Part shown: positions 1-64,000 of the stretch, one piece after another | How positions within the stretch are numbered: position 1 is the stretch's first letter | Layout of the letters: the number at the start of each line of letters is the position of its first letter | Assembly: GCF_024704835.1 (NCBI RefSeq) | Contig: NZ_JAMXBE010000002.1 | Coordinates: 124,001 to 188,000 of the forward strand | Reading direction: 5' to 3' | Length of the DNA stretch: 64,000 bases | Source: Parapedobacter tibetensis | Lineage (GTDB): Bacteria > Bacteroidota > Bacteroidia > Sphingobacteriales > Sphingobacteriaceae | The notes under the pieces: generated by a model | What the model was told of the DNA's origin: nothing | The model's database searches: none | What the model saw: only the letters and a program-made list of their open reading frames with translations | Translations under genes and position numbers: made by a program

Positions 1-678
1 ATTTAATGGGGTGCGCAGCTCATGCGACATGGTCGACAAAAAGTCAGACTTGGCATCCAATAGCCTATTGAGTTGATCATTAAGTTTGGTTTTTTCCTCC
101 ATGGTTTTATGGAGTGCCCTTTGATAGTAAAAATGTGCGATGATGATGATCAAGGTGTTGGTGGTAATGATAATCATCGAAGCCGGGAATGGATATTGGC
201 TAGGAAGCATCAGCGAATCCTGCAGGGCATTCGTGTTGAACAATAAATAGCCAATAGGTACGACCATAAAGGCAAAGGAATACCAGAGCCCCCGCCGTTG
301 GCCAAGCCCATAGAAGCTCCACAAGACCGCCATGAAAATATTTTGCATCACGATAATGTTTAAACCCGATTCCGTGAAAAAAACGCGATTCCAAACTAGG
401 TAGAGGTATATCATCAAGGCCACGTGGATCAGGAGCTCTAAATACTGTGGCCGTGAGAGAAGCAGTTTCAAGGCCATGATGGTAGCCAAAGCCCCTGCAA
501 TAAATCCAGTTATCAGGCTAGGATTTGTTGGCAAGAACGGCAATATCGCACCCATCTTTGCCAGATTGAGAATAAAAACAAGGAAAAAAATCCATATTCG
601 AGCGCGAGTCAGCGCGTCGGATACCGTTTCCAATGTTTTATTTAAGGATAAGTTGGCTAAGGGTAGCTTTTTCGTCAT
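1..678 (-). CDS. Sensor histidine kinase, N-terminal part (cut by window edge)
   Basis: Read on the minus strand from ATG at 678 (MTKKLPLANL), the frame stays open to base 1. It encodes about 226 residues: a hydrophobic N-terminal half with about six membrane helices, a short linker resembling a coiled coil (MEEKTKLNDQLNRLLDAK), then the phosphoacceptor H-box, seen as FLSTMSHELRTPLN at the very edge of the window. The His of SHELRTP is the expected autophosphorylation site. The DHp remainder and the ATPase domain lie outside the window. The protein is an integral membrane two-component or hybrid kinase; its signal and partner cannot be read here. It could be related to control of the neighbouring transporter array, but nothing in the sequence shows that. 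Confidence 0.9.
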   Translation of the reverse strand, partial: MTKKLPLANLSLNKTLETVSDALTRARIWIFFLVFILNLAKMGAILPFLPTNPSLITGFIAGALATIMALKLLLSRPQYLELLIHVALMIYLYLVWNRVFFTESGLNIIVMQNIFMAVLWSFYGLGQRRGLWYSFAFMVVPIGYLLFNTNALQDSLMLPSQYPFPASMIIITTNTLIIIIAHFYYQRALHKTMEEKTKLNDQLNRLLDAKSDFLSTMSHELRTPLN

Positions 679-788
679 AGATTATAATCTAAACAAATAT
701 ACACTACTTAAGAGCAGGCGCACACCATATCTATAAAGTATTTAACTAGGCAAAAACATACCAAGAGCGCTCCTATTCCAGTGATATG

Positions 789-3700
789 TTAGTTTGATTT
801 ATTAGGGAATGCTGGTATTTTCGGGACACCTGTAGTACCGCCTTCAGCCAGTTTTTTCATCAGCTCGACTATGCCGCGGGTCAATTGCGCATCTGTACCT
901 TGGTATTCTTCATGTGGGTCGTTTATCACCTCAATATCGGGGTGAACGCCCTCTCCCTCGATGATGAATGACGAACCATCTGCCGCGAAGTGCGCAAATT
1001 CAGGCTTGCGCATATCGCCGCCATCAATAAACGGCAATGTACCGCTGATGCCTACTACGCCACCCCATGAGCGTTGTCCGATGAGTGGTCCGATACCGTA
1101 GTGCTTAAATTGCCAAGGGAACAAATCACCGTCTGAAGCCGAATATTGGTCAATCAAGCACACCTTGGGACCCACATGCGCATCGGGCTTGATGGACGCC
1201 GTTTTGCTATTGCGTCGCATGGTGCCCAAGCCAGGTTTACGAAGTAATCGCTCAATAATCATAGGGGATACATTGCCACCACCATTTCCCCGGTCGTCAA
1301 TGATGAGTGCTTCCTTGTCGAGCTGCGGGTAGAAATAGCGGGCGAATTGGTTGAGGCCATCCGGACCCATATCTGGTATATGTACATATCCGATACGGCC
1401 ATCACTGGCGGCGCTCACTTTAGCGATGTTTTGTTGCACCCATTCATGGTAATACAATGCCGATTCATCGGGAATGGGTTTTACCAACACCTTGCGTGCA
1501 CCTTTATCCAAGGGCGATCCGTTGATTTCGATTTCCACCAGTTGGCCAGCCTTGGCAATCAGTGTTTGATAGAGGTTGTCCACATCCTTCAATGACGTGC
1601 CGTTGATGGAGATAAGGTATTCACCGGTTTTGGCGGCTACGCCTGAAGCGCGCAGAGGTGACACCAAACTTTTATTCCAGCTTTGTCCGGAAAGGATGCT
1701 GTCTATGCGGTAATAACCACTTTTGTGTCGACTGAATAGGGCGCCCAATAGCCCCATGGGGATGCGTTCCACCGCTGGGCGATCGCCACTGTTCACATAG
1801 GCATGGCCGACGTTAAGTTCGGAAATTAATTCACCAATCAGATAAGTAAGATCATCTCGATGGTTCACAAAGGGAAGCAGCGGGGCATATTTGTCGCGCA
1901 TGGCTTTCCAATCTACCCCATGCATATTAGGGTCGTAGAAGTAATCGCGCATTTGCCGCCAGCTTTCGTCATATACCTGCTTCCATTCAGCCTTTAGGTC
2001 TACCGTGACTTTCAGCCCGCTTAAATCTACCTTATTGGATGGGGTGATCTTGGATTTGCCAAGGCTTTCAATGAAGAACCCATCATCATGGCGTATAAGG
2101 ATTTTCTTTTTATCTGCACTTACGCTGTAGCCAGTAAAATTGCCGATTTCAGTTTCCTTTTTGTCTGTTAGGCTGAAGAATGTGAGCCCGCTGCCACCGC
2201 GCGAGTAGTAAAGCCCATCTTCCGAGGCCACTAGTCCGAAATAAGATCCAGGTGTTACGGGCAAGCTTTCTATGCGGTCTGCCAGCCCCTCTTCATCCAC
2301 GGTAATCGTTACACCACCTTTTGCAGCCCCTTCCGCTTTCTTAGCATCACCTTCTTTTTTGTCGTCGCCATCAGTGGCCGTTTTCACCGCCACTTCATCA
2401 CTTTCTTCGGCAAAGGGGGAGGTGATACCAGCGGTGAGCCGCACAAAGTAAGGGCGGCTCATGTTATTGTATACATGGTTCCATTCCGTATTACTATATG
2501 TGGGGTTAAAGTCGCGTGCAGATACGAAATAGAGCAGCTTGCCATCCGGACTGAATTCAGGTTGGCTACTATTATACCAAGCATCGGTCACAGTAATGGT
2601 TTTTTTGGTGTCGATGTTATATAGGTTGATGACAGTAAACTCGCGCGCTTTGCCTGGCAGGGAATAAGCAACCCACTTGCTATCGGGCCCGAGGGTATAG
2701 GAATTGATGGTGCCTTCATCAGCATGCGCTACTAGCGTTTTACTAGTCGACTGGACATCTACAAGCTGTAAATCCTGATTGCGGTCACCGTAGAGGAGAT
2801 ATTTACTATCTGGGCTCCAGGTTGGATTAAATTTATAAGCCCCTCCCCCTTTGGTCAATTGTTTGGCAGGCTCGGTGCCGTCCTGTTTTTGGATATATAG
2901 CTCATCTTCGCCTGTACGGTCGGAAATATAGCTCACCCATTGCCCATCTGGACTCCAACCCACATTGCGGTCATGCTCGCCGCTGCTTTGGGTGAGGTTA
3001 CGGGTTACTCCCGTTTTAGCAGGTATAGTAAAAATGTCGCCCCGCGCGCCAAAGGTTACACGTTTGCCATCCGGCGAGATAGCCGCACTATAGATGAATT
3101 TGGAAGCATCCACCTGCTTGGTTCTGCCCGATGCAAAATCCTCGGCGATTGTAATATTGAGTCGCTGTGTTTGCCCATTAAGCAAGTTGTAGTGATAGAT
3201 GTAGCCGGCATTTTCAAAGACGATGGCATCGCTGCCCAATGAAGGGAATTTTACATCATATTCGGTAAAATCCGTTATCTTTTGTGTTTGTCTAGTTTGC
3301 GTGTCATAGACAAAAAGGTTAGCCGTTCGGTCACGGTCGCTCACGAAATATATCTTGTTTTTATAATACATGGGAAATACATCCTGCGCAGGATTGTTGG
3401 TAATATTCTCCGTTTGGCCTGATTTGCTATCGAACAGCCATATGTCGTCGGCCATACCACCACGGTAGTACTTCCATGTTCTAAATTCTCGGAATACTCG
3501 ATTCATGGCCAGTTTAGAACCATCCATATTATAAGATGCCCAAGAGGCTACTGCAAAGGGTAGTTCCTCGCTTAGGTCGCCATTTAGGGGAGCAAGGTAG
3601 AGCTTCCCTTTGAAAGCATTGAATGAGGTGCCGCGTCCACGATAGAGTACATGCTGGTTATCCGGTGTCCAGCCCATCACAATGTTGTTGGGTCCCATGC

Positions 3701-4043
3701 GGTCGGCCAGATCATCACGGCCTAGGGTGGGGGTATAAGTAATCCGCTTGGGTTCGCCCCCTGTGGCAGGGATGACAAAAACCTCCGTATTGCCATCGTA
3801 GTGGCCCGTAAATGCAATGTGTTTGCCATCGTGACTAAATCGGGCAAATAGTTCGTAGCCCGGGTGGCTGGTAATCCTGCGGGCCATACCTCCGCTCACG
3901 GGCACTACATAAAGGTCGCCGGCATAGGTAAAGGCCACTTGATCACCAAATACGGCAGGAAAACGCAATAGGCGAGTTTCCTCTTGTGCAACAGTGAACA
4001 AAACAATGCAAAGTATTGCGGTTAGGGTAATGATTTTCTTCAT
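789..4043 (-). CDS. Tricorn-like S41 family peptidase
   Basis: 1084 residues. A signal peptide (MKKIITLTAILCIVLF) is followed by a long beta-propeller region rich in WSPDG/FSPDGK repeats (about residues 20-540), a low-complexity Lys/Glu/Ala linker near 550-570, a second beta region, a tricorn C1-like helical segment (DESWRQMRDYFYDPNMHGVDW), a PDZ domain around 770-850, and the C-terminal S41 core with DDRGNGGG and DQYSASDGD (Ser968/Ser970 region; one is the likely nucleophile). Order and length match the tricorn-like S41 peptidases common in Bacteroidota, which degrade peptides in the periplasm. The gene is monocistronic. A TAATTTTG box at 4066-4073 upstream may be its -7 element. Confidence 0.93.
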   Translation of the reverse strand: MKKIITLTAILCIVLFTVAQEETRLLRFPAVFGDQVAFTYAGDLYVVPVSGGMARRITSHPGYELFARFSHDGKHIAFTGHYDGNTEVFVIPATGGEPKRITYTPTLGRDDLADRMGPNNIVMGWTPDNQHVLYRGRGTSFNAFKGKLYLAPLNGDLSEELPFAVASWASYNMDGSKLAMNRVFREFRTWKYYRGGMADDIWLFDSKSGQTENITNNPAQDVFPMYYKNKIYFVSDRDRTANLFVYDTQTRQTQKITDFTEYDVKFPSLGSDAIVFENAGYIYHYNLLNGQTQRLNITIAEDFASGRTKQVDASKFIYSAAISPDGKRVTFGARGDIFTIPAKTGVTRNLTQSSGEHDRNVGWSPDGQWVSYISDRTGEDELYIQKQDGTEPAKQLTKGGGAYKFNPTWSPDSKYLLYGDRNQDLQLVDVQSTSKTLVAHADEGTINSYTLGPDSKWVAYSLPGKAREFTVINLYNIDTKKTITVTDAWYNSSQPEFSPDGKLLYFVSARDFNPTYSNTEWNHVYNNMSRPYFVRLTAGITSPFAEESDEVAVKTATDGDDKKEGDAKKAEGAAKGGVTITVDEEGLADRIESLPVTPGSYFGLVASEDGLYYSRGGSGLTFFSLTDKKETEIGNFTGYSVSADKKKILIRHDDGFFIESLGKSKITPSNKVDLSGLKVTVDLKAEWKQVYDESWRQMRDYFYDPNMHGVDWKAMRDKYAPLLPFVNHRDDLTYLIGELISELNVGHAYVNSGDRPAVERIPMGLLGALFSRHKSGYYRIDSILSGQSWNKSLVSPLRASGVAAKTGEYLISINGTSLKDVDNLYQTLIAKAGQLVEIEINGSPLDKGARKVLVKPIPDESALYYHEWVQQNIAKVSAASDGRIGYVHIPDMGPDGLNQFARYFYPQLDKEALIIDDRGNGGGNVSPMIIERLLRKPGLGTMRRNSKTASIKPDAHVGPKVCLIDQYSASDGDLFPWQFKHYGIGPLIGQRSWGGVVGISGTLPFIDGGDMRKPEFAHFAADGSSFIIEGEGVHPDIEVINDPHEEYQGTDAQLTRGIVELMKKLAEGGTTGVPKIPAFPNKSN

Positions 4044-4065
4044 GGAATGGAAGTACTATTAAATT

Positions 4066-4073
4066 CAAAATTA
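4066..4073 (-). promoter_or_regulatory. Possible -7 box for the S41 peptidase gene
   Basis: On the minus strand this reads TAATTTTG, which fits the Bacteroidota -7 consensus TAnnTTTG, 22 bases before the ATG. No convincing -33 TTTG is seen at the right distance, so the call is tentative. Confidence 0.3.
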
Positions 4074-4143
4074 CTGGGAATTTGCGGGGCTAAGTTAATG
4101 AAAATCTCCCCAAATTGGGTGTAATCTCGCAAGTTGAAGGCAT

Positions 4144-4174
4144 AAAAAAACCGTCCCGACGTGAATCGGGACGG
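4144..4174 (-). terminator. Rho-independent terminator, minus strand
   Basis: Two perfect 9-bp arms (CCGTCCCGA at 4151-4159 and TCGGGACGG at 4166-4174) with a 6-nt loop, followed on the minus strand by seven T (4150-4144). The U-tract exists only for minus-strand transcripts, yet no minus-strand protein gene lies between it and the divergent gene at 4523. Confidence 0.85.
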
Positions 4175-4460
4175 CCGCCCCAATGGGGTTAGGGGCTATC
4201 AACCTAAACCTATCGACTTAAAAGCGAAAAGGATGCCAAACTTTTCATTTGCCCATAACTTTTCTGATTTTTTGTGGTTTTCCGGATGGATTCCCCATTT
4301 CATCCAAGGCTCGGGGCCGCTTATGGAGCAAGATGCCGTTTTGACAGCTTTATGGAAGCAAGTTCACACCAGTTTTCTTATCGCTAGCTGCCGGTAATCA
4401 TGCAGTAGGTGAAGCATTAAAGAATGGCCGGCACGGCTATATTTTCAGAAACTATAGTAA
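4175..4460 (-). ncRNA. Candidate non-coding RNA ending at the orphan terminator
   Basis: This 480-bp gap between divergent genes has no convincing ORF, but it ends on the minus strand in a strong terminator at 4144-4174. The simplest reading is a minus-strand RNA of about 280-330 nt. GC-rich complementary pieces such as GCCCC/GGGGC near 4177-4195 suggest structure. A stretch with GCGGCCCCGAGCC and GATGAAATGGGG faintly recalls a 6S RNA arm, but I cannot confirm a family. No RNase P signature (GAGGAAAGTCC) and no tRNA-like 3' end are present. The boundaries are inferred from the terminator and the neighbouring gene only. Confidence 0.28.
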
Positions 4461-4468
4461 GGATTGCT

Positions 4469-4476
4469 TAGCTTTG
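4469..4476 (+). promoter_or_regulatory. Possible -7 box for the cvfB-like gene
   Basis: TAGCTTTG fits the TAnnTTTG consensus and lies 46 bases before the ATG at 4523. The -33 region is weak. Confidence 0.35.
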
Positions 4477-4522
4477 CTACTCAATAACAGCCATTGAAGG
4501 AAATGGCCTAACGCAAGGAAAA

Positions 4523-5389
4523 ATGGCAGAAATAGGAAAATACAATATACTTAGGGTGGTGGCAGAAAATAGTGATGGTTTGAGCTTATCAGATGGAGAA
4601 AGCGAAATTTTGCTACCTTTTGCTGATGTGCTCCCCAATGTGGGGATTAATGACAACATTACTGTTTTTGTGTTCCTGAATAAAGAAGGGCAAATCGTTG
4701 CTACCACTAAGCAAGCGTTAGGCGAAGTGGGCGACTTCGTGTTCTTGACCGTAGTAGATGCCAGTGAAGATGGCGCTTTTTTGGATTTGGGAATCGGTAA
4801 AGATGTCTATGTGCCTGCAAAGGAGCAGCAAAAGCCGATGAGCAAGGGAGCAGGATACGTAGTTTACCTCTACTTGGACGAGCGCAATCAGCGTATGCTT
4901 GCGTCATCGAAGCTGTATAAATTTGTCGAGGAGGATCTCGATTTTGAAGTGGGTGATGAGGTGAGTTTGCTCATCAGTGAACAAACCGACCTGGGTTTCA
5001 ATGCGATTATCAACAATCGTTATATTGGTTTATTATACCATAATGAAATTTTTTCCAACCTCGCGATAGGTGATAAACGGAAAGGATGGATTAAAAATAT
5101 CCGCGTAGAGGGTAAGGTTGACCTCAGCCTGCAGCCACAGGGGTTTGGGCATGTTCTTCAGACTAAGGAAGTATTATTGCATGCCTTAACAGTCGAAGGG
5201 GGAAGAATTGGTCTGGGTGATAAAAGTACGCCTGAGGAAATATACGAGCGTTTCCAGATTAGCAAAAAAGCCTTTAAGAAAGCCATTGGTGGACTGTATA
5301 AGGAAAGGGCAATCGAGCTCGGCGATCATGAAATTAGGCTTATAACAAATCATCCACCCAAAGATTTTAATGATACTTCAGGAGAGTAA
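4523..5389 (+). CDS. cvfB: CvfB-like S1 RNA-binding protein
   Basis: 288 residues, the usual length of the CvfB/YitL family. The N-terminal half holds two S1-like beta-barrel segments (LLPFADVLPNVGINDNITVF and GDFVFLTVVDASEDGAFLD). A third S1-like segment follows around 140-210, and a C-terminal winged-helix segment carries the family signature SKKAFKKAIGGLYKERAIEL. CvfB proteins are cytoplasmic RNA-binding factors that affect virulence and stress gene expression in Firmicutes; the role in Bacteroidota is not defined. A purine-rich AAGGAAAA stands directly before the ATG. The gene converges with the S24 gene, whose stop is 18 bases away. Confidence 0.9.
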   Translation: MAEIGKYNILRVVAENSDGLSLSDGESEILLPFADVLPNVGINDNITVFVFLNKEGQIVATTKQALGEVGDFVFLTVVDASEDGAFLDLGIGKDVYVPAKEQQKPMSKGAGYVVYLYLDERNQRMLASSKLYKFVEEDLDFEVGDEVSLLISEQTDLGFNAIINNRYIGLLYHNEIFSNLAIGDKRKGWIKNIRVEGKVDLSLQPQGFGHVLQTKEVLLHALTVEGGRIGLGDKSTPEEIYERFQISKKAFKKAIGGLYKERAIELGDHEIRLITNHPPKDFNDTSGE

Positions 5390-5407
5390 CGGGATGATTC
5401 CTCCTCA

Positions 5408-6127
5408 TTATATTTGACTCCTCGTGATTTTACCCTTGATGATGTACAGCTTTACAATGGAAGCTTTGTCGATGATGGTATCGCCTTTATAATCGGAGTT
5501 GGAGGAGCGGAGGATAATTTTGGTGGTATCCGCGTGTTCATAAAGTAACTTCACGGTGACCATACTGTTGGCATGCTCATCGGTGATTACGAGATAGGCT
5601 TCACCCCAAAGGATAATATTTGGATTGGTAATCTCCTTGATGGCGATAATTTCGCCGTTGACAAAACGTGGGTACATGCTATCACCGTATATAGGTAGGT
5701 AAGCCGTACAGTCGTTAAAAGGGCGGTAGTTTACATAATATTCTGGTGTACTATCGTAAAAGATATCCGGTAGTTGCTGTTGTAGCTCGGCTAAGTTTAT
5801 GTCGTAATAAGGTACACTTTCTTCGGCTCCTACTGAAGATACTCGAGGCTTGAAGCTTTCCTTGTGATAGGGCCGTATCTTGAGTAACTTTTCACCTTCT
5901 CCAGTGCTTAGATATCCAGGATTGATATTATAGTATTCGATAATATCTTTTGCCAATCGCTTTCCCAATTTGCGTTTGTTGTTTTCTATGGATGATCCAT
6001 TATTGAAGCTTTTCATTAGTGGGCTGTAAAACTCCTCTACCGTCATTTCCAAAGAATTGCGGATTCCTTTTAGCCGAGGCCCAATTTTTTCTGACTGTAA
6101 ATCAATGTTTTCTAAAATACTTAGCAT
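5408..6127 (-). CDS. S24/LexA-like repressor with HTH domain
   Basis: 239 residues. The N-terminal ~80 residues form a helical, XRE-like DNA-binding region (KIGPRLKGIRNSLEMTVEEF). The C-terminal domain is a peptidase S24 fold with the nucleophile Ser150 in GDSMYP and the general base Lys193 in VTVKLLY, the Ser-Lys pair of LexA, CI and UmuD. Such proteins repress their own and neighbouring genes and may be inactivated by RecA-stimulated self-cleavage. The linker around residues 95-105 has a Gly-Ala but no classic Ala-Gly pair, so self-cleavage is uncertain. A candidate operator/promoter lies in the divergent region at 6145-6175, between this gene and the HEPN pair. Confidence 0.85.
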   Translation of the reverse strand: MLSILENIDLQSEKIGPRLKGIRNSLEMTVEEFYSPLMKSFNNGSSIENNKRKLGKRLAKDIIEYYNINPGYLSTGEGEKLLKIRPYHKESFKPRVSSVGAEESVPYYDINLAELQQQLPDIFYDSTPEYYVNYRPFNDCTAYLPIYGDSMYPRFVNGEIIAIKEITNPNIILWGEAYLVITDEHANSMVTVKLLYEHADTTKIILRSSNSDYKGDTIIDKASIVKLYIIKGKITRSQI

Positions 6128-6144
6128 TTCAGTGCAGTTTGATA

Positions 6145-6175
6145 TTGTAATTAGTATCTAAAGATAGTATCTTTG
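6145..6175 (+). promoter_or_regulatory. Divergent promoter with overlapping operator-like repeats
   Basis: On the plus strand a TTG at 6145-6147, a 20-nt spacer and TATCTTTG at 6168-6175 match a Bacteroidota promoter pointing at the HEPN genes. The spacer contains the inverted repeat TATCT-AA-AGATA, and TAGTATCT occurs twice as a direct repeat 14 nt apart. This fits a repressor site for the S24 protein that starts 18 bases to the left, so the repressor and the HEPN genes may share control. Confidence 0.45.
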
Positions 6176-6406
6176 TGGTGTTGGCCATTGCAAGGTACGA
6201 ATTTCTCGCAAAAAAATAGTTACTGGACTAAAATGAGCTATACGACAGATTTTTTCATTGCACGTTTGTTTTCAATGGCACTCAAGCTTGCTCCGCAGGT
6301 TCCGTCTGTGGTCTACTAGGGTTCACGCAGCGATCCGGCGCAAACTTATCGGATTTATGATGGATATAAAGTGAAGAACAATAGCTAACACTAACACTTA
6401 AATACT
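6176..6406. other. Leader region between the S24 repressor and first HEPN gene
   Basis: About 230 bases with no firm gene. One small plus-strand frame (6233-6361, 42 residues, begins MSYTTDFFIARLF) could be a short peptide or decay product; it has no recognised family. No hairpin or terminator stands out. Confidence 0.25.
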
Positions 6407-7297
6407 ATGGAATCATTAGAAACTTCAACAACGCAAACACCAAATTACCTTGGTGAAGAAATTCAACAACTTATTACCGCCATCACCGAGGTGATGGCGG
6501 TAGAAAAAATCATTTGCTTTGGCAATACCATTCATCGAGTGGTGCGGAAAAGCTGCTTCGAAGAAATTAGGCCAGAAAATGGAGTGGCCCAAAACAGTTA
6601 CAGCTTACTGGTCATCCCCACAGCGGATAACACGCTACACATGGCCATTGCCCAGCAACGGATCGAAGAGGCGACAAAGTCCGTTGCAGCGGTTATTGCC
6701 ATTGTGCACCCCATGGAAGAGGTGAATGCAGCCCTACAAAATGGCAGTACATTCTTTACTTCCATCTATAAAAACGGGACACTAATCCATGATCGAAACG
6801 AGCTATCTTTTGCGGTACCGAGCGAGGGCAAACCCATCGCTGCACGAATTACTAAACGGGAAAAATTTTGGGACAAATGGCATGCCTTGGCCAAAGGATT
6901 TCTCCAAGGGGCAACATTCTACCGCACAGTGGAACAGCCTAATCTTGCCGTGTATCTGTTGCATCAAGCTGTACAACATTGCTATGCCGGCATGCTCCGT
7001 GTGTTGACGGGCTACCGAACCAATAGCAATGGCCTGAACAGGTTGTTGCGGCTCATCGATGCAACGGTGTCTTACCCCGCTATCGCTTTACCTCGTCAAA
7101 CCGAGGAGGACATCCGGCTCACAGGAATACTGCTCAAAGGACACAGTGATGCCCGCTACAAGGATTCTTTTGAAGCCACCCCGGAAGATGTGATGAAGCT
7201 AATGAACTGCGTAACAACCATTATTGATGCTGCTGACCGACGTTGCCGCGAGCGTATTCAACAGCTCAAGGATGGCAAAGTGGCTTATGTAGCATAA
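6407..7297 (+). CDS. Nucleotidyltransferase-like/HEPN domain protein A
   Basis: 296 residues in two parts. Residues ~15-135 resemble a degenerate MNT/nucleotidyltransferase fold (KIICFGNT, SYSLLVIPT, SIYKNGTLIHD), lacking a clear GS-DxD catalytic motif. Residues ~165-285 are a helical HEPN-like domain (LAVYLLHQAVQHCYAGML and the following helices). HEPN proteins are often RNases or RNA-binding parts of toxin, abortive infection or stress systems; the R-x4-6-H catalytic motif is not obvious here, so activity is uncertain. The gene is paralogous in layout to the next gene and to the double protein at 28741. It stands behind the candidate S24-controlled promoter, so it may be induced when that repressor is inactivated. 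Confidence 0.75.
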   Translation: MESLETSTTQTPNYLGEEIQQLITAITEVMAVEKIICFGNTIHRVVRKSCFEEIRPENGVAQNSYSLLVIPTADNTLHMAIAQQRIEEATKSVAAVIAIVHPMEEVNAALQNGSTFFTSIYKNGTLIHDRNELSFAVPSEGKPIAARITKREKFWDKWHALAKGFLQGATFYRTVEQPNLAVYLLHQAVQHCYAGMLRVLTGYRTNSNGLNRLLRLIDATVSYPAIALPRQTEEDIRLTGILLKGHSDARYKDSFEATPEDVMKLMNCVTTIIDAADRRCRERIQQLKDGKVAYVA

Positions 7298-7428
7298 GCC
7301 TTGGCACCAATAGGATCCGTTTTTCACTGACAAAGCCGAAGAACAAGTGCAATTTTCCGGCAATTGCCAGTGATTGATAAAAAGTTACCACTTAATGATA
7401 TGATGTTGAACACTAAAAGACTATTACC

Positions 7429-8298
7429 ATGGATATCGACCCCAGTGAACTCAGTGTAGCCCAACAAGCTGCATTACGCCAAACAAGCCGGGCGCTTGTT
7501 GAACGAATCAGTACCAGTTACATTTTTTGTTTTGCCCTGCAGCGGCATGAATCACGATGTACACATTGTTTCGCGCAGCGAACCAGCAAAAGATGGTTTC
7601 AGGCAGATATCCTATTGGTGTATAGCGATGACGAACAACGGTGCCTATATGATATCCAGCACCATGCCAACAATCTCAACACCAAGGAAAACCGATATAC
7701 GACCGTAGTAATGGGGCGTACCGAGGCCATGGAACGATTGGCAGCAGGTGATGCATTTGTTTGCAAAGTGTTCAGACATGGTGCCTTGTTATATAGCCAT
7801 CAAGGAGGCTTACCAGGGCGCCAAGGATTTATTTGTCATGAAACACTATTGCAAAAAACACGAGAGGGCTGGCGGCGTTGGTTCAACAACAGCTGCCAAT
7901 TCATGGATTGTGCGGCTTATTGTCTTGTGGAACACAATTTTGGTATGGCCGTATTCATGCTACATCAAACGGTGGAACAGGCTTGTAAGGCCCTGCTCAA
8001 GGTGATGTTACATATGCGCCCTGGCACACACAACCTCGCTTGGATGCTCAAACTATGCAGCACCATCGCCCCGGAAATCGCTTCCATATTCCCGCGCGAA
8101 AACCCACAGGACATAGCGCTTTTCAACTTGCTCAAAAATAGCTATACCGATAGCCGATATACTGCGGGTTTCAAAGTAAAGGAAGAACAAGCATGGGCGC
8201 TTTACTACCGCGTATCCTCCTTGCTGCAAATCGCCGGCGAACTGAGTAACCGGCGTATTACAGAAATGGAGCAAGTACTTGTCCCATGTAAGGATTAG
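7429..8298 (+). CDS. Nucleotidyltransferase-like/HEPN domain protein B
   Basis: 289 residues. Same order as its upstream neighbour: an N-terminal degenerate nucleotidyltransferase-like region (SYIFCFALQRHESRC, ADILLVYSDDEQR, VFRHGALLYSHQG), then a HEPN-type helical domain (FGMAVFMLHQTVEQACKALL) with the downstream THNLAWMLK segment common in these domains. The N-terminal part is Cys-rich (CFALQRHESRCTHCF), unlike the paralogue, and may bind a metal. The gap to the first HEPN gene is 131 bases, compatible with one transcript. The stop is TAG, and the gene converges on the permease at 8313 with only 14 bases between. Confidence 0.72.
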   Translation: MDIDPSELSVAQQAALRQTSRALVERISTSYIFCFALQRHESRCTHCFAQRTSKRWFQADILLVYSDDEQRCLYDIQHHANNLNTKENRYTTVVMGRTEAMERLAAGDAFVCKVFRHGALLYSHQGGLPGRQGFICHETLLQKTREGWRRWFNNSCQFMDCAAYCLVEHNFGMAVFMLHQTVEQACKALLKVMLHMRPGTHNLAWMLKLCSTIAPEIASIFPRENPQDIALFNLLKNSYTDSRYTAGFKVKEEQAWALYYRVSSLLQIAGELSNRRITEMEQVLVPCKD

Positions 8299-8312
8299 TT
8301 GGGGGCTGCTAA

Positions 8313-10697
8313 TCACTCATCCCTTAGCGAATCTACTGGATTGGCTGTCGCTGCTTTAATCGTTTGAAAACTGACAATGACAATCGTTATGATGATGGCT
8401 CCTAAGGCTGCTATGGCAAAAATCCACCATGATATTTCTGAGCGGTAGTCATATTTTTGCAACCATTCATGCAAAAAATAATAGGAAATCGGAATAGCCA
8501 CTAAACAGGAAATAACAACAAGCAGTACGAAGTCTTTCGATAATAACCTCCACAGCTGGAAAATGGAAGCGCCGACGATTTTCCGTATGCCGATTTCCTT
8601 TGTTCGTTGCTCGGCAACGAATGAGGCCAAACCGAATACACCTAGAGAACTGATGATAATGGCCAATAAGGCAAAGAATGTAGCGAGCTTACCTATTCGT
8701 TCTTCCTGAGCAAACTTTGCTGCGTACTCATCATCCACAAATTTGTATTCAAAGGGGGCATTGGGAATCACATCTTTGAATACCGCTTCAATCTGCACAA
8801 TGCATTCCTTTGCGCTTTTAGCAGGATTGAGTTTTAGATTTATCCAATTCACGTTTTCATAACTCACCAAGTAAACGGCTTGTTTTACCGGTTTAAACGG
8901 AGAACTCATCAATACATTATCCACTACGCCGATAATGCGATAACTTCGATCGCCCCATTTTATTACTTTATCCACGGGATCTTCAATACCCATGAATTTT
9001 ACGGCTGCTTCATTGATGATGATCGCTGTGGAATCCGTAGCAAAATCCCTCGAAAAATCCCGGCCTGCGTTGATGTGCCAATCAATGGTTTTGCCATATT
9101 CGTGGGTTATCCAAATCGTGGCAAAATCGGTAGACAGATTCGGATCCTTTCCTTCCCAGTCAAAGCCCCCGCTATTTGACCACACTGCAGTGAGCGGACT
9201 GGATGATTGCGACAGTTCTTCAATGACATCTTTTTCTTTGAGCGCTGTCCGCAACACATCGAAATTGCCATAGAAATCAGGGGTAACCATATTGACCATC
9301 ATCAGCTGATCCCTGCTGTAACCTACAGGGCGATCTTTAGTGTGCTGAATTTGTCGAAAGACGATTATTGTGCCAATGATGAGGGCTATAGAAATGGAAA
9401 ACTGGACAACCACCAATATCTTGCGGGGTAAACCGGCTAATTTGCCCATACGGAACGTTCCTTTCAAGACCTTCAACGGATTGAAAGAAGAGAGGTAAAA
9501 AGCCGGGTAGCTGCCCGCAATGATACCCGTGAATAAAGTAAATATTAATCCAGCACCCCAAAACCAGCCATTTGTCCATAAAACACTCATTTTCTTGTCG
9601 GCCACCTGATTGAACCATGGCAAGGATAGCTGCACCAACAAGATAGAGAAGAAAAATGCAATAAATGCAATTAAAATGGATTCACTTAGAAACTGGAAGA
9701 CAAGTTGTCTTTTTGGTGAACCTACTGTTTTCCGGATGCCGACTTCTTTTGCCCGTTTTTCTGAGCGGGCGGTACTCAGGTTCATGAAGTTGATGCATGC
9801 CAGCAACAATACAAATACGCCAATAAGGCTGAAGAGCTTGACATATTCAATCAATCCTCCCACAACTTCACCCTCTTTCCAGTCGTTCCGTAGGTGCCAG
9901 TCCTTCATGGGGTGCAACATAATTTGGGCGTTAAATTTCCTATCCTCTTCAGAAACCCGGTTTAGCTTTGCATTGCTTATGTTTTTGTTGACCATTTCAA
10001 AACTTGAGCCTGTTTTGATTTGCGCAAAGAGCTGAAATGAATTATTATCCCATTGGGTAGCTGCCCTTTGTATCCATGGCTCTGAGGTAACATATAAGTC
10101 CCAAGGCGCAATAAATTTTACACTTTTGAAGGAGGTATTATAGGGCAAATCCTCATAAACCGCTGTGACTTTCACATCCAGGTTTTGGTCAATCTTCATC
10201 AATTCATTGATCGGGCTGTTTTCTCCAAAAAAGGCCTTGGCGACAGATTCGGAGAGCATGATGCTATTAGGATCCTTCAGACCATCGATACTCCCTTGTA
10301 CCACATTTAGGGATAGCATTTTTGGCCCGTCTATATCCATATATATCCCTTCTTGCGATAAATTTTTATCTTGATGAGACAATATATGGCTGCCTTCCCA
10401 AGAAGCCATCACCACATAATCAAAGTTGTCGCCATAATTGGTTTTCAGTTCATTTCCCAATGGGTGAGGAATCACTACACTTGAACCGATTGAGCCATTC
10501 CATGTTTGTACCTGGACGGCGATTCCAATACGATCATAATTTTTATGGTATTTGTCATAGGACAATTCATCCCATACCCATAGAGCAATCAATATGAATA
10601 CCGCCATTCCCAATGCCAGTCCGGTGATATTAATAAATGAGGATTTTTTATTCTTTAAAAGATTCCTCCAGGCGATTTTGAAATAGGTTTTTATCAT
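8313..10697 (-). CDS. MacB/FtsX-type ABC permease 1
   Basis: 794 residues. It has the 1+3 / 1+3 membrane helix pattern seen throughout this array: TM1 at ~20-42, a first periplasmic MacB_PCD-like domain (~50-245), three helices around 285-400, TM5 at ~425, a second periplasmic domain, and a C-terminal FtsX unit. The cytoplasmic coupling segments read AKEVGIRKTVGS in the first half and TKEIGIRKIVGAS in the second. It is closest to the permease at 55612: both have YHKNYDRI, DLPYNTSF/DLPNNTSF and end in KAATANPVDSLRDE, a subgroup with Thr instead of Val. It is the last gene downstream of the sigma-54 cassette at 15.8 kb, but the 161-bp gap before it may hold its own promoter. Confidence 0.93.
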   Translation of the reverse strand: MIKTYFKIAWRNLLKNKKSSFINITGLALGMAVFILIALWVWDELSYDKYHKNYDRIGIAVQVQTWNGSIGSSVVIPHPLGNELKTNYGDNFDYVVMASWEGSHILSHQDKNLSQEGIYMDIDGPKMLSLNVVQGSIDGLKDPNSIMLSESVAKAFFGENSPINELMKIDQNLDVKVTAVYEDLPYNTSFKSVKFIAPWDLYVTSEPWIQRAATQWDNNSFQLFAQIKTGSSFEMVNKNISNAKLNRVSEEDRKFNAQIMLHPMKDWHLRNDWKEGEVVGGLIEYVKLFSLIGVFVLLLACINFMNLSTARSEKRAKEVGIRKTVGSPKRQLVFQFLSESILIAFIAFFFSILLVQLSLPWFNQVADKKMSVLWTNGWFWGAGLIFTLFTGIIAGSYPAFYLSSFNPLKVLKGTFRMGKLAGLPRKILVVVQFSISIALIIGTIIVFRQIQHTKDRPVGYSRDQLMMVNMVTPDFYGNFDVLRTALKEKDVIEELSQSSSPLTAVWSNSGGFDWEGKDPNLSTDFATIWITHEYGKTIDWHINAGRDFSRDFATDSTAIIINEAAVKFMGIEDPVDKVIKWGDRSYRIIGVVDNVLMSSPFKPVKQAVYLVSYENVNWINLKLNPAKSAKECIVQIEAVFKDVIPNAPFEYKFVDDEYAAKFAQEERIGKLATFFALLAIIISSLGVFGLASFVAEQRTKEIGIRKIVGASIFQLWRLLSKDFVLLVVISCLVAIPISYYFLHEWLQKYDYRSEISWWIFAIAALGAIIITIVIVSFQTIKAATANPVDSLRDE

Positions 10698-10858
10698 AGC
10701 TTTTTCGCTTATTTGCTAATTCGTTAATTATACATAGACAAAATCCGATAGCGGAAGGTTCATTGATGCCATTGAATACAAACAAGATATCAATAATCCG
10801 CGAATCAGCGTCTCAAAAACGTCATTCATCCATCAGACTATCCACCAATCACCATCCA

Positions 10859-13258
10859 TTACTCATCCCTCAAGCTGTCCACTGGATTGGCCACCGCCGC
10901 TTTGATGGCCTGTGAACTTACGGTGAGCACGGCGACAACCAAAGCAAACAATGCTGCCAACCCAAACATCCACCATTCGATAGCAATGCGGTAGGCGAAA
11001 TCGGCTAACCATGTGTTCATCATCCACCACGCGATTGGGGAGGCAATCACCGCTGCGATGAGTACCAGTTTTACGAAGTCGGCCGAAAGCATCCGTACGA
11101 TGCCGATGACCGAGGCGCCCAGCACCTTGCGGATACCGATCTCTTTGACCCGTTGCTGTGCAGTGAAAGCGGCGAGGCCAAACAACCCCATGGCTGCTAC
11201 CAGTATGGTGACCAGCGCGAAGATATTCAGCACCTTGGCCGTTTGTGCCTCCTGCTGGTAAAGCGCTTCATATTCCTGATCGAGGAAATGGTAGTCAAAA
11301 GGCTTATTGGGATTGACGGCTTTCCAAGTGCTTTCGATGGTCTTCAACGTATGCGTGATGGATGTTCCGTCCGTCGTTTTGATGAACAATTTTCCGAACC
11401 AAGCGTAGTCCGGGAACAAGACGATGGGTTTCACCTCCTCATGGAGCGAGGCAAAGTTGAAGTTGGCCGCCACGGCTTTAACCCGTCCCTCCCGTCCGTT
11501 CAGGTTGATCCACTTGCCAAGGGCATCCTCGGCTGACCAGCCCATGGTCTGGGCTGCCAGCTCATTGATGATGAAGGCGTATTCGCGGCGATCATCGTCA
11601 TCAAGATTGGATCGCTCGACATCCGCATCGGTGAGGTTGCTGCCTGCGAGGAGTTGGATGTCGAATACCGGCACGAAATCCTTTTCAATGGGGATGGCCG
11701 TGACACTCAACGCGAAATCCGATTCTTTGCCATCTGCCCCCATGATGGCATAACGGCCCGTTACATTTACCGGTGAATGGTAGGAGGCTGTTACGCCCTG
11801 TATGCCCGTTTGACCCAGTAGCTCGTTTTTGAATGTTTCGATGGTTTTCACAGGAAGCGAAGAACCGTCCAGCACGACGACCTGTGAGCGATTCAACCCC
11901 GTATCTTTGGTTTGGATGTAATGCAGCTGGCTTCCGGCAATCACCGTGCAGACAACGAAAAGGATGGAGATACAGAATTGGAATACCACCAAGCCTTTGC
12001 GCAATTTCCCGCCGCTGCGGGTATTGGTCACCTTTCCTTTTAGTACGTGAATGGGTTTGAATGCGGACAATACCAGCGCGGGCCAACCTCCGGCAACAAG
12101 GGATAAGAGGATAAAGAGAGTAGCGATACCCGTATAAAAACGGACATCCAGCCAATGCAACATACTGATGTCCATGCCCACGTACCGGTTGAAGAGGGGG
12201 AGCGCAACCATAGCCAGCAAAAGCCCCAGCATAATAGCAATGAAAACAGCGAAGGCCGATTCAAACAGGAACTGGCGGAACAGCAGACCGCGCTCGGCGC
12301 CCAACACTTTCTTCACCCCAATCTCTTGAGTGCGTTCCGCAGAGCGTGCCGTCACCAAATTGGTGAAATTGATGCAGGCGATCAGCAACAATCCTATGGC
12401 AATACCGCCGAGGATATACAGGTAAGCAATATTGCCCGTACCTGCCGCCTTAGAATGGAGGTGCACATCGCTGAGTTTTTCGATATTTAGACGGTAATCC
12501 GCGATATACGTTGATTTTATTTGCTCGGCAAATCGCTGCTTTACGAGGGCATCCGCCTGTCGTTGAACTGTCTGGAAATCCGTCGCGTTTTTAAGCAATA
12601 AAAAGGTAATATCACTGCCCGAATGCCAAATGAGGTTGTGCGAGCGTTCCAAGGTAGTATAGGACAAGACAGCTGAAAAAGATAATCGGGTATGTGCTGG
12701 AGGTGATTGCACCACGCCGGTTACCTGCCATGGCTTTTCGTCAAGCAGGATGGTCTGGCCTATTGGGTTTTCGTCGCTGAAATATTTCTTAGCCATGGCA
12801 GCTGTCAATACCACCGATTGGGGTTGGTTGAGCGCGGTACGCGGGTCTCCGGCGATAAAAGGGTACGTCAATATCCCGAAGAATGTGCTATCGGCATAAA
12901 TGATGTCCGGCTCGTTGAACAGCCGTTCGCCATGGCGCACCGTCATGGCTCCGCGTTGGTAAACGCGTGCCGCTTTTTCCACCTCCGGAAACCGGTCGCC
13001 CAAGGTGGGTGCTACCGCCGTTGGCGTAACGCCCATGTAGCGCATTTCAGTATCATTCGGCGATTTGATACCGGCCGTGACAAGTGCTATGCGGTCGGCA
13101 TATTGGTGGAAACGATCAAAACGAAGCTCGTTGAGCAGGTAAGTGCCAAGCAATAAAAAGCAGGCGATGCCTACTGAGAGTCCGATGACACTGATAGCGG
13201 CGGTGGTTTTGCTCTTCCAAAGATTCCGCCAAGCGAGTTTGAGGTGTTTACTTATCAT
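10859..13258 (-). CDS. MacB/FtsX-type ABC permease 2
   Basis: 799 residues, start MISKHLKLAWRNLWKSK. The first coupling segment is TQEIGVKKVLGAERGLLF and the second VKEIGIRKVLGASVIGIV. The first periplasmic domain is distinct from all neighbours (PNDTEMRYMGVTPTAVAP, FIAGDPRTALNQPQSVV), so a different ligand or partner is likely if the ectodomain is the specific part. The C-terminus is the standard KAAVANPVDSLRDE. It lies 44 bases after permease 3 and probably shares its transcript. The base composition looks more G+C-rich than that of permease 1. Confidence 0.93.
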   Translation of the reverse strand: MISKHLKLAWRNLWKSKTTAAISVIGLSVGIACFLLLGTYLLNELRFDRFHQYADRIALVTAGIKSPNDTEMRYMGVTPTAVAPTLGDRFPEVEKAARVYQRGAMTVRHGERLFNEPDIIYADSTFFGILTYPFIAGDPRTALNQPQSVVLTAAMAKKYFSDENPIGQTILLDEKPWQVTGVVQSPPAHTRLSFSAVLSYTTLERSHNLIWHSGSDITFLLLKNATDFQTVQRQADALVKQRFAEQIKSTYIADYRLNIEKLSDVHLHSKAAGTGNIAYLYILGGIAIGLLLIACINFTNLVTARSAERTQEIGVKKVLGAERGLLFRQFLFESAFAVFIAIMLGLLLAMVALPLFNRYVGMDISMLHWLDVRFYTGIATLFILLSLVAGGWPALVLSAFKPIHVLKGKVTNTRSGGKLRKGLVVFQFCISILFVVCTVIAGSQLHYIQTKDTGLNRSQVVVLDGSSLPVKTIETFKNELLGQTGIQGVTASYHSPVNVTGRYAIMGADGKESDFALSVTAIPIEKDFVPVFDIQLLAGSNLTDADVERSNLDDDDRREYAFIINELAAQTMGWSAEDALGKWINLNGREGRVKAVAANFNFASLHEEVKPIVLFPDYAWFGKLFIKTTDGTSITHTLKTIESTWKAVNPNKPFDYHFLDQEYEALYQQEAQTAKVLNIFALVTILVAAMGLFGLAAFTAQQRVKEIGIRKVLGASVIGIVRMLSADFVKLVLIAAVIASPIAWWMMNTWLADFAYRIAIEWWMFGLAALFALVVAVLTVSSQAIKAAVANPVDSLRDE

Positions 13259-13302
13259 TTTCAGTTGTTATTATCCGCCAGCTGGCGGATGTTAGCAATC
13301 GA

Positions 13303-15783
13303 TCATTCATCCCTGAGTGATTCAGCTGGATTGGCCACTGCCGCTCTAATGGCTTGGAAGCTCACCGTTGCCATAGCGATGGTCACGGCAGCCAATCCCG
13401 ACGCTGCAAACATCCACCACTCGATATCAATCCGGTAAGCAAAATCCTGTAACCATTGATTCATCACCCACCAAGCCAATGGCGAAGCGATAACGATGGC
13501 CAAGCACACTAATTTGATAAAGTCTTTGGATAAAAGACACACAATACTGCCTTCCGTTGCACCTAATACCTTTCTAATGCCGATTTCCTTCGTGCGACGT
13601 TGGGTGGCGAAAATGACTAGCCCCAACAGCCCGATGCAGGCAATGACGATAGACAGCGTGCTGAAAACGCCAATGATTTTGGCAACACGTTGGTCGGCTT
13701 CATATTGCATAGCTAGTTCTTCACGGAGGAAGCTGTATTCAAATGGAATGTTGGGAGCGAAAGATTTCCAAAGATCGCCTATTTCCTTCAGGACGGTCGG
13801 AACATCACCGGGCGCTATGCGTACGGCAATATTCGAAAACGGTATATCATACGATTGGGAAGACTCATGGAACAGCGCGAATGGTTGAATCAAGCTGTGC
13901 AATGATTCAGTATGGAAATCCTTTATTATGCCAATGATCTGATAAGATTCAGCTGCGTCGCCGCCTGGGTATTTAATAAATTTGCCGATTGGATTTTTAT
14001 AGCCCATTCGTTTTGCTGCCGTTTCGTTGATGAGTACCGTTCTGGTATCGTTAAATCCTTTGGTAAAGTTTCTCCCGGAGATGAGCGAAACGCCTAAGGT
14101 AGGCAGAAAGTTGTGATCCGTTAGGTACGAATTGAGCGTGATGTCTTCGACCACGGGCTTGTCGCCCGCGCTGGCTAGCGGTACGTAGAAATCCCCAAAG
14201 GCACCCCTACCCGGTAGGCTAGTGGTAGCGGAAGCATTTTTTATGGCCGACAGGTTTTTTAGTGCTTCCCTGAAACTATGCTCTTGGTTGCCCAGGCGAT
14301 TGCTGTTGGATATAACAAGTACATTTTCGCTATCGAGACCCAAGTCTCGGCGCTGGGCATATTGAAGTTGCTGGTACACTACCATTGTACAGATTATCAG
14401 CGCTATGGAAATCGAAAACTGGAATACTATTAGTCCGTTCCTAGTGCCTTTGCTGTTCGCAAATCCTGTGGGTATTTTCTTGCCTCTTAATATCGTTACG
14501 GGTTTAAAGCTACTGAGATATAGTGCTGGATAACTGCCTGCGAGGCCGGTGCAAACCAATACAAGCAAAATGATGAAGCCCCAATTGCCATTTGCCCAAA
14601 GTGTTCCAAAGTCGATGGATTTACCGGCGAGTTGGTTGAAATAAGGGATAGCGGCGTATGCCAATACAAGCCCCAGCAGACAAGCGAGCGTACTCATTGC
14701 CAATGCTTCGAGGTAAAATTGGCGAGCTACACCCCGGCGGCCGGAACCCATTACTTTACGCACCCCGATTTCTTTGACACGTCCGATGGCACCTGCGGTA
14801 GATAAATTCATGAAGTTGACACAAGCCAGCAGCAGGATGAAGAGCGCAATGATTGCAAAGAAATAGACAGTTTTGATGCCTCCTTGATCCGTAATTACTG
14901 AAATGATATCAGCAGAATGAAGGTGTATATCCAGCAAAGGCTGAAGACTGAATGCCCACCTGTTCCCTCGTTCCAGAAACTCGTCATAAGGCTGGCCTAT
15001 ACGATCGAAAGCACTTGCTGCACGCCGGCGAATCATGTCGGGAAATTTAGATTCGAGGTGTTTTATTGCTTCCGCGTCTGTGGGCACATGTTCTTTTAAT
15101 TTGATGTACGTAGCCATGTTGATCCACACCCAGCTCCAATCGAAGTAGCGTACGTCTTCGCTGTTGGCAACAGGAATTAGGATGTCGAACGTCAGGGAGC
15201 TTGGATAGCGGGTGTTGGACACTATCGCTGTGACGGTGTATGGCCTATTGGTTCCCTCAATGAGCAAGCGCTTACCTATTGGATCAGCAGTGCCAAAATA
15301 TTTTTTTGCCATATGGTCGGTCAGCACGATGCTATGCGGATCTGTCAGACAGGTGCTGCGAACGCCTGCTTGTAGCGGATAGGCAAGCAATTCAAGGAAG
15401 TTCGAATCGACACTCAAAATTCCGTTCTCGATAAACTGGAGCTGCTGACGATTATCATTTACCGTTTTTATGATTTTTTGGCTTGGACGGTAAATACGTG
15501 TGTAGCTTTCTATTTCGGGGAAATCTTCCAGAAGCGCTTTGCCAAGAGGGGGTGGGGTATAGCCCGCTAAAAATTCCTCTTCGCCCATCTTTCCGTTGGT
15601 GTTTACTCGGAAAATACGATCTGTATCTTCAAAATGCCTATCGTACCGGAGTTCACTATTAATGAATAGCGCAATCAGTACAACACAGGCAATCCCCAAT
15701 GTAAGGCCGAAGAGATTGATGATGGTCTGCGTACGATTCCGCATTGCATTCCGACAAGCTATTTTGAGGTGATTGATCAGCAT
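13303..15783 (-). CDS. MacB/FtsX-type ABC permease 3, first gene of a sigma-54 operon
   Basis: 826 residues from MLINHLKIACRNAM. The frame is open 12 codons further up, but that extension overlaps the sigma-54 promoter at 15796-15810 and lacks the family N-terminus, so I place the start at 15783. The coupling segments are VKEIGVRKVMGSGRRGVA and TKEIGIRKVLGATEGSIV. The first ectodomain holds RIYRPSQKIIKTVND and ends near a QPLLDIHLHSADI element. The C-terminus is RAAVANPAESLRDE. The predicted transcription start is within a few bases of the ATG, so the mRNA may be nearly leaderless. Confidence 0.92.
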   Translation of the reverse strand: MLINHLKIACRNAMRNRTQTIINLFGLTLGIACVVLIALFINSELRYDRHFEDTDRIFRVNTNGKMGEEEFLAGYTPPPLGKALLEDFPEIESYTRIYRPSQKIIKTVNDNRQQLQFIENGILSVDSNFLELLAYPLQAGVRSTCLTDPHSIVLTDHMAKKYFGTADPIGKRLLIEGTNRPYTVTAIVSNTRYPSSLTFDILIPVANSEDVRYFDWSWVWINMATYIKLKEHVPTDAEAIKHLESKFPDMIRRRAASAFDRIGQPYDEFLERGNRWAFSLQPLLDIHLHSADIISVITDQGGIKTVYFFAIIALFILLLACVNFMNLSTAGAIGRVKEIGVRKVMGSGRRGVARQFYLEALAMSTLACLLGLVLAYAAIPYFNQLAGKSIDFGTLWANGNWGFIILLVLVCTGLAGSYPALYLSSFKPVTILRGKKIPTGFANSKGTRNGLIVFQFSISIALIICTMVVYQQLQYAQRRDLGLDSENVLVISNSNRLGNQEHSFREALKNLSAIKNASATTSLPGRGAFGDFYVPLASAGDKPVVEDITLNSYLTDHNFLPTLGVSLISGRNFTKGFNDTRTVLINETAAKRMGYKNPIGKFIKYPGGDAAESYQIIGIIKDFHTESLHSLIQPFALFHESSQSYDIPFSNIAVRIAPGDVPTVLKEIGDLWKSFAPNIPFEYSFLREELAMQYEADQRVAKIIGVFSTLSIVIACIGLLGLVIFATQRRTKEIGIRKVLGATEGSIVCLLSKDFIKLVCLAIVIASPLAWWVMNQWLQDFAYRIDIEWWMFAASGLAAVTIAMATVSFQAIRAAVANPAESLRDE

Positions 15784-15795
15784 GGTTTGGATGTA

Positions 15796-15810
15796 GCAGC
15801 AACTACGCCA
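15796..15810 (-). promoter_or_regulatory. Sigma-54 promoter for permease 3
   Basis: On the minus strand TGGCGTAGTTGCTGC: GG and GC separated by exactly 10 nt, as required for the -24/-12 elements. It is preceded by TT, as are three other copies in this window. Confidence 0.65.
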
Positions 15811-15864
15811 AACATACAATATGTTAATAATAAGTGAATTATGACCATTTATACGTGCCCGAGG

Positions 15865-15901
15865 TGTCCGATTTCGAACACCTGTTGTTCAAATACGGAC
15901 A
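15865..15901 (-). promoter_or_regulatory. Tandem 16-bp enhancer-like boxes, site A
   Basis: Two boxes, TGTCCGATTTCGAACA (15865-15880) and TGTTCAAATACGGACA (15886-15901), separated by CCTGT. The centre-to-centre distance of 21 bp puts them on one face of the DNA. The near box is 54 bp upstream of the -24 element. The same arrangement occurs at four other permease starts. Confidence 0.7.
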
Positions 15902-15988
15902 GTATTTTATACTATAGGCGGGGTATATCCGGGACATATCCGTATTTGCAATTCTATCGCTAAGTGTACGCTATTACTTCGCCATAAT

Positions 15989-16007
15989 GCCGCTTTCGCG
16001 GCTTTTT
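15989..16007 (+). terminator. Short hairpin with T-tract in the gap before permease 4
   Basis: GCCGC-TTTC-GCGGC followed by TTTTT on the plus strand. No plus-strand gene feeds it, so it may instead insulate the divergent sides of the enhancer. The rest of the 15902-16161 gap holds imperfect repeats (GCGAATAGGAGGCGAATAGG near 16044 and an inverted CTATCG/CGATAG pair near 16097-16123) but no gene. Confidence 0.4.
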
Positions 16008-16161
16008 AGCGGATATATAGCGGCGTATATGCGGGACAGCAGCGAATAGGAGGCGAATAGGGAACGGTACGGCGTCGGCGGGTTTATGGCTTGCTATCGA
16101 GAGACTCCCATAGCGATAGTTGTGGTCTTCATGCGGATCCGGTCACCGGGATTGTTCGCAA

Positions 16162-18618
16162 TCACTCGTCCCTCAGCGAATCAATTGGATTAGCGACGGC
16201 CGCCCGAATCGCTTGCCAGCTTAATGTAATTAGAGCGATCATTACCGCAGTCAAGCCGGCAGCAGCAAACATCCACCATTGGATGTCAATGCGGTAGGCA
16301 AAATTAGCCAACCAGCGGTTCATGGTCCACCAGGCAATCGGAGAAGCGATAACTACGGCAATCAATACAAGCTTTATGAAGTCTTTGGATAACATGCCGA
16401 CGATGCTGGCCACTGATGCCCCCAGCACTTTGCGGATACCGATTTCTTTCGTGCGCTGCTCGATGGAAAAGATGACCAGTCCGAGCAGGCCCAGGCAGGA
16501 AATCACGATTGCCAGTGAGGTAAACACATTGACAAGCCTGGCCATCACCTGTTCGTTGGTATAGAAGCTTCGGTATTCCGTGTCGACAAATTGGTAATCA
16601 AATGGAAACTTCGGGTTGATGGTGCTGTAAACTCGCTTGAGCCCGTCCAATGCTTGTCTGGTCTTGTCAGCCTCAACACGTATCAAGATCACCCCGAAAT
16701 ATTCGTATTCCTTTACATCGACGATCAGCGGTTTGATTGGTTCGTGCAATGAATAGGTATGGTAGTCTTTCAATACGCCGATAATTTGTCCCTTCTTTTG
16801 CCATGCGGAAACCCATTTGCCTATGGGGTTTTCCATGCCCATTTGCCGCACGGCTTCTTCATTCACCAGAAAAGCACTTGCGGAATCCGTGGCGATGGCT
16901 GTGGAAAAGTCGCGCCCTTCCGTGATTTCCAGTCCCATCAGTTTAACAAAATTATAGCCAACGGATACGGGCTTGAAGCCAACGGTTGTGCTTTTTTGCT
17001 TTCCTTCCCAGTTGATCGCGTCCTCACCGTCCGACGTGTTGGAAACGCCATCGGCCACATCGACTACGAAACGCATGGCATGAGGGGTTTCACTGGCCCG
17101 ATCGACCATGGTCACGCCAGGCACATCCAAGGCCAGCGTTTTGAATAAGTTGTAATTGCTTTGTTCCATCAGTTCCCCTTCAATGCGCGTATACAACAAA
17201 TTCTCGCGGTCATAACCCAACTGTAATGTCTGGGTGTATTGCGTTTGCTTTGAAACGACGATGGTCGTCACCAAGAACAATACCGAAAGACTGAACTGGA
17301 AGACAATCAGCGCCCTGCGCAATGCCCCTCTTTTCATGGAGAACAACTGCCGTTGCTTCAAGGCCTTGGTCGGTTGCAGACCGGACAGGAAAATGGCAGG
17401 ATAGGTGCCCGCTAGCAGCGCGGTGATCGCAGTGAGGGTGCATGCGGCGCCCCAAAATTGCGCTTGGCCGAACGGTGACGCGATTTCCGTGCCGGTTAGC
17501 CCGGAAAAAAACGGTAATGTAATATAAACCAAGAAAAGCGTGATCAGCAGGGCAAAAAAGGACAAGAGCAAGGCCTCCATGTAAAACTGGAGGATGAGCA
17601 ATGATCTGGATGTCCCCAGCACTTTACGGATACCGATTTCTTTGCTTCTTTTGATCGAACGTGCGGTGGCAATCAGCGCAAAATTGATACAGGCGATAAT
17701 CAGGATAAAAATGGCTGCACCGCTGAAAAGCCGGACATAGACAATGCGGCCGGTCGCCGGCTTACCTTTTACAAAATTGCCATAAAGATGCCGGTCTTTT
17801 AGTGGCTGCAACCCGATTTGGGTGACAACACCTTTTTCTTCTTTCAGGCGTGGTTTGATGAACGCGTTGATTTTCTTTTCAACTAACGATGAATGTGCAT
17901 GATCGTCCAACAGCACGTAGGTATTGAATTCGGACGATGCCCATTCAAGTATGGTGTTATGCGCTTGCCAACTGAGCAAGAAATCGAAATCGAGGGAACT
18001 GTTGGCGGGAATATCGTCAAATACGGCCGACACGATAAAATCCAGGCGGTTTTCATAGCGGATGGTTTGTCCCATGGCATCCTGCGCCGAACCGAAATAA
18101 CTTTCGGCCACCTCGCGGGAGATGACGATGTTACGGGGATCCTTCAATGCGGTTTCCACATCACCCTCAAGGAGCGCATAGCCCAGCACTTTGAAGAAAT
18201 CCCCGCTGGCACGGGCACCGTTGAACTTATTTTTCTTGCCGTTTGCTTCGAGGGTTTCGGGATGCCCCCAGGGTAATTCGTATCCCGTGGCGTAGAAAAC
18301 CACAGACTGGATCTCGGGTATGGCGTCTTTTGCATCTTGGAGCAGGAAAACACGTTCGTTTTTTTCCGGTGTACTGCTGAAATGAATGGGTGTGCCGTAG
18401 TTGCCATCTGCCCGATTCTCGGAGTAGAAGGTTTGGTATGCCGTATAAAGTTGGTCGTTATCGAGGAGGAAGTCGTCGACACGCCGCTCATGTTGTACCC
18501 ACAGGAAAACCAACAGGCAGCATGCCATACCCAATGCAAGTCCGATTACATTTATCATCCCGAAGGACCTGCTTTGGGACAACAGACGCCACGTGGTTTT
18601 GAAAAGGTTGCGTATCAT
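16162..18618 (-). CDS. MacB/FtsX-type ABC permease 4
   Basis: 818 residues, start MIRNLFKTTWRLLSQSR. The coupling segments are SKEIGIRKVLGTSRSLLI and TKEIGIRKVLGASVASIV. The first ectodomain is unusually rich in Asp/Glu and Asn (DDFLLDNDQLY, ENRADGNYG). The C-terminus is RAAVANPIDSLRDE, with Ile for Val. It is the only full permease heading a transcription unit here without the twin-box/sigma-54 cassette upstream. Its ATG overlaps the stop of a 26-residue frame (18615-18695). Confidence 0.92.
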   Translation of the reverse strand: MIRNLFKTTWRLLSQSRSFGMINVIGLALGMACCLLVFLWVQHERRVDDFLLDNDQLYTAYQTFYSENRADGNYGTPIHFSSTPEKNERVFLLQDAKDAIPEIQSVVFYATGYELPWGHPETLEANGKKNKFNGARASGDFFKVLGYALLEGDVETALKDPRNIVISREVAESYFGSAQDAMGQTIRYENRLDFIVSAVFDDIPANSSLDFDFLLSWQAHNTILEWASSEFNTYVLLDDHAHSSLVEKKINAFIKPRLKEEKGVVTQIGLQPLKDRHLYGNFVKGKPATGRIVYVRLFSGAAIFILIIACINFALIATARSIKRSKEIGIRKVLGTSRSLLILQFYMEALLLSFFALLITLFLVYITLPFFSGLTGTEIASPFGQAQFWGAACTLTAITALLAGTYPAIFLSGLQPTKALKQRQLFSMKRGALRRALIVFQFSLSVLFLVTTIVVSKQTQYTQTLQLGYDRENLLYTRIEGELMEQSNYNLFKTLALDVPGVTMVDRASETPHAMRFVVDVADGVSNTSDGEDAINWEGKQKSTTVGFKPVSVGYNFVKLMGLEITEGRDFSTAIATDSASAFLVNEEAVRQMGMENPIGKWVSAWQKKGQIIGVLKDYHTYSLHEPIKPLIVDVKEYEYFGVILIRVEADKTRQALDGLKRVYSTINPKFPFDYQFVDTEYRSFYTNEQVMARLVNVFTSLAIVISCLGLLGLVIFSIEQRTKEIGIRKVLGASVASIVGMLSKDFIKLVLIAVVIASPIAWWTMNRWLANFAYRIDIQWWMFAAAGLTAVMIALITLSWQAIRAAVANPIDSLRDE

Positions 18619-18695
18619 AAATTAAGTCTTTTGATAATTAATTCGATTTTGGTTTTACCCTCACATTCTTGAACCAGTTTTGCTTTTGTTTTCAT
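18615..18695 (-). CDS. Possible 26-residue upstream ORF coupled to permease 4
   Basis: ATG at 18695, sequence begins MKTKAKLVQECEG, and the TGA stop overlaps the permease ATG as ATGA. Such overlaps usually mean translational coupling. No family is recognised and the frame is short, so it may be chance. Confidence 0.22.
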   Translation of the reverse strand: MKTKAKLVQECEGKTKIELIIKRLNL

Positions 18696-18916
18696 GCGAT
18701 GTTCCTCATTGATACAACATTAGTAGTTTTGTTCGTTGTAGGACAAAGGATGGGATTGTGGTCGATTATATCAAATTCAATCCCGTTCATTTCCGGTCAA
18801 AGCCGTTCAAATTACGAAGTAACGACAGATTTTATAGAGGAAACTTAGGCTATCCGCTTCACAATGGAAATATCGGTTTTCAGGGATTTTCAGTCGAGAG
18901 CGGGCGCTCATAAAGA

Positions 18917-18998
18917 AAAGCCCCGAAACGGGGAGAATCGGGGCTTTCTAACTAACCAATTATAAACCTAAATTATGAAAAGACAATTTTACTACTAA
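18917..18998 (+). terminator. Hairpin followed by an orphan MKRQFYY mini-frame
   Basis: Arms AAAGCCCCGA (18917-18926) and TCGGGGCTTT (18938-18947) pair perfectly over 10 bp with an 11-nt loop. It is followed by ACTAACCAATTATAAACC and an 8-codon frame, ATG-AAA-AGA-CAA-TTT-TAC-TAC-TAA (18975-18998). The arrangement resembles an attenuator or leader, but no gene follows on the plus strand; the next real genes are on the minus strand. The remaining sequence from 18696 to 19121 shows nothing else. Confidence 0.4.
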
Positions 18999-19121
18999 AA
19001 CGCCAAACGACTATGCTGAATTGCATCGCATGTTGTTAAAATTTTGTTAAAATCCTATTTTTTGAAGTTGGGCCTGCAAAAAAGCAACGCCTACCAGTGG
19101 ATGTGCTTAACGCGAGGGGCG

Positions 19122-19319
19122 CTATTCTTCAGGCAAAGTCTTTAACAGCTCTTTGGCAGGTACGTCCTTGATCTCGCCATCGATTTTTACCACGAGGCTT
19201 TCATCATTGGCTGCTGCTTCTTCAGCAAGTTTACGCAATGCTTTTTGAACACCAAACAGAATTTTATCGGTGAAAGAGTTTTTGTCCAGAAATAATGATG
19301 CATCAATATTGTTCATCAC
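19122..19319 (-). CDS. Small partner of the zeta-like toxin (downstream order)
   Basis: 65 residues starting MMNNIDAS; the second Met is an equally good start. Helical and acidic, ending VPAKELLKTLPEE. It overlaps the 3' end of the zeta-like gene by 17 bases and so is translated from the same mRNA. Position and size suggest an antitoxin or accessory protein, but no known antitoxin family is recognised. In the second zeta module of this window (32748) the partner comes first and is unrelated in sequence. Confidence 0.6.
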   Translation of the reverse strand: MMNNIDASLFLDKNSFTDKILFGVQKALRKLAEEAAANDESLVVKIDGEIKDVPAKELLKTLPEE

Positions 19320-19881
19320 TTTGCCTTTTTATAATACCCCAAAGTTCGTCATTAAATATCGTTTCTCCAAATTTATCACGCTTGGCCACAGGCTGGGGGA
19401 CAAGCTTCATACTATCTAAAATCACCCATCTATCACATATAGGGGTATATAAATACATCAAATTATGCAGTCCCCTAAAATACCTGCGTATGACTACATC
19501 GTCAGGGATATGGTGGCCTCCTTTGGCAACGCGCTTGGCTACCCGCTTGACGGCCTGCTCAGGTGAATCTAACCAAAAATAGAGTAACGTCACCTCATAA
19601 CCTCTTTGCTTGGCATCCTTCACCAGAGCGACATAGCTACGTGTCGATAGCGTCGTTTCAAAGGCAAAGTCTGCTTCTTCATCCAGCAGTTCATGGATTC
19701 GGTTGAGCATAATCCTACCTGCTTCCAATGCTACACTCTCGGGATTAAACGGCGACAGACCGGCAGCGATATTATCGGCATTCACAAATTCTCTGCATTC
19801 GAGGATTTCTGGCAGTATAGTGTAACTAGCCGTAGTTTTGCCAGCACCATTGCATCCAGATATTATGTAGAGGTTCGCCAT
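19303..19881 (-). CDS. Zeta-toxin-like P-loop kinase
   Basis: 192 residues. Walker A GCNGAGKTT at residues 9-17, then FVNADNIAAGLSPFNPESVA, the zeta/AAA_33 element that binds the substrate, and FAFETTLSTRSYV, the second core motif. Zeta family kinases phosphorylate UDP-N-acetylglucosamine or other small molecules and act in toxin-antitoxin modules. The motif RVAKGGHHIPDDVVIRRY is typical of the chromosomal Bacteroidota/Proteobacteria branch. It is on the minus strand inside the permease array, between permeases 4 and 5, a likely insertion between two operons. Confidence 0.85.
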   Translation of the reverse strand: MANLYIISGCNGAGKTTASYTILPEILECREFVNADNIAAGLSPFNPESVALEAGRIMLNRIHELLDEEADFAFETTLSTRSYVALVKDAKQRGYEVTLLYFWLDSPEQAVKRVAKRVAKGGHHIPDDVVIRRYFRGLHNLMYLYTPICDRWVILDSMKLVPQPVAKRDKFGETIFNDELWGIIKRQSDEQY

Positions 19882-20049
19882 ATTAGCTGATATAACATTG
19901 CCGTATACTATCCTTCCCTTTACCCAAGTTGCCTATCATTAAAGCTTTCCCAAATCGTGGTACTGCACATAGTAAACGATGTTCTACAATGGCGAATATA
20001 CAAAATCATCCCCGAAAACTAAACTCCACCAATACCGCGATACCCTTCA

Positions 20050-22494
20050 TTACTCATCCCTCAAACTATCCACCGGATTAGCCACCGCTGCCCGTATCGC
20101 CTGCCAGCTTACCGTAGCCAGCGCGATCATCACAGCCGCCAGCCCAGCTACGGCAAACATCCACCATTCGATATCGATACGGTAGGCAAAATCTTGCAAC
20201 CATTTGTTCATCGCCCACCATGCAAGCGGAGAGGCCACCAATAAGGCAATACCCACCAGCTTTATGTAGTCGACGGAAAACAACCGGACGATACTGCCCA
20301 CTGACGCTCCCAATACCTTGCGTATGCCAATTTCTTTTACACGTTGTTCGGTGGTGTGTACCACCAAGCCGAAAATGCCCAATGAAGCCAGAAATAAGGT
20401 TAACGCACTGAAAAACGTAAATAATTGCGCTTGCTTAGCCTCTTTTTCATACTGCTTTTTAACCAGGTCGTCCAACCATTCCAATTTTAATGGTTTTTCA
20501 GGATGGAATTGCTTCCATAGCTTATTGACTCCACGCATTACGTTTGCCTCATGCCCTGTTTTCACTTTAATCAGGGCATAGGCGTATTTCATATTTTCAT
20601 TAGCATGTATAACCGTGGGTTTGATAGGGTCCCGCAAAGAAACACTGTGAAAATCATCTATGATACCTACAGGCGTAGCGTTCAGCGAAGGGGCAAAGAC
20701 GTCGAGGTCTGCGACATCAAACAGTTTTGCTGTGCTGGCAGTAAGCAGGGCTTTTGCATGATACCTATAACGCGTTCTTGTATTCTTGTCCTGCGAAAAC
20801 ATCATCTCACGATTAAACCCAGTGTTTTCCTCGCGTTGGTCAAAAAGGCGTCCGTCCGAAAGATGCAACTCCAGCAACGCAGGTAAATCCGCATCACCAA
20901 AGATGACACTTACCTGTACTTGTTCGTCCGGCCGTTGAGGGTGGGTCAGGTTCATCATCATGCCCCCGGTACCCTTAGTCGGTATCCATTCTGTTAGGCT
21001 CACCCGTTTCACACCGGGGAGCCGGACAATTTCTTGTTTCAATGTATTCCCATTACCTTCGGTAATGAAAGACGGAATGCTTAAAACGTTGGAAGGGTTA
21101 TATCCCAAGTCTTTATCCGCCATAAACTGCATCTGCCGCCAAATGGTAATCATACCAATGAGCACTAAAAGGGCAAGGCCAAATTGTGTGACCACCAATG
21201 CTTTCCGAATAACAGCTGCGCTGGATAGCACACCTGAGCCAAAACGATTCCTCAATGCATTATTGGCCCTGAAGCCCGACAACATCCAAGCGGGATAAGC
21301 GCTGGTAATGAGGGCAATTAAGAAAATCGTAGCAATGAACGATAGGAATAATGGCAAGTTGCCGGTGAAACGAATGGTAAGTAAGTGGCCGACAAATCCT
21401 TCCAAAGGAGGTAAAAACAGAGCGTAAAGGCCACACGCTAGTACCGTAGAAATTCCGAAAAACAATAAACCCTCGATAAGGAATTGGAAAATAAGTTGTC
21501 TCTTTTCTGCCCCCAACACTTTGCGTACACCCGTTTCTCGGAGCCGCCGCATGGCACGGGCTGTGCTCAGGTTGACGAAGTTAATGCAAGCAATAGCCAG
21601 CAGCAAAGCCGCTACCACCGAAAAGATGTAGATGTTGCTAAGGTCACCCTTCACCGATTGATAGGAAAAGTCGGATTTCAGATAGATATCCTCGATAGGT
21701 TGAAATTCATAAGTAGGCAAGCTTATTTGAGCGCTTTCAGAGGCATCGGTCAAAAATTCGCGATACCAGCGGTTAGCTTTTTTAGCAAACCCAGCCATAT
21801 CTGTATTTGGCTTCATCAGTAGCATTTGTTCTTCGTAATAACCCCAACCTTCACGATTGAGAACCATACTGGAGGGCTCGGTTATCTGCAACCCATCCGC
21901 TCGGAGGTAGGTATTTGATGGCAGGTCGGCCATGATACCAGTAATCTGAAATGGTTTGGCCTCATCGTCATAGGCAGACACGCTATAGATGGTTTTTCCG
22001 ATCGGGTTTTCATTCGGGAAATGGATATTGCGGAAGCGTTCTGTAATGATGAGGTTGCCTACACCGGCAATGTATTGATGTGGGTTTCCCTCCAAAATAG
22101 TAAAATCAAGCATCATCCATATGTTAGTGTCAGCTTTTATGACGCTCATCGGAATGGTTTCATCGGCGGTTTGCATTTTCCGGAAATCGTATTGCCATTT
22201 CTGTACCGCCGCTGCCCGTTCTACTTCGGGGAAGTTGTTTTTGAACTCATTGCCAATATTGGTATAGGCCGAGGCGTTCTTGCCTTCCAAACCCGCTGCG
22301 GTATCCACGGTAATAATGCGGTACAGCTCATTCTTATGCGTCCAGAAGTGATCATAAGAAAGATCATCCAATACCACCGTACCTACCATCATGCAAGCGC
22401 AAAGCCCGATGGTGAGGCCGAGGATGTTGATGGTAGCATAGGTCTTGTCCTTGACCATGGTCCGCCACGCGGTTTTGAAATAGTTCTTTATCAT
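20050..22494 (-). CDS. MacB/FtsX-type ABC permease 5
   Basis: 814 residues. The N-terminal stretch WRTMVKDKTYATINILGLTI is identical to that of permease 8 (39556), and the underlying DNA is also very close, while the ectodomains differ. The coupling segments are LRETGVRKVLGAEKRQLI and VKEIGIRKVLGASVGSIV. The first ectodomain contains TAAGLEGKNASAYTNIGNEF. The C-terminus is RAAVANPVDSLRDE. It is the third and last gene of the operon starting at the 27.5-kb sigma-54 cassette, 85 bases after permease 6. Confidence 0.93.
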   Translation of the reverse strand: MIKNYFKTAWRTMVKDKTYATINILGLTIGLCACMMVGTVVLDDLSYDHFWTHKNELYRIITVDTAAGLEGKNASAYTNIGNEFKNNFPEVERAAAVQKWQYDFRKMQTADETIPMSVIKADTNIWMMLDFTILEGNPHQYIAGVGNLIITERFRNIHFPNENPIGKTIYSVSAYDDEAKPFQITGIMADLPSNTYLRADGLQITEPSSMVLNREGWGYYEEQMLLMKPNTDMAGFAKKANRWYREFLTDASESAQISLPTYEFQPIEDIYLKSDFSYQSVKGDLSNIYIFSVVAALLLAIACINFVNLSTARAMRRLRETGVRKVLGAEKRQLIFQFLIEGLLFFGISTVLACGLYALFLPPLEGFVGHLLTIRFTGNLPLFLSFIATIFLIALITSAYPAWMLSGFRANNALRNRFGSGVLSSAAVIRKALVVTQFGLALLVLIGMITIWRQMQFMADKDLGYNPSNVLSIPSFITEGNGNTLKQEIVRLPGVKRVSLTEWIPTKGTGGMMMNLTHPQRPDEQVQVSVIFGDADLPALLELHLSDGRLFDQREENTGFNREMMFSQDKNTRTRYRYHAKALLTASTAKLFDVADLDVFAPSLNATPVGIIDDFHSVSLRDPIKPTVIHANENMKYAYALIKVKTGHEANVMRGVNKLWKQFHPEKPLKLEWLDDLVKKQYEKEAKQAQLFTFFSALTLFLASLGIFGLVVHTTEQRVKEIGIRKVLGASVGSIVRLFSVDYIKLVGIALLVASPLAWWAMNKWLQDFAYRIDIEWWMFAVAGLAAVMIALATVSWQAIRAAVANPVDSLRDE

Positions 22495-22579
22495 AGCTTA
22501 CATGTATTTGCTGATTTGTTTATTATTGATTTCCAAATCTGTGCATCCGCGAAGAGCGCATCCATGAATAACCAGACGA

Positions 22580-25027
22580 CTACTCATCCCTCAAACTATC
22601 CACCGGATTAGCCACCGCCGCCCGTAGGGCTTGGAAACCGATGGTCAGTAGAATGATAAGGAGTACCACTGAAACCGGAATAGCAAAAAGCCACCAATCC
22701 AAATCTATCCTGAAAGCATAATCCGATAACCAAGCCTGAATGCTCCAGTAAGAAATAGGCAATGCTAAGATACAGGCTACAAGGATGAGTTTTAAGGTGT
22801 TTTTTGCCAGCAGTGCGAGGATATTCTTCACTGACGCACCTAATATCTTCCGTATACCAATTTCTTTGGTTTTTTCAATAACTGTGTGTATGGAAAGCCC
22901 AAATAATCCCAGACATGCAATAAAAATAGTAAGCCCAGAAAAAATCGCGAAAAGCTTGCCAAATCGCACGTCTTCCTGGTATTGTGCTTCAAAATAGCTG
23001 TCTATGAAATAATGCTCGAAAGGTTCATGCGGATACACTTTTTCATAAGTGGCACCAATCTGCGAAAGGGTGGCTTCTAGGTTATCTATAGCTACTTTTA
23101 TGCTGTAATAAGTGTCTAGTTTATAGGTCGGGTCATTTCTGACGAACATTAGGGGAAGAATTTCGTGTTGAAGACTATGGTGGTGGTAATCTCTGACTAC
23201 CCCCTGTATATTACGTTCAGCGTTTCGGTTATCTCTGAATACTTGTCCTACAGCGGCTGCGGGGTCATCGAATCCCAAAATTTCAGCTGCACGTTCATTG
23301 ATGACTGCGCCTTTGTCAGTGTCAAATCGACCCGCCAACAGCTCCAACCCATAAACTTCTGCATAATCATTATCCGCTGTTAACACATCAATTTTATTGT
23401 TATCGTAAACTTCGCCCAATTCTATCGGCCAGATGCTGCTTCGTTCACCTGGAATTGACCACGAGAGCGAAATGGCTTTTACCTCTGTATATTGGGCTGC
23501 GGCTTCTTTAAAAGGGTCAAGTTCCTCTCCTTTATTCCGTTGCTGATCATGCTCAATCCAGGTTTCAGTACGATTGCCGGGGCCTTTTACCACCACTACT
23601 CCTTCCTGGTCGAATCCCGGATTATGGTTGCGCATATAGTGCAACTGGTTGTATACCGCGAAAGTGAAAATGATGAGAATCATAGACACCCAGAATTGAA
23701 ATACCACCATTCCTTTGCGCAATTGCTTTCCACTTCGGGAATACATCAATTTACCTTTCAACACCTGCATGGGATGATAACCTGACAGCACAAAAGCGGG
23801 GTATAATCCAGCGAGTAGTGTGCTTATCGGGAATACCCATAGAATGAACCACCAAAAGCCACCGCTATCATAGTTTAACGCCTTCCCGGTAATTTGCGTA
23901 TAAAAAGGTATGGCTAACTGAAGAAGAATTACAGACAAAACGAGAGCAACGCCATTCAACAATAATGATTCGAAAAGAAACTGCTTGATGAGTTGGGGGC
24001 GTAATGCACCCAGCACTTTCCTTACCCCTACTTCGTTTCCTCTCGCTACCGCCTTGGCTGTCGTCAGATTGATATAATTTACCAAGGCAATGAGTAGTAT
24101 CAATATTGCGATCATGGAAAGAAAAGAAATATAGGTGGCATTTCCATTCACTTTCAACTCTTCTTCCCGGTGGGAGTGTAGATAAATACCCTTCAGAGGC
24201 TGCAACGAAAAGACGGTATTTTCCCTAAGCGCTGTCGGTCCTTGTTGAGCCACATATTCATTTATCTTTTGAGAAAACACATTGGCATCGGCGCCGGGCG
24301 TTAATTGTAAATAAGTATAGACTCTGTGCCCTCCCCATGTTTCCATAAAATCTTTGGCCCAGCCAGTTGATAGGGTAGCAAATGAAGCCAAGAAATCATA
24401 TTGAAAATGGGAATTTTCCGGAGCATCGGCCATGATACCGGTAATCACTAGGGAGAAACGATCAAATTCATTGATATATTCCAACGTTTGCCCGATGATC
24501 CGGTCATTCTCTTTCCAATCGTTCCCGAAAAGTTTACGGGCTGTACTTTCAGTCAATACTATTTTATTCGTGCCATCCAGGGCATTTTGCTTATCCCCTT
24601 TAATCCAAGGAAAAGAAAACATCTTCAAAAAGCCGGGGTCAGTGTAAAAACCCCAATGAAAATTTTGCCTGATGGTATTCCCTTTTAAATCCTGCCAACC
24701 TAATGTACTGGTGGCTGCCTGTCCGCTCCAGGGGAGGATGAGCCGGGTAAAATGGACTACTTCCGGATAATTCTTTTGCAGTTCGTGACCTATTGGAGGA
24801 GGTGTTAATGTGGTTTTACGGGGTGGACCATTTTGATCATCGGTGCTTATCCGGTAAATATTAGACGCATTGACATGAAAATTATCATAGCTCCGTTCAA
24901 AGCTGACATACTGCAAAATGAGCAAAAAAGCTGTCATACCTACAGCCAGCCCAAGAATATTGATCAGGCTGAAGACTTTGTTTTTTAATAGGTTGCGCCA
25001 CGCGGTTTTGAAATAGTTCTTTATCAT
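22580..25027 (-). CDS. MacB/FtsX-type ABC permease 6
   Basis: 815 residues, start MIKNYFKTAWRNLLKNK, TM1 at 21-41. The coupling segments are GNEVGVRKVLGALRPQLI and TKEIGIRKILGASVKNIL. The first ectodomain carries NGPPRKTTLTPPPIGHEL and is Trp-rich. The last membrane section is divergent (SYWSIQAWLSDYAFRIDLDW) before the common RAAVANPVDSLRDE. Middle gene of the 27.5-kb operon, with gaps of 60 and 85 bases to its neighbours. Composition is more A+T-rich than the permeases at 47-49 kb. Confidence 0.93.
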   Translation of the reverse strand: MIKNYFKTAWRNLLKNKVFSLINILGLAVGMTAFLLILQYVSFERSYDNFHVNASNIYRISTDDQNGPPRKTTLTPPPIGHELQKNYPEVVHFTRLILPWSGQAATSTLGWQDLKGNTIRQNFHWGFYTDPGFLKMFSFPWIKGDKQNALDGTNKIVLTESTARKLFGNDWKENDRIIGQTLEYINEFDRFSLVITGIMADAPENSHFQYDFLASFATLSTGWAKDFMETWGGHRVYTYLQLTPGADANVFSQKINEYVAQQGPTALRENTVFSLQPLKGIYLHSHREEELKVNGNATYISFLSMIAILILLIALVNYINLTTAKAVARGNEVGVRKVLGALRPQLIKQFLFESLLLNGVALVLSVILLQLAIPFYTQITGKALNYDSGGFWWFILWVFPISTLLAGLYPAFVLSGYHPMQVLKGKLMYSRSGKQLRKGMVVFQFWVSMILIIFTFAVYNQLHYMRNHNPGFDQEGVVVVKGPGNRTETWIEHDQQRNKGEELDPFKEAAAQYTEVKAISLSWSIPGERSSIWPIELGEVYDNNKIDVLTADNDYAEVYGLELLAGRFDTDKGAVINERAAEILGFDDPAAAVGQVFRDNRNAERNIQGVVRDYHHHSLQHEILPLMFVRNDPTYKLDTYYSIKVAIDNLEATLSQIGATYEKVYPHEPFEHYFIDSYFEAQYQEDVRFGKLFAIFSGLTIFIACLGLFGLSIHTVIEKTKEIGIRKILGASVKNILALLAKNTLKLILVACILALPISYWSIQAWLSDYAFRIDLDWWLFAIPVSVVLLIILLTIGFQALRAAVANPVDSLRDE

Positions 25028-25087
25028 AGCTTACATGTATTTGCTGATTTGCAGATCAGCGCATCGGCGAATTTGCGAATAAACAGT

Positions 25088-27466
25088 CTATTCATCCCTC
25101 AAACTATCCACCGGATTGGCCATTGCGGCTTTAATCGATTCATAACTGACCGTGCATAGTGCAATGGCCGTCGCGGCAACGGACGCCAGCACAATGACCA
25201 TCCATCCTGCATCAACCCGGTAAGCGAAACCACTTAACCAACTATCCATGGCGTACCAAGCAATCGGTGTGGCAATAACGATGGCAATAAGGATAAGTCT
25301 AATGAAGCTCCTTGAGAGCAGGTACACGACATTGAAGACAGTAGCCCCCAATACTTTACGAACACCAATTTCTTTGAAACGTTGTTCAGCCATGAAAGCC
25401 GACAAACCATACAATCCCAAACATGAGATAAAAATGGCCAGCCCGGCAAATAGATTAAACAGGCTGCTCAAGCGTTGTTCTCCTTTATATAAATTATCCA
25501 AATCCTGATCTAAAAAACCGTAGGAAAAAGGGTGTCCCGGATTTAAACTAGTGTTTATCTCTTCCAGCGTTTTGATTGTGGCCTCTGTGGATCCCGGCTG
25601 GGTGCGTACCACTACGGTACCTCCCCAGTCATTGAGTTGCATAATTATCGGCTCAATAGCTTGCTGTATCGGTTTGAAATTGAAATCCTCGACCACACCG
25701 ATGATAGTCCCCGGCCGGTCACGATAGGATATCGGTTTGCCTACGGCAGTTGTCGCATCAAGGCCCATGATTCCAGCGAATTTTTCATTGATGATATAGT
25801 TGCTCGAATCCCCTTTGAAATCGGTGGAGAATGCGCGACCGGCGGCCATTTTCATTTGAAACACATCGAAAAAACGTTCACTTACAGCCATATTGGGGAC
25901 TACTAATTGCGAATTGGGGTCTTTCCCCTCCCACTGTATATCGATATCGCCAGTCACTATATTGGTCGGCAAAGCACTGGTAATTGTAAAATTGGCTGTT
26001 AACCCGTTTCGTGCCAACTCGCTTTTATAAGCTTCCTGTTTATCGAACATTTCACCGCGCATCTGTACGTAGATCAAATTTGATTTTTCGTACCCAATGT
26101 TCATGTTTCTGATATAATGCAGTTGGTTATATACCACTACGGTGCCTATCAATAATCCAATGGACACGACAAATTGCAACACCACCAACGTATTCCGAAA
26201 GATCAGATTCCCATTTCCACCTAGTTTTGTCCCTCCCCTTAAAACATTGAGCGGCTTGAAACCCGACAAGAATAACGCAGGGTAGCTACCCGATATCAGT
26301 CCCGTAAGCAAGGCAATCCCCAGCAAGGCTAGCAATAGTTTCCCTTCAAAAATACTTATTCCCAATGTTTTACCAGCTAAATAATTAAATGCCGGTAAAG
26401 CAAGCCAAACTAAAGCGATGGCAATAAGGAGTGATATAAAAGAAATAAGAATAGATTCCCCTAGGAATTGTCCAATCAATTGGTTCCTCCCTGCACCGAC
26501 TACCTTGCGCATGCCCACTTCCTTAGCCCTTCGTGCGGAGCGAGCCGTAGAAAGGTTCATGAAATTGATACAGGCTACGGCCAGTATGAATATAGCCACC
26601 AAGAAAAGGATATTGACATATTGAACATTGCCATTTCCAGGCAATTCAATTTGGAGATGGGAATGCAGATGAATGGATGTAAGCGGTTGGACATGATACA
26701 TGATCTTTAATTCCAATTCAGGAACATGCTGCTTATAGATATCATCCATCTGTTTTTCCAACGCGACCAGATTCGCTTTTGTTGGCTTAAACGTTTTGTC
26801 GAGTTGGATGTAAGCGTAAAAATTAAAATTATCCCATGTGTTGTTTACCAAGTCGCGATTAGTTTTGGCGATGGCCGACATGGGCATGATGTAATCAAAC
26901 TGCAAATGAGAATGTGGAGGTACGTTAGCTAAAACGCCCGTTATGGTAACCAAATCGCTGTTGTTCTTTTTCAGTGTCTTGCCAATGGGGTCGGCATCAC
27001 CAAAATATTTTTTCGCCAAATCCGCTGAAATTAAGATGGCATCGGGGCGCTGCATGGCAGTTGTTCGATTCCCCTTGACCAATGGAAAAGAAAACACTTC
27101 CAAAAGGGTCGAATCAGCATAAAACCCCTGTTTTTCTTCAAATTTTTTGTCACCATACTCCAACACGTTCGATGATGGTTTGCTAAAGCGTACGGTATTC
27201 GTAATGGCTGGTATTTCGGCTTTTAACCCGGCTGGCATGCCTGCGGGATTTACCGCCGCCTTAAACTCTTCCGTAGCCTCACAGGTAATGCGGTAGATTT
27301 CATTGGCATGGGTGTGAAAGCGATCATAGCTTTTTTCATGTTGCACCCACAGGAGTATCAAGATGCTGGATGCCATACCAATAGCCAGCCCTGCAATGTT
27401 CAGCAGGGAAAAAGACTTGTGCCGACTTAAATTTCTAAACGCGATTTTGAAATAGCTCTTAATCAT
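25088..27466 (-). CDS. MacB/FtsX-type ABC permease 7, first gene of a sigma-54 operon
   Basis: 792 residues from MIKSYFKIAFRNLSRHK. A longer frame from 27517 is rejected because its first codons are the sigma-54 promoter itself, and because a perfect ribosome-binding site, GGAGGAGGT, ends right before the ATG at 27466. The coupling segments are AKEVGMRKVVGAGRNQLI and FKEIGVRKVLGATVFNVV. The ectodomain contains EATEEFKAAVNPAGMPAG. The C-terminus is KAAMANPVDSLRDE (Met for Val). The 34 bases around its stop are identical to those around the stop of the remnant at 44721. Confidence 0.93.
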   Translation of the reverse strand: MIKSYFKIAFRNLSRHKSFSLLNIAGLAIGMASSILILLWVQHEKSYDRFHTHANEIYRITCEATEEFKAAVNPAGMPAGLKAEIPAITNTVRFSKPSSNVLEYGDKKFEEKQGFYADSTLLEVFSFPLVKGNRTTAMQRPDAILISADLAKKYFGDADPIGKTLKKNNSDLVTITGVLANVPPHSHLQFDYIMPMSAIAKTNRDLVNNTWDNFNFYAYIQLDKTFKPTKANLVALEKQMDDIYKQHVPELELKIMYHVQPLTSIHLHSHLQIELPGNGNVQYVNILFLVAIFILAVACINFMNLSTARSARRAKEVGMRKVVGAGRNQLIGQFLGESILISFISLLIAIALVWLALPAFNYLAGKTLGISIFEGKLLLALLGIALLTGLISGSYPALFLSGFKPLNVLRGGTKLGGNGNLIFRNTLVVLQFVVSIGLLIGTVVVYNQLHYIRNMNIGYEKSNLIYVQMRGEMFDKQEAYKSELARNGLTANFTITSALPTNIVTGDIDIQWEGKDPNSQLVVPNMAVSERFFDVFQMKMAAGRAFSTDFKGDSSNYIINEKFAGIMGLDATTAVGKPISYRDRPGTIIGVVEDFNFKPIQQAIEPIIMQLNDWGGTVVVRTQPGSTEATIKTLEEINTSLNPGHPFSYGFLDQDLDNLYKGEQRLSSLFNLFAGLAIFISCLGLYGLSAFMAEQRFKEIGVRKVLGATVFNVVYLLSRSFIRLILIAIVIATPIAWYAMDSWLSGFAYRVDAGWMVIVLASVAATAIALCTVSYESIKAAMANPVDSLRDE

Positions 27467-27497
27467 ACCTCCTCCATAGCTAACAGCAGAACCACCC

Positions 27498-27512
27498 ACA
27501 CCTACTGCGCCA
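27498..27512 (-). promoter_or_regulatory. Sigma-54 promoter for permease 7
   Basis: Minus strand TGGCGCAGTAGGTGT. The -24 half TTTGGCGCAGTA is identical to the copy at 45.1 kb; the -12 half has GT instead of GC. The start point would lie about 20 bases before the ATG. Confidence 0.55.
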
Positions 27513-27565
27513 AACATACAAAATATTGATATACAGGTTTATGTGTCAAATGATAACCTTAAAAG

Positions 27566-27603
27566 TGTTCGATTCCGAACAGTAGCCTGTTCATATACGG
27601 ACA
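27566..27603 (-). promoter_or_regulatory. Tandem 16-bp enhancer-like boxes, site B
   Basis: TGTTCGATTCCGAACA (27566-27581) and TGTTCATATACGGACA (27588-27603) with a 6-nt spacer, one base longer than at the other four sites. The remaining gap up to 27819 shows no gene. Confidence 0.7.
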
Positions 27604-27819
27604 TTTTAGGTGCCCACTAGGAGATGATCCACTGTATAGTATCTTCGACACCACGCATGCCACGCTTTCGTAGTCACCCATGATATCGTCAAGAAATGTC
27701 AATGTTTATGTGGATGAGGTCTCAAATAATCGACAGTCCCATAAAAAATATACGGCAATGCTGTCTTTTCCCTTCATTTATCTTTAATATTGTGTTTCAA
27801 ACAAAAAAATTAAATCGTA

Positions 27820-28221
27820 ATGAACATCACATTAGAACAGGCCGAGCGGGCCATAGCGGCGGCCAAGGCGAAAGCAGCAGCGTTAAACACCCTAATGAAC
27901 ATCGCTGTCGTAGACAGCGGAACCAATTTAGTGGCATTTGTCCACATGGACAATGCCTGGTTGGGGTCCATCGATATTTCACAAAAAAAGGCTCGTACGG
28001 CTCGCTATTTCAATATGCCTACCGGCGAGATAGGCAAGTTATCCCAACCTGGCGGTTCGCTGTACAACATTGAGCATTCCAATGGTGGACTGATCACGTT
28101 TCCCGGCGGTATACCCATTAAAAATGCGACAGGGGAGATTATCGGAGCCATCGGCGTATCCGGCGACACCGTTGAAAACGACCATGCGGTAGCGCAGGCA
28201 GGCGCAGATGCCGTTTCATGA
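27820..28221 (+). CDS. GlcG/HbpS family heme-binding-like protein
   Basis: 133 residues covering the whole GlcG/HbpS (DUF336) domain: [37 protein letters not shown], the Lys/Ala segment [11 protein letters not shown] and the Gly-rich [20 protein letters not shown]. Members bind heme or cobalamin, or act as accessory proteins of oxidoreductases; the function here is open. No signal peptide, so cytoplasmic. It stands alone on the plus strand between the array and the accessory island. Downstream, at 28222-28377, a minus-strand frame with YRNVFSKEDAESFD may be a remnant. Confidence 0.85.
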
Positions 28222-28377
28222 TCGGACGATGACATTATTATCAATTAAGTGTCGAGCCATTCGTTGCGCAAGCTTTGGGTATGGCGATCAAAACTTTCAG
28301 CATCCTCTTTAGAGAAAACATTTCTGTATTGCACGCTCTAACCCCCAATTCCTTGAGCAGGCGCTTCACCATTGGGT

Positions 28378-28605
28378 CTAATCCTCTTCTGCCTGCACCA
28401 ACACCAACTGTCCATACAATTGATTGAGCAACGCGCAGGGATCCATGTCAATGGCTTTGGCAATGAGGTAAAGCTCATCCGCCCTCAGTTTGCTAGAATG
28501 GTTTAGTGTTAATTCATTCATCCTGGCTTTGCTGAGTCCTGTACGTCTGGCCACCATCGACTTATTCACCGACCGTTTTGCCAAAATTTCCCCTAATGCT
28601 GTCAT
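28378..28605 (-). CDS. XRE-type HTH regulator
   Basis: 75 residues. The core is an XRE fold: NKSMVARRTGLSKARMNELT (helices 2 and 3), then SSKLRADELYLIAKAIDMDP, then a short acidic tail ending QAEED. It is divergent from the double HEPN gene, and the 135-bp intergenic region contains the 17-bp palindrome at 28696-28712. It is therefore the best candidate for the factor binding that palindrome. Confidence 0.85.
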   Translation of the reverse strand: MTALGEILAKRSVNKSMVARRTGLSKARMNELTLNHSSKLRADELYLIAKAIDMDPCALLNQLYGQLVLVQAEED

Positions 28606-28692
28606 AAAATTCCATGCTTTTGTATATGTAAATATGCAATATGTGCGGAAAATGTGAACAAGAGTTTGTTTTATTGAAATAATACATATACA

Positions 28693-28721
28693 TTTGTATA
28701 GATTTTCTATACGATATTTTG
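28693..28721 (+). promoter_or_regulatory. Promoter with palindromic operator in its spacer (double HEPN gene)
   Basis: TTTG at 28693-28696 (-33) and TATTTTG at 28715-28721 (-7), 18 nt apart. The spacer is almost filled by the perfect inverted repeat GTATAGA-TTT-TCTATAC (28696-28712). A protein bound there would block the promoter. A second, overlapping repeat TATAC-ATTT-GTATA lies just upstream. The same 17-bp palindrome type recurs at 36713-36729. Confidence 0.65.
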
Positions 28722-28740
28722 AATATTTAAGCTAAAAGCC

Positions 28741-30492
28741 ATGAGTACTAACCAACAAACCCTTGTAGAACGACTGACCCAACGCATGGATCTCCATCGC
28801 ATTTTTATGTTTTCCTATCCGTATCTGGAAGAAGAACGACAGCATCTCCTGCTGGTGGTCAACCCGGTGAAAGGGCTTGCGCCCAAGGCCATGGCACCCA
28901 TTGTGTCGCTATGCATGTCGGACGCGGAGGATATTCCCTTTGACATGGTGCTCGCCGGCGAATGGCAGAACCAATTGAAGCTGGGCAGCCTATATTACAC
29001 TTATGCGTCTTTGCCTCATCACGAATTGTATACGGCCTCCAAAAAGACTAATCCGCTATTTTCTCATAAAACCATCACCGGACTGCTGGAGCTCGCAGCG
29101 CTCAATTATGAAAAATGCCGGAAGGGATCGGATGAATTCAGGGAAGGCGTAAACAACTTCATCGCCAAGGGTGACCTTGGCCAAGCTGCCTTTATGCTGC
29201 ATCAATTTCTGGAGCTGCGCCTCAAGGGTTTCCAGGCCACGGCGGGCATCAACGGGGGCAAATCCCACAATATTGAGCACCTGATGAAGACTGTACGTGG
29301 GGTGGCTCCGCAGCTGTTGACCATTTTTCCCTATGATAGCCCTTCGGTCGAACTGTTCCGCCTGTTGGATCAAAGCTATGTTAAGGCCAAGAAGCAGGAG
29401 GCAATAGAAATCACCCAAGATGAATTCGGTATTCTGCTGGATAAATGCGAGCAAGCGAAGGGCGTGATGGACGGTATGGTGGCGGCGATGGTGGAGCGCA
29501 TAACCGCCTATCGGGAGCAATTGCCGCCCGAGACCGTAAAATCCGAGGAAACGACCGGTGCGCAGCAGGCCTCCAAACCGACGGTAGCTGCCGCAGTCCC
29601 AACGCAGCTGATCTGTGAGGATTTCTCCGGCTTCCCCTGGCCGCAACAGTACAAGGTAGATACCAATCAATTGCTGGAAAAGATCCGCAAAAACCACAAC
29701 CCCGAGCAGATCACGATGCTGAACTACCGCACTGGTAGCTTCACGGGAGGTAACTTGTTTCAACAAGATGCGGATGATGAAAAAGGAGGGTCCAAAGTCG
29801 AGCTCTATCTGGTTGTATTGATGAAAAACACAGGCCCGTTCCATTTTAGATGCATGAAGGTTGGCGTAGCCAGCGCAATGGTGGTTTACCTGAACGAGCA
29901 ATATGTGAAAAAGAAGCTGGCCGAAGGAGGTCGATTCGTCCACACGCTTTGGACAAAGGGATGGGTGTTGCGCAAGAAATCGACCTTTGAACCTTCGTTT
30001 GCGGTGGCCGAGGTGGATTGGAACACGGAGTATGTGCGCATTTCGGAGGTACGGGAGAACGCGAAGACGTGCATGGACAACTTGAATGCCGTCATCCAAA
30101 ACACCGCTAATTTGAAACTTGATACTGGGCTTTTACTTCTGCGTAACCTTTTGGAGATCGGTGTCAATACATACCTGCAATGTGCCGTGGGGTTTATGCC
30201 AACCCGCTTGCACATCTCCGAACTGTTGGATTGGAGCGGTATCGCTACGATGAAACTCATCGACTACTTCCATCCCAAAAGCGATGTCGAAAAGGAGCGC
30301 CTGCGACTGGCCGTCATTCCGGAATTCGTATGGTGGCAAAACATTCCTATGGGACTATCGAAAACACTCTTGTCGTTCCATCGCACCCGAGCCAAAGAAA
30401 TCGTCCACTTCTTTGACGGAGTTTGTGGGGAGGCATTGGAAGAGGTAGCGAGGAAGTTTGAAAGCTATCATGAATCCCTTACAACAGAATAA
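28741..30492 (+). CDS. Double nucleotidyltransferase-like/HEPN protein
   Basis: 583 residues, twice the size of the HEPN proteins at 6.4 and 7.4 kb, and built as two successive modules. Module 1: TQRMDLHRIFMFSYPYLEEE, then the helical HEPN part DLGQAAFMLHQFLELRLKGF with GGKSHNIEHLM. A linker rich in Glu, Thr and Ala follows (~265-290). Module 2: EQITMLNYRTGSFTGGNLF, then DTGLLLLRNLLEIGVNTYL with PTRLHISELLDW, a second HEPN-like core. No clear catalytic nucleotidyltransferase motif remains, so a binding or regulatory role is as likely as RNase activity. It heads a run of four genes (to 32.7 kb) with gaps of 25, 35 and 9 bases. Confidence 0.75.
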   Translation: MSTNQQTLVERLTQRMDLHRIFMFSYPYLEEERQHLLLVVNPVKGLAPKAMAPIVSLCMSDAEDIPFDMVLAGEWQNQLKLGSLYYTYASLPHHELYTASKKTNPLFSHKTITGLLELAALNYEKCRKGSDEFREGVNNFIAKGDLGQAAFMLHQFLELRLKGFQATAGINGGKSHNIEHLMKTVRGVAPQLLTIFPYDSPSVELFRLLDQSYVKAKKQEAIEITQDEFGILLDKCEQAKGVMDGMVAAMVERITAYREQLPPETVKSEETTGAQQASKPTVAAAVPTQLICEDFSGFPWPQQYKVDTNQLLEKIRKNHNPEQITMLNYRTGSFTGGNLFQQDADDEKGGSKVELYLVVLMKNTGPFHFRCMKVGVASAMVVYLNEQYVKKKLAEGGRFVHTLWTKGWVLRKKSTFEPSFAVAEVDWNTEYVRISEVRENAKTCMDNLNAVIQNTANLKLDTGLLLLRNLLEIGVNTYLQCAVGFMPTRLHISELLDWSGIATMKLIDYFHPKSDVEKERLRLAVIPEFVWWQNIPMGLSKTLLSFHRTRAKEIVHFFDGVCGEALEEVARKFESYHESLTTE

Positions 30493-30517
30493 TCGGTGCC
30501 AATTAAACACGAATGCA

Positions 30518-30706
30518 ATGGAAAACATATATCTCAAAAGTCCAGATGAGTTCTGGAAACAACAGGAATACCTGATGGAAGGAATCCGAGAAGCATTGCA
30601 TTATGACGATTACGAATCTTTTGCCAAAAAGCTATGGGATTTGACAGGTTGGGTTACCTCGCAACCGGCGGAACTTCCCGATGAAACGGTTGATAATCTA
30701 TCCTGA
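30518..30706 (+). CDS. Small single-module helical protein
   Basis: 62 residues from MENIYLKSPDEFWKQQ; the frame is open further up, but this ATG gives the normal spacing after the HEPN stop. The core YDDYESFAKKLWDLTGWVTSQ aligns with the first module of the next gene (FGYEELRKQLWSLTKAVTAQ), so it looks like one copy of the helical module. No known family is recognised. Confidence 0.6.
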   Translation: MENIYLKSPDEFWKQQEYLMEGIREALHYDDYESFAKKLWDLTGWVTSQPAELPDETVDNLS

Positions 30707-30741
30707 AGGCTATAGTAAGCAGGAAGAAGAGGAAAAAGGTG

Positions 30742-32028
30742 ATGGGGATGACAAAAATTAAACGGACAACTAAATTTACAAAGCAACTAATGAAAAACGA
30801 TTTTACCTACCAAATCCCAAAAGATGATGACGAATATGTCGATCATCTAACCCATGAATTTCTTTGGCCCTTTCAGTTTTTTGGCTATGAAGAACTGCGA
30901 AAACAGTTGTGGTCGTTGACAAAAGCGGTTACTGCGCAAGACCCTGAACACGATTATAAGACACAGGATTACTCCAAAGTAATCGAAATGTTGAAGGAAC
31001 TAATAAACAGCGCATGGATATTTAAAGACCGCATGAAGAGGGAGGAATACACCCCTCCTTTACTTAACGTTGAATGGGTAACGAATCCTTTCCGCCAGAA
31101 GTCAAAACATCAGGATCCGGACTATGGTAAACGAAATAGACCAGGGGTGGTTGCAAAAGGGGGATTGCAACATTTGGGCACGCAGGAAATAAAAAACTTC
31201 ATGATTGCCTTAGATGATTTCTTTTCCAGAATAAGCGTCGTCGAATGGTGTCTATTATTGGATAAATGGCAGGAGTACGCCAATAAATGGGACAGTATCG
31301 CATCATCAGGTTGGGACGACCAGCCTTTGGACACATATGAAAATCTGTTAAAGCTTGTTGAGATAGCTTATTTGGTGCGTGACCTTTCCTATTGTGAGTT
31401 TCTTCAGGAATGTGCGCCCCACAACGAGCATTTATTTGAAGACGATTATACGATCATACATTTAGATGCGGGAAATACTGGAAAATACAACCCGCTAGAG
31501 CATATCAACTGGATTATGCATCGGTATAATGCCACATTGCTTAAACAAGAAATCGACGATTGGTTTGATTGCAGTATTGAAAAAGATCAGATATGGAGCA
31601 AAGCGGAGCCGGGAAAGTTAGTTGGTATCTACGAAGATGTCGCTACGTTGTTAGAAGGAGCATGGTTGTTGACGCAAGGTGATGAAGTGCCAAGTTCGTG
31701 GCTTGATCCGGACACCTATGAGCATTTTGAAGGGCCCAAACTGGAAGAGGGACAACGGTTGAAAGAACATCATTTAACCGAAAATCAGCTTGCGAATCCT
31801 CATCGGGCTTTATCGAAAATCTATCGCAGAACGGGAGTCGGCCTGGCAAGACAACAGCTTCGAGATATGTTGCGTTGGGCGTTACAGAAAGAGTTTAAGG
31901 CATATAATCCGTTTAGCGAATTGCGACAAAAATTATTCAAAATTATTGAGCTGCTGTATTTGATTAATATTGATGTATGCAGTCGTTGGACAAGGCCCCT
32001 AAATAAAGAAACTGAATCAACTAAATAA
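30742..32028 (+). CDS. Four-module helical repeat protein, unknown family
   Basis: About 429 residues. The start could be 30742 (used here, with a purine-rich AGGAAAAAGG before it) or 30790. The protein is nearly all helix and contains four diverged copies of one module: ~20-95, 140-215, 245-315 and 345-415. Each has an aromatic-rich first helix (FLWPFQFFGYEELRKQLW, LDDFFSRISVVEWCLLLDKW, INWIMHRYNATLLKQEIDDW, LSKIYRRTGVGLARQQL), a variable loop, and a second helix ending in E-x-A/L-x-L (LLEGAWLL, IIELLYLI). Modules are preceded by NP(H/L). No enzyme motif, signal or membrane segment is seen. The position behind the HEPN gene suggests a partner or scaffold of it. Confidence 0.6.
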   Translation: MGMTKIKRTTKFTKQLMKNDFTYQIPKDDDEYVDHLTHEFLWPFQFFGYEELRKQLWSLTKAVTAQDPEHDYKTQDYSKVIEMLKELINSAWIFKDRMKREEYTPPLLNVEWVTNPFRQKSKHQDPDYGKRNRPGVVAKGGLQHLGTQEIKNFMIALDDFFSRISVVEWCLLLDKWQEYANKWDSIASSGWDDQPLDTYENLLKLVEIAYLVRDLSYCEFLQECAPHNEHLFEDDYTIIHLDAGNTGKYNPLEHINWIMHRYNATLLKQEIDDWFDCSIEKDQIWSKAEPGKLVGIYEDVATLLEGAWLLTQGDEVPSSWLDPDTYEHFEGPKLEEGQRLKEHHLTENQLANPHRALSKIYRRTGVGLARQQLRDMLRWALQKEFKAYNPFSELRQKLFKIIELLYLINIDVCSRWTRPLNKETESTK

Positions 32029-32037
32029 ACGCTGACC

Positions 32038-32688
32038 ATGCCCTTCGCCAACCACACCCCTTACGACTACTTTCCCCGCAGGTTGCACCCGCAGGGAATC
32101 GGTAATCCTTATCTCGCCGTTCACCAATTCTTCGATTGGGAAAACCTGCTGGAGTGGCGTAACCAATTGGATAAATGGCTGTACGCTGCTATAAAATCAG
32201 GTTATCAGCTCAATCGCGATGAACTCATGGAGCTGTTCGTTCGCTACGAATTTATCGAGCTATTGGTGGAAGCCTTATCCCTTGTGCGTCGCTTGATGGA
32301 CAGTACTTACATGCCCGACCGGGAATTATTGCTCAGTATGAGAAATGATAGTGATAAACTGATTCCTGATACAGTTAACACTGCCCACGGCTATTTCAAC
32401 AACGGCCATAATCCCAAGAAGTTCGAACGTGAAGAATACTACCCATTCCACCTGAACGCTGAGGAAAAGGAAAATCCGCATCGAGTTATCCGAGATTTCT
32501 TCGATTACCAGAACCTACCACAATACCGGGATGCGTTGTATTGATGGTACATCGTGGCCATCAACTACACCTCGGCCGACGATAACCGGGGCAGCGACTA
32601 CATATATAAAATACACGAAAAGTTCCTAAAGGTCATTGAATCCGCACATTTGATTCATGTTCGGGCAGCGAGTATAGACGACAGTTGA
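32038..32688 (+). pseudogene. Two-module helical protein broken by an in-frame TGA
   Basis: Starts MPFANHTPYDYFPRR, 9 bases after the previous stop. Module 1 is NPYLAVHQFFDWENLLEWRN onward. Module 2 begins NPHRVIRDFFDYQNLPQYRD and is interrupted at codon 169 by TGA (32542-32544); the same frame then continues WYIVAINYTSADDNRGSDY to a TGA at 32686-32688. In the homologous fragment at 34.5 kb the interrupted codon is TGG, so this is a Trp-to-stop change. The truncated product (168 residues) may still be made. Sequencing error is possible. Confidence 0.65.
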
Positions 32689-32712
32689 CAAACTATCGGT
32701 GCGTGGCTACTA

Positions 32713-32743
32713 TTGATTGCCGGCGAAAAGTTCGCTATATTTG
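32713..32743 (+). promoter_or_regulatory. Promoter of the second zeta module, nearly leaderless
   Basis: TTG at 32713-32715, 20-nt spacer, TATATTTG at 32736-32743. The ATG of the partner gene follows after only 4 bases (TACT), so the mRNA would start at or next to its start codon. Confidence 0.6.
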
Positions 32744-32747
32744 TACT

Positions 32748-32954
32748 ATGAGTTCAAAAGACCAAAAAACAACGGCAGACGGCTATGCGTATTTAACCAA
32801 ACGGACATTGCTGAGTAAGGCAAAAGCAGCCGGAAAGAAGGCAGCACGGTCTGCTATGGAAATCATGGGTTATGTCCTTGTGGCCGAAGATGGTTGGATA
32901 GTACGCAAAAATGCTGATGGAACAACCGAACGGGTCGAGAAAATCCCATGCTAA
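32748..32954 (+). CDS. Small partner of zeta-like toxin (upstream order)
   Basis: 68 residues from MSSKDQKTTADGYAY, with a basic KAKAAGKKAARSAMEIMGY segment and a beta hairpin (VLVAEDGWIVRKNADG). Its stop overlaps the ATG of the zeta-like gene (ATGCTAA), the usual layout for an antitoxin-toxin pair. I recall similar small proteins in front of zeta-like genes in other Bacteroidota, but cannot verify this here. A decayed second copy lies at 38597-38660. Confidence 0.7.
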   Translation: MSSKDQKTTADGYAYLTKRTLLSKAKAAGKKAARSAMEIMGYVLVAEDGWIVRKNADGTTERVEKIPC

Positions 32955-33721
32955 ACCTACCATTCCGACTAAGGGTGTTTGCCGGCCCCAATGGTTCCGG
33001 AAAAAGCACTATAATCAATGCCGTACGCAATTTGGTTATCGAAGGGAAGCCCATCGATTTTGGTTATTATGTTAATGCGGATGATATCGCCACGATGTTA
33101 CGCAAGGGATCTTTTTCTTTCGAGCCTTTCGCGTTGAAGCTCGATAAAGTGGATTTCGTCAATTTTTCCTTCAATAGCGGCCTGCTTGATAAAACGACTA
33201 AACAAACCGATTTCACATCCACGTTCCGTATCACGGAGGATGCCTTTACAATGATTGCCCAAGATAAAATTGAACACCTTGCGCAACTACTTGCCCGGTT
33301 TCTTCGTGAGCAATTGTTGCTCAATCGGAGACGCTTTTCTTTCGAAACGGTTTTTTCCCATCCGTCCAATCTGGAAATCATGAAACGCGCTGCAGAAAAC
33401 GGTTATAAGGTATACCTATACTTTGTGTCTACAGAATCCGCAGCCATCAACAAATACCGTGTAAAACTGCGGGTACAACAGGGAGGCCACAACGTTCCGG
33501 AAACTAAAATCGAATCCCGATACATGCGATCGCTTGATTTATTGTATAACGCTGCCGAATTGGCCTACCAAGCCTATTTCTTCGATAATTCGGTAGACGG
33601 AGAACCTTATAAATTAGTGGCCCATTTCCGGCAGGCTGACGGGGAAAAAGTTTGGGAAGACTTTCCGAGTGACCCTGTTCCCGCTTGGTTTCAGCGGTAT
33701 TATCTAGATAAACAAAGGTGA
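32948..33721 (+). CDS. Zeta-toxin-like P-loop kinase, long form
   Basis: 257 residues, longer than the 192-residue homologue at 19303. Walker A GPNGSGKST at residues 13-21; GYYVNADDIATML is the Asn-Ala-Asp substrate-side motif; FSFETVFSHPSNLEIMKRA is the Glu-Thr motif; QGGHNVPETKIESRYMRSLD is the lid region. An extra helical insertion of about 50 residues (~55-105, VDFVNFSFNSGLLDKTTKQ) separates the first two motifs. It probably phosphorylates a nucleotide-sugar or related small molecule; translation is coupled to its upstream partner. Confidence 0.85.
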   Translation: MLNLPFRLRVFAGPNGSGKSTIINAVRNLVIEGKPIDFGYYVNADDIATMLRKGSFSFEPFALKLDKVDFVNFSFNSGLLDKTTKQTDFTSTFRITEDAFTMIAQDKIEHLAQLLARFLREQLLLNRRRFSFETVFSHPSNLEIMKRAAENGYKVYLYFVSTESAAINKYRVKLRVQQGGHNVPETKIESRYMRSLDLLYNAAELAYQAYFFDNSVDGEPYKLVAHFRQADGEKVWEDFPSDPVPAWFQRYYLDKQR

Positions 33722-33781
33722 AATAAGTAAGGAAGCGCTTAAAAGCGGAATCGCCCAAAAGTCGCAAAGTGTTTTCCGCAA

Positions 33782-33985
33782 GTGTGTTCCCAAATTGGCG
33801 AAGGCACAATTGATGTATTGGATTCTACCCATGATTCGATAACCGCTCTACGCTACGATGTAGGAGAAATTTGGAATGCAGCGGGTGTGTTTGAAGATGT
33901 AGACCGAGCGTTGAAGGTTGCGAAAGCCGTTTTAGAAAAGCGAACGGAGTTGTTGTTTGAAACGCAGGCAAATAAAGTTGGCTGA
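33782..33985 (+). CDS. Possible gene fragment, unknown
   Basis: A 67-codon frame with protein-like composition (ALRYDVGEIWNAAGVFEDVD, then a Lys/Ala/Leu helix) but no clear start; it reads like the C-terminal end of a longer protein. No family recognised. It lies between the second zeta gene and a toxin-antitoxin scar, where decay is common. Confidence 0.25.
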   Translation: MCSQIGEGTIDVLDSTHDSITALRYDVGEIWNAAGVFEDVDRALKVAKAVLEKRTELLFETQANKVG

Positions 33986-34072
33986 CTGTGGATGATAGGG
34001 TGAAGTCGAAGCGGTATAGAAGGAAATAAATATTTACAGTAGTTTTGTATCTTTGTATGAAAGCAATGAGTC

Positions 34073-34437
34073 ATGCAAACAGTACTTATCGAGTTAACGA
34101 ACCAAAAGGCTTACCGGCTCCTCAAGGAGCTGGAGGATTTGCAGTTGATACGTCTTGTAAACACGCCATCTAAGTTATCGACTTTGCGTAAGCGACACCC
34201 CAAAATCCCGATGACCTGCTAATTTACCAACAGTTTGTGGCCAATTCTGCCATTATCGGGGTAGACGAGCATGTCATCAGCGAAACAATTAGGATTCGCA
34301 AAACTCACAAAATAAAATTGCCAGATGCACTTATTGCTGCGACCGCTATTGTCAATAACCTGACATTGATTGCAGACAATGATAAAGATTTCCTCATGGT
34401 TTCTGCACTTAAATATATCAACCCCAAAAACCATTAA
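34073..34437 (+). pseudogene. Collapsed toxin-antitoxin pair: antitoxin N-terminus joined to PIN C-terminus
   Basis: ATG at 34073 opens a frame MQTVLIELTNQKAYRLLKEL, typical for the N-terminus of small Bacteroidota antitoxins, which ends after 49 codons at 34220-34222. In another frame the sequence runs on as NPDDLLIYQQFVANSAII and then DEHVISETIRIRKTHKIKLPDALIAATAIV ... TLIADNDKDF, which is the C-terminal half of a PIN (VapC) toxin with the conserved Asp of PDALIAAT and the acidic NDKDF. The middle (antitoxin end plus toxin start) has been deleted. A TATCTTTG box at 34048-34055 may be the old promoter. Confidence 0.7.
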
Positions 34438-34484
34438 ACATTGTAAGTCAAGAAGGTTGGTTGATCGTTGATGATAGTATTTAC

Positions 34485-34650
34485 ATGCCGAGGAAAAGAA
34501 AAATCCACACGGTGTTATCCGAGATTTCTTCAAATACCAAAACTTACCCCAATATCGGGATGCGCTGTACTGGTGGTATATCGTAGTCATCGATTACACC
34601 TCGGCTGACGATAGCCGCAGCATGATGCTCCGTCATGGGCGTCGACCATA
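34485..34650 (+). pseudogene. Scar of the helical module family
   Basis: Reads HAEEKKNPHGVIRDFF, KYQNLPQYRDALYWWYIVVI and DYTSADDSRS, then quickly reaches a stop. It is closely related to module 2 of the broken gene at 32038 and shows TGG TGG where that gene has TGA TGG. No start codon or N-terminal part remains. Confidence 0.7.
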
Positions 34651-34690
34651 AACGTATCTCCCAACCCATTCTTTATCCTCGACGAGCCCA

Positions 34691-36565
34691 TTACTGTCCG
34701 AGTATTGCTACCGTGAGGTGGGAGGAGTGGTTTCCACCATGGTATATGCGATGGGTCGCTTTGATAAAATCTTCATCCTTGGCATGGTAGATATCCAGAA
34801 ACTGCTGGGGGTTGCGATCGACCAGCGGAAACCACGAACTTTGCACCTGAACCATGATGCGGTGGCCTTTTCGAAACGTGTGCCCAATGTCGGGCAGGCT
34901 GAAATTGACGGGGGTCACCTTGCTGGGCACAAACGGTTCGGGATGCTCGAAGCTGTTGCGGAATTTGCCTCGCAGCACTTCGCCACGTACGAGCATCTGG
35001 TAGCCGCTCAGGTTTTTCCCCTCCTGCCCCAATCCGGCAGCGGTGGTATCCACGGGATGTTCGTCGATAAGCTTGACCACAAAATCGGCATCCGTTCCGG
35101 TCGTAGATGCAAAGAGGCTGGCCAGCAGTGGACCGGCCAAGGTGATGTCTTCGGTGAGGATGTCTGACCGGTACACCATAACGTCTGGTCTTGTCGACGC
35201 GAAGCGTTGGTCGTCTATCATGTATTCACGACTACGGCGTTGCTGCACGCCCGCTTGGTAAGGCACCGGTGACGCCGGGTCACTGACATACTCGTCATAT
35301 CCTGCGGCCGTTGCTTTCTCGAAGGTCAGCCGGCCATCGGCATTTAGAAACAATTGCTTTGATATGGCTGCTTTGGGAGGCCAGGTGTCAAAGTGCTTCT
35401 ATTCATTGCTGCCCGTCAGAAAGACGGTAGCTTCGGCGGCGTCAAATGCGCCCTTCCCTTTCAGGTAATGGTTGAAGAACGGTAGTTGGAGGTGTTCTTG
35501 GTACCAAGCACTGGTTGGCTCATGGAACCGGATATCGCCGAAAAAGTCACCCACGCTACGCACCTATCCGCCATGGAACCAGGGGCCCATGACCAAATAG
35601 TTGGCAGCGTCAGGGTTATTGGCTTTGATATGCTTATACACTTCGAAAGGTCCGAGGGCATCTTCCGCGTCGAAAAAACCGCCAACGGTCATCACGGCCG
35701 GTGTCACATCCGTGAGGTGCCGCACAATCTCCCGGGCCCGCCAGAACGTATCGAGTGTGCCATGCTTCATGAGGTCGTTCCAAAATGCTACGCTGTCTCC
35801 GAAGTACCGCTCTCTTACATGAGGCAGGGCCCCAAGCTCCAGGAAAAACTGATAGTTGTCGTGGTAAGAAACCTGCACGGCATTGGTAAACTGGTCGGAG
35901 GTAATCGGTTGGGGTCTCGGCACGCCGAATCGACTGTAGAAATTGAACGCGTCCATCATGAAGAAAGCTCCGTTATGGTGGAAGTCGTCGCCCCTGAACC
36001 AGTCTGTCACCGGTGCCTGCGGCGATACCGCTTTCAGTGCGGGGTGTGCCTCTGGCAGGGAAGCAGTGGAGTAAAAGCCAGGGTACGAAATACCATAAAT
36101 GCCCGCCCTGCCATTGTTATGGCCGATGTTGTTGATCAGCCAGTCGATCGTATCATACGTATCGCTGCTCTCGTCCGTGTCTTGGTCACTTTGCTTGTTG
36201 GCGATATGGGGGCGGATATCTTGATAAGTTCCTTCGCTCATCCATCGGCCCCGCACATCCTGGTATACGAAAATATACCCCTCGCGGGCAAAATTGGAAT
36301 CCGGCCCCAGCGTGGTCTTAAACTCATCTTCCCCATAGGGCGCCACCGTGTAAGGCGTGCGGTTGATAAGGAATGGATAGCTTTGGGAGGTATCTTTGGG
36401 GATGTAAATGGAAGTAAAGAGCTTCACACCGTCCCGCATCGATATATATTGCTCAATTTTCGTGTAGTGCTGTTTAATATATTCGGCTTCGGTAGTCGGT
36501 GCTGCGGTGTCGCATCCTCCAAGGACCGCGACCAAGTATAGGAGCAAAAAGATGAATTTATGCAT
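34691..36565 (-). pseudogene. CocE/NonD family hydrolase with two in-frame TAG codons
   Basis: A single uninterrupted reading frame of 625 codons, apart from TAG at codon 334 (35564-35566) and codon 389 (35399-35401). The N-terminus is a lipoprotein signal (LVAVLGGC, Cys18). The nucleophile is in GISYPG, and the catalytic His is in MGPWFHGG, just before the first TAG. After it the frame continues VRSVGDFFGDIRF; the second TAG sits in GSNE-*-KHFDTW. In this family both positions are normally Trp (GPW-HGGW, GxNEW). The C-terminal jelly-roll domain is intact to THRIYHGGNHSSHLTVAILG. Product if whole: an alpha-amino-acid esterase or X-Pro peptidase-like hydrolase at the cell envelope. Confidence 0.85.
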
Positions 36566-36581
36566 GGCAAAGGGCTTTGCA

Positions 36582-36611
36582 CAAAGATAAGATTTAAGTA
36601 GTATGGGGCAA
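36582..36611 (-). promoter_or_regulatory. Promoter of the CocE-like gene
   Basis: Minus strand TTG (36611-36609), 19-nt spacer, TATCTTTG (36589-36582): a perfect Bacteroidota promoter, 16 bases before the ATG. The promoter is intact although the gene is broken. Confidence 0.65.
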
Positions 36612-36659
36612 TGCTTCCGTCATAAAATTCAAACCTTTATACCGATAAACGTCCTATTT

Positions 36660-36729
36660 GTATAGAAAAAGTTAACAAAAGTTTGAATAATTGGAATATT
36701 ATCTATATGTTTGTATAGATAATCTATAC
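36660..36729 (+). promoter_or_regulatory. Second copy of the palindromic operator region
   Basis: A half site GTATAGA at 36660-36666 and a perfect palindrome GTATAGAT-A-ATCTATAC at 36713-36729, preceded by TTTG. The flanking sequence (GTTAACAAAAGTTTG, AATAATTGG) also resembles the region upstream of the HEPN gene at 28.7 kb, so the two promoters are probably duplicates. Confidence 0.6.
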
Positions 36730-36754
36730 TATTCGTATGTTTTTATGCTTTTCG

Positions 36755-36919
36755 ATGGAAATAAATAAACAAAATCTGGTGGATCGTTTGGTTCAGCGCA
36801 TGGATCTCGAACACATCTTTCTTTGCAATGGACAGTATGGTCGCCTCGTTGGTGGAGCATATCTGGAGCAGCTATCGCCGGCAGAGGTAACACCGGAAGA
36901 AAAGCACCTTATAAAATGA
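36755..36919 (+). pseudogene. Truncated copy of the HEPN-type gene start
   Basis: MEINKQNLVDRLVQRMDLEHIF matches the start of the double HEPN protein (TLVERLTQRMDLHRIF). After about 22 residues the similarity stops, and the frame ends at 54 codons. Its TGA overlaps the next ATG as ATGA, so a short peptide could still be made and coupled to the gene at 36916. It keeps the palindromic promoter. Confidence 0.55.
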
Positions 36920-37599
36920 TTTTTATGAAACCTCAAGTGACTTCTTATGCAGGTATGCTCGACCAAAGCAGTTTCAAGCAATGGTACACTTATCAAAAAC
37001 TCTGCGCCAACCATCAATATGATGCGGAGGAGGTATCATTTTTGATGAGTAAACCTCCCTTTTATTTTCGGGATTATGCAATGCTTGCTTCCGGGTCAAA
37101 ACTCACCTTTGATGACACGCATATTCTTTCGGAGATCTTCCATGGACCGTGGCCTAAACAGCTGGACTTTGATAAAGACGATCTCGGCATGTTCGAAAAG
37201 CGAATTGTCCGGATAAAACTGATAGGTAAGCCCAGCGCAATTCAATATCTCATTACCATACCCTGGACGATCAAAGGGAAAGGGAACGTAGGCAAACTAT
37301 CGTTTCGCGAAGAAAAGCGAGTCATAACTTCCGAAGATGAAAACGAAATACGGCAACATATTGAGCTTTACTTGAACAAATTAATTAGGTATGACTTCTT
37401 TCGTTTAGGTCGACCTGCATTGGAAGTTTACCGGGAAATCGAGGAACGTTGCCAGTGGTCTCCGCTGCTCCGGCCCCTGTATGTCAAACAAGCGCTTTAC
37501 CAACAAATCAGTACCGGTAAGCTTACATTGAAGATGCACTGTGGCCAATTGCATTACCAATACTGCGGCACAGATTTTCTGAATTATTTCGGGCGCTGA
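36916..37599 (+). CDS. Hypothetical protein behind the palindromic promoter
   Basis: 227 residues from MIFMKPQVTSYAG, the ATG overlapping the upstream stop. An N-terminal segment YDAEEVSFLMSKPPFYFRDY looks like a helix-turn-helix, followed by KLTFDDTHILSEIFHGPWPK. The rest is mixed alpha/beta with no motif I recognise. If the HTH reading is right, this could be the regulator that replaced the XRE gene next to the second operator. Its composition is like that of its neighbours. Confidence 0.55.
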   Translation: MIFMKPQVTSYAGMLDQSSFKQWYTYQKLCANHQYDAEEVSFLMSKPPFYFRDYAMLASGSKLTFDDTHILSEIFHGPWPKQLDFDKDDLGMFEKRIVRIKLIGKPSAIQYLITIPWTIKGKGNVGKLSFREEKRVITSEDENEIRQHIELYLNKLIRYDFFRLGRPALEVYREIEERCQWSPLLRPLYVKQALYQQISTGKLTLKMHCGQLHYQYCGTDFLNYFGR

Positions 37600-37749
37600 A
37601 ATACTTCGGGAAAACAGTTGGTAGCGCATCGCTCGCTAACTGAAGACTGGTTCATTTGATGCGTAGACATCCAGACCATCAGCCCTGGAAATTCATTGTT
37701 TTTCAAATTTGCTTTTTTGCCCTGACATAGGGTTGTCAGTGGATACGGA

Positions 37750-37757
37750 TAGCTTTG
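37750..37757 (+). promoter_or_regulatory. Possible -7 box of the DinB-like gene
   Basis: TAGCTTTG fits TAnnTTTG, 32 bases before the ATG; the -33 box is unclear. Confidence 0.35.
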
Positions 37758-37789
37758 CCTCAAGAAACAACAAATAAATACGTATCAAA

Positions 37790-38284
37790 ATGGATATCAT
37801 TAAAGAACTATTGACCGAATTGGAAAGCGAAGGAGCGACAACCCGCAAGATGCTGGCACTAGTGCCGGAAGACCGATTCGATTGGGCACCACACCCCAAA
37901 AGTATGACCCTAAAACAATTGGCTACACACTTGGCCGAAATTCCATCTTGGTATGCGTTGGCTGTGGATCAGGATGAGCTGGATTTCAATGAAGGTGCTT
38001 ATCAACCCACATCGATTACCAGCAATACCGAGTTACAGGCTTTGTTTGAAAAAGCTTATCGAACGGGAAAGGCGGCGTTGCAACGCTTGCCGGAAGCTGC
38101 GCTTGACAAGCCTTGGATTATGCGGGGCGGTGACGCCGTGTACTTGGATACCACAAAATATGGTATGGTTCGCCACGCATTTGCCCAAACGACACACCAC
38201 CGTGCGCAATTAGGGGTTTTCCTGCGCCTCTTGGATATCCCAATACCGGGAAGTTACGGGCCGAGTGCAGACGAGATGGGGTAG
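37790..38284 (+). CDS. DinB-like family protein
   Basis: 164 residues forming a four-helix bundle of the DinB/YfiT-like type. The N-terminal MDIIKELLTELESEGATTRK and LVPEDRFDWAPHPKSMTLKQ are family hallmarks. The metal-binding His residues appear as ATHLAEIP (first) and TTHHRAQLG (C-terminal helix). These cytoplasmic proteins are thiol-dependent S-transferase relatives or damage-induced proteins of mostly unknown substrate. A stand-alone gene; no partner visible. Confidence 0.88.
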   Translation: MDIIKELLTELESEGATTRKMLALVPEDRFDWAPHPKSMTLKQLATHLAEIPSWYALAVDQDELDFNEGAYQPTSITSNTELQALFEKAYRTGKAALQRLPEAALDKPWIMRGGDAVYLDTTKYGMVRHAFAQTTHHRAQLGVFLRLLDIPIPGSYGPSADEMG

Positions 38285-38309
38285 CTGGCGTAAGTTCAAA
38301 GTTCGTGCA

Positions 38310-38341
38310 TTTGCATGTATAGCTAATTTTTCATAAATTTG
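38310..38341 (+). promoter_or_regulatory. Promoter of the antitoxin-like gene, nearly leaderless
   Basis: TTTG at 38310-38313, 20-nt spacer, TAAATTTG at 38334-38341; the ATG at 38345 follows after 3 bases. Confidence 0.6.
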
Positions 38342-38344
38342 TGT

Positions 38345-38569
38345 ATGGCCACAACAATAAATTCCCCCTTGAATGAGCAACAACTTATGATGTTGCGGTT
38401 GTTCAAAAAGCCGTTGCCCGATGCTGATTTTCAGGAGTTACGGAGATTAGCTGTCAAATTGTTGAGCAAGCAACTCGATGAAACCGTTGAGGATTGGGAA
38501 ACTGAGAAGGGAATCGACAGTGCTTATTACGATGAATTAAGCAAGGGGCATTTCAGGAAGTCTAAATAA
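38345..38569 (+). CDS. Antitoxin-like protein without an intact toxin
   Basis: 74 residues: NSPLNEQQLMMLRLFKKPLP, then a helix pair (LRRLAVKLLSKQLDETVEDW) and a basic tail. This type of small protein is commonly found in front of PIN toxins beginning MRVVLDTN. Here the next frame starts MRVVLE at 38574 but is cut off after 11 residues, so the antitoxin is orphaned. The functional assignment rests on pattern memory and context. Confidence 0.6.
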   Translation: MATTINSPLNEQQLMMLRLFKKPLPDADFQELRRLAVKLLSKQLDETVEDWETEKGIDSAYYDELSKGHFRKSK

Positions 38570-38573
38570 CGCT

Positions 38574-38660
38574 ATGCGGGTCGTACTCGAAACGAAGCTA
38601 TGGAAATAATGGGCTGTTATTGTGGCCGAAGATGGCTGGGTAGTGCGCAAAAATGCCGAT
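38574..38660 (+). pseudogene. PIN toxin stub fused to scar of the zeta partner gene
   Basis: MRVVLETKLWK is the start of a PIN toxin. From 38597 the DNA instead matches the 3' part of the zeta partner gene at 32748: AMEIMG, a 2-base deletion, then VAEDGW-VVRKNAD. The join, GAAGCTATGGAAATAATGGG, therefore links two unrelated toxin-antitoxin systems. Confidence 0.65.
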
Positions 38661-38680
38661 AAAATTATCAATCCAGCATA

Positions 38681-39115
38681 CTATAAATCAAGCAATGTAA
38701 TTATGGCAATCTCTTTAACAACTGCCAACCGATGATCATTTGTAAAAAAATAATCCGCTTGATTTTCTAGTGCGGTTGCAATTTGTATCGCATCGGGCGT
38801 TTTCAAGTTATATTTTGCTCTTAGTCGGGCTGCACCTTCGGCAATATCATGGGATATCTCAGCTAAGTTTATACCGGAAGCGCTTAAAAGAATTTCTTTG
38901 TATTGAGATACCAGTTTAGGTTTCCCTTCCTTTAAAGGTTTAACCAATACCTCCAGAAGTGTAATCGAAGAGGTAATAAATGTAAAATCGCCGTTGTCAT
39001 TAGCGACAAAACATTCCATTAGCTTTTCCTGATAGTCAGAATGCCCCTCAATGAAATAGATAAGTGGAGCCGTATCTAAAAATACGGCCTTTTGATAGAA
39101 ATCCTTTATCACCAC
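38681..39115 (-). CDS. PIN-domain toxin, VapC type
   Basis: 144 residues, standard PIN length. The acidic cluster is present: Asp14 (VFLDTAPLIYF), Glu55 (ITLLEVLV), Asp108 (KTPDAIQIAT) and Asp127 (FFTNDHRL). VapC-type proteins are Mg-dependent RNases that cut tRNA or rRNA. The ATG overlaps the end of the antitoxin gene by 7 bases. This is the only complete PIN pair of the window; two others (34.1 and 38.6 kb) are scars. Confidence 0.9.
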   Translation of the reverse strand: MVIKDFYQKAVFLDTAPLIYFIEGHSDYQEKLMECFVANDNGDFTFITSSITLLEVLVKPLKEGKPKLVSQYKEILLSASGINLAEISHDIAEGAARLRAKYNLKTPDAIQIATALENQADYFFTNDHRLAVVKEIAIITLLDL

Positions 39116-39324
39116 TGTCTTTCCTGCTCGATATATTCGTCAATATTGATCTTGCTCCAAAGTGATGAGCCAATGCCAGAAATAGAGCTGAGTTTAGCTT
39201 TATTTCTTGTCGTATCGGATTTGCGAATTAATAATGCCAGCTTTCCCAATAAACTCAATTGATCTGCCCTATCAAGCTGTTTAACTTGAGTCAGTATAGT
39301 GTTTATGTTTAAATCTGCATTCAT
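39109..39324 (-). CDS. Antitoxin of the PIN pair
   Basis: 71 residues from MNADLNINTILTQVKQLD. A frame opening 12 codons further up is rejected because the TATTTTTG promoter box (39336-39329) would be inside it. The helical N-terminal half (LDRADQLSLLGKLALLIRK) is followed by a C-terminal tail (WSKINIDEYIEQERQW) likely to wrap the toxin. No textbook DNA-binding fold is clear. Confidence 0.75.
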   Translation of the reverse strand: MNADLNINTILTQVKQLDRADQLSLLGKLALLIRKSDTTRNKAKLSSISGIGSSLWSKINIDEYIEQERQW

Positions 39325-39328
39325 ATTA

Positions 39329-39360
39329 CAAAAATAATAAATATTATCCAAAATAACCAA
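39329..39360 (-). promoter_or_regulatory. Promoter of the PIN pair, nearly leaderless
   Basis: Minus strand TTG (39360-39358), 21-nt spacer, TATTTTTG (39336-39329), then only 4 bases to the ATG at 39324. Confidence 0.6.
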
Positions 39361-39407
39361 CCTGGAAACTGGTAGGCCAAGTTACTCATTTTATATACCC
39401 TGCCACA

Positions 39408-39452
39408 CACCGTGTTATCCGGGATTTCTTCGACTATTTCTTTAGTAGTTAG
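39408..39452 (+). pseudogene. Tiny scar of the helical module family
   Basis: Reads HRVIRDFFDY then a stop. The ten residues match module 2 of the gene at 32038, and the DNA is close too. It marks the right end of the accessory island, just before the permease array resumes. Confidence 0.5.
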
Positions 39453-39490
39453 TACTTAGTAGTTAGATAATAGACATCAGACGTTAGACG
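39441..39490. repeat. TAGT-rich simple repeat
   Basis: TTAGTAGTTAGTACTTAGTA and the following TAG/GAC-rich bases form a low-complexity stretch between the module scar and permease 8. Confidence 0.45.
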
Positions 39491-39555
39491 GGTCTGCCTT
39501 TGTTCTTTTATCCTTATTCTTTGCTCCTGAAATCCTTGCTCTCGTTGATTTACCA

Positions 39556-41994
39556 TCACTCATCCCTTAGTGAGTCGACCGGATTCGCCACCGCTGCCTT
39601 GATCGCTTGGAAACTCACGGTCAATAATGCAATCATCACCGCCGCTAGCCCTGCCACGGCAAACATCCACCACTGGATGTCAATACGGTACGCAAAATCA
39701 GTCAGCCATTTGTTCATCACCCACCATGCGATTGGGGAGGCGATGAGCACCGCAATCAGTACCAGTTTCACAAAATCCTTCGAGAGTAGGCTCACAATGC
39801 CGGTTACCGAAGCCCCCAACACTTTACGGATACCGATTTCCTTCATGCGTTGCTGGGCGGCATGGACAATCAGCCCAAATACGCCCATGGCCGAGAGAAA
39901 TAGCATCAAGCCACTGAAGAAAGAAAACAAGGTTTGTTGTTTTTGTTCCGCTTCATAGTGTTTGTCCAGGATATCCGATACCCATTGGGCATCCAACAGG
40001 CGGTCTGGATAAAACGTTTTCCATAAGCTGACCAAGGATTCTTGCGCCTGTTGCTCCATACCGGGCGTAGTCCGTATGAACATATAAGAATAGTCGGGGT
40101 CCGCTTCGCCAAGGATGAAAACCGGACCCAATGCATGATGTAACGCTTCCTTATGGAAATCCTTGAGAATACCCACCGCCGGATAGCCTAGTTTCGGTAT
40201 GGGTATGCCTGTTTCCGTAATCCCCAGCATCTTCGCAGTTGACGTTGTAACGAGCGCTGAACGTGAATTGACATATTGTTCTTGCTCGGCTTTATCCATT
40301 CTCCAGGTTGACTGCATGTCAAAAACATCCGTTCCATAACGAGGGTCTAGATACCTGCCCTTTTGGAGTTCGAACCCGAGCGTTTGCGCAAAATCAAAAT
40401 CGGCAATAATGAAGTGAATTTCTAATTTTTCACCTTCCTTCATCGGATGATCTACAGTGCTGTACAGCGAAGTGGTGCCATTCACAATATCCCACCCAGC
40501 GATGCTTGCCGCCTCAATACCGGGCAGCTTCTTCAATTCAGTTTTGAAGGTTTCTCCTTTATTCTCCCAATTACGGAGTCCAATATGCAGGAGGTTTTTC
40601 TTTTCGTAGCCGATATCCTTGTTGCCAATGTAATTAATTTGGTGCTGTACCACAAGTAACGCAACCACTACCGCTATGGCTATGGAAAATTGGACCACAA
40701 CCAATGCTTTCCGCATACCCCCTGCGCTAACGATGCCATGTTGGAAGAGTTTCCCTCGCAGGGTATTGGCGGGTTTAAATCCGGACAACAGCCAGGCGGG
40801 GTAGGCGCCGGTAAGGACACTTACCAAAAAGATGAGTATGAGTGTAGATCCGAGTATATTGGGATTTGCCAACAGCGAATGGGTGAGATCATGCCCAAGG
40901 AAACCCGCCACTATGGGCAGACCGAGTACATAGAGGCCAATGGCAAATGAGGTACTGATCAGGAAGAATAATAAAGATTCCGTCAAGAATTGCAACGCCA
41001 GTTGGCTTCGTTGGGCTCCCAAGATTTTGCGTACGCCTGTTTCCTTAAGCCGTTTCATCGCCCGCGCGGTGCTTAGGTTCACAAAGTTGATACAAGCAAT
41101 AACCAAGAGTAACACACCTACCCCAATTAGGATATATAGTGTATTCCGGTTGCCTTGCACCGCAATGCTACTGTCATAATCGGAGTTTAGGTATACCTCT
41201 GTAATGGGTTGCAGCACATGGGTTACCTGCTTTTTGTCAGGATTTTCGAAATAATTATTTATCCAATCGTTTATTTTATGGTTAACTGTGGTCGCGTCGG
41301 TCCCTTTTTTGAGCAGGTAATACATGTTTGTATACGTTCCACTGCCATCCTTAGCCAATTGTCGGTTTGCCGGTTTGGTCAACATGATGGCATCAGCCCG
41401 AAGATGGGTGTTTTTTGGAATATCTTTGATGACCCCTGTAATGACTAATGTTTGTTTCTTTTGGCTCCATGAAGGCACATCTTCGATGATCTTGCCAGTA
41501 GGGTCTTCACCTTTGAAATATTTGTCGCGGAAGCTTTCGGTAATCAATAGGTTCTCATGCCCCGCCACAAAACTCGGCAGCCGACCATTAAGGGGTCCGA
41601 AGTCAAACATAGACAGCGCATTGGTGTCGGCATTCAGTACATGTACCATTACGCCATCAGGATTGTCCAGACCGATGCGGAAACGTTGTTCGCCTGCTCT
41701 GATAGAAGCGTATTGTTCCACTTCCGGAAATTGATCTTTCAACGCTCTCCCCAATGCCTCCAAGGTGTACGCTTCTCTTTGGTGGAAACCGTCGCCCATT
41801 TTTTTGTTCGCATACATTTTGTAAAGGTCGCCCGATCGGCTCCAGAATTTGTCATACGACTGTTCATCGATAACTACAGTAAAGACCAACATGCAAGCAC
41901 ACAGCCCAATGGTGAGGCCGAGGATGTTTATGGTGGCATAGGTCTTGTCTTTGACCATCGTACGCCAAGCGGTTTTGAAGTGGTTCTTTATCAT
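39556..41994 (-). CDS. MacB/FtsX-type ABC permease 8
   Basis: 812 residues. Sister of permease 5: the first ~34 residues are the same (KTAWRTMVKDKTYATINILG and onward), but the ectodomain is different (MYANKKMGDGFHQREAYTL). The coupling segments are LKETGVRKILGAQRSQLA and MKEIGIRKVLGASVTGIV. C-terminus KAAVANPVDSLRDE. It is the last gene of the operon from the 45.1-kb cassette, just as permease 5 is last in the 27.5-kb operon. A 237-bp gap separates it from permease 9. Confidence 0.93.
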   Translation of the reverse strand: MIKNHFKTAWRTMVKDKTYATINILGLTIGLCACMLVFTVVIDEQSYDKFWSRSGDLYKMYANKKMGDGFHQREAYTLEALGRALKDQFPEVEQYASIRAGEQRFRIGLDNPDGVMVHVLNADTNALSMFDFGPLNGRLPSFVAGHENLLITESFRDKYFKGEDPTGKIIEDVPSWSQKKQTLVITGVIKDIPKNTHLRADAIMLTKPANRQLAKDGSGTYTNMYYLLKKGTDATTVNHKINDWINNYFENPDKKQVTHVLQPITEVYLNSDYDSSIAVQGNRNTLYILIGVGVLLLVIACINFVNLSTARAMKRLKETGVRKILGAQRSQLALQFLTESLLFFLISTSFAIGLYVLGLPIVAGFLGHDLTHSLLANPNILGSTLILIFLVSVLTGAYPAWLLSGFKPANTLRGKLFQHGIVSAGGMRKALVVVQFSIAIAVVVALLVVQHQINYIGNKDIGYEKKNLLHIGLRNWENKGETFKTELKKLPGIEAASIAGWDIVNGTTSLYSTVDHPMKEGEKLEIHFIIADFDFAQTLGFELQKGRYLDPRYGTDVFDMQSTWRMDKAEQEQYVNSRSALVTTSTAKMLGITETGIPIPKLGYPAVGILKDFHKEALHHALGPVFILGEADPDYSYMFIRTTPGMEQQAQESLVSLWKTFYPDRLLDAQWVSDILDKHYEAEQKQQTLFSFFSGLMLFLSAMGVFGLIVHAAQQRMKEIGIRKVLGASVTGIVSLLSKDFVKLVLIAVLIASPIAWWVMNKWLTDFAYRIDIQWWMFAVAGLAAVMIALLTVSFQAIKAAVANPVDSLRDE

Positions 41995-42231
41995 ATTGTT
42001 TCGCTAATTTGTTTATTATTGATTTCCTGTTTGTTTTTAAAGGCATCAATGAACCCTCCTGCGTTGGGTTTCGCTGATTTGCCAATTTGCGCATCCGCGA
42101 AGAGCGAATCCACGAGTCAGCCTATCTTATACCTTGTTGCTGTATTCTTATTCTTTTGTTCCTATCCCGGGAGCCCACTGGCCGTAGGCCTTACCTAGGC
42201 TTTCCGATAGCTGAGGGCCGACAGCCAATAA

Positions 42232-44679
42232 TTACTCATCCCTCAACGAATCCACCGGATTGGCCACAGCAGCTTTAATGGCTTGGAAGCTCACCGTAAG
42301 TAACGCAATTACCACCGCAGCCAGCCCCGCTACTGTGAACATCCACCATTGAATATCGATGCGATAGGCAAAATCTTCCAGCCATTTGTTCATCGCCCAC
42401 CATGCTATCGGACTGGCGATGACAATAGCTACCAGCACCAGTCTCAAGAAATCTTTAGACAATAAGGCTACAATGCCCGATACGGTCGCACCTAGGACCT
42501 TTCGGATACCGATTTCCTTGGTGCGCTGGAATGCAGTGAATGTAGCCAATCCGAACAGGCCAAGGCAGCTAATGACGATAGCAACGGTGGTAGCCAAATC
42601 GATCAATTTAGCTGTATTCCGCTCCTGTTGGTAGAGCGATTCAATGTTTTCGTCATAGAAACGGCAGTTAAACGCGTCCGGTGGATAGATGCTATTCCAG
42701 TGTTGTTGGATATGTTCGATAGTACGTTGCCATGACGCGGGGTCAGCACTCAATTTTACATTGATGGTACCCATATCCGAAGAGGCCGTCATGAGTGCCA
42801 AAGGCTCAATGGCCGTGTAAAAATCCTGTGAGTGAAAATCGCGTACAACACCTACTACCGGATAAGGCCTATCGCCTTGGCTGAGGATTTTCCCAAGCGC
42901 ATGCTGTGGATTAGCAAAGCCATAAATCTTGGCGGCCGTCTCGTTGATGATGAGTTCACTAATGGTATCGGTGGCGCGTAAGTTCCTTCCGGCTAATAGT
43001 TCCATATCATAGAAACGTAGGTAATTGGTGTCGACCAGTTTCTTATGCAACTGCCGGACGGTTGGATATGCCGCTTGCGCCGACGCATAAGTATAAGGAC
43101 TGGACGAGAAACCTTGTATCATGGGGGCCTTGCCCTGGGATACCATTCGAATTCCAGACTCCTTTCGAAGTTCATTGACCAATACTTGTTCCTTATTCCT
43201 ATTGGCTTCACCAACAGAAAGCCTCCAGGGTACATCAATCAGTAACACGGCCTCTTTGTCGAATCCTAAATCTTTTTGAATGGTATAATTCAGCTGTTGC
43301 CCCATGATTAAGGCCCCAATGATGAAGCATTGCGCAATGACGAATTGGAACACGATGAGCCCTTTCCTTAAGGTAAGCCCACGGTTTCCTGCCGAAAGGA
43401 AGGTCTGCCCACGTAAGATACGCACCGGACTTACTCGCGTAACGAGCCAAGCGGGATAACAACCGGCAAATAAGGTAACCAACAGGAGGAGTGTCGACAT
43501 GAAGAAGATGAAACCAGTATTTCGGACATGTTCGATCGTGCCCTCGGGAATAATGTCGCCCAATAGTACAAAGGCCAATTTGGAGAGAATGAACGATAGA
43601 AAGGCAGCCAACAACACGGTGACGAGTGTTTCACTTAGGATTTGGCCAACGAGGTGACTCCGGCTACTTCCGAGGGTCTTTCGCACGCCGATTTCTTTGT
43701 TACGCTGGGGCATTTGTGCCGTACTGAGGTTGATGTAATTGATGCAGGCCAATAACAGTAGGAAACCACCGATGCCCATCAACCCGAATAGTACGGATTT
43801 ACTGGCTTTCCGGACACCATGCTCATTGAGCTGTGTGGCGAAGTGCGAATCAGCGAGGGGCATAAGGCTGAACCAACGAACAAAGCTATAGGTAGGCTTT
43901 TGTTCTTGTTGGAATTCCTTCCATTTTTGGTCGGTCATGGCCGTAATTTGTGCCTTGACCTTGGCCGTATCGCCGCTTGCGGATATTTGAAGGTAAACCC
44001 GATCACCACCGTTGGTATTGGTCCATTCGTTCAAGGAATATACCCGGGGCTCCAAATAAATAAATTCCTGTGCGGTAAATTCTGTAGGATAGTCCAAGTC
44101 CTTTACAATGCCAGATATGGTCTTTTGGATTGTGTCGTTGTAGATAAGTGTCCGGCCCTGGATTTCTTCAGGTTTCAGGTTGGGGAAATAGCTTTTGGCT
44201 CGGCTTGCTGTCAAGACCACATTTTGCGGGTCGTGGAAAGCAGTGACCTTATTTCCAGCCAGCCAGGTATAATGTACCATGCCGAAATAGCTGGAATCAG
44301 TGGAGACGATCTCCTGTGGCTCCTCGACGAGCACGGCGTTGCCCGTTTCTTGTGGTATTCTGACGGTTAAAAATCGATGTTGCCTAAAGACAGGCACTAC
44401 CCGCCCCACACCGGTTACTTGCTCACGGATGCCTTGATAAATAGGAGCTGATACACCACCATAGGCCGATTCTCGCTCGTCAAAGATACGTCCGGTAATC
44501 AATCGGTAGGTGTTTTCCTTGTCGGGAAGCTTGTTTTCAAAGCTGAACTCATAGTCGACCACCCGATAGACTACCCAGCAGGCACTGATGCCAATGGCCA
44601 GGCCGAGGATATTGAGGGCGGTGAAGAGTTTATTGCGCCAAAGGTGGCGGAACGTCGTTATAAAGTAGTTCTTGATCAT
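42232..44679 (-). CDS. MacB/FtsX-type ABC permease 9
   Basis: 815 residues, start MIKNYFITTFRHLWRNK. The coupling segments are NKEIGVRKTLGSSRSHLV and TKEIGIRKVLGATVSGIV. The first ectodomain (GRIFDERESAYGGVSAPIYQ) includes a long polar stretch, and the second contains YTYASAQAAYPTVRQLH. The helix after TM2 has an unusual QMPQRNKE instead of the common ARSxxR. C-terminus KAAVANPVDSLRDE. Follows the remnant at 44721 by 41 bases and should be read from the same sigma-54 promoter. Confidence 0.93.
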   Translation of the reverse strand: MIKNYFITTFRHLWRNKLFTALNILGLAIGISACWVVYRVVDYEFSFENKLPDKENTYRLITGRIFDERESAYGGVSAPIYQGIREQVTGVGRVVPVFRQHRFLTVRIPQETGNAVLVEEPQEIVSTDSSYFGMVHYTWLAGNKVTAFHDPQNVVLTASRAKSYFPNLKPEEIQGRTLIYNDTIQKTISGIVKDLDYPTEFTAQEFIYLEPRVYSLNEWTNTNGGDRVYLQISASGDTAKVKAQITAMTDQKWKEFQQEQKPTYSFVRWFSLMPLADSHFATQLNEHGVRKASKSVLFGLMGIGGFLLLLACINYINLSTAQMPQRNKEIGVRKTLGSSRSHLVGQILSETLVTVLLAAFLSFILSKLAFVLLGDIIPEGTIEHVRNTGFIFFMSTLLLLVTLFAGCYPAWLVTRVSPVRILRGQTFLSAGNRGLTLRKGLIVFQFVIAQCFIIGALIMGQQLNYTIQKDLGFDKEAVLLIDVPWRLSVGEANRNKEQVLVNELRKESGIRMVSQGKAPMIQGFSSSPYTYASAQAAYPTVRQLHKKLVDTNYLRFYDMELLAGRNLRATDTISELIINETAAKIYGFANPQHALGKILSQGDRPYPVVGVVRDFHSQDFYTAIEPLALMTASSDMGTINVKLSADPASWQRTIEHIQQHWNSIYPPDAFNCRFYDENIESLYQQERNTAKLIDLATTVAIVISCLGLFGLATFTAFQRTKEIGIRKVLGATVSGIVALLSKDFLRLVLVAIVIASPIAWWAMNKWLEDFAYRIDIQWWMFTVAGLAAVVIALLTVSFQAIKAAVANPVDSLRDE

Positions 44680-44720
44680 ATTGTTTCGTTTGTGTATTCA
44701 CGAATTTGCGAATAAACAGT

Positions 44721-45053
44721 CTATTCATCCCTCATTCCGTCTTGAGTGAATATGTTCCCCCATTCATTCACGTGGCATGCCTCTTCAATAACGGGGATCT
44801 CTGTCTTGCCGAAAACAGCCAACGGGGCAGATGAGGCCCAAATGTTCTGCATCTCGCGGTCTATGACCCCATGTGCTGAGTAAATGCGATCCCCCTTGCT
44901 ATGCATGCGATCATAACTCAATTCGTCCCATACCCAAAGCAGCAATAGCATGGCTGCGGTGAGGCTTATGGCTAGCCTGGCGATGTTAATGATGGAGTAC
45001 GACTTGTTTTTGACAAGTGTCCGGAAGGCGGTTTTGAGATAGTTCTTTATCAT
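44721..45053 (-). pseudogene. Permease remnant: N-terminus joined directly to the terminal RDE
   Basis: 110 codons. The start is a normal family N-terminus (MIKNYLKTAFRTLVKNKSYS, TM1, DELSYDRMHSKGDRIY) and the first ~100 residues run into the first ectodomain. Then the frame jumps to DGMRDE and a TAG stop, the last residues of a full permease (DSLRDE). About 690 codons are missing. The 34 bases around the stop are identical to those of permease 7. It still sits directly behind the sigma-54 cassette at 45.1 kb, so it is presumably transcribed and could yield a one-helix membrane peptide. Confidence 0.85.
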
Positions 45054-45085
45054 TTTTTAGCTATGAGACACTAAACTTTAGAAAA

Positions 45086-45100
45086 GCATTTACTGCGCCA
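45086..45100 (-). promoter_or_regulatory. Sigma-54 promoter before the permease remnant
   Basis: Minus strand TGGCGCAGTAAATGC, preceded by TT: GG-N10-GC, the best match of the five copies to the -24/-12 consensus. Confidence 0.7.
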
Positions 45101-45153
45101 AATATGTAATGTGCTGATTGTCTGTGTTATGAATGAAAGGCGTACAGTGGAAG

Positions 45154-45190
45154 TGTTCGATATCGAACACCAATTGTCCGCATCCGCACG
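45154..45190 (-). promoter_or_regulatory. Tandem 16-bp enhancer-like boxes, site C
   Basis: TGTTCGATATCGAACA (45154-45169) is a perfect palindrome; TGTCCGCATCCGCACG (45175-45190) is degenerate. Spacer CCAAT. The boxes end 12 bases before the stop of the DoxX-like gene. Confidence 0.7.
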
Positions 45191-45202
45191 TGGCAGCTAC
45201 CT

Positions 45203-46492
45203 TTAACGATTGTACGGATACTCCTGTACCCAGCGGAATTTGGTGCCGATCAGGCGGAAGCTATCCAAGTCGCGTTTGCGGAGACGTATCGTCACCGAAT
45301 CGTTCTTCATCACCCCTTGCAGTTGCAATACCTCTGGATATTGCTCGCACCGGAGGATGATTTTGTCGACATTATTCTGGCCCGTGCTGAGCGTAAGTCT
45401 CCTGGCCACCGTATCCACCGAAGTATTGAAAAACTTCAGTGAGTTGTCCATGGTTTTGACGTGTGTATATTCCGGCCAATCCATGATGAGTTGCCGCCAG
45501 CGGATTTTATCGGTAGTGAGCGGAGGCAGCGTGTCGCCGGCCAGCACAAATAATTCCGTATCGTATATCCCATATAGGGGCGACTTCGGGCGGTTATCAC
45601 CATATTGTTTCATCCCGTTCAATCTCGATGCTGTCTGGCTGATTACAACAAACCCGATGAAGCACACTTTCACCACGGTGAACGCGATGCGCAGCCAGTG
45701 CTTCCGCGAGCGGTATTTTACATTCGGTGCGGGCAGCGTAGGTTTGTTCCACACCAACACCCGCAAAAGGCGGTTGGCATCCGGCAGACAGAGGAACACG
45801 GCCATGGCAAACAGCAATGTCGAATACAATTTTACGGGGATATCGAAGCAAAAGTTTATGATGGCCACGTTGAACATCACCGCGGCCACCAGCAGTGCCC
45901 CCAGTAAGGTGGTGCGCCTGAAGAATAGCAGTGCTCCGCCCACCACCTCGGCAAGGCCCGTAAACATGCTGAATGCCTTGGAGTAGCCAACGTATGACCA
46001 TGCCAGCCCCATGGGCGATTTATCGCCAAAAGGCTGTACCAGCTGGAACAGGCTGGGTGATGTCATCTGCAGATGAAGCACCTTGATGACACCATACGCC
46101 ATCATCATCATGGCCAGATAGTAACGTATATATACCCTGAGCCAATACAGCAAGCGGTTGTATTCGGTACGGTGCCGGTCTACCAAACTCCATATGCTCG
46201 CAGCCAGCAGAGAAAGCACCGCTACCATGAGGAGGAACACATGGTCATACGTCTTGTCGCCGCTCCCGCTCCGAAATATCGTAATCGGTTCAGGCAAATG
46301 CAGGATGTGTTCACCCGTCCACGCCACCACCTGCTGCCAGGCCTTGCCATACCATAGGGCAAGCTGGTTGACCAGCGGGATGCTGTTTAACGGGAATGGG
46401 AAAATGTAGAGGGCAAAGAAAATGAAGAAGTAGCGGAATGCCCAACGCTGCAATCTGGTCCAGCGGGGTAAATGGTCAGTTGGTTTTTCCAT
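45203..46492 (-). CDS. DoxX-like membrane protein
   Basis: 429 residues with about seven hydrophobic segments. The central part is a DoxX-type four-helix unit: YLAMMMMAYGVIKVLHLQM, SYVGYSKAFSMFTGLAEVVG, LLFFRRTTLLGALLVAAVMF, then FNVAIINFCFDIPVKLYSTL. A soluble C-terminal domain of ~120 residues follows, mostly beta, ending FRWVQEYPYNR, probably on the outer face. DoxX relatives take part in thiosulfate:quinone or other membrane redox chemistry, but many are uncharacterised, and no cofactor motif is visible. It is transcribed alone, with the array regulatory site C directly downstream. Confidence 0.85.
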   Translation of the reverse strand: MEKPTDHLPRWTRLQRWAFRYFFIFFALYIFPFPLNSIPLVNQLALWYGKAWQQVVAWTGEHILHLPEPITIFRSGSGDKTYDHVFLLMVAVLSLLAASIWSLVDRHRTEYNRLLYWLRVYIRYYLAMMMMAYGVIKVLHLQMTSPSLFQLVQPFGDKSPMGLAWSYVGYSKAFSMFTGLAEVVGGALLFFRRTTLLGALLVAAVMFNVAIINFCFDIPVKLYSTLLFAMAVFLCLPDANRLLRVLVWNKPTLPAPNVKYRSRKHWLRIAFTVVKVCFIGFVVISQTASRLNGMKQYGDNRPKSPLYGIYDTELFVLAGDTLPPLTTDKIRWRQLIMDWPEYTHVKTMDNSLKFFNTSVDTVARRLTLSTGQNNVDKIILRCEQYPEVLQLQGVMKNDSVTIRLRKRDLDSFRLIGTKFRWVQEYPYNR

Positions 46493-46674
46493 CGTTCAGA
46501 TCGGTTATTTAGTTGTGTCGAAGATACTAAATTCCCCGGGGAACACCTGCGCATTGTACCGACCTTTGTAATATGGGGGGCAGCCTAATGGCGCCGACAG
46601 ACACACGTTGACAGGTGGATACCACAATCAATATATGCGCGAGCGGAAGTTTTCCACTGACAAGCGACGCAAAG

Positions 46675-47006
46675 AATCTTGCAGGAAGAACTTTTCAGCT
46701 GACCGGCTGGGAAGAAAATCTTGCAGGAAGAACTTTTCAGCTGACCGGCTGGGAAGAAAATCTCGCAGGAAGAACTTTTCAGCTGACCGCCTGGGAAGAA
46801 AATCTTACAGGAAGAACTGTTCAGCTGACCAGCTTGGGAAGAAAATCTTGCAGGACAAACTTTTCAGCTAACCAGCTTGGGAAAAAATCTTGCAGGAAAA
46901 GCTTTTCAGCTGACCGGCTGGGAAGAAAATCTTGCAGGAAAAACTTTTCAGCTAACCAGCTTGGGAAAAAATCTTACAGGAAAAACTCCCCAGCTTATGG
47001 GAAAAC
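46675..47006. repeat. 42-bp tandem repeat array, seven copies plus a partial eighth
   Basis: Units begin with AATCTTGCAGGAA at 46675, 46717, 46759, 46801, 46844, 46886, 46928 and 46970. Period 42, once 43. Each unit contains TTTTCAGCTGACC, then an imperfect inverse (GGCTGGGAA or AGCTTGGGAAAA), so each can fold as a hairpin. The array is open in more than one frame (NLAGRTFQLTGWEE as a 14-residue repeat), but the 43-base unit shifts the frame, so coding is doubtful. It occupies most of the 740-bp gap between the DoxX-like gene and permease 10. Unlike CRISPR, there are no unique spacers. Confidence 0.9.
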
Positions 47007-47148
47007 CCGGCAATCCCACCGGAACCGTCTGTTCCTCAGCCATCAATAGTGAACCTCCGGGGGGCCGGGAAACCCAACCGATTTTCCGCCAGTAGTGGGA
47101 CACCCGGTCACTCATCCCTCATCAACAATCCCTCTTACTACCACCACA

Positions 47149-47227
47149 GTTTCAGCCTGATGCTAACCCGGCCTAGGATACGGCAGCGTAGCGCCCCGGA
47201 TCCAGACGGGGAGCAATAGGCTGAAAC
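47149..47227. repeat. Palindromic element 1, long form
   Basis: Ends GTTTCAGCCT (47149-47158) and AGGCTGAAAC (47218-47227) pair perfectly; the inside holds CGGCCTAGGATACG and CCCCGGATCCAG. It stands 4 bases after the stop of permease 10. Three related elements follow other permease stops. Confidence 0.75.
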
Positions 47228-47231
47228 ATCA

Positions 47232-49652
47232 TCACTCATCCCGCAACGAATCCACCGGATTGGCCACCGCCGCCCTGAGCGACTGCGTAATCACCGTGGC
47301 CAGTGCCACAAGCAATACGATGGCGCCGCCAAGGGCCAATAACCATATATCCACATCGATCCGATAGGCAAAATCTTCCAGCCATTTATTGCTTGCCCAC
47401 CATGCTACAGGTGCGCCGATGGCAAAAGCGATACCGACCATTTTCATGAAACCGCGCGACAGTAGCAGTGTGATGCCCGATACACTGGCACCCAACACCT
47501 TCCGCACGCCGATTTCCTTTACCCGCCGGTTGATGGAAAGAAGCGCAATGGCAAACAAACCCATGCAGGAGATGGTGATAGCGAGCGCGGCCCCACTGAC
47601 GATGATGTTGGCGAACCGTTTGTCGCGCTGGTATTGGTTATCCGTATTTTCATCAAGATAAGAGGCTTCCTCGTTGGCCCCGGGGTTCACTTTTTCCCAA
47701 ACTTGCTCTACGGCTTGTAGCGAGGCGGAAAGGTTCTCAGGCCTTACCTTTACAAATAAGTATTCAATGGGAAAGTCATGGGGGTTGATCGTCATCGTGA
47801 GCGGCTCGATCTGCTGCCGAAGATCCTTGAAGTTGTAATCTTTGACCACGCCGATGACCTGATTGCCTCCCCATCCTCGTATGGGGGTGGGTTGTCCTAA
47901 AACCTTGTCGATACCACCCAATTGGGCTGCCATCTGTTCATTGATGACTACGGCATTCGTGTCTGTGGCGAAGTCGCGCGAAAAATCCCGGCCCGCCACC
48001 AGCTCGATATCCAGCGCGGCGAGGTAATCGTAGTCGACGCGCAGGTAGTGCGACCGGACTGTTCTCCCCTCATGTTCAAAACCAATGATGGACGTGGACA
48101 TTCCGCCGTCGTGGCCCCTGCCGATATTGATGTCCGACCCACTCACGCTTTCCACCTGGGGCAATGCCGCTAGTTCAGCGCGCATGCGCTTGATTGCGGT
48201 CTCGCCATCCAGTTCATCACCGATGGGGATGCTGATGACCTCCGTCTTGTTGAAGCCCAACGGGCGTGTTTGCAGGAAATGCAGCTGGTTGCTGACCACC
48301 AATGTGCCGATAATGAGCGCCACCGCAATGGCAAACTGCACGACGGTCAGCGTATTCCGCAGGCCGCCCCCGCTGTTCAGCTGGAATTTTCCCTTAAGGG
48401 TCGTGATGGTATTGATGCGCGCCATGGCCCATGCCGGGTAACCCCCTGCGACCACCGTAATCAGGAGGAACGCCAGCGTGAATAGTGCCACATTCCGTCC
48501 GGTGAAGAGCATACCCATCTGCAAGGAGTAGTTCATGTTAGCATTGTATTGCGGTAACAAGCCCCACGCCAAGACACCGCCTAGTCCCAAGGCCAACAAA
48601 CAAACCACTAACGACTCACCCCAAAGCTGGGTGATGAGCTGCCAAGTCCTGCCGCCCAGCGTCCTCCGCATCGCGATTTCGCGGCCCCGGGTAAATGAGC
48701 TGGCAAGGGAGAGGTTCACGAAATTGGAACCCGCTATGAACAAGATTAGCCCGGCCAGCAGCAACAGCATCCATGGGAAGGTGGGGTTACTTCCGCCGCC
48801 TATACCCAGGCTGTTCAGGTGGTAGGCTTTCAAGGGTAGTGCCTTGAGGGCCAGATATTCGCCATTTCCATCAGGCTGTGCGCCATCGCGCTTCAAGTTG
48901 GCGATGCCCTTGGTGTAGTGGGTGGCCATGAACGGCCGGGCTTGCCGGTTGAATGTTGCAGGATCCAACTTCCCGTCTGCCCATTGGATGAACACGCCAT
49001 GATTCGCGTGATCCCAGTTGTCCAAATATGCTTGGTAGTCTGGCATCAGGTGTTCAAAACGCAGTAGCGTGTTGAAGGTGAGGCTGGAATTGCGGGGCAG
49101 TGTTTCCGTTACCGCGGTCACCAGTTTGCTTTGCCATTGTCCGTTGACCTGCGCTTCGACGGGTTGTCCGACAACATCGGTATGTCCAAAAAGATTGTCG
49201 GCCATCGCTTCGCTGATGACGATGCCATCCAGGTTTTCCAATGCCGTCTCCCGGCCTTGCCGGAGCGGGAAACTGAACATCTGCAGGAAATCTACATCAA
49301 CGAACTTCGCCGAAGCGGCAAATTGCTTGTCGGCATGGCGTAGGATGACCCCGCCGTTTCCGTAGCGGCTCATGCGTTCTACCGACGGGAGCTCGGCTTT
49401 CAATGCTGGGCCGAATGGTATGGGTTTCGTTTCCCCATATGCTTTCCCAGTGGTTGGGTTAGATTCCTCATACACGAAACCTATGCGGTCGCGGTTCATG
49501 TGGAAGTTGTCGTACGACAATTCGAACATCGCCGTGAGGAACAGCAAGATTGCTGCGCCAAAGGCCATGCTGAGCCCCAGGATATGGACGGCGGTGAATA
49601 CCTTGCGTTTGGCAAAGTTCCGGACGGTTATAAAAAGAAAATTCCTGAACAT
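47232..49652 (-). CDS. MacB/FtsX-type ABC permease 10, divergent member
   Basis: 806 residues. N-terminus MFRNFLFITVRNFAKRK, different from the MIKN/MIRN type. The first coupling segment is REIAMRRTLGGRTWQLIT, the most divergent of the array (Met-Arg-Arg for Val/Ile-Arg-Lys), while the second is standard (VKEIGVRKVLGASVSGIT). The end is RAAVANPVDSLRDE. The gene is visibly more G+C-rich than permeases 5-7, suggesting another origin. It is alone in its transcription unit behind site D; the expected start point is within a few bases of the ATG. Confidence 0.92.
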   Translation of the reverse strand: MFRNFLFITVRNFAKRKVFTAVHILGLSMAFGAAILLFLTAMFELSYDNFHMNRDRIGFVYEESNPTTGKAYGETKPIPFGPALKAELPSVERMSRYGNGGVILRHADKQFAASAKFVDVDFLQMFSFPLRQGRETALENLDGIVISEAMADNLFGHTDVVGQPVEAQVNGQWQSKLVTAVTETLPRNSSLTFNTLLRFEHLMPDYQAYLDNWDHANHGVFIQWADGKLDPATFNRQARPFMATHYTKGIANLKRDGAQPDGNGEYLALKALPLKAYHLNSLGIGGGSNPTFPWMLLLLAGLILFIAGSNFVNLSLASSFTRGREIAMRRTLGGRTWQLITQLWGESLVVCLLALGLGGVLAWGLLPQYNANMNYSLQMGMLFTGRNVALFTLAFLLITVVAGGYPAWAMARINTITTLKGKFQLNSGGGLRNTLTVVQFAIAVALIIGTLVVSNQLHFLQTRPLGFNKTEVISIPIGDELDGETAIKRMRAELAALPQVESVSGSDINIGRGHDGGMSTSIIGFEHEGRTVRSHYLRVDYDYLAALDIELVAGRDFSRDFATDTNAVVINEQMAAQLGGIDKVLGQPTPIRGWGGNQVIGVVKDYNFKDLRQQIEPLTMTINPHDFPIEYLFVKVRPENLSASLQAVEQVWEKVNPGANEEASYLDENTDNQYQRDKRFANIIVSGAALAITISCMGLFAIALLSINRRVKEIGVRKVLGASVSGITLLLSRGFMKMVGIAFAIGAPVAWWASNKWLEDFAYRIDVDIWLLALGGAIVLLVALATVITQSLRAAVANPVDSLRDE

Positions 49653-49664
49653 ACCGTGCTATAT

Positions 49665-49679
49665 GCATTTTTCAGGCCA
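49665..49679 (-). promoter_or_regulatory. Sigma-54 promoter for permease 10
   Basis: Minus strand TGGCCTGAAAAATGC: GG-N10-GC. The -24 half differs from the TTTGGCGCAGT type of sites A-C. Confidence 0.6.
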
Positions 49680-49732
49680 TTGTTTCAAGTTGTTGTTGTT
49701 CAGTGACTTGTTTGGTGTGTAAAACATCGGGG

Positions 49733-49769
49733 TGTTCGAAAACGGACACCTGTTGTTCATATGCGGACA
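49733..49769 (-). promoter_or_regulatory. Tandem 16-bp enhancer-like boxes, site D
   Basis: TGTTCGAAAACGGACA (49733-49748) and TGTTCATATGCGGACA (49754-49769), spacer CCTGT, 54 bp from the -24 element. Confidence 0.7.
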
Positions 49770-49795
49770 GGTATCGCCGATGGTCAGTTCGGATG

Positions 49796-50086
49796 TTATC
49801 CAAATAAATTTGAATGGCTGCCGGTCCGGACTAGTTCCAGCTGGTTGATTTCTTCGTTTTCATCCCAGATTAATAGTAAGTCAGGCTTTACGTGGCATTC
49901 CCAATACCCATTGTAGCTCCCCTTGAGTCGATGGGGTCTGTGTTTCCGGTCTAGGCCTCGGTGGCCCTGTTCTGATAAAATGACAACAATATACCGTAGC
50001 AGTTCGAAATCCTTCAGCGAACGTTTCTTTAGTAATTTAAGATCCTTTACGAACCTGGAGGAAGTCGTGATCTTATAGCTTGCCAA
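49796..50086 (-). CDS. YafQ/RelE-type mRNA interferase toxin
   Basis: 96 residues. The family signature is complete: RPHRLKGSYNGYWECHVKPD with His65 and Asp69, LLLIWDE, and the C-terminal RTGSHSNLF with His91. YafQ-type toxins cut mRNA on the ribosome. Lies 9 bases after its antitoxin gene in the usual antitoxin-first order, between site D and a CocE scar. Confidence 0.93.
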   Translation of the reverse strand: MASYKITTSSRFVKDLKLLKKRSLKDFELLRYIVVILSEQGHRGLDRKHRPHRLKGSYNGYWECHVKPDLLLIWDENEEINQLELVRTGSHSNLFG

Positions 50087-50095
50087 GGCTAGTCG

Positions 50096-50293
50096 TTAAA
50101 TGCTGTTAAAAAGCGATTCCACGTCGTCAAACTTTTTGCCTTTCCCTTCTTTAAGCTCCTTCATCGCAGCTAGGGTTTCTTTGTTTGGTGTGTCATTTTC
50201 TTTTTTAACTTTCACTGTTATACCCAGCTCTTTCAATAACGCCTTTATTAAAGGTGTTTTATCGTCAGGTACTTTGATTTCCAATGTTTGCAT
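50096..50293 (-). CDS. RelB/DinJ-like antitoxin
   Basis: 65 residues from MQTLEIKVPDDKTPLIKALL; the upstream Met at 50314 would overlap the TACTTTTG promoter box (50319-50312). A short beta strand plus helix at the N-terminus fits a small DNA-binding fold; the Lys-rich middle (KVKKENDTPNKETLAAMKEL) and ESLFNSI tail would bind the toxin. Confidence 0.85.
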   Translation of the reverse strand: MQTLEIKVPDDKTPLIKALLKELGITVKVKKENDTPNKETLAAMKELKEGKGKKFDDVESLFNSI

Positions 50294-50349
50294 GGTACGC
50301 AATGTTATACACAAAAGTAATCAATAATTTTGATAAAAAGATACCCTCT

Positions 50350-50589
50350 TTACTGTTCCAAAACATACACCGTCAAATGGGAGGCATGGTCGCCACCATG
50401 GTAAATGCGGTGGCGTTTTCTGAATCTATGCCCTGCCTCGGGCAAGCTGAAATCTACCGGCGTGATTTCGCCCAACAACGACATATGGCGACCCATATGA
50501 ACAGGATGTGTAGCATTGAGCGGCGCGCAAGCGGGTTTTCCCTGGGGTGGTTGGCTGTTTTCCATCACTGAAACACAAGCGGATTGCAT
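50350..50589 (-). pseudogene. C-terminal scar of a second CocE/NonD hydrolase
   Basis: The frame reads EITPVDFSLPEAGHRFRKRH then RIYHGGDHASHLTVYVLEQ. It matches the end of the gene at 34691 (VTPVNFSLPDIGHTFRKGHR and THRIYHGGNHSSHLTVAILG), but about 37 codons between the two HRI motifs are missing: the deletion joined the repeated HRI codons. Upstream at 50565-50663 a 32-residue frame (MNYGDKVKFFEEHKFEITAH) is all that is left of other coding sequence, unrecognised. Confidence 0.7.
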
Positions 50590-50717
50590 TGGGAAAACGG
50601 AAGATGCGCAGTAATCTCAAATTTATGCTCTTCAAAAAACTTGACTTTGTCGCCGTAATTCATAATTATCCTCACCAAATACCCGCGTAAGCAAAGCTGA
50701 GGACGTCATTCCAAGGG

Positions 50718-51451
50718 TTACTTATTAGGTATCTGATTCATTTGTTGCTTATACATCATTTCGAAACTGTTCCAATCCGTGATTTCGGTAGCGTCCGTGA
50801 TAAACCATAGGAGTGACTGCACATTGGTTAACACCCCATAATAATCGTCGGAAAAATCGTCCCCGTCTAGGTAGTCGACCGCCGAAATCTTCTTGTTTTT
50901 CAAGTCGCCCACAAGACGGGCGATGAGCTTGCTGTTAGTTACCGGTCCGAAAGTGTAAACTGCGCTACCGTTGGCTGATGCCCGTGACGCGTTCCCGCAA
51001 TAGGTGTAAAAGACAAAGCGGATGGTTGTCTTGGGGGGATGACGATGGTTTCGTCTTTTACGACAATCCCGTTTTGGTAACTATCTGTCGTGGAGATGAG
51101 TATCAGCCCCCCGGGGAAGGTAATGGTCTTCTCGTCGTCGTTGTCGTTGCGTAGGCCAATACATACGGTAACAAGTAGGCCGCTTCCGATCTGGATTTCG
51201 GCCTCCTGGCATATTCCGCCCCTAATTTCGCCATCCACGGTGACACCGTCTGGCAGCGTGAACTGGGCGCCCAATGGCGAACCGGATTTTTCACCAAGAC
51301 CCGGCAGGTTCCCGATTTCTTCTTCCAGTTCTTCGGGTCCTGGATCGTTGTCTTTGCTGCATGAGAATAAGGATGTGGCAAGCAGTAAGACGATAGCTAA
51401 TTGCATTAGGCGGTGGGGGTTGATCTTTTTTAATACACGTTGGATGTTCAT
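50718..51451 (-). pseudogene. Frameshifted lipoprotein gene, unknown family
   Basis: Frame 1 (51451-50939, 170 residues) starts with a lipoprotein signal, LATSLFSC (Cys31), and continues as a beta-rich domain (GAQFTLPDGVTVDGEIRGGI). Just before its stop the sense moves to another frame: SAVYTFGPVTNSKLIARLVG, KNKKISAVDYLDGDDFSDDY and on to NQIPNK at 50718. The two parts look like one protein of about 240 residues split by a one-base shift near 50950-50990. An assembly error cannot be excluded. Confidence 0.6.
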
Positions 51452-51487
51452 GGAATACTATTCGCTTTGATGATGATAACTATTTCA

Positions 51488-51509
51488 TTGCCGTCTTTGC
51501 AGACGGCAA
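51488..51509. repeat. Perfect 9-bp hairpin
   Basis: TTGCCGTCT-TTGC-AGACGGCAA upstream of the lipoprotein. No U-tract on either strand, so not a standard terminator. The rest of the 51452-51820 gap holds only the serpin promoter box. Confidence 0.4.
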
Positions 51510-51674
51510 CTCACGCATAGCGAATATCGTTCCAAAACCGGATGGTCGGGCCTGCCAGCCCTATGCTTCGCCCATGTTCCATCCCTGCGATATCCATGTG
51601 TTAGCCTATGTATTGCCGTGAAAAAGGCCGAAACACGGCATTTCATAGGGAAACCATAGGGAATAAGGGGTATG

Positions 51675-51682
51675 TACCTTTG
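51675..51682 (+). promoter_or_regulatory. Possible -7 box of the serpin gene
   Basis: TACCTTTG matches TAnnTTTG; it would give a leader of about 130 nt before the serpin ATG. The -33 element is not clear. Confidence 0.35.
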
Positions 51683-51820
51683 AAAAGACAATAGAAGTTG
51701 TAACCAAAAGATGATCCATGGGTAAGATCGAGGCGGACCGAGTCGGCATGTCAGTCCAAGATAAAGGAACAGCTTGTAGCATTTCGCTGGCCATATCCGT
51801 CTTTAAGATAAAAACCATCC

Positions 51821-53083
51821 ATGATGAAACCATTCGTTAATTACGGTGCATTGCTACTCAGTGTGGCCACCATAAGCTTAGCCGCTTGCAATAAAACCAA
51901 CCCGGAAAAACTAGGGACTGGCAAGGATTTGCTGTTGACAGCCGTAGAACAGGAGAAAGCGGGAACCGATAATTTGTTTGCTTTCGAACTGTTCCGCACG
52001 GCAACGGCAGACCTAAAGGACAATGAAAATGCCTTACTCTCGCCGCTAAGTGTCAGCATAGCGTTGGCCATGACCAATAACGGTGCCGCCGGGGAGACAC
52101 GTCAGGCCATTGAGAAGTCCCTGAAGTTTGATGGCTTTACCACGGAAGATATCAACGCCTACTACCAAAAACTGTTGACTGACCTACCGGCACTTGACCC
52201 AAGAACGACCCTGGATATTGCTAATTCCATCTGGTACCGGCAGGGATTCAGTGTGTTACCGGATTTCCTTGATGTAAACCGTACGTTTTACAAAGCCGAT
52301 GTATCCGCACTGGACTTCTCGGCACCCAATGCCGAAGACGTTATTAATGACTGGGTAAGCAACAAAACCAAAAAGAAAATCCCGACGATTATCGATGGCG
52401 GTATCCCAGCCAATATGGTGATGTACCTGATCAACGCCGTGTATTTCAAAGGCGAGTGGGAACAACGCTTTGATAAATCCGCCACCAAAAAAGGAACGTT
52501 CACACGGCATGATGGGAGCTCCCTGCAAACGGACTTTATGCATGTGAAGCATACTTTTAAGGTAGGGGCAACCGATGAAGTTGAAGCCATCGAATTGCCT
52601 TACGGCAACAAGAAATACAGTATGGTCATATTGAAGCCCCATGGTGATATCAGCCCCGCGCAGTTGACAGAAAAGCTGAACGATACGGATACTTGGTCAA
52701 CACTGGTTTCGCGTTTCCAACCTCGGGAAACCCAACTTGCGCTGCCGAAATTCAAATTCAGCTATGAAAATAAACTGAACGACGAACTGATTGATATGGG
52801 CATGGGTATTGCGTTTGGCCCCGGCGCGGATTTTTCCGGTATCGGAGGCGAACGGAACCTCCTCATCAGTGAAGTGAAACAGAAATCCTTTATTGAAGTT
52901 AACGAAGAAGGAACAGAGGCTGCGGCGGTGACATCTGTCGGTGTCGAATTAACATCCCTGCCACAGGTATATACATTCAATGTTGACCGTCCATTCCTGT
53001 TTGCCATCCGCGAAATCACCACCGGGTTGATCCTGTTTGTTGGGCAGGTAAACGACCCATCGGTTAAGGCGACTAAGGGGTAG
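51821..53083 (+). CDS. Serpin family lipoprotein
   Basis: 420 residues. Lipoprotein signal with SLAAC (Cys23), then a full serpin fold: NALLSPLSVSIALAMTNNGA (helix B region), YLINAVYFKGEWEQRFDKSA (strand 3A and following), the hinge EVNEEGTEAAAVTSVG and the C-terminal DRPFLFAIREITTGLILFVG. The hinge residues (E-E-G-T-E-A-A-A) match inhibitory serpins, so it probably traps a serine or cysteine protease. The reactive loop continues VELTSLPQ; its P1 cannot be fixed. Bacterial serpins are thought to protect against host or own proteases. Cell-envelope location, own promoter, convergent with permease 11. Confidence 0.95.
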   Translation: MMKPFVNYGALLLSVATISLAACNKTNPEKLGTGKDLLLTAVEQEKAGTDNLFAFELFRTATADLKDNENALLSPLSVSIALAMTNNGAAGETRQAIEKSLKFDGFTTEDINAYYQKLLTDLPALDPRTTLDIANSIWYRQGFSVLPDFLDVNRTFYKADVSALDFSAPNAEDVINDWVSNKTKKKIPTIIDGGIPANMVMYLINAVYFKGEWEQRFDKSATKKGTFTRHDGSSLQTDFMHVKHTFKVGATDEVEAIELPYGNKKYSMVILKPHGDISPAQLTEKLNDTDTWSTLVSRFQPRETQLALPKFKFSYENKLNDELIDMGMGIAFGPGADFSGIGGERNLLISEVKQKSFIEVNEEGTEAAAVTSVGVELTSLPQVYTFNVDRPFLFAIREITTGLILFVGQVNDPSVKATKG

Positions 53084-53093
53084 TATTAGCGAT

Positions 53094-55490
53094 TTATTCA
53101 TCGCGTAAAGATTCGACCGGATTGGCCAATGCCGCCCGTATTGCCTGCCAGCTCACGGTGAGCAATGCTATCGTTACTGCCGCCAACCCTACCGCGGCAA
53201 ACATCCACCATTCCATATCGATGCGGTAGGCAAAATCGGCCAACCACTTGTTCATGGCCCACCACGCAATGGGGGTGGCGATGACGATGGCAATCAATAC
53301 CAGCTTCACAAAATCGATCGACAATAGCTTTACGATGTTTGCTACACTGGCGCCAAGCACCTTGCGTACGCCAATTTCTTTTTGACGTTGAAGTGTGCTG
53401 TATGAAACCAACGCCAGCAATCCGAGGCAAGAAATGAAGATAGTCAGCAACGCAAACTGGAAAAACAGCTGCCCAAAACGCTCTTCGGCACGGTATTGCC
53501 GATCGAAAAATTCATCCGCAAAGAAATAATTGAAAGGTCGGTTAGGGATGATTTCCTGCCATTTCGCAGCAATGGCCTCCATCGTGGCAGGCAGGTTATC
53601 CGTGTTTACCTTGATGGAAATGTAGTTGGAGAAGTTGCCTTGCCCCAGCGTAATAGCCATGGGCGTGATCTGTGCCTGCAACGACTTGAAATGGAAATCT
53701 TTTACCACCCCGATGATACGGCCATCCCTGCCATTCCCCAGCCGGAATCGGCTATCTATCGCATCCGCAGGATCGCTGTACCCCAGCAATTGGACGGCGC
53801 GCTCATTCAGCACCGCGCCGTGGATTGAATCAGCCGTGAAGGCGGTTGAAAATGCCCTTCCAGCCAGTACTTGGATGTCATATTGCGGGATGAAATCTTC
53901 GTCTACATTATACAGGTCAACAGTGGCCGTTTGCATATCGCCGTTATGGTTTTCCAGCTCCGCATAAGCCCTGCCGTTGTCTCCTCCCGGTACATTTCCT
54001 GAGCGCGTGGCGGATTGCACGGCCGGAATCGAAGACAACGACGATTTAAACGTTTCCTGCTTGCTGTCGAAACGGGTTTCCACCACCAGGGTTTGTGTTT
54101 TGTTAAACCCCAGGTCATGGTTGCGCATGTAATGTAATTGGTGGTACACGACAAACGTCACCGCGATGAGTGTTACCGATACCGCAAACTGGGTGACCAC
54201 CAGCGCTTTTCTAAGCCACAGCCCGTTTCCACCAGGTGCAACATGCCCTTTTAATACCTTAATGGGTTTAAACGATGACAATACAAAAGCCGGATAGCTG
54301 CCTGCCAATACACCGATTGCCAAGGTAAGCAACGCCAATACGGACAGGGATGCCGGTCGGTTGAAGAAGCTAAATGCGGCGGTCTTTCCCGCAAATTGGT
54401 TGAACCAGGGTATGGAGACTTCGATCAGCACAAATGCTATCACAAAAGCAATGAAGCTCACTGCTATCGCCTCTCCCAAAAACTGGTTGACTAGCTGGGC
54501 GCGGTATGCGCCCGCAACCTTACGTACGCCAACTTCCTTGCCCCGCTCGGCCGCGCGGGCCGTGGTGAGGTTGATGAAATTGATACACGCAATCAGGAGA
54601 ATAAAGACGGCCACCAGCGAAAATATATACACGTTGTTGAGGTTGCCGCTTTCAAAACCCGGGTTGACGATTCGATCGGACCGAAGGTAAACGTTTTCGA
54701 ACGGTTCCAAAGCGAGCGTGAAATCCATTTCGGTCTGTTGGATTTCCTGGGGTAAGCGCCGTTTCAGAAAGGCAGGCAGCTGTTCTTGGAGCTGCTGGGC
54801 ATCCGCCCCATCTTTCAGCAGCAGGAACGATGCCGTAGTGAAATTGCCCCACTGATTGTTTACCTGTGGGTCGAAAATCTGCTGATAGGAGGCAAATGAA
54901 AGGAAAATATCGGCTTTCAACGACGAGTTGCTGGGGAGGTCGGCCATAACGCCGGTTACCTGCACGGGCATGGCGCTTTCCATGATATAAAGGGTCTTAC
55001 CAAGCGGATCTTCATCCCCGAAATACTTTTTTGCAGCAGTTTCGGAGATCACCATCGAAAATGGATCCCGCAGTGCCGAATTTGGATCACCACTGAGCAG
55101 CGGAAAGTCAAAGATGGTGAACAAGGAAGAATCTGCGAAGAACGTGTTAGGCTCCTGAAACTTCCTGTCGTCTATACGAGCCAACAGACTGATTTGGCTA
55201 AGCCGCACAAACTGTGTTACCTCCGGGAAATCCTGCGCCAGGTGAAAGGCCATGGCGCTAGAGGCAGCCCCTTCGTGAATGGTTTCTGCAGGCAGTTTGA
55301 GGTCGGTCGCGAGCCGATAAATGTGCTTTCCGTTTTTATGGAAGCGGTCATAACTGAATTCGGTATGAACATATTGATAGATGAGAAAGCTGGCGGTCAT
55401 ACCAATGGCTAGTCCCAAGATGTTGATGAGCGAAAAAACTTTGTTTCTCATCAGGTTACGCCAAGCGATTTTGAATGAATTTCGTATCAT
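53094..55490 (-). CDS. MacB/FtsX-type ABC permease 11
   Basis: 798 residues, start MIRNSFKIAWRNLMRNK. The coupling segments are GKEVGVRKVAGAYRAQLV and QKEIGVRKVLGASVANIV. The first ectodomain includes DLKLPAETIHEGAASSAM and FQEPNTFFADSSLFTIFD, resembling that of permease 7 (VNPAGMPAGL, FYADSTLLEVFSF). C-terminus RAALANPVESLRDE (Leu and Glu variants, shared with the permease at the window edge). Last gene of the four-gene group behind site E; the gap to permease 12 is 121 bases. Confidence 0.93.
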   Translation of the reverse strand: MIRNSFKIAWRNLMRNKVFSLINILGLAIGMTASFLIYQYVHTEFSYDRFHKNGKHIYRLATDLKLPAETIHEGAASSAMAFHLAQDFPEVTQFVRLSQISLLARIDDRKFQEPNTFFADSSLFTIFDFPLLSGDPNSALRDPFSMVISETAAKKYFGDEDPLGKTLYIMESAMPVQVTGVMADLPSNSSLKADIFLSFASYQQIFDPQVNNQWGNFTTASFLLLKDGADAQQLQEQLPAFLKRRLPQEIQQTEMDFTLALEPFENVYLRSDRIVNPGFESGNLNNVYIFSLVAVFILLIACINFINLTTARAAERGKEVGVRKVAGAYRAQLVNQFLGEAIAVSFIAFVIAFVLIEVSIPWFNQFAGKTAAFSFFNRPASLSVLALLTLAIGVLAGSYPAFVLSSFKPIKVLKGHVAPGGNGLWLRKALVVTQFAVSVTLIAVTFVVYHQLHYMRNHDLGFNKTQTLVVETRFDSKQETFKSSLSSIPAVQSATRSGNVPGGDNGRAYAELENHNGDMQTATVDLYNVDEDFIPQYDIQVLAGRAFSTAFTADSIHGAVLNERAVQLLGYSDPADAIDSRFRLGNGRDGRIIGVVKDFHFKSLQAQITPMAITLGQGNFSNYISIKVNTDNLPATMEAIAAKWQEIIPNRPFNYFFADEFFDRQYRAEERFGQLFFQFALLTIFISCLGLLALVSYSTLQRQKEIGVRKVLGASVANIVKLLSIDFVKLVLIAIVIATPIAWWAMNKWLADFAYRIDMEWWMFAAVGLAAVTIALLTVSWQAIRAALANPVESLRDE

Positions 55491-55561
55491 TTTCTTTTTG
55501 TTCTTCTGTTCTTTCGTCTTTTGCTTACTGCCTAGCGAAAAGTCCTATTCCTACCGCCATA

Positions 55562-55606
55562 GTTTTAGCCTGCTGCGGATCCAGACGGGAGGCAATAGGC
55601 TAAAAC
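55562..55606. repeat. Palindromic element 2, short form
   Basis: GTTTTAGCCT (55562-55571) and AGGCTAAAAC (55597-55606) pair perfectly around GGATCCAGACGGGAGGC. Located just downstream of permease 12. It looks like the long form with the middle removed. Confidence 0.7.
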
Positions 55607-55611
55607 CTCCA

Positions 55612-57999
55612 TCACTCATCCCGCAAACTATCTACCGGATTGGCTGTTGCCGCTTTGATGGCCTGGAAGCCAACGGTAAACATGGTGATGACCAGCGCCA
55701 ATACAGCAGCCAAGACGAATACCACCCAGTTGATCTCGATCCGGTAGTCGTAATTGGTAAGCCATTGGCCAAGGTAGTACCAGGCTATCGGCACGGCGAT
55801 GATGCACGAAACCGTGACCAACAGGATGAATTCCTTCGAAAGCAGGCGCAGCAGATTAACTACGCTAGCGCCAAGCACTTTTCGGATACCGATTTCCTTG
55901 GTCCGTTGTTCGGCCACGAAACTGGCCATGCCGAATAGTCCCAAGCAGGAAATCAATATGGCGAGTATGGCAAAATAAGAAGACAATTTGCCGATGCGTT
56001 CCTCAGCCCTGAATTTGTTGCCGAATTCTTCATCGATGAATGTATAGTCAAACGGTACGTCAGCTACGTATTTTTTCCAGGCCTTTTCGATGCCGCTGAT
56101 TGCTTGGCTGGTGCTTTGCCCGGGATTCAGTTTCAGGATCATGTTCGGCATATTATCATTGTCGTGTGAACTAAGGTGATAGAGCGATGGCCGTACCGGA
56201 AAGAAAGGCGATTCCTGCAGGATATCGTTGACCACCCCAATGATGGTAAACGGTTCGCCGTCCCATCGAAGTGTCTTCCCCACGGGTTCTTCAAAGCCAA
56301 GAAATTTGGCAGCCGATTCATTGATGACGAACGCTGTCGAATCGGTGGTCCGCTCCTGTGAAAAATCCCGCCCTGCTTTGATTTCCCACTGTATAGTTTT
56401 ACCGAAATCATAGGTTACGGCATTGTTAGGAAAATCAACAGCCATATTGGGGTCTTTGCCTTCCCAGTCAAAACCGCCATTGGTATTCCACACACCGGTT
56501 AAGGATTGGCATCCAGCCATTTCTTCAATGGCTCCAGCGTTTTTGAGTTCCGTCCTGAATGCTTCAAAGTGGTCTCTGATCTCTTTTTGGAGACTCAGCC
56601 TTACCAGTCCATTTTTGATGTACCCTACCGGCCGGTTTTTCGCATATTGGATCTGCTGGTAAACGATGATGGTGCCGATGATGAGCATCACGGAAACCGT
56701 GAATTGGATAACCACCAGCACCCTGCGGGGAATAGATGCAAACCTGCCCGCCTTGAATGTGCCTTTCAGCACTTTCAGTGGCTGGAACGACGATAGGTAA
56801 AAAGCCGGATAGCTGCCAGCCAGCAGTCCGGTGATGAAAATAAAGACCAAACTGGCCGCCCAAAATAGGGGGTTCAGCCAGGGGAGTGCGATTTTTTTGT
56901 CGGCCACCTCATTGAAGAAAGGTAAAAATACCACTACCAATAGCAACGACAGCACGAAGGCCAGCAGCACGGTGATGAACGATTCGGCGAAAAACCTGCC
57001 GATGAGTTGCCAGCGGTGCGAGCCCACGGTTTTGCGGATGCCCACTTCTTTGGCGCGCTTTTCGCTCCTGGCCGTGGCCAGGTTCATGAAATTGATGCAG
57101 GCCAGCAGCAATACAAAGACGCCGATGATGCCAAACAGCTGGACGTATCGGATGTTTCCGCCCGTGTTTACACCATCACGGAATTCATTATGCAGATTCC
57201 AGTTGCGCATCGGTTGCAGGAAAGCAACCCATTGGTATCTTCGCTCTCCTTCCCCCACGTTATCCATTTTCACATTTTTGATTTTTGCCGAGACTGCCGC
57301 CATATCCGCCCGGTCGGCCACCTGCACAAAGGTCTGGGAGAAGTTGCTGCCCCAGGGGTTTCCCATCTTTTTGATCCATGGATTCTGGATGAGGTACAAC
57401 GCCCAGGGCATGATGATATCCACATTGCTGAAGGAGGTATTGTTGGGCAGGTCTTCGTACACCCCCGTTACTTTAACTTCCTGGTTCCGGTCTACCGTAA
57501 TGGTTTTTCCCATCGGGTCTTCCCCGCCGAATAGGGATTCGGCTGCGGAGGCCGACAGTAGGATAGAATGTGGGTCTTTTAACGCCGCCCTCGTACCTTT
57601 CAGCATATTCAGGGAAAGCATTTCAGGGGCTTCCTCATCAAAATAATTTCCATCCTTGGGGATATGTTTATCGTCCACGGAGAGCAGGTAGCTGCCGCCC
57701 CACGATGCCTGCACCACGTATTTGAAATCGCTCCCGTATTTCGCCCGAAGTTCCGGGCCCATCAATGCCGGATTGGCGTTTTGCGTTCCCACTTTGCCGT
57801 TAAAATTGGCATGCTGCATCACCTGTGCAATGCGGTCATAGTTTTTATGGTAGGTATTGAAGGTGAGTTCGTCGTACACCCATAGTCCAATCAGCATAGC
57901 TACAGCCATACCCACTGCGAGCCCACCGATGTTGATGGCACTGTATCCCTTGCTTTTAATGAGGTTGCGCCACGTGGTTTTGAAATAATTGCGTATCAT
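55612..57999 (-). CDS. MacB/FtsX-type ABC permease 12
   Basis: 795 residues. Sister of permease 1 despite the 45-kb distance: both share the TYHKNYDRI/KYHKNYDRI ectodomain start, the PLRFDW-like GGFDWEGKDPN segment, AKEVGIRKTVGSHRWQLI in the first coupling loop, and the end KAATANPVDSLRDE. The second coupling loop is TKEIGIRKVLGASVVNLL, and the last helices (YLGQWLTNYDYRIEINWVVF) follow the permease-1 type, not the FAYRID type. It belongs to the site-E group, 139 bases after permease 13. Confidence 0.93.
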   Translation of the reverse strand: MIRNYFKTTWRNLIKSKGYSAINIGGLAVGMAVAMLIGLWVYDELTFNTYHKNYDRIAQVMQHANFNGKVGTQNANPALMGPELRAKYGSDFKYVVQASWGGSYLLSVDDKHIPKDGNYFDEEAPEMLSLNMLKGTRAALKDPHSILLSASAAESLFGGEDPMGKTITVDRNQEVKVTGVYEDLPNNTSFSNVDIIMPWALYLIQNPWIKKMGNPWGSNFSQTFVQVADRADMAAVSAKIKNVKMDNVGEGERRYQWVAFLQPMRNWNLHNEFRDGVNTGGNIRYVQLFGIIGVFVLLLACINFMNLATARSEKRAKEVGIRKTVGSHRWQLIGRFFAESFITVLLAFVLSLLLVVVFLPFFNEVADKKIALPWLNPLFWAASLVFIFITGLLAGSYPAFYLSSFQPLKVLKGTFKAGRFASIPRRVLVVIQFTVSVMLIIGTIIVYQQIQYAKNRPVGYIKNGLVRLSLQKEIRDHFEAFRTELKNAGAIEEMAGCQSLTGVWNTNGGFDWEGKDPNMAVDFPNNAVTYDFGKTIQWEIKAGRDFSQERTTDSTAFVINESAAKFLGFEEPVGKTLRWDGEPFTIIGVVNDILQESPFFPVRPSLYHLSSHDNDNMPNMILKLNPGQSTSQAISGIEKAWKKYVADVPFDYTFIDEEFGNKFRAEERIGKLSSYFAILAILISCLGLFGMASFVAEQRTKEIGIRKVLGASVVNLLRLLSKEFILLVTVSCIIAVPIAWYYLGQWLTNYDYRIEINWVVFVLAAVLALVITMFTVGFQAIKAATANPVDSLRDE

Positions 58000-58104
58000 T
58001 ATTTTAGGTGTTAGCCATTAGATAAGTCCGTCCTTGTTCTTTGTTCATTTTATCCTTATTCCATGTTAATCACTCACCATCCATTCATCTTCCTACCCCC
58101 ATTT

Positions 58105-58133
58105 GTTTTAGCCTATTGCGGATCCGCTAAAAC
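58105..58133. repeat. Palindromic element 3, minimal form
   Basis: GTTTTAGC (58105-58112) and GCTAAAAC (58126-58133) around CTATTGCGGATCC, 5 bases after the stop of permease 13. Confidence 0.65.
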
Positions 58134-58138
58134 CCCCA

Positions 58139-60499
58139 TCACTCATCCCGCAAACTATCCGCCGGATTAGCTACCGCCGCCCGTATCGCTTGCCAGCTTA
58201 CGGTGAGCAACGCAATCACCATCGCTGCTAACCCGGCTACCGCAAACATCCACCATTTCACATCGATGTGATAGGCAAAGTTAGCCAGCCAGTTATTCAT
58301 TGCCCACCAAGCGATGGGCAATGCGACAACGATAGCAATCAACACGAGCTTAACGAAGTCTTTTGACAGCAACGCTACCACACCTGCCACCGAGGCACCC
58401 AGCACTTTACGGATACCGATTTCCTTGGTGCGCCTGGCCGTCATCAATGCGACCAATCCGTATAGACCAAGGCAGGAGATCAAGATAGCCAGCAAGGTGA
58501 AATAACTGAATAGGTACATCGTTATGGTATCTTTCCGGTATTGAGCTGCGTAGGCCTCGTCCAAAAAGGTATAGTTAAATACCTTATCCGGAAACAGACG
58601 CTGCCATTGTGCCTTTACCTTATCAAGGTCTTTAGGCTGTATTTTTACCGAGATAAACCAAGGCGAATCGGTACTGTACACCATCACCAATGGCTCCACC
58701 AGATTATGCATCGATTGATAGTAGAAGTTCTTGACTACGCCCACCACCTTGCCCTTGTGGTCAAATCCTGATTCCAGCGGCTGCCCAATAGGATCAGACC
58801 ATCCCATGGCGTGCACAAACGCCTCGTTCACCAGAAAGGCTTCCTGCTTATCGGTAATGAGGCTATCAGACAGGTTCCTCCCCGCTAACAATTGAACCTG
58901 GAAAAGCGGGATGAAATTGGGATCGATGAAAAAATAATTGGCAAACAAATGGCGCTGCTCGCCATTGCTTCGACCCAATGTGGTCGCCAACGCCACGTCT
59001 TCTGCTTGCACGCCGTTGCCCACGGTTATCGCCCTTACCTCGGGCAGCTGGCGCAGGGCGTCGTAAAAACCATTTACTGTACTCCGATCTGCGTCATCCG
59101 TAGGCATGCGCAAGCTCACCACCTGGTTTACATTAAAAGCTTGGTCGGTATTCGTGATGTACCGCACCTGCTGGTATACCACCAAGGTACCGGTTATCAG
59201 CACGATTGCAATGGCAAACTGGACGACAACGATACTCTTGCGTAGCGAAACGCCTTTCAAACGGGTTGTGCGGTTTCCCTTTAGCACCTCGATGGGGTTG
59301 TAGCCCGCCAATACAAATGCCGGATAAAGCGAAGTAAAAAAAGCAGTCAGCATAAAACTGCCCATCAGAAAAAATGCATGGTCTTGCCAAATGAAGGAAA
59401 GTTCAGTATTCAGCAGTTTATTAAAATAGGGAATGGCCAGCAGCACAAGGCCGATTGCAAGAACCCAAGCCAGCCCGATAAGCAGAAAAGACTCCACAAC
59501 AAATTGACGGACCAACTGCAAGGGCCGGGCGCCGCTTACTTTGCGAACACCCACCTCCTTTTCTCTTTCCGCTGCTTTTGCAGTGGATAAGTTGATGTAA
59601 TTCAGTAGCGCAATAACCAGGATAAATAGTGCCAGCAACGAAAAAACGTGGTTAAACTGTTTGTTGCCTTTGGGCGTATCCATTAGTTTACCCTGACTGA
59701 AATGCACGTCGGCAAGGGCTTCAACCGAGAATCGGGCACGGTAGTCTACTGCCCCCGCTCCATCTAGCTCGGGCTGTATGTATTGGCTGGCCAATCGCTG
59801 CACGTTGCGCTCAAAGTCCGCTAGGTTAATCTTCGCTTTGAATAAGATAAATGTATATACCGGGAAATCGTCTTCCATCCAGGAAGTGACTTCCGAGAAA
59901 CTTGCCGAGAGCAATCCCTCGATTCGGATATCCGAATTGGCGGGTTGGTCGGCTACCACGGCAGTAACCCGTAAGGGCTGCTGGCCGGAGACGAGGGTTT
60001 TCCCTACTGCGTCTTCAGGTGAACCGAAATATTTTCGTGCCATACGTGCTGTCAACACGATACTGTTGGGTGTCGTTAAGGCGGCTGCCTGGTCTCCGGC
60101 AATAACCGAAAGCGAAAAAACCGAAAAGACGCTTTGGTCGGCTTTGTAAAAAGCTGGCTCGCTGATCAGCTCGTTGTCATAGGTTACCGTGATCGGTGAC
60201 GATTCCAGGCGTACCACGGCCTCGACTTCCGGGTAATCGCTCAATAGTGCGTCGGCAAGCGGATAGGGAGAGGTAGCAAGGGACAGGTTATCCGATTCAG
60301 GTGTCTCCAATGTGGTCGTTATCCGCGCTATTCGGTCGTAATGGTCGTTATGCCGATCATACGTCAATTCATAACGAACAAATAAGAAAATCAAGAGACA
60401 AGCGGCCACACCAATCGCCAATCCTACAATATGGATGAATGAATACAGCCGTTGCTTACTTAAATTTCGCCAAGCGATTTTTATGTAGTTCGTAATCAT
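58139..60499 (-). CDS. MacB/FtsX-type ABC permease 13
   Basis: 786 residues, the shortest complete one, start MITNYIKIAWRNLSKQR. The coupling segments are EKEVGVRKVSGARPLQLV and TKEIGIRKVLGASVAGVV. The first ectodomain (TPESDNLSLATSPYPLADAL) is short. C-terminus RAAVANPADSLRDE (Ala for Val). In the last segment FAYHIDVKWW carries His where the paralogues have Arg. Second gene after site E, 139 bases from permease 14, with a palindromic element in the gap. Confidence 0.93.
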   Translation of the reverse strand: MITNYIKIAWRNLSKQRLYSFIHIVGLAIGVAACLLIFLFVRYELTYDRHNDHYDRIARITTTLETPESDNLSLATSPYPLADALLSDYPEVEAVVRLESSPITVTYDNELISEPAFYKADQSVFSVFSLSVIAGDQAAALTTPNSIVLTARMARKYFGSPEDAVGKTLVSGQQPLRVTAVVADQPANSDIRIEGLLSASFSEVTSWMEDDFPVYTFILFKAKINLADFERNVQRLASQYIQPELDGAGAVDYRARFSVEALADVHFSQGKLMDTPKGNKQFNHVFSLLALFILVIALLNYINLSTAKAAEREKEVGVRKVSGARPLQLVRQFVVESFLLIGLAWVLAIGLVLLAIPYFNKLLNTELSFIWQDHAFFLMGSFMLTAFFTSLYPAFVLAGYNPIEVLKGNRTTRLKGVSLRKSIVVVQFAIAIVLITGTLVVYQQVRYITNTDQAFNVNQVVSLRMPTDDADRSTVNGFYDALRQLPEVRAITVGNGVQAEDVALATTLGRSNGEQRHLFANYFFIDPNFIPLFQVQLLAGRNLSDSLITDKQEAFLVNEAFVHAMGWSDPIGQPLESGFDHKGKVVGVVKNFYYQSMHNLVEPLVMVYSTDSPWFISVKIQPKDLDKVKAQWQRLFPDKVFNYTFLDEAYAAQYRKDTITMYLFSYFTLLAILISCLGLYGLVALMTARRTKEIGIRKVLGASVAGVVALLSKDFVKLVLIAIVVALPIAWWAMNNWLANFAYHIDVKWWMFAVAGLAAMVIALLTVSWQAIRAAVANPADSLRDE

Positions 60500-60560
60500 T
60501 TTCTTTTTGTTCTTCTATTTCTTCGTCTTTTTGCTTGCTACTTCCATTGCCACTTCCACT

Positions 60561-60637
60561 GTTTTAGCCTGTTGCGGCCCCGGCCTAGGATACGACAGCG
60601 AAGCGCCCCGGATCCAGTCGGGAAGCAATAGGCTAAC
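60561..60637. repeat. Palindromic element 4, long form
   Basis: GTTTTAGCCT (60561-60570) and AGGCTAAC (60630-60637); the inside has CGGCCTAGGATACGACAGCG and CCCCGGATCCAG, nearly the same as element 1 at 47.2 kb. It abuts the stop of permease 14. Confidence 0.7.
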
Positions 60638-60638
60638 A

Positions 60639-63038
60639 TCACTCGTCGCGCAGCGACTCCACCGGATTAGCCACCGCCGCCCGTATCGCCTGCCAGCTTA
60701 CGGTAGCCAAGGCAATCACGACCGCCGCCAGCCCAGCCGTCGCAAACATCCACCATTGAATCTCTATACGGTAAGCAAAGTCGGTTAGCCAGTTGTTCAT
60801 GATCCACCACGCAATGGGTGAGGCTACCACCACGGCAATCAAGACTAGTGTTACAAAATCCTTGGAAAGCAGTTTTACGATTCCGGATACCGAGGCTCCC
60901 AACACCTTGCGTATACCGATTTCTTTGGTTTTCTGCTGTGCGGTGAAAGCAGCTAACCCGAATAGACCCAAGCAAGCGATGACGATAGCGAGCGTCGAGA
61001 ATACACCGGTCAATGTCGCGATACGCTGTTCTTCCGCAAACTTCCGGCCATAAGCCTCATCCACAAATGTGTATTCAAATGGATAATTGAGATTGAATTT
61101 ATTGAATGCAGCTTCCACGATGGCGAGGTTTTCAGCCGTCGTCCGGTCGGGGTTCAACCGGATGTGCATATAACTAAAATAGCCCGCCGGTCCGTATACA
61201 ACCAGCGGTTCGATGGCGTCGTAGGGCGATTGGAGGATAAAGTCTTTCACCACCCCAACCACATGCCACCGTTCTTCATAATCCTTCCCTGCACCGCGGA
61301 CGAGCTCGGCACCCAGCGGATGCCCCAGCCCCATGCGCTTCACCGCCGTTTCATTGAGCAATACGGCGTTAGAGTCGGTCGGGAATTCGTAAATATCGAT
61401 ATCCCGTCCGGCAACCAATTCAACTTGCATGGTCTCCACGAAATCGGCATCACTGCTCAACCCCTCAAACACCAAGTCGTAGTCTTCCGGCTTGCTGTTG
61501 GGCCAGCTAAAGCCCCATCCGTTCGTGGTGTGCCGGGTTATCGGGCCAATTGTTTTGGTCACGGCGGTTGCTGCCCCCTTATCAAGCAAGTCCTGTTTGA
61601 TGAGGGGGTAGTTTTTACGGGCCTCACCATTCAACGGCGCGTAGACCAGGTTATCTTTGTCGTATCCATTGTCGCGGTTTTGGACATATTCGATTTGCCT
61701 GTTGACAATCAGCGTGCAGCTGATCAGGGTAATCGAGAAGGTAAACTGCAGCACCACCAATACCTTCCGTGGGGTAAAGGCACTGCCAGTGGAGATGAAG
61801 GTGCCTTTCAAAGTCTTGACCGGTTGAAAACTGGAAAGGAAGAAAGCGGGGTAAACGCCAGCGACTATTCCAGTGAGTAAAAGAAACAGTGCGAAAAACA
61901 GCCAAAAAGCTGGGTGAATAGCCAAAAGCGATAAATCCCTGCCGATGAGTTCGTTGAATAACGGCAGGGCCGGTATGAGCAAAATCAAGGCTAGCACGCC
62001 TGCAATCACCGAAAGGAAGACTGATTCCGTTAAAAACTGGCCAACCAACGCGTTTCTCCTGGCGCCGACCACCTTTCTTACACCGACCTCCTTCGCCCGC
62101 TTTTCACTCCGGGCGGTACTCAGGTTGGTAAAATTGATGCAGGCCAACAAGAGGATGAACACACCGATAACGATGAATAGCCTGACCGTATTCATTCGGC
62201 CAGCCACCATTTGCCCGTTTTCAGATTTGTTGTACAGGTGCCATTTACTGGCCGGATGCAGGAAGATATGCGCCTTATTGGATGGATCAGTGTCGTGCCT
62301 GGCCACAAATGTCCGGATCTTTTCGTTGAATGTATTCAGCGCCACTTCGGGTCGGAGCAACACATACGTCTGGTGATTATAACTACTCCACGACCCAGAC
62401 CCGTAATATACCATCCCGAGTGTTTTCTCCGCGAATAGCCAAGAGCAGAAATAGTCGACATCGCTGAATCGCGAATTTGCGGGAATATCCGCAATCACCG
62501 CACTCACCACTAAGGTACTTAGCGTGTCTAAAGCGATGGATTTTCCTATGACATCCGCCTTTCCGAAAAGCCGCCGTGCCAAGGATTCGGTTAGCACTAC
62601 GTTGTTGGGCGAGGCTAGCGGATTGGCTTTATTGCCGGCGATGAATTTGAAATCAAACAATTGGAAAAATGATGAATCCGGCGCAATGCCACTGGGCGTG
62701 AATTTATGATCACCCACCCGAAAAACATACCGGCTACCCATGTTGGCTATCCGGGCCATGGCCTCCACTTCGGGATATTCTTCGGCTAGCGTCTGGCCGA
62801 GTATAGCGGCCGTTTGCCCCCAAGCATGCTTTTCCCCTTGAAATTCATCTGCGGTGAAAACTTCATAAAGCCTGTCTGTATGGCTATAGAAGCGATCATA
62901 CGTCAGCTCGCTCTGTATCCATAAGGCAATAGCGGTCGCCGCCATCATGCCGATTGTCAATCCAATGATATTAATGAATGAAAATCCTTTATCGCGTTTT
63001 AAATTCCGCCAGGCAATTTTGAGGTGGTTTCCGATCAT
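60639..63038 (-). CDS. MacB/FtsX-type ABC permease 14, first gene of a sigma-54 operon
   Basis: 799 residues from MIGNHLKIAWRNLKRDK; four codons upstream another ATG (63050) is open, but the later one gives the family N-terminus and a better distance to the promoter. The coupling segments are AKEVGVRKVVGARRNALV and TKEIGIRKVLGASVSGIV. The first ectodomain (ADEFQGEKHAWGQTAAILGQ) is Gln-rich; the second holds GWGFSWPNSKPEDYD. C-terminus RAAVANPVESLRDE. Confidence 0.93.
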   Translation of the reverse strand: MIGNHLKIAWRNLKRDKGFSFINIIGLTIGMMAATAIALWIQSELTYDRFYSHTDRLYEVFTADEFQGEKHAWGQTAAILGQTLAEEYPEVEAMARIANMGSRYVFRVGDHKFTPSGIAPDSSFFQLFDFKFIAGNKANPLASPNNVVLTESLARRLFGKADVIGKSIALDTLSTLVVSAVIADIPANSRFSDVDYFCSWLFAEKTLGMVYYGSGSWSSYNHQTYVLLRPEVALNTFNEKIRTFVARHDTDPSNKAHIFLHPASKWHLYNKSENGQMVAGRMNTVRLFIVIGVFILLLACINFTNLSTARSEKRAKEVGVRKVVGARRNALVGQFLTESVFLSVIAGVLALILLIPALPLFNELIGRDLSLLAIHPAFWLFFALFLLLTGIVAGVYPAFFLSSFQPVKTLKGTFISTGSAFTPRKVLVVLQFTFSITLISCTLIVNRQIEYVQNRDNGYDKDNLVYAPLNGEARKNYPLIKQDLLDKGAATAVTKTIGPITRHTTNGWGFSWPNSKPEDYDLVFEGLSSDADFVETMQVELVAGRDIDIYEFPTDSNAVLLNETAVKRMGLGHPLGAELVRGAGKDYEERWHVVGVVKDFILQSPYDAIEPLVVYGPAGYFSYMHIRLNPDRTTAENLAIVEAAFNKFNLNYPFEYTFVDEAYGRKFAEEQRIATLTGVFSTLAIVIACLGLFGLAAFTAQQKTKEIGIRKVLGASVSGIVKLLSKDFVTLVLIAVVVASPIAWWIMNNWLTDFAYRIEIQWWMFATAGLAAVVIALATVSWQAIRAAVANPVESLRDE

Positions 63039-63051
63039 GGTTATTACCATC

Positions 63052-63066
63052 TCATTTTTTAAGCCA
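63052..63066 (-). promoter_or_regulatory. Degenerate sigma-54 promoter for permease 14
   Basis: Minus strand TGGCTTAAAAAATGA: GG at -24 is present and the spacing is right, but GA replaces GC at -12. The weakest of the five; supported mainly by its position below site E. Confidence 0.4.
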
Positions 63067-63119
63067 AAAATATAACGTATTGTTTGATAGTGGGTTAATA
63101 CTATTTTCTTGGCAGGTAG

Positions 63120-63156
63120 TGTTCGATATCGAACACCTGTTGTCCAATAACGAACA
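63120..63156 (-). promoter_or_regulatory. Tandem 16-bp enhancer-like boxes, site E
   Basis: TGTTCGATATCGAACA (63120-63135), identical to the first box of site C, and TGTCCAATAACGAACA (63141-63156), spacer CCTGT. Confidence 0.7.
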
Positions 63157-63169
63157 TCAGGCTAAACTA

Positions 63170-64000
63170 TCATTCATCCCGCAGCGACTCTACCGGATTG
63201 GCTAATGCTGCCCGGATCGCTTGCCAGCTGATGGTAAGCACTGCAATCGCCAGCACCACCACCCCCGCTAGGGCAAACATCCACCACTCGATATCGATAC
63301 GGTAGGCAAAACCTTCCAGCCATTTGTTCATCGCCCACCATGCAATGGGGGAGGCGACCGCCAGGGCAATCATCATCAGTTTAACGAAATCCTTAGAAAG
63401 CAGGGTTGCAATACCAGAGACAGACGCCCCCAATACCTTGCGGATACCGATTTCTTTGGTACGCTGTTGCACCCCTAATGAGATCAAACCAAATAGACCG
63501 AGGCAGCTGATGAGTATGGCCACGGATGCCGCTATCCAGATTAATTGTTGTTGGATGGATTCGGCAGCGTAGAGCTGTTCGATTTGGTTGTCAACGAATT
63601 GATATTGGAAAAGGCTGCCAGCATAACGGACTTTCCATTCCTCCTCCAGCTGGGAAACAAATGCTGCGACGTCTTGGCCATTGGTTTTGATGGCCAGTGA
63701 CTGCATAAACTGTTCGTTATAGCCTAGTACGGTGGGCTCGATGGTTTGGCGCAACGTATGGATATTATAATTGCCCACTACGCCGACAATGATGCCCGGG
63801 TCGCCATCAATACCACCAAACACCAATGATTTTCCGACAACGTCCTGCAGGTTGTCGAAGCCCAATTGATTGGCCATACGTTCATTGATCAAATATTCAT
63901 GTACCGCAGCCGTGGAGCGGATATTGCGCCCTGCTAATAGTTGGATACCGAATGCATGTACATACGCACTATCGGCGAATGTGGTTTTTGCCGACCAGGT
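63170..64000 (-). CDS. MacB/FtsX-type ABC permease 15, C-terminal part (cut by window edge)
   Basis: The frame is open to the right edge; about 276 residues are visible. They include the end of the second ectodomain (YVHAFGIQLLAGRNIRSTAA, NERMANQLGFDNLQDVVGKS), the TM6 region AASVAILISCLGLFGLIS, the coupling loop TKEIGIRKVLGASVSGIA and the end RAALANPVESLRDE, the same variant as permease 11. Its stop lies 13 bases upstream of site E, so it is a separate unit from permease 14. Confidence 0.92.
   Translation of the reverse strand, partial: TWSAKTTFADSAYVHAFGIQLLAGRNIRSTAAVHEYLINERMANQLGFDNLQDVVGKSLVFGGIDGDPGIIVGVVGNYNIHTLRQTIEPTVLGYNEQFMQSLAIKTNGQDVAAFVSQLEEEWKVRYAGSLFQYQFVDNQIEQLYAAESIQQQLIWIAASVAILISCLGLFGLISLGVQQRTKEIGIRKVLGASVSGIATLLSKDFVKLMMIALAVASPIAWWAMNKWLEGFAYRIDIEWWMFALAGVVVLAIAVLTISWQAIRAALANPVESLRDE

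Follow-up and report, generated by a model that had tools for sequence, protein, structure and literature searches.

Paired palindromes and sigma-54-type promoters in Parapedobacter tibetensis mark what looks like one dispersed tripartite-exporter regulon

The runs of MacB/FtsX permeases in Parapedobacter tibetensis are headed by cassettes of two palindromic boxes and a sigma-54-type promoter, and we consider it very probable that these cassettes serve as the regulatory regions of a single sigma-54 regulon, made up of a kinase/regulator pair on contig C3, the paired boxes and a tripartite exporter. This assignment draws on the boxes, their spacing, the promoters, the genes that follow and the co-occurrence with one type of regulator, all observed at the level of sequence. 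An earlier note on this DNA had described five such cassettes; the pattern is real and meaningful and the mechanism proposed there is probably right in outline, with a set that is larger and a regulator that lies elsewhere.

The window, that is the whole stretch of 64,000 nucleotides that was analysed, corresponds to C12:124001-188000 in a genome of 5.98 Mb and 85 contigs. All ten boxes claimed for it were found in place, and the five paired-box/promoter cassettes are real. The earlier note had used the letters of the plus strand; the cassettes are transcribed leftward, in the order distal box, 5 or 6 nt, proximal box, TGG and permease start. On the minus strand, cassette 1 has its proximal box at 15865-15880 and its distal box at 15886-15901 (N5 spacer), cassette 2 its boxes at 27566-27581 and 27588-27603 (N6), cassette 3 (45154..45190) a perfect palindrome at 45154-45169 and a degenerate box at 45175-45190, cassette 4 its boxes at 49733-49748 and 49754-49769 (N5), and cassette 5 a perfect palindrome at 63120-63135 and a second box at 63141-63156 (N5). 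The proposed box, TGTYCG-N4-CGRACA, was matched exactly by all five proximal boxes, and the distal boxes carried one mismatch in four cassettes and two mismatches in box 45175. The start-to-start spacing of 21-22 bp was also recovered (21 bp in four cassettes, 22 bp in one). When single boxes with up to two mismatches were counted in the window, 16 matches were obtained; shuffled sequences gave 7.06 on average, and one shuffle in 100 reached 16.

The sigma-54 promoter consensus has GG at -24 and GC at -12, with ten bases between. On the minus strand, the promoter of cassette 1, GTTTGGCGTAGTTGCTGCTA, lies at 15794..15813 (GG 15808-15809) ahead of a likely ATG at 15783, and that of cassette 2, GTTTGGCGCAGTAGGTGTGG, at 27496..27515 (GG 27510-27511) ahead of a likely ATG at 27466, which is preceded by GGAGGAGGT. 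The promoter of cassette 3, ATTTGGCGCAGTAAATGCTT, occupies 45084..45103 (GG 45098-45099), that of cassette 4, CAATGGCCTGAAAAATGCAT, 49663..49682 (GG 49677-49678, ATG 49652) and that of cassette 5, TTTTGGCTTAAAAAATGAGA, 63050..63069 (GG 63064-63065, likely ATG 63038). TGG is present in all five, and its GG follows the proximal box at a distance of 54-55 nt. The GG-N10-GC form claimed for the five promoters holds strictly for those at 15.8, 45.1 and 49.7 kb, whereas the two others end in GT and GA (by eye); TTTGGCG(C/T)AGT is indeed shared by three of the five. Across the genome, TGG stood at this fixed place in 17/17 cassettes, with the GG 53-55 nt past the proximal box, against a background of 0.062 per site (sampled places upstream of minus-strand ORFs on C12); the corresponding probability of about 3e-21 assumes independent sites, and duplicated cassettes are not independent. 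The P. tibetensis promoters are weak in their -12 half, with GG-N10-G in 13 and GG-N9-G in 4 of the 17 cassettes (by eye) and often a T for the C of the GC. By their sequence, these promoters fit the sigma-54-dependent consensus.

Each window cassette heads a run of permease genes on the minus strand. Cassette 1 precedes three duplicated MacB/FtsX permeases (8313..15783: 8313-10697, 10859-13258 and 13303-15783), cassette 2 another three (20050..27466: 20050-22494, 22580-25027 and 25088-27466), cassette 4 a single permease (47232..49652) and cassette 5 four (53094..63038: 53094-55490, 55612-57999, 58139-60499 and 60639-63038). A permease start had been placed behind every promoter, which is directly so in four of the five cases; behind cassette 3, at 45.1 kb, a 110-aa permease fragment (44721-45053) comes first and the intact permeases (42232-44679 and 39556-41994) follow it, the run spanning 39556..45053. 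At 63170..64000 the window cuts into the final permease gene (C12:187170-189542) of the adjoining run, whose head cassette, C12:199813, lies outside the window. The entire C12 array extends over 126 kb, and its 31 full-length permeases are all encoded by the minus strand, between 132313 and 256781; eleven cassettes head eleven runs with 30 of these 31 permeases (assigned by hand). The 31st, at 16162..18618 of the window on the minus strand, has no full cassette, only one box at 18730-18745 that deviates from the pattern at one position. Most of the array permeases have no ATPase of their own.

Pairwise comparison of the array permeases gave a median identity of 33 percent (range 24-72, 465 pairs), and judged by this divergence they are old paralogs. 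The three window permeases tested each had two stretches of both MacB_PCD and FtsX, which places them in the MacB/FtsX superfamily; in the Pfam/NCBIfam searches, the queries of two window permeases began 3 codons and 1 codon, respectively, downstream of the likely starts. First-look counts of MacB_PCD per genome, used here because scoring covered at most 23 candidates per genome, extended from 3 to 110 across 121 members of the family and from 9 to 77 across the nine genomes of the same genus, which suggests that the permease repertoire differs greatly between relatives.

Pattern scans with inspection gave 17 cassettes in the genome, eleven on C12 and six elsewhere. Random scatter of the boxes would have spoken against the earlier reading; their distribution is not random, since 11 places in the 5.98-Mb genome match the paired box with N5 (up to three mismatches) and none match a reversed-pattern control, and the exact single box is present at 22 places against 2 in the control. 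The 17 cassettes account for 19 of these 22 exact boxes, some cassettes having one degenerate box. The other three were left out of the set: two (C45:16020/16048) form an inverted repeat, and the lone box at C85:124100 has no second box within three mismatches. Around the permeases C23:86606, C23:469514, C45:284010, C34:137826, C45:134062 and that on C35, which are mostly half-size, the paired cassette was not found, and the only box with at most one mismatch was intragenic (L173:8382). On contigs C6 and C23, which carry the permeases C6:171958 and C23:423416, the scan found no exact box.

The genes behind the cassettes include more than permeases. In the array, the first gene of one run encodes an HlyD-type adaptor (C12:256934-258187), 71 percent identical to a module-linked adaptor of Sphingobacterium gobiense, and the first gene of another encodes an ABC ATPase (C12:234151-234825). 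The regulon had been placed inside a single locus, which does not hold: the genes behind the six cassettes off C12 encode, on C3, a second ATPase and a permease, on C56 and C78 one permease each, on C8 a TolC-type outer-membrane efflux protein and, on C4, a 198-aa secreted-looking protein that matches no Pfam or NCBIfam model. The array ATPase is closest in the genome to the cassette-linked C3 ATPase (53 percent identity), followed by an ATPase on C78 (50 percent) with no exact box nearby. The C8 protein passes the cut-off of Pfam OEP (168 bits) and remains below that of TIGR01844 (132 of 225). The C3 ATPase and permease are 96 and 78 percent identical, respectively, to their counterparts in Parapedobacter koreensis. 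Since cassettes also stand before an ATPase, a TolC-type channel, additional permeases and a secreted protein, the dispersed set looks like one tripartite-exporter regulon rather than a permease-only switch. The proposal that one regulator serves the paralogous permeases is borne out to the extent that one set of sites, with paired palindromes and sigma-54-type promoters, covers them, in a set that reaches beyond permeases.

The genome has one strong rpoN match (C10:19470) and four strong enhancer-binding proteins. An NtrC-family gene with a histidine kinase had been expected in linkage with the array; a neighbouring pair of this kind does exist, but on another contig, C3. None of the PF00158 matches is an array-linked NtrC gene, and the sole strong enhancer-binding protein of C12 lies about 237 kb past the last cassette and has no receiver domain. 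The C3 regulator (C3:58653-60005, 450 aa) combines a receiver (PF00072, 76.9 bits), an AAA+ sigma-54 interaction domain (PF00158, 220.5 bits) and a Fis-type helix-turn-helix (PF02954, 51.5 bits), all over their cut-offs, which is the architecture of an NtrC-type enhancer-binding protein. Two nucleotides after its gene begins that of a histidine kinase (C3:60008-61327, 439 aa) with an HATPase domain (78 bits), a PAS match just under the cut-off and membrane segments recognised by eye. In place of the GAFTGA loop, the C3 regulator carries GAFTDA, as do 11 of 13 aligned rows including its own; GSFTDA and GAFTGA each occur once. In the literature, GAFTDA is among the variants expected to keep activity (PMC4641369), GAFTGA is termed invariant (PMC12316311), and a pull-down of a GAFTDA protein recovered no sigma-54 (PMC10714721). 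The C3 regulator adjoins none of the cassettes of its own genome, and autoregulation there was rejected as no box with up to two mismatches occurs in the 20-kb stretch around it.

We scanned named genomes for the strict pair and obtained at least 112 stretches. The matches listed include Sphingobacterium, Parapedobacter, Olivibacter, Spirosoma, Pontibacter, Tannerella and Porphyromonas as well as Sphingomonas, Novosphingobium, Kordiimonas and an Aminicenantes MAG; as far as such matches indicate, the DNA signal is also found in distantly related bacteria. In 70 of the 112 stretches listed, a permease, ATPase, adaptor, TolC or enhancer-binding protein gene begins no more than 450 nt from the module and points away from it; 15 have one of these families or a kinase elsewhere in the stretch, and 27 have no expected gene that was recognised, some of which may be chance matches. 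Within the modules listed, 31 of 110 gene-facing orientations had TGGCA-N6-TTG at a distance of 40-68 nt (shuffles: mean 0.025, maximum 1), compared with 11 of 128 that were not gene-facing. Among those 31 occurrences, 23 sit at 50-55 nt, and all 11 scored consensus positions were matched in five of the 110 gene-facing modules listed. The relatives are predicted from these matches to have canonical sigma-54 promoters at the position equivalent to that in the cassettes. In the same matches, promoter positions peak at 50-55 nt with a smaller group at 44, and the simpler TTGG gives a further small group at 62-65 nt; such groups, about one helical turn apart, would be expected if contact were made on one face of the DNA, which is suggestive only.

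The regulator type follows the module. Among the matches listed, 12 of 13 enhancer-binding proteins in module stretches were closest to the C3 regulator among the four of P. tibetensis, and 8 of these 12 had a relative of the C3 kinase in the same stretch. In a sample of 395 genomes of the phylum, with the best four first-look candidates per genome scored and a threshold (at least 565 bits versus at most 520) chosen after the gap was seen, a C3-type regulator was present in 103 genomes, including 11/11 with the strict module (Fisher p = 2.5e-7, for related genomes that are not independent and whose kinship the shuffles leave uncorrected). In four genomes (G142, G202, G375 and G021), the C3-type match follows the end of the module after 3-11 nt. 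Among 24 further module genomes without a C3-type gene in the stretch, hand-picked from the module stretches listed and read against a background regulator rate from Bacteroidota only, 20 carry one elsewhere; L041, L042, L059 and L117 have none above the gap, L042 being intermediate at 501 bits. Only 11 of the 103 genomes with a C3-type regulator have the strict module, which implies either that the exact pattern misses most sites or that many relatives use others. On this evidence, the C3 response regulator is the best candidate to read the boxes.

Other explanations of the cassettes have to be weighed against this reading. The boxes could be sigma-54 enhancers read by another enhancer-binding protein of the genome, that on C45, that on C34 or the receiver-less one on C12. 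The array is linked to none of the four, the C34 and C45 proteins are response regulators as well, and the one module-linked exception in the comparison above, from L087, is closest to the C34 protein. We nevertheless regard this as improbable, because the other 12 of the 13 module-stretch proteins listed are of the C3 type and because co-occurrence with the module tracks that type, although 385 of the 395 genomes have some enhancer-binding protein at E < 1e-100.

Alternatively, a dimeric repressor or activator might bind the boxes next to a promoter of the usual Bacteroidota sigma-70 type, whose consensus is TTTG at -33 and TAnnTTTG at -7. TTTG does occur within most of the P. tibetensis promoters, and the -33/-7 pair was found in 4 of the 110 modules among the matches listed against a shuffled mean of 0.6, but shuffles also reach 4. 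The -7 element alone, in 14 of these 110 modules against 7.35, stays inside the shuffle range (maximum 15), so that this promoter type is not supported, while the sigma-54 -24/-12 pair lies far beyond its own range and the co-occurring regulator is by its domains a sigma-54 activator; we consider this explanation very unlikely. Least credible, and to us barely plausible, is that the boxes are structural elements (terminators, attenuators or recombination repeats) spread by duplication of the permeases. Their palindromic form would suit such a role, and the exact boxes at C45:16020/16048 are an inverted repeat without permease or promoter. Against it, boxes also lie upstream of TolC-type, ATPase, adaptor and secreted-protein genes, they recur in other phyla together with sigma-54-type promoters, and the permeases that would have spread them are old paralogs with a median identity of 33 percent.

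The regulon proposed for the C3 pair resembles several known systems. With NtrC, ZraR and AtoC it shares the Receiver-AAA+-Fis architecture and two palindromes upstream of a -24/-12 promoter, and it differs from them by the GAFTDA loop and by sites near the promoter. The best NCBIfam matches of the C3 regulator, AtoC (372 bits), the PEP-CTERM-box response regulator (368), ZraR (354) and NtrC (353), all remain under the respective cut-offs of 714, 502.6, 760 and 558.6. The adaptor and both ATPases best match DarC and DarD, and the permeases match DarB second, all below the DarBCD cut-offs (DarD 299 and 237 of 375, DarC 175 of 450, DarB 88-165 of 700); dozens of permeases and two ATPases also set the system apart. 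The adaptor passes the general RND_mfp model (126 bits, cut-off 94.9). ADOP (TIGR03434) is the best NCBIfam match of the three window permeases tested, at 281-309 bits, under its cut-off of 622.3, and by this measure they do not belong to that family. As in MacAB-TolC, there are MacB_PCD and FtsX permeases, an ABC ATPase, an HlyD-type adaptor and an OEP-domain channel; here, in contrast, the ATPase forms a polypeptide of its own, and a single chain contains two fused permease halves.

In the portions consulted of a study from 2025 (PMC12316311), predicted sigma-54 promoters are enriched for COG0577/FtsX-like permeases in Bacteroidia, termed there first evidence, and COG1136 ATPases are under predicted sigma-54 control in Opitutia. 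The permease class and the sigma factor are the same as here; those portions score promoters by family and, for the permeases, do not mention an activator, a binding site, an adaptor, TolC or an array. Within the literature searched, mostly outside subscription journals and seen in part, we met with no description of a regulator, a box or a complete regulon for sigma-54-controlled FtsX-like permeases. An NtrC-type sigma-54 regulon is a known kind of system; what appears to be new is this particular member, together with its site and the array-wide organisation of the exporter.

Taken together, these observations are consistent with a mechanism of the kind known from NtrC systems, in which the histidine kinase C3:60008-61327 would phosphorylate the neighbouring NtrC-type regulator C3:58653-60005, which would then bind the paired 16-bp palindromes TGTYCG-N4-CGRACA, spaced by N5 or N6, and remodel RNA polymerase-sigma54 at the -24/-12 promoter, with its GG 53-55 nt past the proximal box. 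The parts activated together would be 33 fused permeases, of which 30 belong to the array and 3 lie elsewhere, two LolD-like ATPases, a single HlyD-type adaptor and a single TolC-type outer-membrane channel, along with the small secreted protein. A MacAB/DarBCD-like pump may be assembled from these parts and may serve export, as envelope defence or peptide export. Given that the adaptor and ATPases best match parts of the darobactin exporter, below cut-off, the cargo may reasonably be guessed to consist of peptides or envelope-active compounds.

We propose, tentatively and with the odds somewhat against it, that the exporter is combinatorial, the 33 diverged permeases sharing a single adaptor, a single TolC-type channel and a pair of ATPases under one two-component system. 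If true, a small motor-and-channel core would work with many alternative substrate-handling permeases, which would amount to an inducible, broad envelope-defence repertoire with a regulator-site pair kept from Bacteroidota to sphingomonads. For the duplicated permeases, which are numerous in the family, the analysis offers a candidate regulator as well as a DNA site and a list of parts, and co-regulation indicates the likely ATPase, adaptor and channel of these permeases. Overall, both the sharing of partners and the inducing signal become testable through one regulator mutant.

Each of the five cassettes in the window combines paired 16-bp boxes with a sigma-54-type promoter. In three of them, the likely ATG of the permease, encoded on the minus strand, lies only 1-2 nt past the predicted sigma-54 start (start 15784 and ATG 15783; 49653 and 49652; 63040 and 63038). 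As judged from sequence, this spacing suggests that these three cassettes would produce leaderless messages.

The run of cassette 3 opens with a 110-aa permease fragment (window 44721-45053), with an intact permease behind it. Between array permeases, a 192-aa ORF (window 19303-19881) resembles, by eye, a P-loop kinase or zeta-toxin at its N-terminal start. On contig C35, we observed an odd fusion, a 1229-aa ORF (L172:2133-5822) with two MacB_PCD matches after a long N-terminal part that appears membrane-bound by eye.

On contig C4, a 198-aa protein (L166:7927-8523) with a signal peptide-like start is preceded by its own cassette and had zero matches in Pfam and NCBIfam. The ORF at L035:1119-1718 looks similar to it, and no box was found close by. 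On contig C45, two exact boxes make an inverted repeat (L168:8020-8063; C45:16020-16063) with no permease seen nearby; it is possibly a terminator.

Regarding the candidate NtrC-type response regulator (C3:58653-60005; L033:9653-11005), GAFTDA replaces GAFTGA in 11 of the 13 aligned members of its family. This loop contrasts with their apparent targets, which are sigma-54 promoters.
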